Origin: Bacteroidales bacterium
GTDB taxonomy: Bacteria; Bacteroidota; Bacteroidia; Bacteroidales; Muribaculaceae
DNA length: 44,163 nucleotides
Reading direction: 5' to 3'
Assembly: GCA_014800845.1 (NCBI GenBank)
Contig: JAAVFJ010000070.1
Coordinates: 1 to 44,163, forward strand
Positions 1 to 44,163 of this stretch are shown here, piece after piece; the stretch's first letter is position 1; each line of letters starts with the position of its first letter. Both the position numbers and the translations under genes were made by a program. Below the pieces are notes generated by a model. That model had not been told where the DNA came from, did no database searches, and was given only the letters and a program-made list of their open reading frames with translations.

Positions 1-215
1 ACGGCGAAAAGAACACGGAGCGCAGCCAATAAGTCTTGGACTGTGGCACAGCGACGTCTCCGTCGCGCCACTCCGAGGCATTGGCTTCGCTCGGTGTTCC
101 GCCGTTGCAGATAGGCGTGAAGCGGTCTGAGGTAGTGCCGGACTCGCTCTAAACGCCTCATACGGCATCACGCCGAAACCAACCAAGACCGCCCAATCTC
201 TTGCCGCTTTGGTAT
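1..215. other. Highly structured non-coding region (stacked inverted repeats)
   Basis: No open frame with gene-like features is seen here. An outer imperfect inverted repeat pairs 1-30 with 80-105. Inside it a hairpin pairs 43-56 with 61-71. A second imperfect repeat pairs 114-132 with 156-174 (GGCGTGA/TCACGCC, TGAGG/CCTCA). A weaker palindrome lies at about 183-214. The pattern could be a structured RNA, the end of a mobile element that starts outside the window, or an intergenic repeat. No family is recognised. Confidence 0.45.
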
Positions 216-269
216 GTAAAGAACTGATTAAGAGAACTTCGGCATTATCGAAATTTAACAATTTCTCCA

Positions 270-300
270 TTGTGGAATCGAACAAAATTTATTAACTTTG
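270..300 (+). promoter_or_regulatory. Bacteroidetes-type promoter
   Basis: TTG at 270-272 and TAACTTTG at 293-300 are separated by 20 bp, matching the Bacteroidetes -33/-7 consensus. The predicted transcription start is near 306, only a few bases before the ATG at 312. Confidence 0.6.
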
Positions 301-311
301 CACTGCGGATA

Positions 312-485
312 ATGCTCGCAGAGGCGGGCGGCAATTTGGTTGTCAGTTTATTTGCTAACCTTTTGTTACCCATTGAAAATAATCTGATTTTTCTTATTGA
401 AAATCAGGGTGCTATTGACTATAATTCTGGAACAGTCGGTATCCTTGTGGAAAATTCTGTTCCGTCAATTATATGCGATATTTGA
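312..485 (+). CDS. Hypothetical 57-residue ORF
   Basis: This short frame begins at an ATG about 6 nt after the start predicted from the promoter at 270-300, so the message would be almost leaderless. The product is 57 residues, with a hydrophobic N-terminal half and a mixed C-terminal half. It matches no family I recognise. The DNA is AT-richer than the main genes of the window. It could be a small protein, or together with the overlapping frame at 473-592 the frameshifted remnant of a larger gene. The start was chosen only because of its position relative to the promoter. Confidence 0.25.
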   Translation: MLAEAGGNLVVSLFANLLLPIENNLIFLIENQGAIDYNSGTVGILVENSVPSIICDI

Positions 486-592
486 TAGGGAAAGAAGCTG
501 GTAAATCCAATTTTATCAAGAGATTTGAATCTTTGATCGAATTGCGCTACCCAGACGCTAACCATTTCAAATTTGCGGAGTTAATGATTTGA
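473..592 (+). CDS. Hypothetical 39-residue ORF, possible C-terminal gene remnant
   Basis: ATG at 473 opens a 39-residue frame rich in basic and aromatic residues that overlaps the end of the preceding small frame. The composition resembles the helical C-terminus of a larger protein more than an independent gene, and the frame continues upstream of the ATG only to a stop at 422. A frameshift joining this frame to 312-485 would give a protein of about 95 residues. No function can be assigned. Confidence 0.2.
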   Translation: MRYLIGKEAGKSNFIKRFESLIELRYPDANHFKFAELMI

Positions 593-705
593 TAATCAAT
601 ATACTTTTGCAATGCGATAGGTTCCCTGTCTTTCCGCAACCTTACACTTAAAATAGTATCGCACAGAATTATAGGTTACCGCTGTTAATAAGGGGAGTAA
701 AAGAC

Positions 706-788
706 ACGAAAAGAGCCGACTGTAATATCCGGCTCCTTAAAAACTAAACCCCGAGGTTTGTCTTTCAACAGGGACACTCGGGGGATTC
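706..788 (-). ncRNA. Candidate small RNA with own promoter and terminator
   Basis: Read on the minus strand, a promoter (-33 TTG complementary to 822-824, -7 TAACTTTG complementary to 794-801, 20 bp spacer) is followed by about 80 nt without an ORF. The first hairpin pairs CCCCGAG (749-755) with CTCGGGG (777-783). The second pairs GAGCCG (713-718) with CGGCTC (730-735) and is followed on the minus strand by a short T-run (709-712), as in an intrinsic terminator. Promoter, hairpin and terminator together suggest an independently transcribed RNA. The family is not recognised. Confidence 0.5.
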
Positions 789-790
789 CG

Positions 791-824
791 TTGCAAAGTT
801 AGGAATAATTTCGTAAATTTGCAA
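791..824. promoter_or_regulatory. Back-to-back divergent promoters
   Basis: TTGCAAAGTTA (791-801) and TAAATTTGCAA (814-824) form an 11-bp inverted repeat with one mismatch. For the plus strand, TTG 791-793 and TAAATTTG 814-821 (20 bp spacer) serve the lipoprotein gene at 850. For the minus strand, the complement of 822-824 and of 794-801 (20 bp spacer) serves the small RNA. The -33 of each promoter therefore overlaps the -7 of the other. Confidence 0.6.
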
Positions 825-849
825 CTCCATCATCAGAGGTCCTTTTGAA

Positions 850-1725
850 ATGAAAAAAATAATATTTTTGCTGGCAAACTTAATCTTCTTGGCCGGCTGC
901 TCCCGAAAGGTGATGGTGGAGCATTTCACCCTCAGTCCCGATTCTCCTGCTGGCTACACAGCGATAACCGTGGACGCGGCTCCCGACTCGTATCTGCTGC
1001 TTTTCCCTGGTTTTGGCGAATCTCCGCAGGATGTGCTGGCGTCGACCGATATGCCGCTTGAGTTGGCTCGCTCCGGGATTGCGGTATTCATTCCCGTTCT
1101 GCAGAATGGAAGCGAATCTTACGGTTTCAGCAATGAGAGTCAAGAGTGCCTTAACGAAATTGTAGCGACTATCCGGCAGCGATATAATCTGCACGATATG
1201 CCATATTTCGCAGGGGGCTTTTCGATGGGGGGTGCTACGGCAGTGAAATTTGCACAGACACATCCCGTTAAGCCCAATGCCCTGTTTGCTATAGATTCAC
1301 CTTTGGATTACAAACGGTTTCTTTACGCCACGAAGCGTGATATTGAGGTGTATAATAAGGATAGTCAGGATAGCATTTACTCGCAGCTTTACACAGCTAT
1401 AGATAGAATCAAAGATGATTCACCTTATGAAATCGGTGATTCAGCCCATTTTTCAATCAAACCTCTCATCAATGTTCCGGTCAGATATTATATAGAGCCG
1501 GCAGAGGATTGGTGGCTCAATAACCGACAGACAGATGTGCTGAGCCTTAACATCATGGATGGCTCATGCTTTATCAATGATCTGCGACTCTTAGGCAACG
1601 ATAGGGCGGAGTTAATAGTGACTCATAACAAAGGCTACCGTAGGGCTAACGGCCAGAGGCATCCACATTCTTGGTCAATAGTGGACAATAAGAATCTTTT
1701 AAAATGGCTCAAGAGTCATAAGTAA
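850..1725 (+). CDS. Lipoprotein with alpha/beta-hydrolase fold
   Basis: The 291-residue product starts with a lipoprotein signal peptide: a hydrophobic stretch ending in the lipobox LAGC with Cys17, so it is probably anchored in the envelope. The rest resembles an alpha/beta hydrolase. The nucleophile elbow is GFSMG with Ser125, a candidate acid is Asp149 in AIDSP, and a C-terminal His near 273 (HPHSW) could complete the triad. The substrate is unknown; a peptidase or esterase role is possible. The predicted transcription start is about 20 nt before the ATG. No operon partner follows (167 nt to the next promoter-driven gene), and the gene is AT-richer than its downstream neighbours, suggesting accessory status. 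Confidence 0.7.
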   Translation: MKKIIFLLANLIFLAGCSRKVMVEHFTLSPDSPAGYTAITVDAAPDSYLLLFPGFGESPQDVLASTDMPLELARSGIAVFIPVLQNGSESYGFSNESQECLNEIVATIRQRYNLHDMPYFAGGFSMGGATAVKFAQTHPVKPNALFAIDSPLDYKRFLYATKRDIEVYNKDSQDSIYSQLYTAIDRIKDDSPYEIGDSAHFSIKPLINVPVRYYIEPAEDWWLNNRQTDVLSLNIMDGSCFINDLRLLGNDRAELIVTHNKGYRRANGQRHPHSWSIVDNKNLLKWLKSHK

Positions 1726-1835
1726 TTCGCGTGTGGTGAGGGAATTTCTGCAGTTCCCGCTCTCAGCTGTAATTGCTTGGCGATTTCGGGGTGATGTTAA
1801 AAATGATGGGGTTGGCGAAAATAGTTGGCAAAAAG

Positions 1836-1867
1836 TTTGCGAATGTCGGATTAAGGTTGTAATTTTG
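1836..1867 (+). promoter_or_regulatory. Promoter of dapF-dapL-glnN
   Basis: TTTG 1836-1839 and TAATTTTG 1860-1867 are separated by 20 bp. Predicted transcription starts near 1873, about 27 nt before the ATG at 1900, which supports that start over internal ones. Confidence 0.65.
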
Positions 1868-1899
1868 CGGCATCTATTTTTAGCAAAAGAGATATACTT

Positions 1900-2853
1900 A
1901 TGGATACTTTTAAGGCTGACCTTAGCGGGAATATTGCCGAACTCAACCGGAATCATGTGGCTGTCCCAAGCGGGAGCGAGGCCGTAAGGTTCACAAAGAT
2001 GCACGGATTAGGCAACGATTACGTCTATCTGCTGCTTGAAGATAATCCCCGTCTTGCCGAGGCGTCAGAGGCTCAGCTCTCTGCCCTGGCGCGTTGCATT
2101 TCTCACCGCCATCTTGGCGTGGGTGGCGACGGGATGGTGATGATTGCCCCCTCGGAGGTGGCCGATTTCAGGATGCGCATGTGGAATGCCGATGGCTCCG
2201 AGGCGCAGATGTGCGGCAATGCCTCAAGATGCGTGGGCAAATTTGTTTTTGATTCGGGACTTACTTCCTCTACTCATATTTCGCTTGAAACTCTTGCCGG
2301 CATTAAGCAGCTGGAGCTCCATGTGCGCGATGCGCAGGTGGAGAGTGTGACCGTGGACATGGGGCGCCCCACCTTGGCAGCTGCCGAGATACCTATGCTC
2401 CCCGATGCCGCCGATGCTCTTCCCGCCATTCTCACTGCCGAGACCGAGCAGGGAGTTCTGCGCTTTACGGGGGTGTCGATGGGTAACCCTCACGGCGTGG
2501 CGTTTGTAGATGAAGTGACTGACGACTTAGTGCTCGGCACCGGCCCCAGGATGGAGGTGCACGAGGCGTGGCCCGAGAAGGCCAATATAGAATTTGCGCA
2601 TGTGCAGGACCGCGAAAACATAGAAATGCGCGTCTGGGAACGTGGCACCGGCGAAACAATGGCTTGCGGCACAGGCGCTTGTGCTACTGCTGTGGCTGCC
2701 ATACTCCACGGCCTCACCGACCGCCGCGTGAGGGTGCATCTGCCCGGCGGCACACTTGAAATTTATTGGGATGCCGAGAGCGACCATGTGCTCATGACGG
2801 GGCCGGCCACCACCGTAGCCTCAGGCATCTATTTTTACCAACAATCCGTATAA
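1900..2853 (+). CDS. dapF: Diaminopimelate epimerase
   Basis: DapF interconverts LL- and meso-diaminopimelate in the cytoplasm, the last step before DAP enters lysine synthesis and peptidoglycan. The two catalytic cysteines are visible in MCGNASRC and ACGTGACA, and the N-terminal family signature FTKMHGLGNDYVY is present. The product is 317 residues. The family usually starts close to that signature, so about 30 extra residues precede it; the promoter at 1836-1867 nevertheless places the ATG at 1900 within the transcript. It precedes dapL by 85 nt. Since DapL makes LL-DAP directly, DapF is then needed for the meso form, so the two genes are consecutive steps. Confidence 0.93.
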   Translation: MDTFKADLSGNIAELNRNHVAVPSGSEAVRFTKMHGLGNDYVYLLLEDNPRLAEASEAQLSALARCISHRHLGVGGDGMVMIAPSEVADFRMRMWNADGSEAQMCGNASRCVGKFVFDSGLTSSTHISLETLAGIKQLELHVRDAQVESVTVDMGRPTLAAAEIPMLPDAADALPAILTAETEQGVLRFTGVSMGNPHGVAFVDEVTDDLVLGTGPRMEVHEAWPEKANIEFAHVQDRENIEMRVWERGTGETMACGTGACATAVAAILHGLTDRRVRVHLPGGTLEIYWDAESDHVLMTGPATTVASGIYFYQQSV

Positions 2854-2938
2854 CAACATCTGTCCTGCGCAGCTATGCGCGGCAACCGGACGCGGGTAGG
2901 GGAGTCTCTATCCAAGCACGGGTTATATAAACTTACTT

Positions 2939-4174
2939 ATGGAAACCATCAAGCTCAATCAGAATTTTCTCAATATACCGGAGTCATACCTGTTCAGCGA
3001 AGTAGCTGCGCGTGTGGCCAAATTCAAAAGCGAACACCCTGAGGCTGAGGTGATAAGCCTGGGCATAGGCGATGTGACCCGCCCGATAGCTCCCGCCATA
3101 GTGGAGGCTATGCACCGCGCTGTCGACGAGATGGGCTCTGCCGAAACCTTCCACGGCTACGGACCCGAGCAGGGTTACCCCTTTCTGCGCGAAGCGATTG
3201 CGGAGCATGACTATCGCAACAGAGGCATAGACATAAATGCTGACGATATTTTCATCTCTGACGGAGCCAAGAGCGATTTAGGCAACATTGGCGACATCTT
3301 CTCCTCGGCATGTCGCGTGGCCGTAACCGATCCGGTCTATCCCGTCTACGTGGACACCAACGCCATGGCCGGGCGTGCCGGCAAACCGGTCGATGGGAAG
3401 TGGGACCGCATAGAATACCTCCCCGCCACCGAGGCCAACGGCTTCATCCCCCCGCTCCCTTCGCGTCAGCCTGACCTGATTTATCTCTGCTATCCCAATA
3501 ACCCCACCGGGACCGTGCTTACACGCGCGCAGCTCAAAGAGTGGGTGGATTTCGCTATTAAGAATCATTGCGTAATCTTCTTCGACTCGGCATACGAGGC
3601 ATACATCCACACTACCGATGTGCCCCACAGCATCTACGAGATAGAGGATGCTGAGAAGGTGGCCATAGAGTTTCGCAGCTTCTCCAAGCGTGCAGGCTTC
3701 ACCGGTCTGCGTTGCGGCTACACAGTGGTGCCAGCCGCTCTTCAGCTTCGCGATTCACGCGGCGAGAAAGTGCAGCTGCGCAAGCTCTGGCTGCGTCGTC
3801 AGACCACTAAGTTCAATGGCGCGTCATACATAATCCAGCGTGGCGCCGAAGCCATCTATAGCTCCGATGGATTGCGCCAGACCGGCGAGCAGGTGGATTA
3901 CTACATGCACAATGCCGAGCGTCTGCTGCAAGCTGTAAGAAGCGCCGGCCTAGAAGCGGTGGGAGGTGTAGATGCCCCCTACGTGTGGGTGCGTTGTCCT
4001 CAGGGAGTTAATTCCTGGGAATTCTTCGACCTCCTGCTCGGCGAGCTTCACCTCGTGAGCACTCCCGGAAGCGGCTTTGGCCCGGCAGGGGAGGGATATG
4101 TACGACTGACGGCTTTCAATACACGCGAGGCCACAGAGGAGGCCGCCCGCCGCATAGAGTCAGCTAAATTCTAA
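2939..4174 (+). CDS. dapL: LL-diaminopimelate aminotransferase
   Basis: DapL converts tetrahydrodipicolinate plus glutamate to LL-diaminopimelate in one PLP-dependent step, bypassing the acyl-blocked DapD/C/E branch. The 411-residue product has the fold-type I aminotransferase pattern: YPNNPTG at about 185-191, Asp in FFDSAYEAY, and SFSKRAGFTG with the PLP-binding Lys250. Length and the N-terminal signature (NFLNIPESYLF, LGIGDVTRP) fit DapL rather than a generic aspartate aminotransferase. It lies between dapF and glnN (30 nt gap), so DAP synthesis and its glutamate supply may be co-expressed. The 85-nt leader is GC-rich and can form a small hairpin (GCGC at about 2874-2883), but no known riboswitch is recognised. 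Confidence 0.92.
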   Translation: METIKLNQNFLNIPESYLFSEVAARVAKFKSEHPEAEVISLGIGDVTRPIAPAIVEAMHRAVDEMGSAETFHGYGPEQGYPFLREAIAEHDYRNRGIDINADDIFISDGAKSDLGNIGDIFSSACRVAVTDPVYPVYVDTNAMAGRAGKPVDGKWDRIEYLPATEANGFIPPLPSRQPDLIYLCYPNNPTGTVLTRAQLKEWVDFAIKNHCVIFFDSAYEAYIHTTDVPHSIYEIEDAEKVAIEFRSFSKRAGFTGLRCGYTVVPAALQLRDSRGEKVQLRKLWLRRQTTKFNGASYIIQRGAEAIYSSDGLRQTGEQVDYYMHNAERLLQAVRSAGLEAVGGVDAPYVWVRCPQGVNSWEFFDLLLGELHLVSTPGSGFGPAGEGYVRLTAFNTREATEEAARRIESAKF

Positions 4175-4204
4175 AATTCAATCCATTAAAAATATCAGAT
4201 ACAA

Positions 4205-6394
4205 ATGTCAACATCACTGAGATTCAAAAGTGTAGAAGAGGCCCGTTCACGCAAGGCCGTAGCAGTGGAATTACCCAAGGAACGCCCGGAAGCCTATTAC
4301 GCCAAGCAGGTGTTCAACCGTCAGAAAATGTTTGAATATCTCCCGAAGGAGACTTTCGAAGTGCTCATAGATGCTATCGACAATAAGAAGCCCCTGCCTC
4401 GCGAAGTAGCTGACAGTGTGGCTCAGGGTATGAAGCGTTGGGCTATTGATAACGGTGCTCGCCACTACACCCACTGGTTTCATCCTCTTACCGATGGCAC
4501 CGCTGAGAAGCACGATGCTTTCATTGAGCATGACGGTAAAGGTGGCGTAGTTGAGAAATTTAACGGTAAACTGCTCGTGCAGCAGGAGCCCGACGCATCC
4601 TCTTTCCCTAACGGCGGTATACGCAACACTTTCGAGGCCCGCGGTTATTCTGCCTGGGATATCTCATCACCTGCTTTCATTCTTGACGGCACTCTTTGTA
4701 TCCCCACCATTTTCATCTCATACACCGGTGAAAGCCTTGACTACAAGACCCCTCTGCTGCGCGCTCTCAACTCGGTAGACGTAGCAGGCACCCGCGTAGC
4801 ACGCCTGTTTGACCCCTCAGTAAACCATGTTATCTCCTACCTCGGCTGGGAGCAGGAATATTTCCTTGTGGATGAAGCCCTCTATGCCGCCCGCCCCGAC
4901 CTGGTGATGACCGGCCGCACACTTATGGGCCACGAGAGCGCAAAAAATCAGCAGCTCGAAGACCACTATTTCGGCTCCATCCCCTCACGTGTGGAGGCAT
5001 TTATGCTCGACCTGGAACTGGAGTGCCACAAACTCGGCATCCCCGCCAAGACACGCCACAACGAGGTGGCCCCCAATCAGTTTGAGCTTGCTCCTATTTT
5101 TGAAGAAGCAAATCTTGCTAATGACCATAACCTTCTGCTCATGAGCCTTATGGCAGAAGTGGCACGTAAACACAATTTCCGAGTGTTGCTCCACGAGAAA
5201 CCCTTTGGTGGTGTCAACGGCTCAGGCAAACACAACAACTGGAGTCTTGGCACTGACAAGGGTCGTCTGCTCTTTGCTCCCGGCAAGACTCATAAGGAGA
5301 ACCTGCAGTTCATAGCCTTTGTGGCTAATGTCATGGCAGCTGTTAACCGTCATAACGCGCTACTCAAGGCTTCTATTATTACGGCAGGCAACGCCCACCG
5401 TCTGGGTGCCAACGAGGCTCCTCCGGCTATCATCTCAATGTTCCTCGGCAGCCAGCTCAGCGAACTGCTCGACAAGATAGAGAAGACTGATATCAAGACG
5501 CTGAACCTTGCCGGTAAAGAGGGCCTGAAGCTCGATGTAGTGCAGATTCCCGAAATCATGGTTGACAACACCGACCGCAACCGCACCTCACCCTTTGCCT
5601 TCACCGGTAATCGCTTTGAATTCCGCGCCGTGGGCTCCAGCGCTAACTGTGCATCTGCTTTGATAGCCCTCAATGCTGCCGTGGCCGACCAGCTCAATAT
5701 GTTTGCTGAAGCTGTGGAGAAAGCTATAGCCGATGGTGCCGACACCGAGGCTGCCATACTCGAAGAGGTCAAGAAGCTCATTATCTCCAGCAAAGCAATT
5801 CACTTCGACGGCAACGGTTATTCCGAAGCATGGAAGAAGGAGGCTGCTGAACGAGGTCTTGACACAGAGTCTTCCGCTCCGCTCATGTATGATGCCTATC
5901 TCCGTCCCGAGAGTGTAGCTATGTTTGACCGCACCGGCGTATTCAACCTTCTTGAGCTTGAAGCTCGCAACGAGGTGAAATGGGAGATGTATACCAAGAA
6001 AGTGCAGATCGAAGCCCGTGTGCTCGGCGACCTGGCCATCAACCACATTCTCCCTGCGGCCACTCGCTACCAGAGCGTACTGCTTGACAATGTCTACAAG
6101 ATTAAGGAACTCTTCTCTGCCGAAAAGATGGATAAGATAGCCGGTCAGGACCTTAACAGCATTGAGCAGATGGCAGACCACATGTCAATCATCCGCACCG
6201 AGGTGGAGAAGATGGTAGATGCCCGCCGCAAAGCCAACAAGATAACTTCTGAGCGCGAAAAGGCCATAGCCTATCACGACACCGTGGTGCCCTGCATGGA
6301 GAAACTGCGCTACCACATCGACAAGCTCGAGCTCATGGTCGACAACGAGACATGGCCCCTGCCCAAATACCGCGAGCTCCTCTTCGTTCGCTAA
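4205..6394 (+). CDS. glnN: Glutamine synthetase type III
   Basis: GSIII makes glutamine from glutamate, ammonia and ATP as a large cytoplasmic oligomer and is the usual glutamine synthetase of Bacteroidales. At 729 residues it has the GSIII length, well above GSI (about 450-470). Conserved segments include GWEQEYFLVD (metal/glutamate site), NEVAPNQFELAP, the NGSGKHNNWS glutamate-binding region, and NRTSPFAFTGNRFEFRAVGSS (ATP/metal site). It starts 30 nt after dapL and is probably transcribed from the dapF promoter. A very strong palindromic terminator follows at 6429-6463. Confidence 0.95.
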   Translation: MSTSLRFKSVEEARSRKAVAVELPKERPEAYYAKQVFNRQKMFEYLPKETFEVLIDAIDNKKPLPREVADSVAQGMKRWAIDNGARHYTHWFHPLTDGTAEKHDAFIEHDGKGGVVEKFNGKLLVQQEPDASSFPNGGIRNTFEARGYSAWDISSPAFILDGTLCIPTIFISYTGESLDYKTPLLRALNSVDVAGTRVARLFDPSVNHVISYLGWEQEYFLVDEALYAARPDLVMTGRTLMGHESAKNQQLEDHYFGSIPSRVEAFMLDLELECHKLGIPAKTRHNEVAPNQFELAPIFEEANLANDHNLLLMSLMAEVARKHNFRVLLHEKPFGGVNGSGKHNNWSLGTDKGRLLFAPGKTHKENLQFIAFVANVMAAVNRHNALLKASIITAGNAHRLGANEAPPAIISMFLGSQLSELLDKIEKTDIKTLNLAGKEGLKLDVVQIPEIMVDNTDRNRTSPFAFTGNRFEFRAVGSSANCASALIALNAAVADQLNMFAEAVEKAIADGADTEAAILEEVKKLIISSKAIHFDGNGYSEAWKKEAAERGLDTESSAPLMYDAYLRPESVAMFDRTGVFNLLELEARNEVKWEMYTKKVQIEARVLGDLAINHILPAATRYQSVLLDNVYKIKELFSAEKMDKIAGQDLNSIEQMADHMSIIRTEVEKMVDARRKANKITSEREKAIAYHDTVVPCMEKLRYHIDKLELMVDNETWPLPKYRELLFVR

Positions 6395-6428
6395 CCTTCG
6401 CGGTAGCAAACCCCAAAGCTGCATAAAG

Positions 6429-6463
6429 TTATCCGCAAAGCGCCCGAGGGCCTTTGCGGATAA
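6429..6463 (+). terminator. Terminator after glnN
   Basis: TTATCCGCAAAG (6429-6440) pairs perfectly with CTTTGCGGATAA (6452-6463), and the centre GCCCGAGGGC extends the stem. A T-containing tail follows. It ends the dapF-dapL-glnN unit. Confidence 0.85.
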
Positions 6464-6570
6464 TTGTTTATGTATCCGTTCGGGAGCACCCGCGTGGCGT
6501 ACATACGTCAAATTGGTTTGCTCTAACACCTAAAGTCCAAGACTTAACTGAAGAGATAGGGGGAGAAGGG

Positions 6571-6841
6571 AGCAGCCGCACTCCGAGGTCGGAGTGCGGC
6601 TGCTGGTATTGTTGGCCGGGGCTGTTTGGCCACTCGGCTTTGGGATTTTCGGGGTTTAGGCTTCGGCGCGGTCTTCGTTGAGCAGGCGGATCATTTCGAT
6701 GGCTGCTGTGGGGATGCGGGTGCCGGGGCCGAAGATGGCTGCTACGCCTGCCTTGTAGAGGAAGTCGTAGTCCTGAGCGGGGATCACACCACCTGCCACT
6801 ACCATGATGTCGGGGCGACCGAGCTTCTCAAGTTCCTCTAT
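6571..6841 (-). repeat. Left copy of direct repeat: mutB 3' end and terminator
   Basis: This segment repeats 7881-8143 in the same orientation. The coding part (6656-6841) is almost identical, with about four differences in 186 nt. The 3' flank keeps the terminator stem (6571-6586 paired with 6589-6604, 16 bp perfect) but otherwise diverges, and the T-run that follows the stem in the intact copy is lost. Confidence 0.85.
6656..6841 (-). pseudogene. Duplicated 3' fragment of mutB
   Basis: The last 61 codons plus stop of methylmalonyl-CoA mutase large subunit are repeated here on the same strand as the intact gene. The encoded residues are identical except Lys to Thr in the GTRIPK segment. The match breaks off at 6842, where an unrelated AT-rich sequence begins. 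The open frame runs upstream to about 7048, but that chimeric part resembles no protein and carries no obvious promoter. The fragment covers only the end of the B12-binding domain and lacks the cobalt-ligating DxHxxG, so it cannot be functional as a mutase. It marks a partial duplication around the gene at 7097. Confidence 0.88.
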
Positions 6842-7006
6842 GGTCAGGCGCCTCAGCGATTGTGTCTTGGAGACTTTAAACTGACAACTTCTTTGAAGCA
6901 GGGTTGAACCCATACTTGCCGCACGAGGTGTGACCGGTTGCCGTTCCATTTTGTTCCATTTTGGTTGGTGGAATAAATCTAATGTAATTAAGAGATTAGA
7001 AATAAC

Positions 7007-7014
7007 TACCTTTG
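7007..7014 (+). promoter_or_regulatory. -7 box of the gene at 7097
   Basis: TACCTTTG lies about 80 nt before the ATG in AT-rich DNA. No convincing -33 is seen. Confidence 0.35.
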
Positions 7015-7058
7015 TACCATGTTTGGTTATAATATGGCCAGATGGCAAAGTTTTCTCT

Positions 7059-7074
7059 AAATAAGTGATTCAAA
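7059..7074 (+). repeat. Left arm of 16-bp inverted repeat
   Basis: This 16-mer pairs with 7831-7846 with one mismatch (the inner 11 bp are perfect, AGTGATTCAAA/TTTGAATCACT). It lies 22 nt before the start of the intervening gene. Confidence 0.7.
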
Positions 7075-7096
7075 AAAATTAATAATTTAAAATATC

Positions 7097-7843
7097 ATGA
7101 ATATCAAAATGAAATCAGTTCTAATTTTCGGTATGTTGATGGCAATTGGCAGCCTCACAATAAATGCTCAAAATTCTTTTAACGGGCCTGTAATTAAATA
7201 TGGCAATAAATATGCCGTAACTGAAAAAGATGGCATGTACACGGTTTATTCTGAAAATGGAGATAAAGTATTTGACGTGTCTACTGACTATAAGATAAAT
7301 CTTGGTCATATTGATAGTGGGTACATAGAGACATATCGCCAGGACGGATTGAAAACCACGGGTATTTATTCTTTGTCAATGAACGATTGGATTGTAGAGC
7401 CCGGTAAATCTGGGAATATATACCACGTTGCGCCTGACCGATTTGCCGTAGAGATTGCTCCTAACAAGTACAATTATATCACCGATAAAGGTGTCATATT
7501 AAGCACATTAGACAATATAAGAAACGATTATATCCAATTTGAAAGCTATGGTTATTTCTATGATAATTTAGTAAAGGTTATTTCTACAACCGGTAAAATG
7601 GGATTACTTAACTCAAAAACCGGAAAGTGGATCATACCATGTCAGTTTGACCAGCATATTACATTCGGAGGTGGTAAAGGTCCGAATAAAAAATTTGCTG
7701 TTCAACAGACTTCAGATAAGGGGGAGTTAGTCACAGTCTACACAGTGAGCGGAAAGAAAATCGCTTCTCAATTTTTCCCCTGGGGAATGAGAATGCGCAA
7801 TGCCCATATACGCACCTTCGGTGAAAAATATTTGAATCACTGA
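7097..7843 (+). CDS. Secreted WG-repeat-like protein of unknown function
   Basis: The 248-residue product begins with a cleavable signal peptide (hydrophobic residues 7-22, then INAQ). The rest has irregular repeats resembling WG/KWG beta-repeats, such as KYGNKYAVTEKDGMYTVY, TGKMGLLNSKTGKWIIP and VYTVSGKKI, typical of secreted Bacteroidetes proteins of unknown role. The gene is markedly AT-richer than everything around it. It sits between a duplicated mutB fragment and the intact mutB and is enclosed by a 16-bp near-perfect inverted repeat whose right arm overlaps its last codons. These facts point to recent acquisition. Function is unknown; a surface or periplasmic interaction role is a guess. 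Confidence 0.65.
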   Translation: MNIKMKSVLIFGMLMAIGSLTINAQNSFNGPVIKYGNKYAVTEKDGMYTVYSENGDKVFDVSTDYKINLGHIDSGYIETYRQDGLKTTGIYSLSMNDWIVEPGKSGNIYHVAPDRFAVEIAPNKYNYITDKGVILSTLDNIRNDYIQFESYGYFYDNLVKVISTTGKMGLLNSKTGKWIIPCQFDQHITFGGGKGPNKKFAVQQTSDKGELVTVYTVSGKKIASQFFPWGMRMRNAHIRTFGEKYLNH

Positions 7844-7846
7844 TTT
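7831..7846 (+). repeat. Right arm of 16-bp inverted repeat
   Basis: Complement of 7059-7074 (15 of 16 positions). It includes the last three codons and the stop of the gene at 7097. Confidence 0.7.
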
Positions 7847-7880
7847 ATATTTCTGCTACTTTAATTTTGCATATAAAAAT

Positions 7881-7912
7881 GCAGCCGCACTCCGAGGTCG
7901 GGGTGCGGCTGT
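7881..7912 (-). terminator. Terminator of mutA-mutB
   Basis: On the minus strand a GC-rich stem (CAGCCGCAC-rich arms around a CC loop) is followed by ATTTTTATA. It is the parent of the stem repeated at 6571-6604. Confidence 0.75.
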
Positions 7913-8143
7913 TGGTATTGGGGTTGGCGGCTTTGGGGCCGCTTGGGTTGGCGGGGGTTATGCCTCGGCGCGGTCTTCGTTGAGCAGGCGGATCATTTCG
8001 ATGGCTGCTTTGGGGATGCGGGTGCCGGGGCCGAAGATGGCTGCTACGCCTGCCTTGTAGAGGAAGTCGTAGTCCTGGGCGGGGATTACACCACCTGCCA
8101 CTACCATGATGTCGGGGCGACCGAGCTTCTCAAGTTCCTCAAT
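7881..8143 (-). repeat. Right (parent) copy of direct repeat
   Basis: 3' end of intact mutB and its terminator, matching 6571-6841 with an offset of 1302 bp in the coding part. Confidence 0.85.
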
Positions 8144-10102
8144 GATCTGGGGAACGAGGGTCTTGTGGCCGGCGGCCAGTGAGCTTACGCCTACGATGTG
8201 TACGTCGTTCTCCACTGCCTGGCGGGCTGCCTCGGCGGGTGTCTGGAACAGGGGACCCATGTCTACGTCGAAGCCGCAGTCGGCGTAGCCGGTAGCTACT
8301 ACCTTAGCACCACGGTCGTGGCCGTCCTGGCCCATCTTGGCAATCATGATACGGGGCTGACGACCTTCGCGCTTGGAGAAGTCGGCCACCATCTTGCGGG
8401 CTTCCTCGAATTCGGGATCACCCTTTTCTTCGCTGCTGTACACGCCTGAAATTGTTTTGATTACTGCTTTGTAGCGACCTACCACCTCTTCGCAAGCATC
8501 GGAGATTTCGCCGAGTGTGGCGCGCAGGCCGGCTGCCTTCACGGCGAGGTCGAGGAGGTTGCCCTTTGAGGGGTCCTTCACAGCCTCGGTGATGTCGGCA
8601 AGAGCTTTCTTCACGGCCTCTTCGTCGCGGTGAGCCTTAACCTCTTCGATGCGGGCTACCTGCTCTTTGCGTACCTCGGTGTTGTCAATCTCGAGGATGT
8701 CGATGGGATCCTCGTGGTCCAGACGATACTTGTTTACGCCTACGATGGTCTGCTTGCCGGAGTCGATGCGGGCCTGGGTGCGGGCTGCAGCTTCCTCGAT
8801 GCGGAGCTTGGGCAGGCCGGTTTCGATAGCTTTGGCCATGCCGCCGAGCTTTTCGATTTCCTGGATGTGGGCCCAGGCCTTGGTTGCGATTTCGTTGGTG
8901 AGGGCTTCCACGTAGTAGGAGCCTGCCCAGGGGTCAACCTGCTTGGTTACGTAAGTCTCTTCCTGGATGTAGATCTGTGTGTTACGAGCGATACGGGCTG
9001 AGAAGTCTGTGGGGAGAGCGATAGCCTCGTCGAGCGCGTTGGTGTGGAGTGACTGAGTGTGGCCGAGCACAGCGCCCATAGCCTCTACGCAGGTACGGCC
9101 CACGTTGTTGAAGGGGTCCTGCTCGGTGAGGCTCCAGCCTGAGGTCTGACAGTGTGTGCGCAGAGCCAGAGACTTGGGGTTCTTGGGGTTGAACTGGCTG
9201 ACGATCTTCGCCCAGAGCATACGTGCTGCGCGCATCTTGGCAATCTCCATGAAGTAGTTCATGCTGATGCCCCAGAAGAATGACAGACGGGGAGCGAATT
9301 TGTCGATGTCCATGCCTGCGTTCACACCGGCGCGGAGGTATTCGAGACCGTCGGCCAGGGTGTAAGCCAGCTCAATGTCGGCGGTGGCGCCTGCCTCCTG
9401 CATGTGGTAGCCGGAGATTGAGATTGAGTTGAACTTAGGCATGTTCTGAGAGGTGTATTCGAAGATGTCGGCGATAATCTTCATTGAGAATGCCGGCGGG
9501 TAGATGTAGGTGTTGCGCACCATGAACTCCTTGAGGATGTCGTTCTGGATTGTACCGGCCATCTCTTCGAGCTTCACGCCCTGCTCGAGGCCTGCGTTGA
9601 TGTAGAAGGCGAGCACGGGGAGCACGGCGCCGTTCATGGTCATGGACACAGACATTTTACCCAAGGGGATGCCGTCGAAGAGCACCTTCATGTCTTCGAG
9701 GGAGCAGATGCTCACACCGGCTTTGCCCACGTCGCCTACCACGCGCTCGTGGTTGGCATCGTAGCCGCGGTGGGTGGGAAGGTCGAATGCCACTGACAGA
9801 CCCTTCTGACCGGAGGCGAGGTTGCGGCGATAGAACGCGTTACTCTCGGCAGCGGTGGAGAATCCGGCATACTGGCGGATGGTCCAGGGGCGCATGGGGT
9901 ACATGCCGCTGTAAGGACCACGCAGGAACGGGGGAAGACCTGCGGCATAGTTGAGGTGCTCCAGGCCCTCGAGGTCTTCTTTGGTGTAGACACTCTTCAC
10001 CGGGATAAGCTCGGCGGTGAGCCACTCCTCGGCAGGCATTGCGGCGTGCTCGGCGGGGGTGACGGTCTTAGTGATATCTATTTCTTTAAAATTAGGTGTC
10101 AT
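7958..10102 (-). CDS. mutB: Methylmalonyl-CoA mutase large subunit
   Basis: The catalytic, adenosylcobalamin-binding subunit interconverts succinyl-CoA and (R)-methylmalonyl-CoA, the key step to propionate in Bacteroidales. At 714 residues it has the usual length. The N-terminal TIM-barrel part carries [14 protein letters not shown] and [21 protein letters not shown]. The C-terminal cobalamin domain has the base-off ligand motif DGHDRG near residue 600, followed by SSLAAGH and GGVIPAQDY. It starts 3 nt after mutA, so the two are translated from one message. The last 61 codons also exist as a separate fragment at 6656-6841. No epimerase or decarboxylase gene is adjacent. Confidence 0.96.
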
Positions 10103-10105
10103 GTC

Positions 10106-11965
10106 TTACTTAAGCAGTTTAGCGTTAAACCCTACGAGTGTATCAAGCACGTTTACGCGCACGTGGATAAAGTCTTCGATGCCCTGAGCTTTGAGCTCGT
10201 CCATGCAAGCGGGGGCACCGGCCACCACGAAGAGGGCACGGCCGTCGAGAGCCTTGAATGCCTCGGGAGCATACTGAGCATACTCATCGTCAGAGGAGCA
10301 GAGCACCACGATGTCGGCCTTGGCCTCCATGGCTGCATCCACACCCTGCTGCACTGTTTCGAAACCGTTGTTGTCAATGATTTCGTAGCCTGCGCAGCCG
10401 AAGAAGTTGCCTGAGAACTGGGCGCGGGCCAGGCGCATTGCGAGGTTGCCGATAGTAAGCATGAATACTTTGGGACGCTTTTCGGAGCGTTCGGTGTCGA
10501 GACGCAGGTGCTCAAACTGGCTGGCAGCGCGGTCGAAGTTGAGGGCCTCTACGGCGCCATCCTGAGCTTCGCAACCACAGCCGCAGCAGCAGCCGTTCTT
10601 CTCGATCTTGTCGAGCATGAACTCGTTGAGGTTGGGATACTGGTTGGTGCCGAGCAGGATTTCCTTGCGGCGAGCCACATCGGTGTGGCGCTTCACGTTG
10701 CTCTCGTTCACGGCTTTCTGAATCTCGCCCTTTTCGAGCTGAGCCATGAAGCCGCCGGCATCGATCACTTCGTTGAAGAGCTTCCAGGCCACTTCGGCGA
10801 TAGATGCGGTGAGGGTTTCGATATAGTAAGAACCGCCTGAGGGGTCCACCACCTTGTTCAGATGGCTCTCGTCGCGGAGCATGATCTGCTGGTTGCGGGC
10901 TATGCGCTCTGAGAACTCGTCGGGCTGCTTGTACTGCAGGTCGAAGGGGAGGGTCTCGATGGAGTCCACACCGGCCAGAGCGGCGCTCATGGTTTCGGTC
11001 ATGGAGCGGAGCAGGTTCACGTGAGCGTCATAGATGGTCTGGTTAAACTTGCTGGTCACGGCGTGAACCACCATCTTTGAGCAGCAGCACTCGGCGGCTT
11101 TGGGCTCGTAGGCAGCTACGATTTCAGCCCAGAGCATGCGGGCAGCGCGGAACTTGGCTATCTCCATGAAGTAGTTGGAGGAGATGCCCATGTTGAATTT
11201 GATGCGCTTTGCCACTTCGCCTGCCTTCATGCCGGCGTCGGTGAGGGTAGTGAGCCACTGTGCGCCCCATGCGAGAGCGTAGCCGAGCTCCTGGGTGATG
11301 AATGCGCCGGCGTTGTTGAGCATGAAGCTGTCAACGGTGAAGCAGCGCACCTGCGGGAGGTCGTTGAGCACTTCGAGGAGCTCGCGGGCCATCTCCACGA
11401 TATCTTTGGGGAAGGGGAGACCCTTCTTGAGCAGACGCTTGTAGGGGTCGAAGCTGATAGAGCCGCGGAAATCTTCCTCGGCGCCCTGTGCTTTGACGAG
11501 AGCTGTTAAAGCCTTAGCCACCTCTACGGCTTTGCCGGGGCAGCAGATGAGGTTCACCTCTACCTTCTTGATGTCGATGTCGGCGAGCAGCTTGTCCATG
11601 TCAGCAGCGTTGATGTCGCCGCACATGTGGATGCCGATGGAGTCGACACCGCGATCGATGGCGTGGCGTGCGTTGCTGTTGATTTCGGCTGCGTCTGCAC
11701 CCTCTATGTCTTGACGGATGCGCCAGTCATTGTTGGTGCGGGTGCCGCGTACGTAGGGGAATTCACCGGGAAGAGTACCGAGGTGGGTGAGCTTTTCGAG
11801 GTCCTCTGCGCGATAGAAAGGCTGCACATTGAAGCCCTCATTGGTGCGCCACACCAGTTTCTTCTGGAAGTCGGCGCCCTTCAGGTCGACATTGATTTTC
11901 GCCATCCACTCTTCGGTGGACACGGGCGGAAACATGTCAAACAATTTTTCTTTGTTATCTGCCAT
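10106..11965 (-). CDS. mutA: Methylmalonyl-CoA mutase small subunit
   Basis: The non-catalytic partner of MutB, 619 residues. It keeps the mutase barrel pattern ([25 protein letters not shown]) but its C-terminal cobalamin-like domain lacks DxHxxG, as expected for the small subunit. Two cysteine clusters stand out: CCC at 293-295 and CCCGCGC at 459-465, the latter in the linker before the degenerate B12 domain. The ATG at 11965 is preceded by a leader of about 100 nt containing a small hairpin (12037-12052). The gene precedes mutB by 3 nt. I infer a structural role; whether the cysteines bind metal is unknown. Confidence 0.94.
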   Translation of the reverse strand: MADNKEKLFDMFPPVSTEEWMAKINVDLKGADFQKKLVWRTNEGFNVQPFYRAEDLEKLTHLGTLPGEFPYVRGTRTNNDWRIRQDIEGADAAEINSNARHAIDRGVDSIGIHMCGDINAADMDKLLADIDIKKVEVNLICCPGKAVEVAKALTALVKAQGAEEDFRGSISFDPYKRLLKKGLPFPKDIVEMARELLEVLNDLPQVRCFTVDSFMLNNAGAFITQELGYALAWGAQWLTTLTDAGMKAGEVAKRIKFNMGISSNYFMEIAKFRAARMLWAEIVAAYEPKAAECCCSKMVVHAVTSKFNQTIYDAHVNLLRSMTETMSAALAGVDSIETLPFDLQYKQPDEFSERIARNQQIMLRDESHLNKVVDPSGGSYYIETLTASIAEVAWKLFNEVIDAGGFMAQLEKGEIQKAVNESNVKRHTDVARRKEILLGTNQYPNLNEFMLDKIEKNGCCCGCGCEAQDGAVEALNFDRAASQFEHLRLDTERSEKRPKVFMLTIGNLAMRLARAQFSGNFFGCAGYEIIDNNGFETVQQGVDAAMEAKADIVVLCSSDDEYAQYAPEAFKALDGRALFVVAGAPACMDELKAQGIEDFIHVRVNVLDTLVGFNAKLLK

Positions 11966-12036
11966 AATTAAATAGCTATAGATGTATATTATATAGGTAT
12001 ATAGTCGTTAGAATTACGAGCTGTCAGTATTAGATT

Positions 12037-12052
12037 CATGCGCAGGCGCATG
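12037..12052 (-). other. Hairpin in mutA leader
   Basis: CATGCGC and GCGCATG form a 7-bp stem around AG. It lies in the predicted 5' UTR of mutA. The leader is too short for a full cobalamin riboswitch. Confidence 0.4.
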
Positions 12053-12068
12053 GGTTATAATTCAGCGA

Positions 12069-12100
12069 CAAAGATAAAGACTTTTTTTGATATGCCGAAA
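12069..12100 (-). promoter_or_regulatory. Promoter of mutA-mutB
   Basis: On the minus strand the -7 box TATCTTTG (complement of 12069-12076) is preceded at about 20 bp by a weak -33 (TTTCG, complement of 12096-12100). Transcription should start near 12062. Confidence 0.5.
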
Positions 12101-12212
12101 CATTTCAGCAAAAAATTTCCCCCCTTCAGCGTTGTAATGAACCTATGCGCGCACTAAAGCGTTTTGACCGAAGAAGAAGGCAAGGTGTCTTCCGCAAAAA
12201 TTATTGATTACT

Positions 12213-12542
12213 ATGCTTGAAACTGATTACAAATTCAGCGAAGTTCATGTGCTCGCCAATCAGATTGAATACGGCGAAGACCGTGTGCATTTCAAAAACA
12301 TTTTCGCTAACGATAACGGCGGCGTGGCTCTCGTAGCTTTCAAAGCCGGTCAGAAACTCGATACTCACATCGCGCCCGCCGAGTTGATGATAACGGTGCT
12401 CGAAGGTGAGATTGTATTTACGGTGGTCGACAAGCCACATACCCTGCGGGCAGGCGAATTCATGCTCGTGGGTGAAGGAGTGGCTCACAGTGTGCTGGCC
12501 AAGGCCGATTCCAAGATGATGCTTACGAAAGTGAAAGCTTAA
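12213..12542 (+). CDS. Small cupin-domain protein
   Basis: The 109-residue product is a single cupin barrel. The two cupin motifs are seen in DTHIAPAELMITVLEGEI (first strand set, with a His and an acidic residue) and AGEFMLVGEGVAHSVLA (second, with its conserved His). Small cupins of this type bind a metal or small ligand and are often of unknown function in Bacteroidales. The ATG at 12213 was preferred to a TTG nine nucleotides earlier. The 3' end overlaps the convergent PPOX gene by 4 nt, leaving no room for a separate terminator. No clear promoter is visible upstream. Confidence 0.75.
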   Translation: MLETDYKFSEVHVLANQIEYGEDRVHFKNIFANDNGGVALVAFKAGQKLDTHIAPAELMITVLEGEIVFTVVDKPHTLRAGEFMLVGEGVAHSVLAKADSKMMLTKVKA

Positions 12543-13021
12543 GGTTTGCACTTGCCCACCGGGGGCTCGGTAAGGGTGATTTTCACTACGGTTGTGCGCG
12601 AGAGGCTTCGCCGTATGGCCGCATCGAAATGGCTCATGTAGCGTGGCAGAAAGCGTTCGCAGAGTCGGCGCAGAGCGTAGATTTTCTCCTCTTCATCGGT
12701 TACTATTTCAGCACGCCCTATCGCTACAGCCGAGTGATAATACTCCGTGAAATTCCCCCTTTCCTCCTCAAATTTCGGAGTGCATTTGCTCACCGCCGAC
12801 AAGCTAACCACGGGGTGCCGGCGCAGACAATCAATCTTCTCGCCCTCATCGGCGCAGTGAAAATAGAACGTCGTGCCCTCTCCTCTTACCAATGAGAGCG
12901 GGAGCCCGTAAGGTGTGCCGTCGGGGCGTGTCATGCTGACCGTCACGTAAGGTGCCTTATCGAAAACCTCTAACGCCCACTCGGCACTCTGCTGTCGGGT
13001 GGCTTTTCTCATTTGCCTCAT
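12539..13021 (-). CDS. Pyridoxamine 5'-phosphate oxidase-like (NimA-like) flavin protein
   Basis: The 160-residue product has the split-barrel FMN-binding pattern of the PPOX superfamily: PYVTVSMTRPDGTPYGLPLSLV, TFYFHCADEGEKIDCLRRHP, and YYHSAVAIGRAEIV. Within it, the pattern HCA..G.K.D.L...P is like the NimA family, whose better-known members reduce 5-nitroimidazoles; activity here cannot be judged from sequence. It is the last gene of the udk-lptB-CPBP-holA-flavodoxin string, 4 nt after the preceding stop. A flavin or ferredoxin link with that neighbour is plausible. An ATG three codons downstream is an alternative start. Its 3' end overlaps the convergent cupin gene by 4 nt. Confidence 0.75.
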   Translation of the reverse strand: MRQMRKATRQQSAEWALEVFDKAPYVTVSMTRPDGTPYGLPLSLVRGEGTTFYFHCADEGEKIDCLRRHPVVSLSAVSKCTPKFEEERGNFTEYYHSAVAIGRAEIVTDEEEKIYALRRLCERFLPRYMSHFDAAIRRSLSRTTVVKITLTEPPVGKCKP

Positions 13022-13025
13022 ACGC

Positions 13026-13799
13026 TTAATTCATCCGTGGTTTCCTTGATTTTGGAAAGAAATATTGGCCTTTGCCGCGAGTGAAGGTGCGGTAGGAAAT
13101 GGCGGCCATGGGGCACACATTGTAACAGGCGCAGCAACTCAGGCAATTCTCATGCCAGAGTGGGTGGCCCCCCGTCATCTCAATGTTGCCTACGGGGCAC
13201 ACCTCGGCGCAGCGTCCGCAGCTCACGCACTCGTCGCTCACGGCCCAGTATCTGGCGTTTACGCCCCAGCGCCTGAACAGCGGAAAGACCAGGCGGGTGC
13301 GCAGCGCCGGCATGCTCCCCTCGTGCACATCAAACAGCCCTGTGCGCTTCTCAGCCACAGCGGCGGCTATCTCATTGATTCTCGCCGGGGCGGCTGCCAG
13401 TTTGCGCTCGGCCACTTCGGGTGTGTCTACGTCGAAGCCGGGGAGGAGCACGTAGTCGTTAGGCATGATTACAGAAAAGCAAGCGGCTGCCGGGGTGCCG
13501 CGCAGGCGCTTTATCTGCCGATTGAAGAGCCTCATGGCTATACCCGCCTCATCGCCGCAGGTGCATGCGCCCCACACGTATCGCCCGCTCAGGGCATCGG
13601 CCCCCAGTCGCTCTATGAATTCCGTGACGATAGGGGGCACCCCCCAGCTGTAGATGGGGAACAGGAAGCCCACCGATTCGCCGGGACGGGGGAGGGGAGC
13701 ATCTTCTTGGGGGATGAAGTGAAGCCGCTCGCCGAGCTGCTCGGCAAGCCGTGAGGCCACATGGCAGGTGTTGCCCGTGCCTGAATAGTAATAAATCAT
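13026..13799 (-). CDS. EFR1-type flavodoxin-ferredoxin fusion
   Basis: The 257-residue product joins an N-terminal flavodoxin-like domain (YYYSGTGNTCHVASRLAEQL binds FMN phosphate) to a C-terminal pair of 4Fe-4S clusters: CVSCGRCAEVCP and CLSCCACYNVCP. Such proteins are electron carriers or small flavin oxidoreductases of anaerobes. The start codon overlaps the stop of holA by 4 nt (ATGA), so translation is probably coupled. The next gene encodes an FMN-type PPOX protein 4 nt downstream, which makes the pair a candidate redox couple. The donor and acceptor are unknown. Confidence 0.85.
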   Translation of the reverse strand: MIYYYSGTGNTCHVASRLAEQLGERLHFIPQEDAPLPRPGESVGFLFPIYSWGVPPIVTEFIERLGADALSGRYVWGACTCGDEAGIAMRLFNRQIKRLRGTPAAACFSVIMPNDYVLLPGFDVDTPEVAERKLAAAPARINEIAAAVAEKRTGLFDVHEGSMPALRTRLVFPLFRRWGVNARYWAVSDECVSCGRCAEVCPVGNIEMTGGHPLWHENCLSCCACYNVCPMAAISYRTFTRGKGQYFFPKSRKPRMN

Positions 13800-14836
13800 A
13801 GCGTGAAGGCTTCGTAGATGAACTGCCGCAGCAGGGCATATTCGTTTTGCATGGAGTCGATACCCTTGACGTGGGCATCAAGCATTCGCAGCGCGTGGAT
13901 TATGCGCAGCACGGAGCCGGCAGTGTATCGCTGCAGGCCGGGCTTGACGTCGGTGAGCTGATAGGGGTTATGAAAACCGAGCTGCGCCATCAGTCCCCTC
14001 TCGCTCTTGTCGGGAGCATAGTGGGCAAGCATCAGCTGGCTGAAATATCTGAACAGCAGCGGCAGCGAACCGAGCACGGGGTTAGTCTTGGGATTGCGTT
14101 GGAAATAGTCCACTATCGTCATGGCCTTGGCGTAATCGCGCAGCGACATGGCCTTTATCAGCTCAAAGTTATTGTAGTCTTTGGAGATACCTATGTGCTC
14201 CTCGATCAGCTCGGGAGTGATAGGCTCACCACCGGCGGCCACTATGAGTTTGCGCACCTGCTGGGAGAGCACGGAGAGGTCGCCCCCCACGCTGTCCTTA
14301 AGCAGCTCCACGCATGTGCGGTCTATGCGCACACGGTGCTCGGCACAGAGGTCGGTGATGAAAGCGTTGAGCTCCCAATCCCTGAGGCGGTCGCTGCGGA
14401 AGTTTACGCCGCCACCCTTTTCCAGGGCTTTCACAAAAGCGTGAGAGGGCTTGAGCGGTTCCCCTTTGAGGGTGATGACAAGCACGGTGGAGGCCGATGG
14501 ATTCTGCACGAGCGGCGCCAGCTTGGTGAGCTGATTGCGTCCGTCGTTCATGGTCTGCAGCTCTTTGAGCATCACGAGCTGGCGGTCGCTCATCACCGGG
14601 AAGCGGCGCACAGCCCCGGCCACTTCAGCCATGTTGCTGTCCTGGCCATACATGACCACGCTGTCAAAATCTCTGGCGGCTTCATCGCTCACCACCCGCT
14701 GCTGAAGCGCCTCGGCCAGCCGGTCTATGAAGTAGGATTCCTCGCCATGCAGCAGGTAGACGGGGGCGAACCGCCCTGCGCGCACTTCGCTCATGAGGGT
14801 GGTGAAGCCTGTGGATGACTCTGATTTCTTTGCCAT
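13796..14836 (-). CDS. holA: DNA polymerase III subunit delta
   Basis: The delta subunit opens the beta sliding clamp as part of the clamp loader. The 346-residue product has the family features: PVYLLHGEESYFIDRLAEAL near the N-terminus, a middle AAA+-like fold without a functional Walker A, and the C-terminal helical collar. The stretch ELIEEHIGISKDYNNFELIKAM is characteristic of Bacteroidetes HolA. It sits 3 nt after the CPBP gene and overlaps the flavodoxin-ferredoxin gene by 4 nt, so it is part of a tight operon of otherwise unrelated functions. Confidence 0.9.
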   Translation of the reverse strand: MAKKSESSTGFTTLMSEVRAGRFAPVYLLHGEESYFIDRLAEALQQRVVSDEAARDFDSVVMYGQDSNMAEVAGAVRRFPVMSDRQLVMLKELQTMNDGRNQLTKLAPLVQNPSASTVLVITLKGEPLKPSHAFVKALEKGGGVNFRSDRLRDWELNAFITDLCAEHRVRIDRTCVELLKDSVGGDLSVLSQQVRKLIVAAGGEPITPELIEEHIGISKDYNNFELIKAMSLRDYAKAMTIVDYFQRNPKTNPVLGSLPLLFRYFSQLMLAHYAPDKSERGLMAQLGFHNPYQLTDVKPGLQRYTAGSVLRIIHALRMLDAHVKGIDSMQNEYALLRQFIYEAFTL

Positions 14837-14839
14837 ACT

Positions 14840-15766
14840 CTATACCTTTTTAGTGCTGAAGAGATACCCGCGCATGCCCACCACCACGCAGAGCAGAAGG
14901 CAGAGGCTCACGCAGGCCACAGCCGGGAAGCCGTGGGTCGTAACACCCCAGTGCTCGAAATTGCCGGTGGAGTAGCCGCGCAGCTCCAGCCAGTGGACCA
15001 CTACGTAGAGGCTATTGTTGAGCGCATGGGCCGTAGCCGCTATATATATGGAGCCGGTCATGAGGAACAGATAGCCGAAGAAGGCGCCGAGAAGCACACG
15101 GGGCAGGAAGCCGAAGAACTGGAAATGGAGCAGGCTGAAGATTACGGCGGTGATCCACACGGCCGCATGACCGCCGATGCCCCCGGAGGCTATCACCCGC
15201 TGCATGGTGCCGCGGAAGCAGAGCTCCTCGCTGAAGCCGGTGAAGACGCCCACCACGAGCACGTTCACCACAAGCGCGCCCACCGACTTGCCGCCGAGTA
15301 TCACGTTGGTTGTGGTCAGCGCGGCGTCCTCCCAGCTGCGCATCTGGCTCTCGAGGGAGCCGAGAAACGCGGGGAGGTGCATCTGAGAGTTCCACCATAC
15401 CACCTGATTGAGAAAGGGGAGCCCCACGGCAAATGCCAGCACTATGCCGAGCAGTGCGCGCGAAGTGCCGAGGCGGTTGAGCCCGAGCAGCGCCAGAGGG
15501 CGTGTGGAGAGGAAGATGGCACACACGAAGGCGGTGCCGCAGAAGCCTATCAGATTCTGAAGCACGCTGACGGCTATGAAGTAGTCGCGGCTGCCTACCT
15601 TAAAACAATGGGAGGCCAGGGAGCCGGCCGAACCGGCCACCACCATCATCAGCACAAACACACAGGCGAGCAGCAGCAGTCTGCGCCCGTAGGTGAGTCC
15701 GGTAAATCCATAGCCACCGCCGGCAGGAGCCGCCGCGCGGGAGTTGCGTCTTGTATATGCGCTCAT
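14840..15766 (-). CDS. CPBP family intramembrane metalloprotease
   Basis: The 308-residue membrane protein has about eight hydrophobic segments. The CPBP/CAAX-protease motifs are present: EELCFRG (EExxxR, glutamates and arginine), HFQFFGFLPRVLLGAFFGY (His and downstream Phe/Gly motif) and a third segment ending in HALNN (His, Asn). The family cleaves or processes prenylated or other membrane proteins; many bacterial members have unknown targets. The start codon overlaps the lptB stop by one base (TGATG), indicating coupled translation. The start also gives a basic N-terminal cytoplasmic segment before the first membrane helix. Confidence 0.85.
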   Translation of the reverse strand: MSAYTRRNSRAAAPAGGGYGFTGLTYGRRLLLLACVFVLMMVVAGSAGSLASHCFKVGSRDYFIAVSVLQNLIGFCGTAFVCAIFLSTRPLALLGLNRLGTSRALLGIVLAFAVGLPFLNQVVWWNSQMHLPAFLGSLESQMRSWEDAALTTTNVILGGKSVGALVVNVLVVGVFTGFSEELCFRGTMQRVIASGGIGGHAAVWITAVIFSLLHFQFFGFLPRVLLGAFFGYLFLMTGSIYIAATAHALNNSLYVVVHWLELRGYSTGNFEHWGVTTHGFPAVACVSLCLLLCVVVGMRGYLFSTKKV

Positions 15767-16593
15767 CAGTCAAATTTCTTTCTGCGGAAAATAAAGTTGC
15801 GACCCAGGTATTTCTCCCTCACGTCGGGATTCTCGGCGAGCTGCTCGCTCGTGCCCTGGAAGAGTATCTTGCCCTCGAAGAGCAGATAGGCGCGGTCGGT
15901 GATAGAGAGTGTCTCCGGCGCGTTGTGGTCAGTTATAAGGATGCCTATGTTCTTCTCCTTCAGGTGATAGACCACCTCCTGAATGCCCTCCACCTGAATG
16001 GGGTCCACACCCGCAAAGGGCTCGTCGAGCATTATGAACTTGGGATTGATGGCCAGACAGCGGGCTATCTCCGTGCGGCGGCGCTCGCCACCCGAGAGAC
16101 GGTCGCCCAGATTCTTGCGCACCTTCTCCAGGTCAAATTCGCGGATAAGCGTCTCGAGCCTCTCCCGCTGCTCAGCCTTCGACAGTGGAGTCATCTCCAG
16201 CACGGCGCGGATATTATTCTCCACCGAGAGCTTGCGGAACACGGAAGCCTCCTGCGCCAGATAGCCTATACCGAGCTGCGCACGCTTATAGACAGGATAT
16301 TTCGTGATCTCCTTATCGTCCAGGAAAATCTTACCCTCGTTGGGTGAGACCAGTCCGGTAGTCATATAGAAAGTGGTGGTCTTGCCGGCGCCGTTCGGGC
16401 CGAGCAGCCCCACAATCTCTCCTTGCGTGACGTCGATACTCACGTGGTTCACCACCGTGCGCTTGCCGTAGCGCTTCACCAGATTGTCAGTGCGGAGCAC
16501 ACCCTTGTCGGGGAGCAACAGCTCACCCTCCTTGGAGGCCTCCTGCGCGGCTGCGGGGGGCGTAGGGGTTTTCTTAAGTGCAAAAATTCTCAT
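15766..16593 (-). CDS. lptB: LPS export ABC transporter ATP-binding protein
   Basis: LptB powers the extraction of lipopolysaccharide from the inner membrane with LptF and LptG. The 275-residue product contains Walker [10 protein letters not shown] (about 66-73), the signature LSGGERRR, and Walker [14 protein letters not shown], a form typical of LptB. About 30 residues of basic and Pro/Ala-rich sequence precede the ABC domain; E. coli LptB lacks this extension. The partner genes lptF and lptG are not in the window. It is the second gene of the udk operon, 6 nt after udk. Confidence 0.92.
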
Positions 16594-16599
16594 CGGCTG

Positions 16600-17211
16600 T
16601 CACTTTTTGAGAAGCGAGGAGATGTAGTCAGTGAGCAGGCGCACCGCCACCTCGTTGTGGCCACCCTGGGGCACAATCAGATCGGCACACTTCTTGGTGG
16701 GCTCGATGTAGAGCTCATGCATGGGTTTAAGCGTATCCACATAGCGGTCAATCACCATCTTGGGAGTGCGTCCGCGCTCAATGCAGTCGCGAGTGATCAC
16801 GCGGATAAGACGGTCGTCGGCGTCGGCATCGACAAACACCTTCACGTCCATCATCTCGCGAAGCACCGGGTCGGTGAGCACCAGAATACCCTCCACGACC
16901 ACCACGTCGCGAGGCTGCACCGTCACCGTCTCCTCCGTGCGGGCGCAGGTGAGCATATCGTAGACAGGCATCTCGATCGCACGCCCCTCTTTCAGCTCCT
17001 GCAGATGCTTCACGAGCAGCTCCCACTCTATGGAGGCCGGCTCATCGTAGTTCATGCCGCGGCGCTCGGCCAGCGGAATATGCTTGTTGTCGCGGTAATA
17101 GCAATCCTGCGGAATCACCGCAACCTCACCCTCAGGAAGACTTGATACTATCTTGCGCACCACGGTAGTCTTGCCGCTACCGGTGCCTCCGGCAATACCT
17201 ATTATAATCAT
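16600..17211 (-). CDS. udk: Uridine kinase
   Basis: Uridine kinase phosphorylates uridine and cytidine to their monophosphates for pyrimidine salvage. The 203-residue product begins MIIIGIAGGTGSGKTT with the P-loop directly at the N-terminus, and continues with PQDCYYRD, DEPASIEW and the PRDVVVVEGILVL strand. An open frame extends 33 codons upstream, but it would run through the promoter region. The ATG at 17211 fits family length and lies about 23 nt after the predicted transcription start. It is the first gene of the six-gene minus-strand string and is divergent from mlaE. Confidence 0.92.
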   Translation of the reverse strand: MIIIGIAGGTGSGKTTVVRKIVSSLPEGEVAVIPQDCYYRDNKHIPLAERRGMNYDEPASIEWELLVKHLQELKEGRAIEMPVYDMLTCARTEETVTVQPRDVVVVEGILVLTDPVLREMMDVKVFVDADADDRLIRVITRDCIERGRTPKMVIDRYVDTLKPMHELYIEPTKKCADLIVPQGGHNEVAVRLLTDYISSLLKK

Positions 17212-17237
17212 TCTTGTGTTTTGATTTCGTGTGAACA

Positions 17238-17271
17238 TGCAAAGGTAAGCAATTTTTTTTGTACCTTTGCA
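17238..17271. promoter_or_regulatory. Divergent udk/mlaE promoter pair
   Basis: TGCAAAGGTA (17238-17247) and TACCTTTGCA (17262-17271) form a perfect 10-bp inverted repeat. Each arm contains one -7 box: the complement of 17240-17247 for udk and 17262-17269 for mlaE. Predicted leaders are about 22 nt on both sides. The -33 positions fall on the opposite arm. Confidence 0.6.
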
Positions 17272-17297
17272 GCTGAATTGATGAAAAACATCGTGCA

Positions 17298-18044
17298 ATG
17301 ATAATATCATCCATAAAAAATTTCGGGCGCTACTGCCTGTTTCTCACCAAAGTGTTCCGCACTCCTGACAAATGGCGTGAGCTGGGACGCTGCATCCTCT
17401 TTGAAATCTCCAAGCTCGGCGTGGACTCCATTCCGCTGACCATAATCATCTCAATCTTCATAGGCGCGGTCTGCACCATCCAGATGCAGCTCAACATCAT
17501 GAGCCCCCTCATCCCCGCCTACTCCGTGGGCCTGGCCACACGCGAGATTCTGCTGCTGGAGTTCTCCTCCTCCATCCTCTCGCTGATATTGGCCGGCAAG
17601 GTCGGCTCCAACATAGCCTCCGAGATAGGCACCATGCGAGTGACCGAGCAGATCGACGCCATGGACATAATGGGCGTGAACTCAGCCAACTACATAGTGC
17701 TGCCCAAGATCATAGGCTTCGTGCTCTTCGTGCCGGTGCTCGTGGTGCTATCCATGTTCATGGGCCTCGTGGGTGGATGGCTCATAGCCCGCTTCACCGA
17801 CATGATTTCGGTGGAAAACTACATATATGGTATTCAGACCATGTTCACCGAATGGTATGTGTGGTATGGCATCATCAAGACCCTCTTCTTCGCCTTTATC
17901 ATCACCAGCGTCTCCTCCTTCTGCGGCTACTACGTGAAGGGTGGCGCGCTTGAAGTGGGTAAGGCCAGCACCAACGCCGTGGTCACATCGAGCATCATGA
18001 TTCTTTTTATGGACGTCATACTCACTAAACTCCTGCTGCAATGA
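17298..18044 (+). CDS. mlaE: MlaE-family ABC transporter permease
   Basis: MlaE is the inner-membrane permease of the Mla phospholipid-transport system that maintains outer-membrane asymmetry. The 248-residue product has about five to six membrane segments, the conserved EIGTMRVTEQIDAMDIMGVN cytoplasmic coupling region, and the typical N-terminal half (IPLTIIISIFIGAVCTIQMQLN). It overlaps mlaF by 4 nt (ATGA). The MCE substrate-binding protein MlaD, which often follows, is not adjacent; a repeat element begins right after mlaF. The ATG at 17298 gives a leader of about 22 nt. Confidence 0.9.
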   Translation: MIISSIKNFGRYCLFLTKVFRTPDKWRELGRCILFEISKLGVDSIPLTIIISIFIGAVCTIQMQLNIMSPLIPAYSVGLATREILLLEFSSSILSLILAGKVGSNIASEIGTMRVTEQIDAMDIMGVNSANYIVLPKIIGFVLFVPVLVVLSMFMGLVGGWLIARFTDMISVENYIYGIQTMFTEWYVWYGIIKTLFFAFIITSVSSFCGYYVKGGALEVGKASTNAVVTSSIMILFMDVILTKLLLQ

Positions 18045-18820
18045 TAGAGGCTAAGAACGTAAGCAAATGGTTTGACGGTGTGCAGATTCTGCACGACATC
18101 AACGCCACATTCGAAACCGGTAAAACCAATCTCATCATCGGCCAGAGCGGCTCGGGCAAGACGGTGCTCATGAAGTGCCTCATCGGCCTGATGCGCCCGG
18201 AGCAGGGTGAGATTCTCTATGACGGTCGCCGCCTGCGCGACATGGACACCGAGCAGCAGAAGCTGCTCCACACGGAGATAGGCATGCTCTTCCAGGGCTC
18301 CGCACTCTTCGACAACCTCACAGTGCTGGGCAACGTGATGTTTCCGCTCAAAATGTTCTCCCCCCTGCGCCACAAGGAGCAGCTCGAGCGCGCGCATTTC
18401 TGCATAGAGCGCGTAGGGCTTGTGGGTGCCGACGCCAAATACCCCTCGGAGATTTCCGGCGGTATGCAGAAGCGTGTGGCCATAGCCCGCGCCATCGCCC
18501 TCAACCCCCGCTACCTCTTCTGCGACGAACCGAACTCCGGCCTCGACCCCAAGACCTCAATCCTCATCGACGAGCTCCTGAGCGACATAACGCATGAATA
18601 CGGCATCACGACCGTGATCAACACCCACGACATGAACTCGGTGCTCGGCATCGGCGAGAACATCATTTTCATCAACCGTGGCCACTGCGACTGGACAGGC
18701 AACGACCGCACCATCTTCCGCTCCACCTCCCAGAGTCTCAACGACTTCGTGTTCGCCTCCAAGCTCTTCCAAGAAGTAAAGCTCTACCTCGAGCGCGATG
18801 CCGAAGCCCGCGGCGAGTAG
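18041..18820 (+). CDS. mlaF: MlaF-family ABC transporter ATP-binding protein
   Basis: The ATPase of the Mla lipid transporter. The 259-residue product has Walker A GQSGSGKTVLMK (about 36-47), signature SGGMQKRVAIARAI, and Walker B LFCDEPNSGLDP. It overlaps mlaE by 4 nt, so the two are co-translated. The stop codon TAG is followed immediately by a telomere-like repeat array (18821). Partner MCE genes must lie elsewhere in the genome. Confidence 0.92.
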   Translation: MIEAKNVSKWFDGVQILHDINATFETGKTNLIIGQSGSGKTVLMKCLIGLMRPEQGEILYDGRRLRDMDTEQQKLLHTEIGMLFQGSALFDNLTVLGNVMFPLKMFSPLRHKEQLERAHFCIERVGLVGADAKYPSEISGGMQKRVAIARAIALNPRYLFCDEPNSGLDPKTSILIDELLSDITHEYGITTVINTHDMNSVLGIGENIIFINRGHCDWTGNDRTIFRSTSQSLNDFVFASKLFQEVKLYLERDAEARGE

Positions 18821-18980
18821 GGGTTAAAGGTTACGGGTTAAGGGTTATGGGGGAGGTTTTAGGTGTTAGGTTTTAGGTTTTAGAGCATGGGCTGTTAGAT
18901 TCGGAGTTCTCGGAGTTCTCGCCCCCATCACCCATCACCCATCACCCATCACCCTTAACCCTTAACCCTTAACCCTTAAA
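18821..18980. repeat. Telomere-like intergenic element A
   Basis: Fills the space between convergent mlaF and CYTH. The left arm (18821-18855) is G-rich with GGGTTAN units. The core contains GGGCTGTTAGAT and two 9-bp units TCGGAGTTC (18901-18918). The right arm is four CCATCAC and three CCTTAAC heptamers (18925-18973) plus a partial unit. The arms are complementary, so the whole can fold into a hairpin. The left arm abuts the mlaF stop, and the stop codon of the CYTH gene (18976-18978, minus strand) lies inside the last repeat unit. Confidence 0.85.
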
Positions 18981-19437
18981 GAGCAGAGTTGTAGTAGCGG
19001 GGATTGCCGGTTACTTCGGGGCCGGCGAAGGGGGGTAGGGGATAGTTGTGAGTGCTTTGGGGAAGCTCTATTTCGGCTACTTGCAGCCCGCTGTGCGCAC
19101 CCTCGAATATGTCTACCTCCCAGGTGTGGCCGGCGTAGGGCACTATGTAGCGGGTCTTGATAATCAGGTGCCCCTCGCAAAGAGTGAGCAGATGGCGGGC
19201 ATCGTCGGCCGGAATGGCGTATTCAAATTCCAGGCGTGTGTCTCCAGCGTTTCGCCCTTTCACCGTTAGAAAGGCAGCCACACTCCCGTCTGCCATCTCC
19301 GTAATGCGTACGCGCACAGTGCGTTCCGGCACGCGGCTCAGATAGCCCTGAGTGATTCGTCGGGTTTTTGCAGGGTCGCAGAGCGCGAGATAATCATCGG
19401 TCACGACCAGATACTTATGTTCGATTTCTAAAGCCAT
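18976..19437 (-). CDS. CYTH domain protein
   Basis: The 153-residue product is a compact CYTH/triphosphate-tunnel metalloenzyme. The signature ExExK appears as EIEHKYLV at residues 3-10, and the tunnel is lined by basic and acidic strands such as RTVRVRI, FLTVKGR, RLEFEYAI, LIIKTRYIVPY and WEVDIFEG. Single-domain bacterial CYTH proteins often hydrolyse inorganic tripolyphosphate or nucleoside triphosphates; the exact substrate is unknown. The stop codon is formed within the adjacent heptamer array, implying the element arrived right at or replaced the gene's end. No clear minus-strand promoter is seen upstream. Confidence 0.85.
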   Translation of the reverse strand: MALEIEHKYLVVTDDYLALCDPAKTRRITQGYLSRVPERTVRVRITEMADGSVAAFLTVKGRNAGDTRLEFEYAIPADDARHLLTLCEGHLIIKTRYIVPYAGHTWEVDIFEGAHSGLQVAEIELPQSTHNYPLPPFAGPEVTGNPRYYNSAL

Positions 19438-19484
19438 ATCAAAGAATCAGACAATTTGACCAATTACACATAGAAAAAATTCAG

Positions 19485-19492
19485 TAATTTTG
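19485..19492 (+). promoter_or_regulatory. -7 box of the DUF5686 gene
   Basis: TAATTTTG about 30 nt before the GTG start. TTTG at 19455-19458 is 26 bp upstream, longer than usual for a -33. Confidence 0.4.
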
Positions 19493-19522
19493 CAGTCAAT
19501 TCTACAAAGATAGCAATTATAG

Positions 19523-21847
19523 GTGAAACTGAATCGATTTCTACATATAATTTTGTGTTTTTTGGGGGCGTCAGCTGCTTTATCGGCATCTGCGGATACT
19601 GACACTACGGCCGTGATGCTCAATGAGGTTGTGGTGCGTCCGCACAAGGTGAAATACAGCAAGAAGAATAATCCGGCAGTAGACCTGATGGAGCGCATAC
19701 GCGCCGCCCGCGAGAAGACCGACCCGCGCCGACTCCATTTTTACAGCTATGATACTTACGACAAAACCGTGCTGGCACTCAATGACTTCAGTCCGAATCA
19801 GGATGAGGGATTCTTTGCCAAGCACATGAAATACATCTTTGACTTCATAGACACAAGCGACATCTCCGGCAAACCGATTCTGCCCCTTTCGGTGAAGGAG
19901 ACAAGCAGCCGCACCCTCTATCGCGCCACGCCGCGCACGGAGAAGCAGGTGGTGGATGGCATCAAGACGCAGGCGCTCGTAGACCAGATGAATCAGGATG
20001 GTGTGCGGAAGTTTGTGGAGGATGTGTTGCGCGAGGTGGACATCTACGACAATGACATAACGCTGATGCAGAACCGTTTCGTCAGCCCTCTGTCGCGCAT
20101 AGCCGCTAACTACTACAAATTCTGGCTCGACACCGTGACGCTCCCCGAGGGGCGCATGAAGGAGCTTACCTTTGCCCCCCACAACCCGGAGTCGATGGGT
20201 TTCAACGGGCGGATGTATATCCCCGTGGATGACAGTATCCCCTACGTGAGGCGCATCAGCATGCAGGTGCCCAAGGCCATAAATCTGAACTATGTGCAGA
20301 ACCTCTACATAGTGCAGGAATATGAACTCGATTCGCTGGGTAGCCGCCACAAGGTGAGAGACGACATGGCTGTGGAGATTGAGCTTATCCCCGGCACTCA
20401 GGGGCTTTACGCCAGGCGTCAGACTCACTACACTAATTTCTCGTCCGAGGCTCCCGAGGCTGAGTACATGGCCTATTTCAGTAAGACGGGGCGCACACAT
20501 GTGCTGGAGACGGCAGCCATGCAGAACGATGAATTCTGGCAGCGGAGGCGCCTGGTGCCTATTCGTGAGAATGAGATGGGAGTGAAGAAACTGCTCGCAA
20601 TGCTCAGGAAGCATCGCTGGTTCTACTGGACGGAAAAGGTGGTGGGTGTGCTCGCCAACGGCTATCTGCCCACCGGCAAAGATTCCAAGTTTGACATAGG
20701 CCCGGTCAACACTATGATTTCTGCCAACACCGTGGAGGGTGCGCGTTTCCGCCTGGGGGGGATGACGACCGCCTCGCTCAGCCGACACATCTTCGCACGC
20801 GGTTACGCCGCTTATGGCACCAAGGACCACAAATGGAAGTATGGCGGTGAGCTGGAATACTCCTTTCTGCCGAAGAAGGTGCACAGCAGGGAGTTTCCAG
20901 TCCACAGCCTGCGCCTGACTCACAGCTACGACCTGGACATGATAGGCCAGCATTACCTCTTCACCAACCCGGACAACATCTTTCTCTCGCTGAAGCGCCG
21001 CGAGAGCAACAAGGTGACCTATCGTCACCTCACGCGGCTGGACTACACGCTGGAGCGCGCCGGGGGCTTTTCGCTGGTGGCCGGCCTGAAGCATGAGCGG
21101 CAGGAGGCTACCGAGTGGTTGCCCTTTGTGGATGGCTACGGAAATGTCTTCGGCCACTACGACCAGGCCGCCCTGACGCTGCAACTGCGCTACGCACCGG
21201 GGGAGACTTTCTATCAGATGCGCTCCGGGCGTGTGCCTATCAATATGGATGCGCCGGTCTTCATCCTCACTCACGAATTTGGCCCGAAAGGGGTGCTCGG
21301 CAGTCGCTTCACTCTGAACAAGACGGAGTTCTCGGCGCAGAAACGCTTCTGGTTCTCCACCTTCGGCTACACCGACATCATTCTGAAAGCCGCCAAAATC
21401 TGGAGTCAGGTGGACTATCCCGCGCTCGCCTGGGCCAACGCAAACCTCTCCTATACCATTCAGCCGGAGAGCTATGCGCTGATGAACCCCATGGAGTTTG
21501 CCACCGACGAGTTCCTCTCCTGGGACCTCACTTACTGGGGCAACGGTGTGCTGTTCAACCGCGTGCCGCTGCTGAAATACCTGCGCCTGCGCGAGGTGCT
21601 CACCTTCCGCGGTCTGTGGGGGCATCTCACTTCGCGCAATAACCCCGAGCTGCGCAACAATCTGTTCCGTTTCCCCTTCGATTCATTCACAAAACCTATG
21701 GAGCGCGAACCCTACATGGAGATAGGGGTGGGCATAGACAACATCCTGACAATCCTGAGAGTAGACTATGTCTGGCGCCTTACGTATCGCGACACCCCCA
21801 ACGCCGACCGCAGCGGTGTGCGCGTTTCGCTGCACTTCACCTTCTGA
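19523..21847 (+). CDS. DUF5686 outer-membrane protein
   Basis: The 774-residue product starts with GTG and a signal peptide (RFLHIILCFLGASAALSASA). It matches the DUF5686 family of Bacteroidetes outer-membrane proteins: VMLNEVVVRP near the N-terminus, NPAVDLMERIRAAREKTDP, a long soluble region, and a C-terminal part of alternating strands ending in Phe (VRVSLHFTF), as in beta-barrels. Many relatives start with a carboxypeptidase-regulatory-like domain; this one lacks it and goes straight into the VVRP segment. Function is unknown. It may share a message with the DUF2156 gene 49 nt downstream. Confidence 0.8.
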   Translation: MKLNRFLHIILCFLGASAALSASADTDTTAVMLNEVVVRPHKVKYSKKNNPAVDLMERIRAAREKTDPRRLHFYSYDTYDKTVLALNDFSPNQDEGFFAKHMKYIFDFIDTSDISGKPILPLSVKETSSRTLYRATPRTEKQVVDGIKTQALVDQMNQDGVRKFVEDVLREVDIYDNDITLMQNRFVSPLSRIAANYYKFWLDTVTLPEGRMKELTFAPHNPESMGFNGRMYIPVDDSIPYVRRISMQVPKAINLNYVQNLYIVQEYELDSLGSRHKVRDDMAVEIELIPGTQGLYARRQTHYTNFSSEAPEAEYMAYFSKTGRTHVLETAAMQNDEFWQRRRLVPIRENEMGVKKLLAMLRKHRWFYWTEKVVGVLANGYLPTGKDSKFDIGPVNTMISANTVEGARFRLGGMTTASLSRHIFARGYAAYGTKDHKWKYGGELEYSFLPKKVHSREFPVHSLRLTHSYDLDMIGQHYLFTNPDNIFLSLKRRESNKVTYRHLTRLDYTLERAGGFSLVAGLKHERQEATEWLPFVDGYGNVFGHYDQAALTLQLRYAPGETFYQMRSGRVPINMDAPVFILTHEFGPKGVLGSRFTLNKTEFSAQKRFWFSTFGYTDIILKAAKIWSQVDYPALAWANANLSYTIQPESYALMNPMEFATDEFLSWDLTYWGNGVLFNRVPLLKYLRLREVLTFRGLWGHLTSRNNPELRNNLFRFPFDSFTKPMEREPYMEIGVGIDNILTILRVDYVWRLTYRDTPNADRSGVRVSLHFTF

Positions 21848-21896
21848 ACCCTCGGGGCCTCTCAGGCGTTTTACATGCGAAACAACACTGTAAACT

Positions 21897-22862
21897 ATGT
21901 CAAGCACACTATCACTCTCCACCTCTGATATAAAGACAACCCACTGCGAAGATGCGCAGCAGGTGACACTGAATTTTGCACCCATCACAGCCGCCAATAT
22001 GCCCCTGGTCTGGAGCTATCTCCAGCGGGAGCCGGGACGCACTTGCGATTTCTCCTTCGGCGGCGTACTGATGTGGGTAGACCTGTTTCACTACGAAATG
22101 GCAATATACGATGACACCCTATTCATAAAGGGTCGTCTGGAAAATGACCTGAGCAAGGTGGCATTCTCCCTGCCCGTAGGGAAGCTGAGCGTAAGCGAGT
22201 CCATAAAGGTGCTCAAGGCTTATTGCCGTAAGGAGGGATTGCCTCTGCGGTTCTCAGCGATACCCGAATACAGCATGTCAGACTTCATGGCGGCCAATCC
22301 CAAGAGCATAGCGCAGCTCACCGACTGGGCTGATTATCTCTATGATGCCGAGAAGCTCGCCACCCTTTCCGGAAAGAAGATGGCCAAGAAGCGCAACCAT
22401 GTGAACCAGTATGTCAATCTCTACGGCGAGGAGACTTATGAACCCCTCACGCTCCGTAATCTCCCCGATGTGGAGGCCTTCATGGACCGCCTCGATGCCG
22501 ACCCGGCTCCCGGTGAGCAGGCGGCTATAGAGCGGCAGCTGGCCCGCGATGTGCTGCGCCTCATGGAGCATGAGCAAACCCCTCTGCAGGGTGGGTTGCT
22601 GAGAGTGGATGGGCGCGTGGTGGCTTTCAGTGTGGGCGATGTCAAGGGGGACACCCTGTTCGTGCACATCGAAAAAGCCGACCGCGAGATAGCCGGCAGC
22701 TACGAGATGATTAACAAATCCTTTGCCGCCGACATGGTGGCGCACCACCCGGAAATCCGCTTCATAAACCGCGAAGACGATGCCGGCGACGAGGGTCTGC
22801 GCAAGGCTAAACAGTCCTATCACCCCACCGAATTGCTGAAGAAATACAATGTTATTTTCTAA
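21897..22862 (+). CDS. DUF2156 (GNAT-fold, PG lysyltransferase-like) protein
   Basis: The 321-residue product has the DUF2156 architecture of two GNAT-like halves. Landmarks are TCDFSFGGVLMWVD, LYDAEKLATLSGKKMAKKRNHVNQY (conserved KK..KRNH), and the C-terminal IEKADREIAGSYEMINKSFAADM and FINREDDAGDEGLRKAKQSYHPTELLKKYNV. The closest characterised proteins transfer lysine from aminoacyl-tRNA to phosphatidylglycerol, but stand-alone soluble members without a membrane domain have no proven function. No signal peptide or membrane segment is present. The gene lies 49 nt after the DUF5686 gene. Confidence 0.8.
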   Translation: MSSTLSLSTSDIKTTHCEDAQQVTLNFAPITAANMPLVWSYLQREPGRTCDFSFGGVLMWVDLFHYEMAIYDDTLFIKGRLENDLSKVAFSLPVGKLSVSESIKVLKAYCRKEGLPLRFSAIPEYSMSDFMAANPKSIAQLTDWADYLYDAEKLATLSGKKMAKKRNHVNQYVNLYGEETYEPLTLRNLPDVEAFMDRLDADPAPGEQAAIERQLARDVLRLMEHEQTPLQGGLLRVDGRVVAFSVGDVKGDTLFVHIEKADREIAGSYEMINKSFAADMVAHHPEIRFINREDDAGDEGLRKAKQSYHPTELLKKYNVIF

Positions 22863-22891
22863 GCTATGAAGTCTGGATATTGCTCTAAAAT

Positions 22892-22907
22892 CATGTTGTA
22901 GAACATG
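22892..22907. promoter_or_regulatory. Palindrome CATGTTGTAGAACATG, possible operator
   Basis: Six-base arms CATGTT/AACATG around GTAG, 30 nt after DUF2156 and 28 nt upstream of the next promoter. The same design (TATGTTGTAAAACATA) recurs at 36930-36945. Confidence 0.35.
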
Positions 22908-22934
22908 GTTTGAAAGCATTTTATACGTAAAATA

Positions 22935-22966
22935 TTTGGCCATTTCAACAAAACATTGTAATTTTG
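22935..22966 (+). promoter_or_regulatory. Promoter of the TlpA-like gene
   Basis: TTTG 22935-22938 and TAATTTTG 22959-22966, 20 bp apart. Predicted start about 22972, giving a 130-nt leader. Confidence 0.6.
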
Positions 22967-22972
22967 CGTTGT

Positions 22973-23102
22973 AATAATGGACACGGCACAGGCGAAGAGA
23001 CGCTGAGATGCCGGAGTTTCAAGCCCCGAAAGTCGGGGCGTCGCCGTAGAATATCGCGACAGATATGCACCGGCGATTGAGTTGAATCCAAAATTATTAA
23101 TT
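22973..23102 (+). other. Structured 5' leader
   Basis: GC-rich leader of about 130 nt with a strong hairpin GCCCCGA-AAG-TCGGGGC at 23023-23039 and further complementary segments (GGCGA near 22992 with TCGCC near 23041; GACGC near 23001 with GCGTC near 23037, mutually exclusive). No known riboswitch is recognised. Confidence 0.4.
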
Positions 23103-23600
23103 GTGAAATCATTGTCAATCGTATTGGCAGCCGCAACCCTGATTTTCCTCAGCTCCGCCGCTCAGACCGAGCGAGCCGAAGCAACTCCCGGCGCCGAGGC
23201 GCCCGCGCTGCAGATAAGCAACGCCGAGGGCATGATGTCCCTGGCTCAGCAGCGAGGAAAGTATGTGATTGTTAACTTCTGGAGCAGCGATGACCCCGAG
23301 TCTCGCATAGCCAACGCTCTGTATGACCGCGAATTTTCAAAGTCACAGGCTTCGGAAGTAAACTGCATTTCAGTCTGCACGGATTCTGACCGCAACATGT
23401 TTGAGGCCATCGTGAAGACCGACGAATTGCAGACGGCTCACCAGTATTTTCATGAAGATTCACGGCTCGCCAACATTCTGGCCGACTATAGCCGTTTAGG
23501 GATCAACACCGCTTATCTCATCAGCCCCGAGGGGAGAGTGATAGCCGTGAATCCCGATGTAGATTATGTAAAAAGTTTATTGTCAGCTCAGAGAGCCTGA
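23103..23600 (+). CDS. TlpA/thioredoxin-like protein lacking CXXC
   Basis: The product of about 165 residues has a signal peptide (KSLSIVLAAATLIFLSSAA) and then a thioredoxin-fold domain: MMSLAQQRGKYVIVNFWSSDDPESR, a central ISVCTDSD strand, and the cis-Pro loop region around INTAYLISPEGRVIAVNP. In redox-active TlpA proteins the segment after NFW carries CxxC; here it is SSDDPESR, so the dithiol site is absent and thiol oxidoreduction is unlikely. It probably binds a partner in the periplasm. The GTG at 23103 was chosen because it places the signal peptide at the N-terminus; a TTG at 23082 is possible. It is preceded by a long structured leader. Confidence 0.72.
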   Translation: MKSLSIVLAAATLIFLSSAAQTERAEATPGAEAPALQISNAEGMMSLAQQRGKYVIVNFWSSDDPESRIANALYDREFSKSQASEVNCISVCTDSDRNMFEAIVKTDELQTAHQYFHEDSRLANILADYSRLGINTAYLISPEGRVIAVNPDVDYVKSLLSAQRA

Positions 23601-23666
23601 CGCAAATGGGCTCCGCAGCCGCGCGCCGGAGCCGTGGATTATGAAAAACACTAACTCCTGAAGTAT

Positions 23667-23702
23667 AAAGACCGGAAACCTGCTGAGGTTGTTCCGGTCT
23701 TT
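23667..23702. terminator. Bidirectional terminator
   Basis: AAAGACCGGA (23667-23676) pairs with TCCGGTCTTT (23693-23702), with T-runs on both strands. It separates the convergent TlpA-like and CCA genes. Confidence 0.85.
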
Positions 23703-23710
23703 TATTTGTG

Positions 23711-25465
23711 TCAGGCCTTCTTGTCGGCGCTCATTTTCTCGGCGGGTTTGCGTCTGCGTGAGCGGTGATGACGCCTCTTCTTGCGCTTGTTCTTAGCCTC
23801 GGCTGCTTCGGCAGGCTCTTCGCTCACTCGCTCCTTGGTGCGTTTGCCGCGCTTGTGTTTGCGCTTATTTTGCTTCGATGCGGCAGCCTCAGCCTCCTGA
23901 GCCACCTTATTCTTCTTGCGGGCCTCCTTGCGGCGGAGAGCCTTGGCAGTGGAGTCGGGTATGCCAAACTCCTTGCCGGCGCCACGCTTGCAGCCGGGCA
24001 GAGGCACCAGCGCGTCGGGCATAGGCTGCACAGCCACCGGGTAATTCTTACCCTTTACCCCCTCGCCGTGGGTGGGCGTGAAGTCCAGAAGCAACTGCTC
24101 GAATTGCTCGCGTGAGCGCAGCGGATTTTTGTAGGCCTCCTTCATCAGAAAGCTTATGCAGTCAGCCACCTGCGGTCCACTCTTCATCTGCTTCAGATTC
24201 TTGATGCGCCGCTCGCCGAAGGGGAGGTGATACTCATACATAGCCGAGCCCTCAGCTTGCATCTGCTCATCTCGGAGCATAATGGCGGCTCCCTGCCCCG
24301 GTTTGGCCAAAGCGCAGCTGTGAGCATGGTTTATGGCATCGATGAGAGTGATGAGCGCGCGGAAGCGGGAGGGGGAAACACAGTTATATTGCAGGTGCCT
24401 CAGGTCCCTGTCAGAAATCTTCTCGCCGTCGCGCCCCCAGTGGCGTGCAGCCGTGTGGTGGCGGCAGAGAAACACGACCTCCTTCATGAAGGGGCTGTGA
24501 TACTTCAGTCGTTCCAGAATCTGCATGACCGGTGCCTGTACACGCAATTCATGGCGCGGATAGCGGGGCTCGCCGGAGTCGGTAGGGGAGTAGGAGGCAG
24601 GTTTGCCCATGTCGTGGAGCAGAGCGCCCATGCGCAGGGCTATGTCGGGTTCCTTTATGCCATTGAGGGTGCGGAGCGTGTGGTCCCATACGGTGCCCGG
24701 CTCCCCCTCCAAAGGGAGCTCGCAGAGCTGCTTGAGCTCCGGCATCAGCACATCGAGCACACCAACCTGGTTCATCAGCTCCAGCGCGCGCCCGGGACGG
24801 GGACCGAGTAGCATCTTTTCAAACTCGCCGCGCATGCGCTCCACCTTAATAATATCCAGACGGGGAGCATTGCGCTTCATAGCCTCCATGATACGCTCCG
24901 GTATCTGCCAGTCCAGACGGGTGGCGAAGCGGATGGTGCGCAGTATTCTCACAGGGTCGTCATCGTAAGTGGCGTCAGGGTCGGTGGGGGTGTCGATGTG
25001 GCGGCATTTAATGTCGTGGATGGCGCGACCGGTTATGTCGAGCATCCTGTCGCGGGAGATGTCGTAATAGAGCGAATTGATGGTCAGGTCGCGGCGATAG
25101 CAGTCATCCTCGAGCGAACCGAAAGCAGTCTCCGGGTTGCGGGAATTGTGGTCGGTGTACTTTTCAGCCCTTGTCTGCACAATCTCAATGTCGTCATGCG
25201 GAAAAGCCTTGAGGCGCGTCATTGCTGTGCCGTAACGCTTGAAGATGACCGGACGGAAGCAGGTGAGATGTTTTTTCCAGAGCCATGTGGCAAACTCCAC
25301 ACCACCCATCGGGAGGTCAACAGCCAGGTCCACATCCTTTATTTCCAGCCCCAACTGGCGGTCGCGGCAGCATCCGCCTACCGTAAATACGTGGCCCTCC
25401 CACTTGGTGCCCTCAATGAGGCGCCGCAGGTACTTCACTATGTTCAGGTAAATTTCGGTGGTCAT
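23711..25465 (-). CDS. cca: CCA-adding enzyme / poly(A) polymerase family with HD domain
   Basis: The nucleotidyltransferase head shows VFTVGGCCRDRQLG and KDVDLAVD (catalytic aspartates), followed by RRDLTINSLYYD, the RNA-binding part with RTIRFATRLDW, and an HD domain (GALLHDMGKP). It most likely adds or repairs the CCA end of tRNA. The start at 25465 (MTTEIYL) fits the family better than an ATG 11 codons upstream. A C-terminal tail of roughly 80 residues is almost pure Lys/Arg/Ala/Glu (for example KRKHKRGKRTKER and KKRRHHRSRRRK), unlike the compact core, and may bind RNA non-specifically. The gene is monocistronic with a promoter at 25528-25560. Confidence 0.85.
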   Translation of the reverse strand: MTTEIYLNIVKYLRRLIEGTKWEGHVFTVGGCCRDRQLGLEIKDVDLAVDLPMGGVEFATWLWKKHLTCFRPVIFKRYGTAMTRLKAFPHDDIEIVQTRAEKYTDHNSRNPETAFGSLEDDCYRRDLTINSLYYDISRDRMLDITGRAIHDIKCRHIDTPTDPDATYDDDPVRILRTIRFATRLDWQIPERIMEAMKRNAPRLDIIKVERMRGEFEKMLLGPRPGRALELMNQVGVLDVLMPELKQLCELPLEGEPGTVWDHTLRTLNGIKEPDIALRMGALLHDMGKPASYSPTDSGEPRYPRHELRVQAPVMQILERLKYHSPFMKEVVFLCRHHTAARHWGRDGEKISDRDLRHLQYNCVSPSRFRALITLIDAINHAHSCALAKPGQGAAIMLRDEQMQAEGSAMYEYHLPFGERRIKNLKQMKSGPQVADCISFLMKEAYKNPLRSREQFEQLLLDFTPTHGEGVKGKNYPVAVQPMPDALVPLPGCKRGAGKEFGIPDSTAKALRRKEARKKNKVAQEAEAAASKQNKRKHKRGKRTKERVSEEPAEAAEAKNKRKKRRHHRSRRRKPAEKMSADKKA

Positions 25466-25527
25466 CTTTGATTTATTGCCGGATTCGTGGTTACACAAAA
25501 GAAGTGGCCTAACCCCTTCAATGTCTG

Positions 25528-25560
25528 CAAAATTACGAAAAAAAACTGAATACCTCGCAA
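25528..25560 (-). promoter_or_regulatory. Promoter of cca
   Basis: Minus-strand -7 TAATTTTG (complement of 25528-25535) with TTG (complement of 25558-25560) about 22 bp upstream. Confidence 0.5.
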
Positions 25561-25605
25561 TTGCGGAGAAAATTACGGGTATTTTTTCGCGCGGAAAATT
25601 CTTTT

Positions 25606-25637
25606 TTTGTGTATATGAAAAAATAATTGTACCTTTA
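25606..25637 (+). promoter_or_regulatory. Promoter of the amylase gene
   Basis: TTTG 25606-25609 and TACCTTTA 25630-25637, 20 bp apart; AT-rich leader of about 100 nt follows. Confidence 0.5.
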
Positions 25638-25742
25638 CGCCGATTTTTGTTATTCGCTGAGAATGACGGATTCCATTACCTGTTTTAAGCTAATTACAAT
25701 TCTTATATTAACTATTTATTTGTTAACTATTTAAATCAATCC

Positions 25743-28700
25743 ATGCTAATGAGCAAGTTTACGCATTGGCTTCTGTCGATGTTGGCTGTGATTACGGCCT
25801 TCCCCTCGGTGGCTGCCACGTTTGTCGGAGACCGCACTGATTTCCGCGACGAAACCATTTATTTCGCGATGACCACTCGTTTCTACGATGGTGACCCGAA
25901 AAACAATGTTCTCTGCTGGGACGGCCAGGCTGACCAGATCAAGAACAACGACCCCTGCTGGCGAGGTGACTTCGCCGGTCTTATCGAAAAGCTTCCTTAC
26001 ATCAAGGCTCTCGGCTTCACCGCCGTGTGGATCACTCCCGTAGTGCAGAACGCTTCCGGCTTCGACTACCACGGTTACCACGCCATGGACTTCTCCAAGG
26101 TAGACCTCCGCTACGAGTCTCGCACGGATTGGGGTTCGGATAAGGACGTGAAGTTCCAGGACCTCATCACTGCCGCTCACGATCTGGACATGAAGATTAT
26201 CCTCGACATCGTGCTCCAGCACACCGGCAACTTCGGTGAGGATAAGCTCTGCCATCTCTTCGACCGCCATCAGGACATACGTAACCAGGCCAAAATCGAG
26301 GCTTGTCTGCTGCCTGATCAGGAGAAGCTCGGCGGCAGCTCTTACTGGGACCTCGACCCCGACACCCAGCAGTATCCCACCCGCTTCAAGTACATGAAGA
26401 ATACTGACGGCCAGAACCATGACAGCAACAACTACTGGCATCATGTGGCCAACGCCTGGAACTGGGACGATCCCACCCGCTGGTGGGGCCAGATTGCCGG
26501 CGACTGTGTGGACCTCAACACCGAGAACCCCGCTGTGGTGGACTACCTCGTGGAATGCTACGGCGAGTTCATCAAGATGGGTGTTGACGGTTTCCGTATC
26601 GACACCACCGGCCACATCGCCCCCCTCACCTTCAACGCTGCCTTCATTCCCAAGTTCATCGAGCTGGGCGAGAAGTACAAGAGCAGCCGTAAGGGTGACG
26701 CTCCTTTCTACATGTTCGGCGAATGTTGCGCTCGCTTTGGCAGCGTTATCTATCGCGACCAGCACCTGCTTTCAAGCCACTACTACACCTGGAAGTCTGA
26801 CCCGAAACTCGTGGAGGAGTGGAAGCAGTATGACGCCGACTGGTGGGCAAGCCAGAATGTGCCTGAGGGGGCTGCTCCTCTCGGCAACATGCTGACCTGC
26901 GCCAAGGACCCTGGCACTGTGCACAACTCCGAGAACGTGTTCATGAAGAATGGCGCCTGGCACGACCCCGATTACTCTCAGGCTTCAGGCTTCAACGTAA
27001 TCGACTTCCCCATGCACTACAACTTCAACGATGCCGGTTCGGCAGTACGCATCGCTCAGGAGGGTGACAAGTACTACAACGACGCATCATGGAATGTGGT
27101 TTATGTTGACTCTCACGACTACTGCCCCGGCCCCAACGACCTCATCCGCTTCAATGGCGGCACTCAGCAGTGGGCAGAGAACCTCTCGCTCATGTTCACC
27201 TTCCGTGGCATCCCCTGTATCTACTACGGTTCAGAGGTAGAGTTCCAGAAGGGTAAGACCATCGACAAGGGCCCCCTGCTCGCCCTGGCTGAATCAGGTC
27301 GTGCATACTTCGGCGAATACCTGAAAGGCACTGTGAAGGCCGACGATTTCGGTGTGTTCACCGCTTCAGGCAACGTAGAGAAGACCCTTAACGGCGACCT
27401 CTCTCAGCACATCATTCGCCTCAACCAGATCCGCGCTGCTGTTCCCGCCCTGCGTAAAGGCCAGTACACTTTCGACGGCTGTAAGGCTAACGGCGGCTGG
27501 GCTTTCAAGCGCGCATACAAAGATTCTTACGCATTGGTAGCCATCAATGGTGGCGCAACATTCACCGGCGTGCCTTCAGGTACATATGTAGACCTCGTTA
27601 CCGGCGACTCATTCACTCCCACCGGCGGCTCTATCAGCGTAACAGCACCTACCACAAAGGGCCAGCTCCGTGTGCTCGTGAAGGACTGGAAGGGTGGCAA
27701 GGTCGGCACCGACGGCAAGTTCATCTACAAGACATCGCCCGTGGCTCACGGCGGTTCAGTGAATTTCTCTGACCCCGGCACCACCGAATACTACACCAAG
27801 GAGAGCGTGGTGGGCGACCCCTCAGTGAAATTCTCACCCGCAGGTGGCAGCTTCAAGACCGACACTCAGACCGTGAGCGTATCGCTCAACGAGGTGGCTA
27901 CCTCAGGCTGGTATCAGGTAGAGGGTGGCCAGAAAGTGACTCTCGCCGCCGGCCAGACCAAGACCTTTGTGGTAGGTCAGAACATGGTTTATGGCGAAAG
28001 CGTGAAAGTAACCTGGGGCGCTACCGACGGCAAGAGCGAATACACCGGCAGCGTGACCTACAAGAAGGTTGACCCCAACGCAACCATCACCGTCTACGTT
28101 AAGGCTCCCGCAGGTTCCTGCATGTATGCATGGGGCAAGGATGAGAGCGGCAAGGAAATCTATCCCTGCGGCACTTGGCCCGGCAAGACCCTCTCCGAGT
28201 CTACAACTGTAGATGGTCAGGAATACTACTACGTGACTTTCGATGGTCTGGAATCAGTAAACGTAATCTTTAACTGCGGCGGCAATCAGACCGGAAATAT
28301 CGAGGGTATCACCGAAGATGTATTCTATGAATATGACGGCGGCTCAAGCGCTAAGAAGCTTGATGTAAGCACCACTCCCGTTCCCTCAGTGAAGTTCTCA
28401 CCCAACGGCGGCAACTTCGTGGACAACGTGACTGTAAACGTAACTGTCTCCAACGCCACTTCCGCTTGGTACAAGATTGGCAGCGGCTCTCAGACCACCA
28501 TCTCCGGCAACTCTGCCACCTTCACTCTCGGCGGCGACATGAGCGTAGGCGAGAGCGTAGTGGTAACCTGGAGCGCCAGCAACGGCACCGAGACCAAGAC
28601 CGGCAGCGTGACCTTCCGCAAGATTGAGGAGCCCGTACTCCCCGAGGGTATCACCGTCTACTATGACAACTCCATCACCAACTGGTCAACCGTGAAGATT

Positions 28701-29063
28701 CACTACTGGGGTGGCGAAGAGGCATCCAGCTGGCCCGGCGTGGACATGATGCCCACTCAGGACAATGCCAAGATATTCATGTATGTTCTGCCCCTCGGCA
28801 CCACCGGCGTTGTGTTCAACAATGGTAATGGCGACCAGACTGACGACGTGATTCCCGTAGACCACCACCTCTACAAGGGCACCGGTGGCCGTGGCTTCTC
28901 CGACGAGGGCTATTACACCACCAGCGTAATCAGCATTGAGGCAGACGGCGCTGAGCTCCCCGTAGAGTACTTCAACATGCAGGGTATCCGCGTAAACAAT
29001 CCCACCCCCGGCTTCTACATCATGCGCCGCGGCAACAAGGTAGAGAAAGTCTACGTACACTGA
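25743..29063 (+). CDS. Secreted modular GH13 alpha-amylase
   Basis: The 1106-residue product degrades starch-like glucans outside the cell. A signal peptide (about 1-25) has no lipobox. The GH13 catalytic domain spans about 30-650: region I DIVLQH (155-160), region II GFRID with nucleophile Asp287, acid/base Glu327 in MFGECC, and VDSHD with Asp459. Then come HEX_C-type Ig-like module (693-775), CBM26-like starch-binding module (780-866), a second HEX_C module (881-961), and a second CBM26-like module (969-1058). The last 45 residues (VEYFNMQGIRV, PGFYIMRRGNKVEKVYV) resemble Bacteroidetes C-terminal secretion/sorting tails. No SusC/SusD pair is nearby. A second ATG two codons on is an equally good start. 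Confidence 0.93.
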   Translation: MLMSKFTHWLLSMLAVITAFPSVAATFVGDRTDFRDETIYFAMTTRFYDGDPKNNVLCWDGQADQIKNNDPCWRGDFAGLIEKLPYIKALGFTAVWITPVVQNASGFDYHGYHAMDFSKVDLRYESRTDWGSDKDVKFQDLITAAHDLDMKIILDIVLQHTGNFGEDKLCHLFDRHQDIRNQAKIEACLLPDQEKLGGSSYWDLDPDTQQYPTRFKYMKNTDGQNHDSNNYWHHVANAWNWDDPTRWWGQIAGDCVDLNTENPAVVDYLVECYGEFIKMGVDGFRIDTTGHIAPLTFNAAFIPKFIELGEKYKSSRKGDAPFYMFGECCARFGSVIYRDQHLLSSHYYTWKSDPKLVEEWKQYDADWWASQNVPEGAAPLGNMLTCAKDPGTVHNSENVFMKNGAWHDPDYSQASGFNVIDFPMHYNFNDAGSAVRIAQEGDKYYNDASWNVVYVDSHDYCPGPNDLIRFNGGTQQWAENLSLMFTFRGIPCIYYGSEVEFQKGKTIDKGPLLALAESGRAYFGEYLKGTVKADDFGVFTASGNVEKTLNGDLSQHIIRLNQIRAAVPALRKGQYTFDGCKANGGWAFKRAYKDSYALVAINGGATFTGVPSGTYVDLVTGDSFTPTGGSISVTAPTTKGQLRVLVKDWKGGKVGTDGKFIYKTSPVAHGGSVNFSDPGTTEYYTKESVVGDPSVKFSPAGGSFKTDTQTVSVSLNEVATSGWYQVEGGQKVTLAAGQTKTFVVGQNMVYGESVKVTWGATDGKSEYTGSVTYKKVDPNATITVYVKAPAGSCMYAWGKDESGKEIYPCGTWPGKTLSESTTVDGQEYYYVTFDGLESVNVIFNCGGNQTGNIEGITEDVFYEYDGGSSAKKLDVSTTPVPSVKFSPNGGNFVDNVTVNVTVSNATSAWYKIGSGSQTTISGNSATFTLGGDMSVGESVVVTWSASNGTETKTGSVTFRKIEEPVLPEGITVYYDNSITNWSTVKIHYWGGEEASSWPGVDMMPTQDNAKIFMYVLPLGTTGVVFNNGNGDQTDDVIPVDHHLYKGTGGRGFSDEGYYTTSVISIEADGAELPVEYFNMQGIRVNNPTPGFYIMRRGNKVEKVYVH

Positions 29064-29111
29064 TTTCCCACTGCGGCTGCCCTCTGACAGCAGCCTGCAG
29101 TAATCCATAAA

Positions 29112-29146
29112 GGCGGGACCGAGTCGACCATGACCCGGCCCTGCTT
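29112..29146 (+). terminator. Terminator of the amylase gene
   Basis: Imperfect GC-rich hairpin (GCGGGACCGAGTC with GACCCGGCCCTGC) followed by TTATTTTTAT. Confidence 0.65.
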
Positions 29147-29177
29147 ATTTTTATGCGCATGAGGGGGGAGCACAATC

Positions 29178-29208
29178 TTTGCAGTCCGGGAAACTTTTCG
29201 TAACTTTG
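29178..29208 (+). promoter_or_regulatory. Promoter of the S1/P1 nuclease operon
   Basis: TTTG 29178-29181 and TAACTTTG 29201-29208, 19 bp apart. Predicted start about 29213-29215, at or within two bases of the ATG at 29215. Confidence 0.65.
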
Positions 29209-29214
29209 CAGTGT

Positions 29215-30048
29215 ATGAAACGCAACAGCTTAATTTGTACGGCAGGCCGCGCGGCGGCTCTGCTGCTGATGACCCCCACTGCGCTGCTTGGCTTCGGCTG
29301 GGGGCAGAAGGGTCACGACACCACGGCGGCCATAGCTACCCGCCATCTCACTCCCCGCACGGCTGCGGCCGTGGACTTCCTGCTGAAGGGGCAGAGCATG
29401 GTCTACTGGGCCAACTGGCTCGACAATGCTTCCCACACCCCTGAGTATGCCTATTCCAAGACCTGGCACTATAAAAACATAGACCCTGACGAGACTTTTG
29501 AGAACGCCTATATTTATCCCGGTGGCGACATAATCATAGCTCTCAATGAGCAGACCCGCGCTCTGCGAAATCCTGCTACCACACCCGCCGATGCCGCTCT
29601 CGCCCTCAAGATGGTGATTCACCTCATGGGAGACCTGCATCAGCCCCTGCACATGGGGCGCCGAAACGACCTGGGGGGCAATAAGCGCCAGGTGAAGTTC
29701 TTCAGCCGCGACACCAACCTGCACTCCGTGTGGGACACCTCCCTGCCCGACATTGCTCACAAGTGGAGCTACACGGAGTGGGTGGACCAGATTGACCGCG
29801 CCACACCCGCCATGGAGGCTGTGATTACCGCAGGCGATTTCACTGACTGGGGCAAGGAGACTTACGGGCTTGCCACCGAGGTCTACGAGGCTACCCCCGA
29901 GGGCACCGTGGTCTCTTACGACTACATAGCGCGCTGGACGCCGGTCATAGAGCAGCAATTCCTCAAGGGGGGGCTGCGACTGGCCTATATCCTCAATTCC
30001 ATCTATGATCCCGAATTCATGAATCTGGCCGGGGAGGGTGCGAAATGA
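29215..30048 (+). CDS. S1/P1-type zinc nuclease
   Basis: S1/P1 nucleases are secreted, tri-zinc, single-strand-preferring nucleases. The 277-residue product has a signal peptide ending before FGWGQKGHDTTAAIA; Trp29 would be the first or nearly first mature residue, as the family requires, with His34 as the next ligand. Further ligands are seen in ANWLDNASH, KTWHYKNID, and the diagnostic HLMGDLHQPLHMG. The start at 29215 is preferred to an upstream in-frame codon at 29179, which lies inside the promoter. It overlaps the HSDR_N gene by 4 nt (ATGA), heading a four-gene unit. Likely role: periplasmic nucleic acid scavenging. Confidence 0.9.
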   Translation: MKRNSLICTAGRAAALLLMTPTALLGFGWGQKGHDTTAAIATRHLTPRTAAAVDFLLKGQSMVYWANWLDNASHTPEYAYSKTWHYKNIDPDETFENAYIYPGGDIIIALNEQTRALRNPATTPADAALALKMVIHLMGDLHQPLHMGRRNDLGGNKRQVKFFSRDTNLHSVWDTSLPDIAHKWSYTEWVDQIDRATPAMEAVITAGDFTDWGKETYGLATEVYEATPEGTVVSYDYIARWTPVIEQQFLKGGLRLAYILNSIYDPEFMNLAGEGAK

Positions 30049-30524
30049 ACAGGCTCCCCAGTCTGCATCTGCCGGACTACCCGGTGAAGATACGCCGCGA
30101 AGCCGAGAGGTTGCAGATCTTCGACCCGGTGCGTGGCAAGTATGTGGCTCTCACCCCTGAGGAGTATGTGAGGCAGCGCTTCACGGCGTGGCTCATCAAC
30201 GACCTGCACTACCCGGCTTCACTTATGAACAATGAGATAGCGCTCGAGGTGAACGGCACGCGCCGCCGCTGCGACACTCTGGTGTTTGACCGCACCGGCG
30301 CTCACTTCATGGTGATAGAGTATAAGGCGCCCGAGGTGCAGATCACTCAGGAGGTGTTTGACCAGATAGCCCGCTACAACATGGCTCTGCGTGCGCGGTA
30401 TCTGACCGTGAGCAACGGGCTGCAGCACTATTGCTGCCTGATGGACTATGAACACGACACGTATCACTTCGTGCGTGAGATTCCTGATTTCATGCGCGTA
30501 AACCTTGACCTTTCTTCAAATTAG
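30045..30524 (+). CDS. HSDR_N-type PD-(D/E)XK domain protein
   Basis: The 159-residue protein matches the stand-alone type I restriction enzyme R protein N-terminal domain family common in Bacteroidetes. The N-terminal part has YVRQRFTAWLINDLHYP, then the nuclease-fold core with Asp in RRCDTLVFD and the VIEYKAPE motif (ExK). No helicase or modification genes of a type I system are near, so it is not a restriction enzyme by itself. Its place between an S1/P1 nuclease (4-nt overlap) and a UvrD-type helicase (one base between stop and start codon) suggests nucleic acid processing, but its substrate is unknown. Confidence 0.8.
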   Translation: MNRLPSLHLPDYPVKIRREAERLQIFDPVRGKYVALTPEEYVRQRFTAWLINDLHYPASLMNNEIALEVNGTRRRCDTLVFDRTGAHFMVIEYKAPEVQITQEVFDQIARYNMALRARYLTVSNGLQHYCCLMDYEHDTYHFVREIPDFMRVNLDLSSN

Positions 30525-30525
30525 A

Positions 30526-32898
30526 ATGATCTCTGAGCAACAGACAAATATACCCGACTACCTCACCTCGCTCAATGAGCAGCAGCTCGCCGCAGTGATG
30601 TACACCGAGGGCCCCTCGCTCGTGATAGCGGGTGCCGGCTCGGGCAAGACGCGTGTGCTGACCTACAAGATTGTGCACCTGCTGCAGCTCGGTTTCGAGC
30701 CCTGGCGCATCATGGCGCTGACTTTCACTAACAAGGCGGCGCGCGAGATGAAGGAGCGCATCAGCTCGGTGGTGGGGGAGCGCATAGCCTCGAGGTTGTG
30801 GATGGGCACCTTCCACTCCGTGTTTCTGCGCATACTCCGCGCACACTCCGACCTGCTGGGTTATCGCCACGACTTCACCATCTACGACGCCTCGGACTCC
30901 AAGGCCCTCGTGACGGGTATCATCAAGGACCTGAACCTGGACAGCAAGGTCTATAAGGCGGCCACCATAGCCGGCATAATCTCCTCGGCCAAGAACTCGC
31001 TCATCTCCGTGGAGCAGTATCTGAAAGATGCCGACTTCGCCAAGCGTGACGCGGCCATGCATCGCCCCATGACCGGGCGCATCTATAAGCTCTACTGCGA
31101 GCGTTGCCGCCTGGCGCAGGCCATGGATTTCGACGATATCCTCTTCTACATGAATGTGCTGCTGCGCGACCACCCCGACGTGCTCCGCCACTATCAGGAG
31201 TATTTCCGCTACATACTTGTCGACGAGTATCAGGACACCAACTTCGCGCAGCATCTCATCATCTCGCGCCTTAGCGAGCTCACGCGAAATCTCTGCGTGG
31301 TGGGCGACGATGCCCAGAGCATCTACTCCTTCCGCGGTGCGAACATAGCCAATATCCTGGGGCTGGAGCGCCACTATCCCGACCTGCGTATCTTCAAGCT
31401 CGAGCGCAATTACCGCAGCACGCAGAACATAATCAACGCCGCAGGTTCGCTCATAAAGAAAAACCGCAACCAGATTCCCAAAAACGTATTCTCGAAGAAT
31501 GAAGAGGGGGAGAGGGTGAAAGTAATCTCAGCCTATTCCGACCTGGACGAGGCTGCGCTGGTGGCCGGCCTGATCAGCGGCACGCGGCTGGCTCAGCATG
31601 ACAGTTTCGACCAGTACGCCGTGCTCTACCGCACCAATGCCCAGAGCCGTCTACTGGAGGAATCGCTGCGTAAGCGCTCCATACCCTATAGAATCTACGG
31701 TGGCCTTTCCTTCTATCAACGCAAAGAGGTGAAGGATGCCATCTGCTATTTCCGCATGGCCATAAACCCCGACGACGATGAGGCGCTGCGCCGTGTAATC
31801 AATTATCCGGCACGTGGCATCGGTGCCACTACGCTGAAAAAGGTGAGCACCCTGGCCATAGAGAAGGGGATGAGCATGTGGCAGGTGGTCTCCGATCCCG
31901 TGGGGGCAGGCCTTGATGTCAACAGGGGCACCGCTAACAAGCTCATAGGCTTTGCCAATCTGATAGAGGACTTCATAGCCGACAACGCCAGGGGGGCGAG
32001 TGCCGACGAGCTGGCGCAGCTTATCTATAACCGCACCGGCATGCTCTCCTCGCTCATGCATGACAATACGCCCGAGGCCATCTCCCGCTCGGAGAACCTG
32101 CAGGAGTTGCGCAACGGTATTCAGGAATTTATCCAGACGCGCCTCTCGCTCGGCGAGGAGGACATAAGCATGGGTGCGTTCCTCAGCGAGGTCTCGTTGG
32201 CAACCGACCAGGACACCAAGGATGCTGCCGATGACGATGAGCCGAAAGTGACGCTCATGACCATGCACGCCGCCAAGGGTCTGGAGTTTAAGAACATCTA
32301 CATAGTGGGCGCCGAAGAAGAGCTCATCCCCTCGTCCATGTGCATGGATTCCCTGGAGGAGATAGAGGAGGAGCGGCGACTGCTCTATGTGGCCATAACC
32401 CGCGCCAAGGAGCATTGCACCATCACTTACGCCTCGCAGATGCGCCACCGCAACGGCCAGCCTACCTTCCCGCGCCCCTCGCGCTTCCTGCGTGAGATTG
32501 ACACCCGCTTCGTGAAGCTGGAAAATTCATCGGCCATGGGGGTAGGGCAGACCGGTGTGCAGGCTGTGAACAATTACCGGCAGAGCTACTCGCGTCCGCA
32601 GTTCTTCAGCTCGGGAGCTCCGCTGCGCAGCATGCCCCCCTCAGAGCCGGAGCAGCCCCGATTGCGCACCAATTCGCGCGCCAGAGTTTCCGCAGCCACA
32701 CCCGCGGTGGCCAAAGAGACCGCTGCCAGAGCCGCACAGCTGGCCGAGGGGATGAGGGTAAACCACGCCCGCTTCGGTGCCGGCACTATCCTCAGCATCG
32801 AGGGGGAAGGCGCTGACACGGCCCTCACTATTGAGTTTGATGACTTCGGGCAGAAGCGCATAATCCTGCGTTTCGCCAAATTAGATATTATAGAGTGA
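30526..32898 (+). CDS. UvrD/PcrA-family ATP-dependent DNA helicase
   Basis: The 790-residue SF1A 3'-5' helicase has the Q motif LNEQQLAAV, Walker A AGAGSGKTR, motif Ia FTNKAAREMKER, Walker B VDEYQDTN, motif III GDDAQSIYSFRGA, motif IV ERNYRSTQ, motif V TMHAAKGLEF and motif VI RRLLYVAITRAK. The C-terminal region after a Pro/Ser/Arg linker ends in a Tudor-like segment (VNHARFGAGTILSIEG) typical of PcrA-type proteins. It functions in repair and replication. The start at 30526 follows the upstream stop by one base; an alternative upstream start would overlap the preceding gene. It shares TGATG with nspC. Confidence 0.93.
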   Translation: MISEQQTNIPDYLTSLNEQQLAAVMYTEGPSLVIAGAGSGKTRVLTYKIVHLLQLGFEPWRIMALTFTNKAAREMKERISSVVGERIASRLWMGTFHSVFLRILRAHSDLLGYRHDFTIYDASDSKALVTGIIKDLNLDSKVYKAATIAGIISSAKNSLISVEQYLKDADFAKRDAAMHRPMTGRIYKLYCERCRLAQAMDFDDILFYMNVLLRDHPDVLRHYQEYFRYILVDEYQDTNFAQHLIISRLSELTRNLCVVGDDAQSIYSFRGANIANILGLERHYPDLRIFKLERNYRSTQNIINAAGSLIKKNRNQIPKNVFSKNEEGERVKVISAYSDLDEAALVAGLISGTRLAQHDSFDQYAVLYRTNAQSRLLEESLRKRSIPYRIYGGLSFYQRKEVKDAICYFRMAINPDDDEALRRVINYPARGIGATTLKKVSTLAIEKGMSMWQVVSDPVGAGLDVNRGTANKLIGFANLIEDFIADNARGASADELAQLIYNRTGMLSSLMHDNTPEAISRSENLQELRNGIQEFIQTRLSLGEEDISMGAFLSEVSLATDQDTKDAADDDEPKVTLMTMHAAKGLEFKNIYIVGAEEELIPSSMCMDSLEEIEEERRLLYVAITRAKEHCTITYASQMRHRNGQPTFPRPSRFLREIDTRFVKLENSSAMGVGQTGVQAVNNYRQSYSRPQFFSSGAPLRSMPPSEPEQPRLRTNSRARVSAATPAVAKETAARAAQLAEGMRVNHARFGAGTILSIEGEGADTALTIEFDDFGQKRIILRFAKLDIIE

Positions 32899-34052
32899 TG
32901 ACACAACAGGAAATCAAGACACCATATTATATAGTCTACGAGGACAAGCTGCGTCGCAATCTGTCGCTCATAAAGGATGTGGCAGACCGCGCAGGCGTAG
33001 AGATTATCATGGCTTTCAAGGCCAACGCTCTCTGGAAGACCTTCCCGATTATCAGGGAATACACAGGCGCCTCCACTGCCTCCTCGCTCAATGAGATGCA
33101 GCTCTCGCTCGACTATCTTAAAGGTGATGTACACGCTTATTGCCCCGTCTATACCCCCGAGACATTCCCGAAATTCATGGAGGGGTGCAGCCACATCACT
33201 TTCAACAGCATAGCCCAGTATGAGCGTTTCGCCTCCGACATAGCGGCTCACAACGCAGCCGGGAGTGGCCACCGGGTCTCGGCCGGGCTGCGCGTAAATC
33301 CGCAGTGCTCGGTGATTGACACAGACATCTACAACCCCTGTCTGCCGGGCAGCCGCTTCGGTATGACGGCCGATATGATAGGTCCGCGTCTGCCCGAGGG
33401 ACTGGAGGGCTTGCATTTCCATGCCCTCTGCGAAAGCTCCAGCTTCGACCTGGAGAGGGTGCTCGCCGCCTTCGAGGAGCAGTTCGGCCACCTGCTGCCG
33501 CAAGTGAAGTGGGTGAACATGGGTGGCGGACACCTGATGACCCGCGAGGGCTATGACCGCGAGCATCTGATAAAAGTGCTCAAGGGCTTCCGCGAGCGCC
33601 ATCCTCACCTGCAAATAATCATGGAACCGGGCAGTGCCTTCACCTGGCGCACCGGCGACCTCATAACCACCGTGATGGATGTTGTGGAGAATCAGGGAGT
33701 GAAGACCGCCATAATCGACGCCTCGTTTGCCTGCCACATGCCCGACTGCCTGGAGATGCCCTACAAGCCCGCCATAACCGAAGCGCTCCCCGACGACGCT
33801 ACCGAGGGTGAGGCCTATCGCCTCGGCGGCAACTCCTGCCTGAGCGGCGACTACACCGGCGACTGGCGCTTTGCCACCCCCCTGAAGCCTGGACAGCGCC
33901 TCACGCTCGAGGACATGAACCACTACACCACGGTCAAGACCAACATGTTTAACGGCATACAGCACCCCTCCATCTGGCTGCAAAGCTCCGACGGCACCCT
34001 CAGCTGCCTGCGCGAGTTCACCTACGCCGACTACCGCGACCGAATGGACTAA
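32898..34052 (+). CDS. nspC: Carboxynorspermidine decarboxylase
   Basis: NspC is a fold-type III PLP enzyme that decarboxylates carboxy(nor)spermidine in the alternative polyamine pathway of gut Bacteroidetes. The 384-residue product has PLP-binding Lys41 in IIMAFKANALWKTF, the HFHALCES segment, the glycine-rich phosphate loop MGGGHL, EPGSAF, and the C-terminal YTTVKTNMFNG. The ATG at 32898 overlaps the helicase stop by one base. The partner carboxyspermidine dehydrogenase is not adjacent. Three bases after the stop, telomere-like element B begins. Confidence 0.9.
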   Translation: MTQQEIKTPYYIVYEDKLRRNLSLIKDVADRAGVEIIMAFKANALWKTFPIIREYTGASTASSLNEMQLSLDYLKGDVHAYCPVYTPETFPKFMEGCSHITFNSIAQYERFASDIAAHNAAGSGHRVSAGLRVNPQCSVIDTDIYNPCLPGSRFGMTADMIGPRLPEGLEGLHFHALCESSSFDLERVLAAFEEQFGHLLPQVKWVNMGGGHLMTREGYDREHLIKVLKGFRERHPHLQIIMEPGSAFTWRTGDLITTVMDVVENQGVKTAIIDASFACHMPDCLEMPYKPAITEALPDDATEGEAYRLGGNSCLSGDYTGDWRFATPLKPGQRLTLEDMNHYTTVKTNMFNGIQHPSIWLQSSDGTLSCLREFTYADYRDRMD

Positions 34053-34055
34053 CCT

Positions 34056-34240
34056 GGGTGAAGGGTTAAGGGTTACGGGTTAAGGGTTAGGGGGCGAGAA
34101 CTTCGAGTCTTCCGAGAACTCTGAGAACTCCGAATCTAACAGCCCAAGCTCAGACCCATAACCCTTAACCCCTAACCCCTAACCCATAACCCATAACCCA
34201 TAACCCCTAACCCTTAACCCCTAACCCTTAACCCCTAACC
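34056..34240. repeat. Telomere-like intergenic element B
   Basis: Occupies the whole nspC-lipA gap. The G-rich left arm has about five GGTTANG units (34057-34091). The core is in inverse orientation to element A: four 9-bp units (34098-34133, GAACTCCGA type) then ATCTAACAGCCC (34134-34145). The right arm has twelve perfect-length heptamers of the form CCNTAAC (34156-34239). The arms are complementary. Eight bases separate the last unit from the lipA ATG. Confidence 0.88.
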
Positions 34241-34247
34241 TAAAACA

Positions 34248-35099
34248 ATGAAAGCCGACTTCCGACATAAACCCGAGTGGCTGCGCATAAAGTTGCCGCG
34301 CGGATTCAAAGCCGAGCAGGTAGTGGGCCTGCTCAATGACCGCCATATCCACACCATCTGCTCCTCAGGCATGTGCCCCAACCGCGGGGAGTGCTGGAGC
34401 CGAGGCACCGCTACCTTCATGATTGGCGGCAATGTCTGCACACGCGCCTGCCGCTTCTGCAACGTGGCCACCGGACGCCCCGCACCCCTCGACCCCGCTG
34501 AGATAGAACACATAGCCGGCAGCGTCAAGGAGCTGGGCCTGAAGCACGTGGTCCTCACATCTGTGGACCGCGACGACCTGCCCGACTACGGCGCCGCTCA
34601 CTGGGCCGCCATGGTGAGACGCATCCACGAGCTCAGCCCCGAGACCACAATAGAGACCCTCATCCCCGACATGCGCGGACGCCATGACCTGCTCGACCTC
34701 ATCATAGCCGAACGCCCCGACGTGATTTCCCACAACATGGAGACAGTGCGCCGACTCACCCCCGATGTGCGCAGCGTGGCCACTTACGACTGTTCGCTCG
34801 GCGTGCTCCGCCATCTCTCCTCACGCGGCGTGCGCACCAAGAGCGGCATAATGCTGGGCCTGGGCGAGACCCACGACGAGATAATCGAGACCCTGCGCGA
34901 CCTGCGCGAAGCCGGTTGCCACGTAGTGACCATAGGCCAATATCTGCAGCCCACCCGCAAGCACTGGCCCGTGCAGGAATACATAGAGCCCGAAGAGTTT
35001 GACCGCCTCGGCGAGATAGCCCGCGGCATGGGCTTCACGCATGTGGAGAGCGCCCCGATGGTGCGCAGCAGCTACCACGCCGAGAAGCATGTGCTATGA
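34248..35099 (+). CDS. lipA: Lipoyl synthase
   Basis: LipA is a radical SAM enzyme inserting two sulfurs into protein-bound octanoate. The 283-residue product carries both cluster motifs: the auxiliary cluster cysteines at 38, 43 and 49 (CSSGMCPNRGEC) and the radical-SAM triad at 64, 68 and 71 (CTRACRFC). The C-terminal RSSYHAEKH supplies the serine ligand of the auxiliary cluster. The ATG overlaps nothing upstream; the 195 nt before it are entirely repeat element B, so no ordinary promoter is visible. It overlaps lipB by 4 nt. Confidence 0.95.
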   Translation: MKADFRHKPEWLRIKLPRGFKAEQVVGLLNDRHIHTICSSGMCPNRGECWSRGTATFMIGGNVCTRACRFCNVATGRPAPLDPAEIEHIAGSVKELGLKHVVLTSVDRDDLPDYGAAHWAAMVRRIHELSPETTIETLIPDMRGRHDLLDLIIAERPDVISHNMETVRRLTPDVRSVATYDCSLGVLRHLSSRGVRTKSGIMLGLGETHDEIIETLRDLREAGCHVVTIGQYLQPTRKHWPVQEYIEPEEFDRLGEIARGMGFTHVESAPMVRSSYHAEKHVL

Positions 35100-35734
35100 A
35101 GACTCTGAATCTGTGGCATACCCCTTATCGCGAGATGTGGGAGCGTCAGCGCGCCTGGCAGCAGGAGGTGCGCAGTGGCGGCGAGCAACTGATAGTCTGC
35201 ACCGAGCATCTGCCCGTTTACACCCTCGGCAAACATGGCAAGGAGGCTAACGTGCTCCACCTGCCCGAGGGGGTGGAGTGCATACGCATAGACCGCGGCG
35301 GCGACGTGACCTGGCATGGCCCCGGGCAGCTCACCCTCTACCCGATAGTAGACCTCAAGCTGCTCCGCCTGGGAGTGAAGGAGTATGTCTCCCTGCTGGA
35401 GCAGGCGGTGATAGACACTCTGGAGCATTACGGCATCAAGGGGGAAAGAGTGGAGGGAGCCACCGGCGTGTGGCTCGAGACCGGCACCCCCCGCGAGCGG
35501 AAAATCTGCGCCATCGGAGTGAAAGTGAGCCACGGCGTCACCATGCACGGGCTGGCGCTCAACGTCAGCAACTCCATAGCCCCCTTCGCGGCCATCCACC
35601 CCTGCGGCTTTACTGACAAGGGGGTGACCACCATAGTCCTCGAACTGCCCGACACCCAAGCCGTCCCCGACGTGGCGGAGGTAGCCGCCCGCATAGCTCC
35701 CCGCCTCGAAACGCTCCTCACTCAGAAGCAGTAG
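35096..35734 (+). CDS. lipB: Lipoyl(octanoyl) transferase
   Basis: LipB moves octanoate from acyl carrier protein to lipoyl domains, the step before LipA. The 212-residue product has the RGGDVTWHGPGQLTLYPI signature, KICAIGVKVS with the catalytic Lys, and HPCGF with the catalytic Cys. It overlaps lipA by 4 nt (ATGA), so both are co-translated. Its 3' end faces the candidate small RNA at 35760-35861, whose terminator hairpin may also stop lipAB transcription. Confidence 0.95.
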   Translation: MKTLNLWHTPYREMWERQRAWQQEVRSGGEQLIVCTEHLPVYTLGKHGKEANVLHLPEGVECIRIDRGGDVTWHGPGQLTLYPIVDLKLLRLGVKEYVSLLEQAVIDTLEHYGIKGERVEGATGVWLETGTPRERKICAIGVKVSHGVTMHGLALNVSNSIAPFAAIHPCGFTDKGVTTIVLELPDTQAVPDVAEVAARIAPRLETLLTQKQ

Positions 35735-35759
35735 AGACTCACACCCAGCGGCGTGGGGA

Positions 35760-35861
35760 GAAAAAAATCAGGGCACCCGGTGTATGGAGTTCTGTGTTTT
35801 GGCTTACGAATTATGGCTATGAAAAGTGTAGAACCGGATGCCCTGATACGTGTTTGGTTGA
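35760..35861 (-). ncRNA. Candidate small RNA with own promoter and terminator
   Basis: On the minus strand a promoter (-33 TTG complement of 35895-35897; -7 TAACTTTG complement of 35867-35874; 20 bp spacer) is followed by about 100 nt without an ORF. The RNA is mostly one long hairpin: ATCAGGGCA/TGCCCTGAT (35767-35775 with 35839-35847), extended by CCGG pairing (35777-35781 with 35833-35837), with a large internal loop. A run of seven T follows the stem on the minus strand (35761-35767). A long stem with a central bubble recalls 6S-like RNAs, but the family cannot be confirmed by eye. Confidence 0.55.
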
Positions 35862-35866
35862 CGGTG

Positions 35867-35897
35867 CAAAGTTAGTAACTATGGCCCACGCGTCCAA
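35867..35897 (-). promoter_or_regulatory. Promoter of the 35760-35861 small RNA
   Basis: Complement of 35895-35897 gives TTG, and complement of 35867-35874 gives TAACTTTG, with a 20 bp spacer. Confidence 0.6.
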
Positions 35898-35936
35898 TAC
35901 CTAATATAGGGTATTTCTAAAACCGCAGAAATTCAG

Positions 35937-35944
35937 TAATTTTG
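35937..35944 (+). promoter_or_regulatory. -7 box of the hemerythrin-LuxR gene
   Basis: TAATTTTG, about 20 nt before the ATG at 35965; leader of roughly 15 nt. The -33 is weak. Confidence 0.5.
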
Positions 35945-35964
35945 CAACTAAAACCCCAAGCAAC

Positions 35965-36897
35965 ATGTTTACACCCTACGCATCCACTCGTCCGCTTCGC
36001 TCCCTGTTGGCAGAAAATCCCAAGCTGATCACCACCCTCAGCCGCTTCGGCATACCCCTGGGTTTCGGCGACCGCACCGTGGAGCAGGTCTGCACCGAAG
36101 CCGGCGTGGACACCCACACATTCCTGGCAGTAGTGAATCTGCTCACCGGCCGCAAGACTCACCATAACCCCGAAAAACTCTCTCTGTCCCAGTTGCTGGC
36201 ATACCTGCGAAACTCCCATGACTACTTCCTGCAGTTCGTGCTCCCCAGAGTGAGACGCGACCTCATAGAAGCCATCAGCAGCGACGCTCAGGGGGAGGTG
36301 TCCATGATGATTCTTAAGTTCTACGACGACTTCGTGGAGGAAGTGACGCGCCACATGGAGCAGGAGGAGCGCAACACCTTCGCCCCCATCGACGCCCTGC
36401 TTGCGGGGCACACCGGCGTGAGCATAGAGGGTTTCGACGATGTGCATCACCCCATGTACGACCGCCTGCGTGAGCTCAAGGAGATATTCGTCTGCCACTA
36501 CCACGCCGAGACCCCTCGCACCGACCTGCTCAACTCCGTGCTGCTCGACATTATCACCTGCGAACGCGACATAGCCGACCACGGCATTGTGGAGGAACAT
36601 CTGCTGCTACCCGCCCTCCACGACCTGGAGTACTCACTGGCAAGCGACCCCTCTGACGAACCCGGCGAACCCGAGAAGACCACCCAGGAACTTACCGGCA
36701 GAGAAAAAGAGATAGTGGTCGCCATAGCCCACGGCCTGGGCAACAAGCAGATTGCCGACCGCCTGTGCGTCTCCGTCCACACCGTGACCACCCATCGCCG
36801 CAACATCTGCGCCAAACTCGACATCCATTCCCCGGCCGGATTAACTATTTATGCACTAATTCACGGCCTGGTGGATATCACCTCAATAAAGCCGTGA
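35965..36897 (+). CDS. Hemerythrin-domain LuxR-type regulator
   Basis: The 310-residue product has three parts. Residues about 1-65 resemble the ScdA/RIC N-terminal helical domain (RPLRSLLAENPKLITTLSRFGI). Residues about 75-225 form a hemerythrin-like four-helix bundle with a full set of possible di-iron ligands: SHDYF, RHMEQEE, VHHPMYD, CHYHAE and ADHGIVEEHLLLP. Residues about 240-310 are a LuxR-type HTH (LTGREKEIVVAIAHGLGNKQIADRLCVSVHTVTTHRRNI is the recognisable stretch). It is most simply a DNA-binding sensor of oxygen, NO or iron; this is inference. The gene stands alone, and a palindrome lies 33 nt after its stop. Confidence 0.85.
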   Translation: MFTPYASTRPLRSLLAENPKLITTLSRFGIPLGFGDRTVEQVCTEAGVDTHTFLAVVNLLTGRKTHHNPEKLSLSQLLAYLRNSHDYFLQFVLPRVRRDLIEAISSDAQGEVSMMILKFYDDFVEEVTRHMEQEERNTFAPIDALLAGHTGVSIEGFDDVHHPMYDRLRELKEIFVCHYHAETPRTDLLNSVLLDIITCERDIADHGIVEEHLLLPALHDLEYSLASDPSDEPGEPEKTTQELTGREKEIVVAIAHGLGNKQIADRLCVSVHTVTTHRRNICAKLDIHSPAGLTIYALIHGLVDITSIKP

Positions 36898-36929
36898 GAG
36901 GGGGTGATTCTTGCAAAATGCCAAAATAT

Positions 36930-36945
36930 TATGTTGTAAAACATA
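36930..36945. promoter_or_regulatory. Palindrome TATGTTGTAAAACATA, possible operator
   Basis: Six-base arms around GTAA; second example of the ATGTTGTARAACAT motif. It lies about 80 bp upstream of the promoter at 37024. Confidence 0.35.
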
Positions 36946-37023
36946 TTTAAAGGGCAAATTTAGGGGCTAAATGTTGGGGTGACAAAAAAATGTAGCAAAA
37001 TGTCAAAAATATTTTATGAAAAA

Positions 37024-37055
37024 TTTGGTGGTATGAAAATTATATACTAACTTTG
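37024..37055 (+). promoter_or_regulatory. Strong Bacteroidetes-type promoter
   Basis: TTTG 37024-37027 and TAACTTTG 37048-37055, 20 bp apart, in AT-rich DNA. Transcription should begin near 37061. Confidence 0.65.
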
Positions 37056-37076
37056 CACACGTAATCACAAGCGAGA

Positions 37077-37145
37077 GATACAGACCGCCATCCCGCGGTC
37101 CATTGACATAAGGAACTGCAGTCGTGGCAAGAGAGAGTAGGTATC
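37077..37145 (+). other. Structured leader or small RNA
   Basis: GATAC (37077-37081) can pair with GTATC (37141-37145), enclosing a hairpin GACCGC/GCGGTC (37083-37088 with 37095-37100) and a palindrome ACTGCAGT (37115-37122). It directly follows the promoter at 37024-37055. No known RNA family is recognised. Confidence 0.35.
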
Positions 37146-37149
37146 GGAA

Positions 37150-37305
37150 ATGCTCCATCAATATTTGCGTAAACTATACTCTATCTTTGAAACTAATACC
37201 ACGGGAAACTTGGAAACTGCTATTTTTAATGGACATGCTATCAAGGATATTAAGGCCGATGTGAATCGGTCCCCCTCCAATAAGTTGATAGATATGGAAC
37301 CTTAA
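37150..37305 (+). CDS. Possible 51-residue small protein
   Basis: An ATG 90 nt after a predicted transcription start opens a 51-codon frame rich in Asn, Thr, Lys and Ile. The upstream frame is closed by a stop at 37138-37140, and a purine-rich GAGAGAG lies 12-18 nt before the ATG. The product has no signal peptide or membrane segment and matches no family I know. A longer minus-strand frame overlaps it (about 37174-37446), but the promoter supports the plus strand. It could be a real small gene, a leader peptide, or the remnant of a larger one. Confidence 0.35.
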   Translation: MLHQYLRKLYSIFETNTTGNLETAIFNGHAIKDIKADVNRSPSNKLIDMEP

Positions 37306-37510
37306 ATCTAATACCTCTAAAACACACTCCATCATCGCCGACACCAACTCGGCCCGACTGCTTCCTTCTCGCTTTATCCCACCCCAAAAACACTCCCCGG
37401 CCCAATCCCGCAACCCCAATTTTCGCAATCCCAATTCCGCCGACACAGCTCCACCAGCCCGTGTCTTTTTTGTTTACCCAGCAACCTCAACCTGACCAGG
37501 TTTCAGAGGC
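37306..37510. other. C-biased non-coding stretch
   Basis: About 200 nt in which the plus strand has many C and few G, with repeated CAATCCC-like and CCCCAA segments. No promoter, ORF or RNA is recognised. It leads into repeat element C. Confidence 0.4.
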
Positions 37511-37601
37511 CGGGCTGCTTGGTTGGGAGTTCTGGGAGTTCTCGGAGCTCTCGGAGCTCTCCGACAACCTAACCCTTAACCCGTAACCCCTAACCCTTAA
37601 C
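37511..37601. repeat. Telomere-like intergenic element C
   Basis: Core in the same orientation as element A: GGGCTGCTTGGT (37512-37523), then four 9-bp units (37524-37559, TGGGAGTTC twice, TCGGAGCTC twice). It is followed by five CCNTAAC-type heptamers (37568-37601). No G-rich left arm is present. Confidence 0.82.
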
Positions 37602-37635
37602 TTGGTGCCAAAAGCTGGCCCGGTTTAACTTTTCT

Positions 37636-37666
37636 TTTGTGAGGTGGGAAAAATTTCGTAACTTTG
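37636..37666 (+). promoter_or_regulatory. Promoter of DUF4494-yggS
   Basis: TTTG 37636-37639 and TAACTTTG 37659-37666, 19 bp apart. The predicted 160-nt leader includes the heptamer array at 37775-37833 and two similar GTGAGCGG segments (37688 and 37739 regions) with TCAGCC/GGCTGA able to pair. Confidence 0.6.
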
Positions 37667-37774
37667 TCCTCAATCATGTCAGCCCGTGTGAGCGGGGCCG
37701 TTGCTATTTCATTAAGACTCCTCAATCTTCCGGCTGATGTGAGCGGCCAAGTACCCCGTAATCGTAACCGCAAC

Positions 37775-37833
37775 CCCTAACCCTTAACCCGTAACCCCTA
37801 ACCCTTAACCCGTAACCCCTAACCCTTAACCCC
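37775..37833 (+). repeat. Telomere-like array D
   Basis: Eight CCNTAAC heptamers in a 21-bp higher-order pattern (CCCTAAC, CCTTAAC, CCGTAAC), ending two bases before the ATG at 37836. No core or G-rich arm. It lies inside the predicted 5' UTR of the DUF4494 gene. Confidence 0.9.
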
Positions 37834-37835
37834 AT

Positions 37836-38282
37836 ATGGCACTTTGGTTTGAATGTAAAGTAAAATTCGATAAGCTTCAGGAGAATGGCAGCGTGAAGAA
37901 AGCCAACGATGCGTATCTCGTAGATGCGCTCTCTTTTACTGAAGCTGAGGCTCGCATCATTGAGATGATCAAGCCCTACATGAGCGGTGAGTTTAGCATC
38001 TCTGCCGTCAAAAAGACTAAAATTTCTGAAATCTTCTGGGATGAAACCGGCGACCGTTTCTACCTTGTGAAGGTGATGTTTATCCAGATTGATGAGAAGA
38101 CGGCTGTAGAGAAGAAGTCGGCATCGCTCATTCTGGTGCAGGCCTCAGACTTCGCCGGCGCTCTTGAAAATTTCCTGAAGGGCATGAAGGGCTCGGCTGC
38201 CGACTATGAGATAGCCGCCATAACCGAGACCCCCCTGATGGATGTATTCCCCATAAACGACACTCCCGCTAAACCTGCATAA
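37836..38282 (+). CDS. DUF4494 family protein
   Basis: The 148-residue cytoplasmic protein begins WFECKVKFDKLQENGSVKK and contains YLVDALSFTEAEARIIE and FYLVKVMFIQIDEKTA, the pattern of DUF4494, a Bacteroidetes family of unknown function. It is followed 6 nt later by the PLP-homeostasis protein gene; if that pairing is common in related genomes, a role in amino acid or cofactor balance could be considered, but this is only contextual. The heptamer array runs to two bases before the ATG, so translation starts without any ordinary upstream region. Confidence 0.8.
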   Translation: MALWFECKVKFDKLQENGSVKKANDAYLVDALSFTEAEARIIEMIKPYMSGEFSISAVKKTKISEIFWDETGDRFYLVKVMFIQIDEKTAVEKKSASLILVQASDFAGALENFLKGMKGSAADYEIAAITETPLMDVFPINDTPAKPA

Positions 38283-38288
38283 ATCGAG

Positions 38289-38954
38289 ATGATTGCTGAG
38301 GAGATTAGGCTACTCCACAAAGAGCTGGAGGGAACCGGTGCGCAGCTTGTGGCAGTGAGCAAATTTCACCCCGTGGAGGCGTTGCGCGAGGCTTATGATG
38401 CCGGGCAGCGTATCTTCGGCGAGAGCCGGGCGCAGGAACTGTTGCAGAAGATTCCCGCTATGCCTGAGGACGTGAAGTGGCACTTCATAGGGCATCTGCA
38501 AACCAACAAGGTGCGCTCACTGATGGGGCGCACGGCACTCATAGAGAGTGTGGACAGCGAGCATCTGCTCAACATGATAGACCGCGAGAGTGAGCGTGCC
38601 GGAGTAGTGACGCGTGTGCTGATGCAGCTGCATGTGGCACGCGAAGAGACCAAGACCGGCTTCGCCCCCGAAGAGCTGCTGGACTACTTCAGCCGCCGGA
38701 GCTTCGAGCAGCTCCGCGCCACTCACATCTGTGGCGTGATGGGCATGGCTTCGAACACCGACGACCGGGCCCGCGTGAGCGACGACTTCCGCCGCATACG
38801 CGCCACCTTCGACCGCATCCGCGAAATCTGCCCCGACCTGCGTGGTTTCGACACCGTGAGCATGGGCATGAGCGGCGACTGGAAGCTGGCCCTGGAGCAG
38901 GGGAGTACCCTGGTGAGAATAGGCACCCGAATCTTCGGCGCCCGGCAATATTGA
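38289..38954 (+). CDS. yggS: YggS/PROSC family PLP homeostasis protein
   Basis: The 221-residue product is a single-domain fold-type III PLP-binding protein that controls free PLP and amino acid balance. PLP would be bound by Lys25 in LVAVSKFHP. Other landmarks are IFGESRAQELLQK, WHFIGHLQTNKVR, GVMGMAS, and the C-terminal SMGMSGDWKLALEQGSTLVRIGTRIFG. It is in an operon with DUF4494 (6 nt) and perhaps with the MFS gene (28 nt). Confidence 0.93.
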   Translation: MIAEEIRLLHKELEGTGAQLVAVSKFHPVEALREAYDAGQRIFGESRAQELLQKIPAMPEDVKWHFIGHLQTNKVRSLMGRTALIESVDSEHLLNMIDRESERAGVVTRVLMQLHVAREETKTGFAPEELLDYFSRRSFEQLRATHICGVMGMASNTDDRARVSDDFRRIRATFDRIREICPDLRGFDTVSMGMSGDWKLALEQGSTLVRIGTRIFGARQY

Positions 38955-38982
38955 ATAGTATTAACCTTAAAATAATAAATTA

Positions 38983-40347
38983 ATGAGTAATAATCAGGCT
39001 CCGCAGAAGAAGGTCAGAGTAGTGGCCATAACTACTATGTTCTTCCTCTTTGCGATGATAGCATTTGTAACTAACCTGGCCGCACCTATCGGCACCGTAT
39101 GGCAAGGACACTATTCATGGGCAGGCATGATGGGCAACCTCATGAACTTCGCCGCATACCTGTTTATGGGAATTCCGGCGGGCAACATGCTCCTGCGCAT
39201 AGGCTACAAAAAGACCACCCTCTGGGCTCTCGCTCTGGGCTTTATAGGTATTGGCGTGCAGTATCTGTCAAGCCTGGTGGGTGGAGATGTGGCGCTCTTT
39301 AATATAGATGGGCAGCCCGTGATGCTTAACTTCATAATCTATCTGCTGGGCGCATTCGTTTGCGGCTTCTGTGTGTGCATGCTCAACACCGTTGTTACCC
39401 CCATGCTCACCCTGCTTGGCGGTGGTGGCAACCGTGGCAACCAGCTGCTCCAGACCGGCGGTTCGCTCAACTCGCTTGCCGCTACACTCACCCCGGTGCT
39501 TGTAGGTATCCTTATTGGTAAGGTAACAGAGAACTCCTCTATGTCTGACGTGACCCCTCTGCTTTGGATTGCTATGGCTGTGTTTGCCCTGAGCTTCATC
39601 GTGATAAGCTTTGTCCACATCCCCAACCCGGATTCCAACATCACCAAGAAGCACACCAAAGCCCCTCACTCCCCCTGGAACTTCCGCCACACCGTGCTGG
39701 GCGTGATAGGCATCTTCTTCTATGTCGGCACGGAAGTGGGCATCCCCGGCACACTCATCTTCTACCTGAGCGACAGCACAGTGTCCGGCATCCAAGAGAA
39801 CGCCACCTCGATAGCTACCGCTGTGGCCGCTGTCTACTGGCTGCTGATGCTCGTGGGGCGCACGGCTTCCAGCTTCATCTCCGGCAAGGTGTCGAGCAAG
39901 ACACAGCTCACGGTGGCAGCAATAGTGGCTATCTGCCTGGTAGTAGGCGCTATCTTCACCCCCTCGTCAGTGCGACTTACCATGATAGGCTACAGCGTGG
40001 AGAATGGTTTCACCACCGCTACTGTGCCCCTGAGTGCTGTGCTGCTGGTGCTCGTAGGTCTCTGCACCTCAGTGATGTGGGGCGGCATCTTCTCGCTCGC
40101 AGTGGAGGGCCTCGGCCGCTACACCGCTCAGGCTTCAGGCATCTTCATGATGATGGTAGTGGGCGGCGGTATCATGCCCTTCATCCAGAACATAATAGCC
40201 CGCAACGCCGGCTACATGGCCTCTTACTGGCTCGTGGCAGCCATGCTTGGCTACATTCTCTATTACGCTCTGGTGGGCTGCAAGAATGTAAATAAAGACA
40301 TCCCCGTGGATTACGAAGTAGGGGAGATGGTGGAAAACAGCCTCTGA
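38983..40347 (+). CDS. FHS-type sugar MFS transporter
   Basis: The 454-residue inner-membrane protein has about 12 hydrophobic segments and the signature of Bacteroidetes FucP/GluP-like sugar:proton symporters: LNTVVTPMLTLLGGGGNRGNQLLQTGGSLNSL is the recognisable stretch, plus AAPIGTVWQ and MGIPAGNML near the N-terminus. The sugar is unknown; the transketolase gene that follows would fit a pentose or hexose but is under its own promoter. It begins 28 nt after yggS in an AT-rich gap. The short intergenic tail after the stop contains no clear terminator. Confidence 0.85.
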   Translation: MSNNQAPQKKVRVVAITTMFFLFAMIAFVTNLAAPIGTVWQGHYSWAGMMGNLMNFAAYLFMGIPAGNMLLRIGYKKTTLWALALGFIGIGVQYLSSLVGGDVALFNIDGQPVMLNFIIYLLGAFVCGFCVCMLNTVVTPMLTLLGGGGNRGNQLLQTGGSLNSLAATLTPVLVGILIGKVTENSSMSDVTPLLWIAMAVFALSFIVISFVHIPNPDSNITKKHTKAPHSPWNFRHTVLGVIGIFFYVGTEVGIPGTLIFYLSDSTVSGIQENATSIATAVAAVYWLLMLVGRTASSFISGKVSSKTQLTVAAIVAICLVVGAIFTPSSVRLTMIGYSVENGFTTATVPLSAVLLVLVGLCTSVMWGGIFSLAVEGLGRYTAQASGIFMMMVVGGGIMPFIQNIIARNAGYMASYWLVAAMLGYILYYALVGCKNVNKDIPVDYEVGEMVENSL

Positions 40348-40405
40348 CGCCCCCCGCTACTGAAAAAATCTTAAGAAAAATAGTGCTAATCCGGCTCATT
40401 ATTGC

Positions 40406-40413
40406 TACCTTTG
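40406..40413 (+). promoter_or_regulatory. -7 box of transketolase
   Basis: TACCTTTG, about 90 nt before the ATG. No good -33 is seen; the leader is GC-rich. Confidence 0.4.
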
Positions 40414-40502
40414 TGGCGATAATGGGCCGTTGTCATAGGCAGCGGCGCCGTGAAGGACGTAAGAAACCTTTTATCATCACGACATAACACACTTACAATC
40501 AA

Positions 40503-42527
40503 ATGGATTCAATCCTGATGAACCGAGCAGCCGATAACATTCGAGTGCTCATTGCCGCAATGGTAGAAAAAGCAAAATCCGGCCATCCCGGTGGCTCAAT
40601 GGGTGGCGCTGATTTCGCCAACGTGCTCTTCTCAAAGTACCTCAACTACGACCCCGAGCACCCGGAGTGGATAGCCCGCGACCGCTTCTTCCTCGACCCG
40701 GGCCACATGTCGCCCATGCTCTACGCAGTGCTGGCCATGTGCGGTAAATTCACGCTCGATGAGCTGCAGCAATTCCGCCAGTGGGGTAGCGTGACCCCCG
40801 GGCACCCCGAGCTCTGCCCCGAGCGTGGCATAGAGAATGGTTCCGGTCCGTTAGGTCAGGGCCACGTGATGGCCGTAGGTTGCGCCATAGCCGAACGCTT
40901 CCTCGCAGCACAGTTTGGAGAAGTAGTGGAACATAAGACCTATGCCTTCATCTCCGACGGCGGCATTCAGGAAGAAATCTCACAGGGCGCCGGACGCATA
41001 GCCGGCTATCTGGGCCTGCACAACCTGATTATGTTCTATGACGCCAACGAGGTGCAGCTCTCCACCCGCGTGGATGAGGTGACCGGCGAAGACACCGCCG
41101 CCAAGTATCGCGCCTGGGGCTGGAACGTGCTCGAAATAGACGGCTCCGACCCGCGTGCCATCTCCGGCGCACTCAACGTGGCCATAGAGGAGCAGAAGCG
41201 CCCCACCATAATTATAGGCCGCACCATCATGGCCCGCAAGTGTGTGACCTCATCAGGCGAAAGCTGCGAGGGATGGGTGAGCACCCACGGCCAGCCGCTC
41301 AGCAAAGCCGGCGTGGATGTAGCCGCTACCATCAAGGGTATGGGTGGTGACCCCGAGAATCCCTGGCAGATCTGGGACGACGTGAAGGAGCTCTACGCCC
41401 GCCGTCGTGAGCAGCTCATGGAGCGTGTGGCAGCCCGCCGCGAGAAAGAGCGCGAATGGGTGAAGGCCAACCCCGAGGCTGCACGCCGTCTTGCCGACTA
41501 CATAGCCGGACGCCTTCCCGAGATAGACTGGAAAAAGATAGCATATAAGGCCAACGTGGCTACTCGTTCCGCTTCAGCCGCCGTGCTCGATGCCCTGGCT
41601 GAGAAGTGTGGCAACATGATAGTATCAAGCGCCGACCTGGCCAATTCCGATAAGACCGAAGCATTCCTGAAGCGCACCCGCGCTATGGTGAACGGCGACC
41701 TGGGTGGCGGCTTCATCCACGCCGGTGTGGCCGAGCTCACCATGGCCTCAATCATGAACGGCATCGTGCTCCACGGCGGCGTCATGGCAGCCTGCGGCAC
41801 CTTCTTCGTCTTCTCAGACTACATGAAGCCCGCCATCCGCATGTCAGCGCTCATGGAGCTCCCCGTGAAATACGTCTTCACCCACGATGCTTTCCGTGTG
41901 GGCGAAGATGGACCTACCCACCAGCCCGTAGAACACGAAGCGCAGATGCGCCTGCTCGAGCAGATGAACAACCTCAGCGGCAAGCCCTCAGTACTCGTGT
42001 TGCGTCCCGCCGACTCCGCCGAGACAGTGGAGTGTTGGCGCATGGCCATGGAGAATAAGGACACCCCCACAGTGCTAATACTTACCCGCCAGGATGTGCC
42101 CGACCTGCCCGGTGCCGACCGCAAGGCAGAAGCCGAGGGCGTGAAGAATGGCGGCTACGTAGTGCGCGATGCCGAGAATCCTCAGGTAGCCCTCGTGGCC
42201 AACGGCAGCGAAGTGAGCCTGCTGATAAGTGTGGCCGAGCAGCTTGCCGAGCAGGGGATCAGCTCCCGCGTGGTGTCAGTGCCCTCCATAGCCACCTTCC
42301 TGAGCCGCGACGCAGAGTACCGCAACAGCGTGATTCCCAAAGGCATGCCCATGTTCGGCCTCACCGCCGGCGTACCCACCACGCTGCTCCCCCTCATGCG
42401 CGGCAAATATGAAATCTACGGCCTGTCACGCTTCGGCGCATCAGCACCTTACAAGGTACTCGACGAAAAATTCGGCTATACAGTAGAAAATATTTTGGGT
42501 CGCGTAAAACATTTTTTAGCAAAATAA
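40503..42527 (+). CDS. tkt: Transketolase
   Basis: Transketolase moves two-carbon units between sugar phosphates in the non-oxidative pentose phosphate pathway, using thiamine diphosphate. The 674-residue product has the substrate His region AKSGHPGGSMGGADF, GSGPLGQG, the ThDP/metal motif ISDGGIQEEISQGAG with downstream Asp/Asn (FYDANEVQ), the pyrimidine-domain FVFSDYMKPAIRMSALM and THDAFRVGEDGPTHQPVE. It is the full-length single-chain form. The gene has its own -7 box and is followed after about 20 nt by the ompA promoter. Confidence 0.95.
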   Translation: MDSILMNRAADNIRVLIAAMVEKAKSGHPGGSMGGADFANVLFSKYLNYDPEHPEWIARDRFFLDPGHMSPMLYAVLAMCGKFTLDELQQFRQWGSVTPGHPELCPERGIENGSGPLGQGHVMAVGCAIAERFLAAQFGEVVEHKTYAFISDGGIQEEISQGAGRIAGYLGLHNLIMFYDANEVQLSTRVDEVTGEDTAAKYRAWGWNVLEIDGSDPRAISGALNVAIEEQKRPTIIIGRTIMARKCVTSSGESCEGWVSTHGQPLSKAGVDVAATIKGMGGDPENPWQIWDDVKELYARRREQLMERVAARREKEREWVKANPEAARRLADYIAGRLPEIDWKKIAYKANVATRSASAAVLDALAEKCGNMIVSSADLANSDKTEAFLKRTRAMVNGDLGGGFIHAGVAELTMASIMNGIVLHGGVMAACGTFFVFSDYMKPAIRMSALMELPVKYVFTHDAFRVGEDGPTHQPVEHEAQMRLLEQMNNLSGKPSVLVLRPADSAETVECWRMAMENKDTPTVLILTRQDVPDLPGADRKAEAEGVKNGGYVVRDAENPQVALVANGSEVSLLISVAEQLAEQGISSRVVSVPSIATFLSRDAEYRNSVIPKGMPMFGLTAGVPTTLLPLMRGKYEIYGLSRFGASAPYKVLDEKFGYTVENILGRVKHFLAK

Positions 42528-42529
42528 GG

Positions 42530-42558
42530 TTGAATATTAAAAAAATGTTGTAATTTTG
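42530..42558 (+). promoter_or_regulatory. Promoter of the OmpA gene
   Basis: TTG 42530-42532 and TAATTTTG 42551-42558 (18 bp spacer). The leader of about 70 nt can form a small hairpin (GGGGGT with ACCTCC). Confidence 0.5.
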
Positions 42559-42634
42559 CGCCCTAAAGGGGGTGCCATACCTCCGCGCAAATATTAGATT
42601 GTGCATATAATTCAACATATATAATTGATAATCA

Positions 42635-43864
42635 ATGAAAAAAGTAGCTTTACTCGGATTAGTATGCGCTTCCATGTTCGGTGGCCTTAACGCCTCAGCT
42701 CAGGAAGTAAGCTATGTAGAGGACTGCAGCCAAGGCCGTCTTCTCGCTCCTGCCCGTGCCAACTGGTTCATCACCGCCCAGGGTGGTGCCAGCGCATTCT
42801 TCTCAAACCACGACCGCCACATCACACTGCGCAAGCGTATCGGTTCCAACGCTGAAATCTTCGCAGGTAAGTGGTTCACTCCCGTCTGGGGTTTCCGCTT
42901 CGGTGCAAGCGGCCAGATTCTTCGTGGTGCCACTCACGAAACCGGCGCATTCCGCGACCCCCACAGCGGCATCGTAGCCGAAGGCTCATGGGGTGAACAC
43001 CTCTATGGCGAGCGCGTAGCAACCCTCGGCCCTGAAATCGACCTCATGTTGAACCTCACCAACTGGTGGTGTGGCTACAACCCCGAACGTGTTTACAACG
43101 CAGTTCTCCACGTAGGTGGCGGCGGCTACTGGACATTCCGTCACAACGGAGAGGACCACAAGTGGCACAACGCCCACAACCGTACCCTCTTCGCCACTGC
43201 CGGTCTGCAGAACAACTTTGCCCTCAACAAGCACATCGACCTCTTCATCGACGTGACCGCAACCGTCATGGACTACTCAAGCTTTGACCGCTACGACATC
43301 AAGGCCGACAACAAGGACATGACACTCGCACTCGGCGCAAACTTCGGTATCACCTACCACTTTAGCCCCCGCGGCTGGAACTGCCCCGTTACCGCAGTAT
43401 GCCCCACCTGGAAGTACACCGATGCCGAGGGTGACGAACTCGTAGCACAGCTCGACAACGCTAACCGCAAAATCGGCGACCTCCAGCGTCAGCTCGACGA
43501 TTGCCTCAACCGTCCCCAGCAGGACTGCGACTGCGTTAACGCACTTGCTACCATCTACTACCCCATCAACGTGTCAACCATGTCAAACCGTGAGGTAACC
43601 CTCGTACAGTCAATGGCCAAGACCATGCTTGCCAACCCCGACAAAAAGTACATCCTCACCGGTTGGGCTGACAACTACACCGGCAACGACGCAATCAACA
43701 CTCGTCTGCGTCACCAGCGTGTAGATGGCGTTTACGACTGCCTCATCAAGGCCGGCGTACCCGCTGCTCAGCTCGAAAAGCGCATCGACGCCAACAACCT
43801 CACCGACTACGGCTTGAAGGGCGCCCAGTTCGACCGTGCCGTAACCATCATCGAGGCTAAGTAA
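42635..43864 (+). CDS. OmpA-family outer-membrane protein
   Basis: The 409-residue product starts with a signal peptide (KKVALLGLVCASMFGGLNASAQ). Residues about 40-250 form an eight-stranded-type barrel with aromatic strands. A linker with heptad character follows (DNANRKIGDLQRQLDDCLN) and a Cys-containing DCDC. The last about 100 residues are the OmpA C-terminal peptidoglycan-binding domain: LTGWADNYTGNDAINTRLRHQR supplies the Asp and Arg that contact diaminopimelate. It is probably an abundant surface/structural porin; codon use is strongly biased toward C-ending codons, consistent with high expression. A terminator follows. Confidence 0.9.
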   Translation: MKKVALLGLVCASMFGGLNASAQEVSYVEDCSQGRLLAPARANWFITAQGGASAFFSNHDRHITLRKRIGSNAEIFAGKWFTPVWGFRFGASGQILRGATHETGAFRDPHSGIVAEGSWGEHLYGERVATLGPEIDLMLNLTNWWCGYNPERVYNAVLHVGGGGYWTFRHNGEDHKWHNAHNRTLFATAGLQNNFALNKHIDLFIDVTATVMDYSSFDRYDIKADNKDMTLALGANFGITYHFSPRGWNCPVTAVCPTWKYTDAEGDELVAQLDNANRKIGDLQRQLDDCLNRPQQDCDCVNALATIYYPINVSTMSNREVTLVQSMAKTMLANPDKKYILTGWADNYTGNDAINTRLRHQRVDGVYDCLIKAGVPAAQLEKRIDANNLTDYGLKGAQFDRAVTIIEAK

Positions 43865-43892
43865 AGACAGCAATCAGCTGCACAAATAAATC

Positions 43893-43923
43893 AGGCGCCA
43901 TCTCCACAGCGGGGGTGGCGCCT
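43893..43923 (+). terminator. Terminator of the OmpA gene
   Basis: AGGCGCCA (43893-43900) pairs with TGGCGCCT (43916-43923). Confidence 0.75.
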
Positions 43924-44163
43924 CAGCTTATATCCCCGCAGCAATCTGCCTTTACTTCACGCCGCAAGTTGACAGATCTTCGCAGCCGCGGGGTGTCTTA
44001 ACTTAGCGGACAGGCATAATCAGCGTTGAAATCAGCGGAATAGGCGTAGATTCAATTTCGAAGTGCAAAAATCTTCGAGCTGAATAGCCCCCAATATTTT
44101 TGACGCTTGAGACTTAATGGCGGATTGGGGACGGGGCTTCACAAGCCCCAGCCCCTCCCCAAT
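43924..44163. other. Non-coding window end with terminal hairpin
   Basis: No gene is seen. The last 40 nt form an imperfect inverted repeat: ATTGGGG (44124-44130) with CCCCAAT (44157-44163) and GGGGCTT (44133-44139) with AAGCCCC (44143-44149). Confidence 0.45.

Follow-up and report, generated by a model that had tools for sequence, protein, structure and literature searches.

Bacterial heptamer repeats, among them the cyanobacterial short tandemly repeated repetitive (STRR) heptanucleotides, have no agreed function or growth mechanism. Heptamers are described as over-represented or commonest among the longer simple repeats of bacteria (Mrazek 2007, as cited in the available parts of PMC4692102 and PMC4679880). 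Closest to the elements described here are the repeated heptamers known from Xanthomonas and Nostoc, GGGNATC and GGGGA(C/T)T (Rehm et al. 2015, PMC4692102). According to the available sections of that report, which also cite a heptanucleotide repeat case in Calothrix, 83% of the Xanthomonas GGGNATC repeats are kept in the same gene context between two species. A second heptamer, TAACTGA, is reported from Beggiatoaceae, Cyanobacteria, and five Bacteroidetes (MacGregor 2015, PMC4679880), where the accessible text places it mostly directly 5′ of start codons in the main genome. The elements analysed here, which combine NTAACCC heptamers with a nonamer, constitute a lineage-specific intergenic family.

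Architecture and spread of the elements

An initial annotation of the window (the whole stretch of DNA that was analysed, 44,163 nucleotides) had described four intergenic sites carrying a 7-bp unit with one freely varying position and had proposed a dispersed family in which some members are full and others reduced. All four sites are present (18821-18980, 34056-34240, 37511-37601, and 37775-37833; Table 1), with repeat periods of 7, 9, 14, and 21 according to Tandem Repeats Finder. The three-unit heptamer motif TAACCCNTAACCCNTAACCC matched 20 times in the window versus 0 in 100 dinucleotide shuffles, and the nonamer pair GAGNNCTCSGAGNNCTC matched three times versus 0 in shuffles; Rfam gave no match in the window at gathering scores. 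The arrays are not confined to the window: the source genome contains 74 matches of the three-unit motif on 12 of its 82 contigs, which the analyst grouped into 25 arrays (the arms of site 2 counted separately). As a control, the reversed heptamer had 0 matches in the whole source genome. The lag spectrum of intergenic DNA showed weak peaks only.

The build is modular: a palindromic core of nonamers, (SGAGNNCTC)n, is preceded by a G-rich arm of heptamers, (GGGTTAN)n, and followed by a C-rich one, (NTAACCC)n. In 444 kb of the source genome, this order held at 19/19 labelled arm/core junctions, and the 34 labelled clusters, 31 outside predicted ORFs and three inside, included 13 composite elements, which supports the proposed dispersed family of full and reduced forms. 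The GGGNATC repeats are described as favouring four units; here, with degenerate ends counted, a convention unlike that of PMC4692102, seven of 31 arrays had four units and ten had five. Sites 1 and 2 carry their common 27-bp core in opposite orientation on the plus strand. No further copy was found at ≤3 mismatches in 468 kb of the source genome, and the inner 16 bp gave three extra matches there, each with 3 mismatches. The C-rich arm of site 1 runs into the stop codon of a CYTH-domain ORF (18976-19437, minus strand). The radical-SAM ORF beyond site 2 is a putative lipoyl synthase, read as such because a lipoyl-ligase-family ORF adjoins it.

Table 1. Component parts of the four heptamer sites in the window
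Site	Part	Position	Strand	Neighbouring feature
1	G-rich heptamer arm GGGTTAN, degenerate	18821..18851	+	directly 3′ of stop codon of ABC-transporter ORF 18041-18820
1	second G-type heptamer arm, AGGTTTT units	18854..18883	+	
1	27-bp core common with site 2, 26/27 identical	18885..18911	+	
1	palindromic nonamer core, 2 units GGAGTTCTC	18903..18920	.	
1	C-rich heptamer arm: CCCATCA units, then NTAACCC	18924..18979	+	
2	G-rich heptamer arm GGGTTAN	34056..34093	+	3 bp past stop codon of ORF 32895-34052
2	nonamer core, CGAGAACTC-type units	34095..34130	.	
2	27-bp core common with site 1	34123..34149	-	
2	C-rich heptamer arm NTAACCC	34154..34240	+	~7 bp 5′ of start of radical-SAM ORF 34248-35099
3	nonamer core, 4 units	37526..37561	.	
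3	C-rich heptamer arm	37569..37601	+	
4	C-rich heptamer arm alone, 21-bp super-unit	37768..37833	+	2-3 bp 5′ of start of DUF4494 ORF 37836-38282

Polarity relative to gene edges

The G-rich strand reads away from the nearest ORF edge; its NTAACCC complement runs up against the edge of the following ORF, whether start or stop. In the source genome, an ORF lay within 20 bp on the 3′ side of the array at 18/24 sites and on the 5′ side at 5/24, and the 3′ side was the nearer at 17/24. Within 20 bp on the 3′ side were 10/13 stops and 8/11 starts; 8/11 start codons 3′ of an array lay at ≤8 bp.

A scan of genome contigs retrieved at least 119 stretches with the motif, at least one of them (L149) from the congener G005; the taxon spread is thus a lower bound. 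Among the matches listed from other genomes, an ORF lay within 20 bp on the 3′ side in 51/94 and on the 5′ side in 15/94. For a sample of one NTAACCC array per assembly, 80 titled stretches of the 119 listed were used (the other 39 were excluded); removing repeat assemblies reduced them to 67, and 51 of these were evaluable. With NTAACCC and NTAACTC pooled, one array per assembly and among the matches listed, the 3′ side was nearer in 58/80, and the polarity test gave 35/45 versus 10/43 for stop edges and 17/35 versus 6/37 for start edges. NTAACTC by itself (29 genomes) had the nearer edge on the 3′ side in 22, with stop edges at 18/20 versus 1/14; its start edges alone showed no polarity (5/9 versus 5/15). 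The stop codon fell inside the array at 14/41 right-hand and 9/55 left-hand stop edges.

Polarity was less marked in the viral collection than in genomes. On viral-collection contigs, the counts within 20 bp on the 3′ and 5′ sides were 31 and 22 of 58 for NTAACTC (p 0.11), 6 and 3 of 10 for NTAACCC (p 0.75), and 4 and 1 of 10 for the reversed pattern CCCAATN (p 0.11). For TAACTGA, all 104 stretches of that collection yielded 25 on the 3′ side and 8 on the 5′ side of 44 (p 0.049). Because the reversed heptamer occurs in 20 viral-collection stretches versus 17 for NTAACCC, it is not a neutral control there; some genomes themselves carry CCCAATN repeats. The nonamer triple was present in five stretches of the viral collection and had no match among the at least 119 genome stretches listed.

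Origin of the elements

Among 22 other genomes matching the protein downstream of site 2, G018 is the nearest (90% identity), and it has 0 matches of the three-unit heptamer motif. No period-7, -9, or -14 array lay outside predicted ORFs in 74.5 kb of G018, compared with 43 in 444 kb of the source genome; G018 has two period-9 arrays, both within ORFs. At the gene pairs compared, the elements were absent and the spacers shorter in G018: 36 versus 195 bp at site 2 and 23 versus 181 bp at the site on contig C9, while the gaps between matched blocks (source genome/G018) measured 101/37, 103/26, 109/18, and 103/60 bp. The G018 counterparts of four spacers were inspected by eye. Rearrangement at the elements, hinted at by breakpoints in six 20-kb stretches compared with G018, was considered and rejected: breakpoints occurred at 4/12 element spacers versus 8/48 element-free spacers (Fisher p 0.23), after removal of 32 spacers that had no data, three of which carry elements.

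In 188 units from 31 arrays, position N was occupied by A55 C47 T51 G35, in agreement with the freely varying position first proposed, and each of the other six positions carried one base at 93-98%, a range inflated, as N is not, by a search that required two exact adjacent units. The free base was the same in 210/568 within-array pairs (0.37) versus 0.25 after cross-array shuffling, a value reached by 0/2000 shuffles; this array-specific composition indicates local amplification. In the congener G005, N is T in 57/58 units and a different position is variable instead. Plain slippage would be expected to leave neighbouring units alike, yet adjacent units agreed at the free base in 53/157 (0.338) versus 0.381 in within-array shuffles, which is no excess. 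Agreement at lag 2 (55/126) was in weak excess, with 6% of shuffles equally high.

We propose, at a probability of roughly one half, that the elements grew in place by slippage-type polar copying, outward from the core, until the arms met genes. The heptamer arms would extend on both sides of the palindromic nonamer core, advancing at the C-rich strand's 3′ end (a growth front that we infer rather than observe). The advancing front would overwrite spacer sequence and stop where coding sequence is under selection. The fixed order of parts, the G018 spacers without elements, the array-specific free base, and the polarity all support such growth. Against it stand the lack of excess agreement between adjacent units, the weaker polarity in the viral collection and its absence at NTAACTC start edges, and the core common to sites 1 and 2, from which some copying between sites must have taken place. 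As a probable consequence of such growth, two-armed spacers would be transcribed as long hairpins and one-armed spacers as unstructured C-rich leaders.

That the hexamer is conserved while the seventh base is saturated suggests that every unit is under selection, which pure slippage would not require. The arrays might be multimeric binding sites, in which a host protein or RNA binds TAACCC, or the G-rich sequence complementary to it, once every 7 nt and probably in RNA, with selection maintaining every hexamer while the seventh base drifts. The near-random N, the close spacing of start codons 3′ of arrays in the source genome, and the translational regulators that MacGregor proposed for TAACTGA (available text of PMC4679880) fit this explanation, but stops are abutted as frequently as starts (10/13 versus 8/11). 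In addition, the three-unit motif is missing from 99/111 genus genomes searched (G018 included, and many incomplete), which argues against a conserved regulon, and G005 has nearly fixed the base that should drift. We consider a binding array unlikely, albeit the best placed of the alternatives.

According to the initial annotation, G-rich strands of this kind can form G-quadruplexes. Runs of at least four consecutive GGG tracts at site 2 and other sites do confer that potential as judged from sequence, and circular dichroism (CD) evidence is reported for a related, similarly placed motif (Rehm et al., in the available part of PMC4692102). If so, the folded G-rich strand would modulate expression, a role that has been suggested for the GGGNATC repeats. 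However, the same polarity is seen for NTAACTC, whose G strand (GAGTTAN) lacks a G-run; therefore, G-quadruplexes cannot be the general cause of placement. The TTA is also conserved, though loops would be expected to vary freely, and we judge this explanation to be quite improbable.

The pairing of arms into hairpins, also put forward initially, is supported by modelling: two-armed elements are predicted to fold better than shuffles on both strands (z -4.8 and -7.0 at site 1, -7.4 and -5.0 at site 2). Two-armed elements could accordingly be thought to act as terminators or mRNA 3′ end protectors, and at one G018 site a GC-rich hairpin, identified by eye, stands at the element's place in the source genome. 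Against such a role at transcript ends, which we rate no higher than quadruplex regulation, no terminator-like pattern (GC stem, then T run) occurs within sites 1 to 4 in a scan of loops of 3-8, the nearest being a weak one 14 bp beyond site 2, within an ORF. Elements C55:31388 and C14:44810 adjoin intact terminator-like hairpins (by eye), and the one-armed array of site 4 barely folds (0.0 and -1.3 kcal/mol).

A MITE or a REP-like small mobile element inserting copies in gene gaps would account for the dispersed copies, the inverted 27-bp core of sites 1 and 2, and the empty G018 spacers. It is very unlikely, as all-against-all comparison of 20 core neighbourhoods revealed repeat units only, with no further common body, and free-base content varies between arrays. 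Least probable of all is telomere-like addition at broken ends that were then joined. Such joining would produce arms placed head to head, with the G strand pointing outward on either flank as it does where telomeres have fused, and would suit the four breakpoint spacers, but the excess of breakpoints is not significant and 8/12 element spacers are collinear with G018.

Comparison with known repeats

Telomeric repeats likewise consist of short tandem G-rich units, and the head-to-head arms resemble a telomere fusion. The initial label "telomere-like" describes no more than this resemblance; unlike telomeric repeats, these 7-bp units with a free base are interstitial, flanked by ORFs in the interior of contigs, rather than at chromosome ends or other ends of linear DNA. 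The STRR heptanucleotides are also dispersed heptamers; their unit differs, and they were compared here via the reversed pattern CCCAATN alone.

With the GGGNATC repeats, as described in the available text of PMC4692102, the NTAACCC family has in common a G-rich unit of 7 bp that is tandemly repeated and leaves one position free, a dispersed and overwhelmingly intergenic distribution, single or inverted pairs, and a G strand near the 5′ neighbouring ORF in any ORF orientation; here, this placement is weaker in the viral collection. The NTAACCC family differs in its unit and its nonamer core, none being reported in that text, and its polarity extends to a unit without G-runs (NTAACTC). Whereas GGGNATC repeats are retained between Xanthomonas species (PMC4692102, in part), the NTAACCC elements were not retained at the same sites in G018, in this one species pair. 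The TAACTGA repeats likewise have a 7-bp TAAC-containing unit and are intergenic and patchy over phyla; unlike the NTAACCC family, no free position, G-rich arm, or palindromic core is described for them in the available portion of PMC4679880. On the growth model proposed above, the NTAACCC family works in the same manner as its known counterparts in Xanthomonas, Nostoc, and Beggiatoaceae. More tentatively, and with the odds in our view against it, a general, sequence-independent growth of short tandem units, with a leading strand and a front, might shape bacterial intergenic DNA by overwriting spacer up to coding sequence, seeded in the present family on either side of the nonamer core. If true, this process would explain the common direction of unrelated heptamers in many phyla, at starts and stops.

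The initial view that no such element had been described holds for the exact architecture, as we found no literature report of NTAACCC combined with a nonamer core; it does not hold for polar intergenic heptamers (PMC4692102) or for a heptamer in five Bacteroidetes (PMC4679880), both as far as the available text goes. A modular family, an empty relative, a near-random base, and polarity without G-runs together offer a direct test of growth direction versus selection. Intergenic heptamer repeats and, for GGGNATC, G-strand polarity were already known (available text of PMC4692102); new are the heptamer-nonamer-heptamer element, a unit whose seventh base is close to random although the other six are conserved, and the finding that a heptamer lacking G-runs shows the polarity too.

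Extent and anatomy of the element family

At all four intergenic sites of the window, the sequence agrees with the initial annotation, which described tandem heptamers of the form NTAACCC or, on the other strand, GGGTTAN. Tandem Repeats Finder assigned periods of 7, 14, and 21 to the arms and 9 to the cores at these sites. The 3-unit motif TAACCCNTAACCCNTAACCC had 20 matches in the window (0 in 100 shuffles), and the nonamer pair had 3 (0 in shuffles). Across all 82 contigs of the genome (2.45 Mb), the 3-unit motif had 74 matches, which we grouped into 25 arrays on 12 of the contigs, and the reversed control heptamer had none; the arrays are not limited to the window. At up to 2 mismatches, the nonamer triple matched 93 times on one strand of the same genome and 91 times on the other. 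Among 24 other genomes (15 of them congeners), it was found only in G001 (2 matches) and G012 (1 match).

Anatomy was assessed in 444 kb, comprising the window and 20 sampled 20-kb stretches picked from contigs in which arrays had already been found. Three modules were labelled: G-type heptamers (GGGTTAN, AGGTTTT), palindromic nonamers (SGAGNNCTC), and heptamers of the C type (NTAACCC, AAAACCT). Most labelled clusters (31/34) lay outside predicted ORFs, and 13/34 were composite. All 19 arm/core junctions ran from G arm through core to C arm; thus, the order of the modules is fixed. Periods of 7, 9, 14, 18, 21, or 27 were assigned by Tandem Repeats Finder to 51/70 tandem arrays outside ORFs. 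The nonamer unit is near-palindromic in itself: in 115 units from 21 arrays, each letter of GAG and CTC was kept in 103 to 111 units, and the middle two bases varied, being mostly AA/TT, AG/CT, TA, or CA/TG.

When 18 elements were folded as RNA on both strands and scored against their own shuffles, two-armed elements folded better than shuffles (z of -4.8 and -7.0 for site 1 and -7.4 and -5.0 for site 2), with the most extreme z among them at -14.4. The one-armed array of site 4 (z of 0.6 and 2.3) did not exceed its shuffles, nor did two further elements of the 18, on one or both strands.

The 9-bp-arm forms of the fetched locus L245, with GGGAGTTTT-type units on the left, AAAACTCCC-type units on the right, and a GAGNNCTC core, keep the G-core-C order too. 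Sites 1 and 2 carry their 27-bp cores in inverted orientation at a distance of 15 kb, which makes the pair a possible substrate for inversion.

Coordinates of repeat features in the window and in fetched loci
Stretch	Positions	Feature
Window	18821-18980	Site 1, two-armed
Window	18885-18911	27-bp core of site 1
Window	34056-34240	Site 2, two-armed
Window	34123-34149	27-bp core of site 2
Window	34248-35099	ORF; at L210 (congener G017), AAAACCT heptamers lie directly 5' of the start codon of its ortholog
Window	37511-37601	Site 3
Window	37775-37833	Site 4, one-armed
L176	6139-6964	118 TTAACCC units without interruption
L244 (own genome, contig C68)	17190-17400	MITE-like element, ~200 bp, long terminal inverted repeats (by eye)
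L245	2585-2700	9-bp-arm form
L245	7640-7790	9-bp-arm form

Polarity of the arrays towards ORFs

In the own genome, the NTAACCC strand leads into the next ORF: the gap to an ORF was no more than 20 bp 3' of the array (along this strand) at 18/24 evaluable sites and 5' of it at 5/24, with one additional array falling within an ORF. The wider NTAACCC set covers at least 119 stretches from many phyla. Among the matches listed, 94 of 122 arrays were evaluable (22 at a locus edge and 6 within ORFs were set aside), and an ORF was abutted on the 3' side in 51/94 and on the 5' side in 15/94. To part polarity from quadruplexes, we chose NTAACTC, whose G strand (GAGTTAN) carries no G-run; this heptamer was found in 32/395 genomes of the same phylum. 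Among its 29 evaluable arrays (30 loci fetched), an ORF was abutted on the 3' side in 23 and on the 5' side in 6, which is evidence that the known polarity of heptamer repeats is independent of G-runs.

When each assembly contributed a single array (51 NTAACCC arrays, among the matches listed, and 29 NTAACTC arrays), the 3' side was nearer in 58/80 (p = 3.8e-5), and the 3'/5' comparison gave 35/45 versus 10/43 for stop edges and 17/35 versus 6/37 for start edges. For NTAACCC alone, among the matches listed, the direction was unchanged at ORF cutoffs of 60, 80, and 120 aa, with stop edges reaching only p = 0.05 at 120 aa. Start edges of NTAACTC by themselves showed no significant difference (5/9 versus 5/15), and polarity was weaker in sets from a viral collection. 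ORF calls rest on length alone; because each C-strand unit contains TAA, array stop codons should make ORF artefacts favour the left side, a bias that would oppose the observed polarity.

Growth and lineage of the arrays

In 188 units from 31 arrays, the seventh base of the heptamer was A in 55, C in 47, T in 51, and G in 35, and the other six positions were 93 to 98% constant. Free bases agreed within arrays in 210/568 pairs (0.37, versus 0.25 when shuffled across arrays), a value reached by 0/2000 shuffles; thus, the arrays were amplified locally. In the same 31 arrays, adjacent units agreed no more than other units of their array, so growth was not simple one-unit copying, or else is old. 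A weak lag-2 excess and the 21-bp super-unit of the site 4 array (Tandem Repeats Finder) point to growth by two or three units at a time. In the congener G005, N is T in 57/58 units, and a different position varies.

The 3-unit motif occurs in 12/111 genomes of the genus, own genome counted. It has no matches in G018, the closest relative found (97% complete; 90% identity for the protein downstream of site 2). Spacers are shorter in G018 at the gene pairs compared: 36 versus 195 bp at site 2, 23 versus 181 bp at the C9 site, and 37/101, 26/103, 18/109, and 60/103 bp (G018/own) for other gaps between matched blocks. At one site, a GC-rich hairpin takes the place of the element in G018 (by eye). 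The elements were so gained or lost after the split from G018, and gain is more likely, since the motif is absent from 99/111 genomes. Assembly artefact is an unlikely source of the arrays, because elements are internal to contigs, 8/12 evaluable element spacers sit between genes collinear with those of G018, and similar arrays are present in named isolates (e.g., Parahaliea mediterranea and Paenibacillus sp. HGH0039). The family is real and widespread in its own genome.

We interpret the elements as tandem repeats that enlarge in place between genes. Outgrowth of the arms would start from the core, as suggested by the two-armed symmetry of the elements, their palindromic core, and arms that fit flush against genes. 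Order of the modules, distribution among relatives, local amplification, and polarity are demonstrated; for the C-rich strand, we infer an advancing front at its 3' end, which would replace spacer and halt on reaching coding sequence. Stop codons lying within the array (14/41 right-hand versus 9/55 left-hand stop edges) fit an array reaching into gene ends. Pure growth is challenged most strongly by the pairing of a conserved hexamer with a near-random base, which would fit a binding array better.

Other repeats and known heptamer systems

The MITE-like stretch of L244 matches at least 25 places in G018, and an Rfam search with it gave no match. In the congener G100 (L482-L491), a stem-loop (e.g., TTTCGCCAAAAGGCGAAA and AAGTTGAGCCTGCTCAACTT) directly follows 10/12 NTAACCC arrays (by eye), a partner module distinct from the nonamer core. 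In G087 (L499-L501) and G111 (L493), TTAACCC arrays stand next to a repeat, TAATGTCACTAAATTA or a close variant of it; L501 is the sole case with a complement of such a sequence on the opposite side. Other genomes use different heptamers, and reversed control patterns are abundant in places (19 CCCAATN matches in G024 and 36 CTCAATN matches in G447).

Intergenic heptamer repeats as such are already known; the heptamer-nonamer-heptamer element is new here. For heptamer abundance and an idea of polymerase slippage, PMC4692102 and PMC4679880 refer to Mrazek 2007. PMC4679880 places TAACTGA arrays of Beggiatoaceae immediately 5' of start codons and reports these repeats in five Bacteroidetes as well. 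According to PMC4692102, GGGNATC repeats occur singly or as inverted pairs, form quadruplexes by CD, and show the same polarity as found here.
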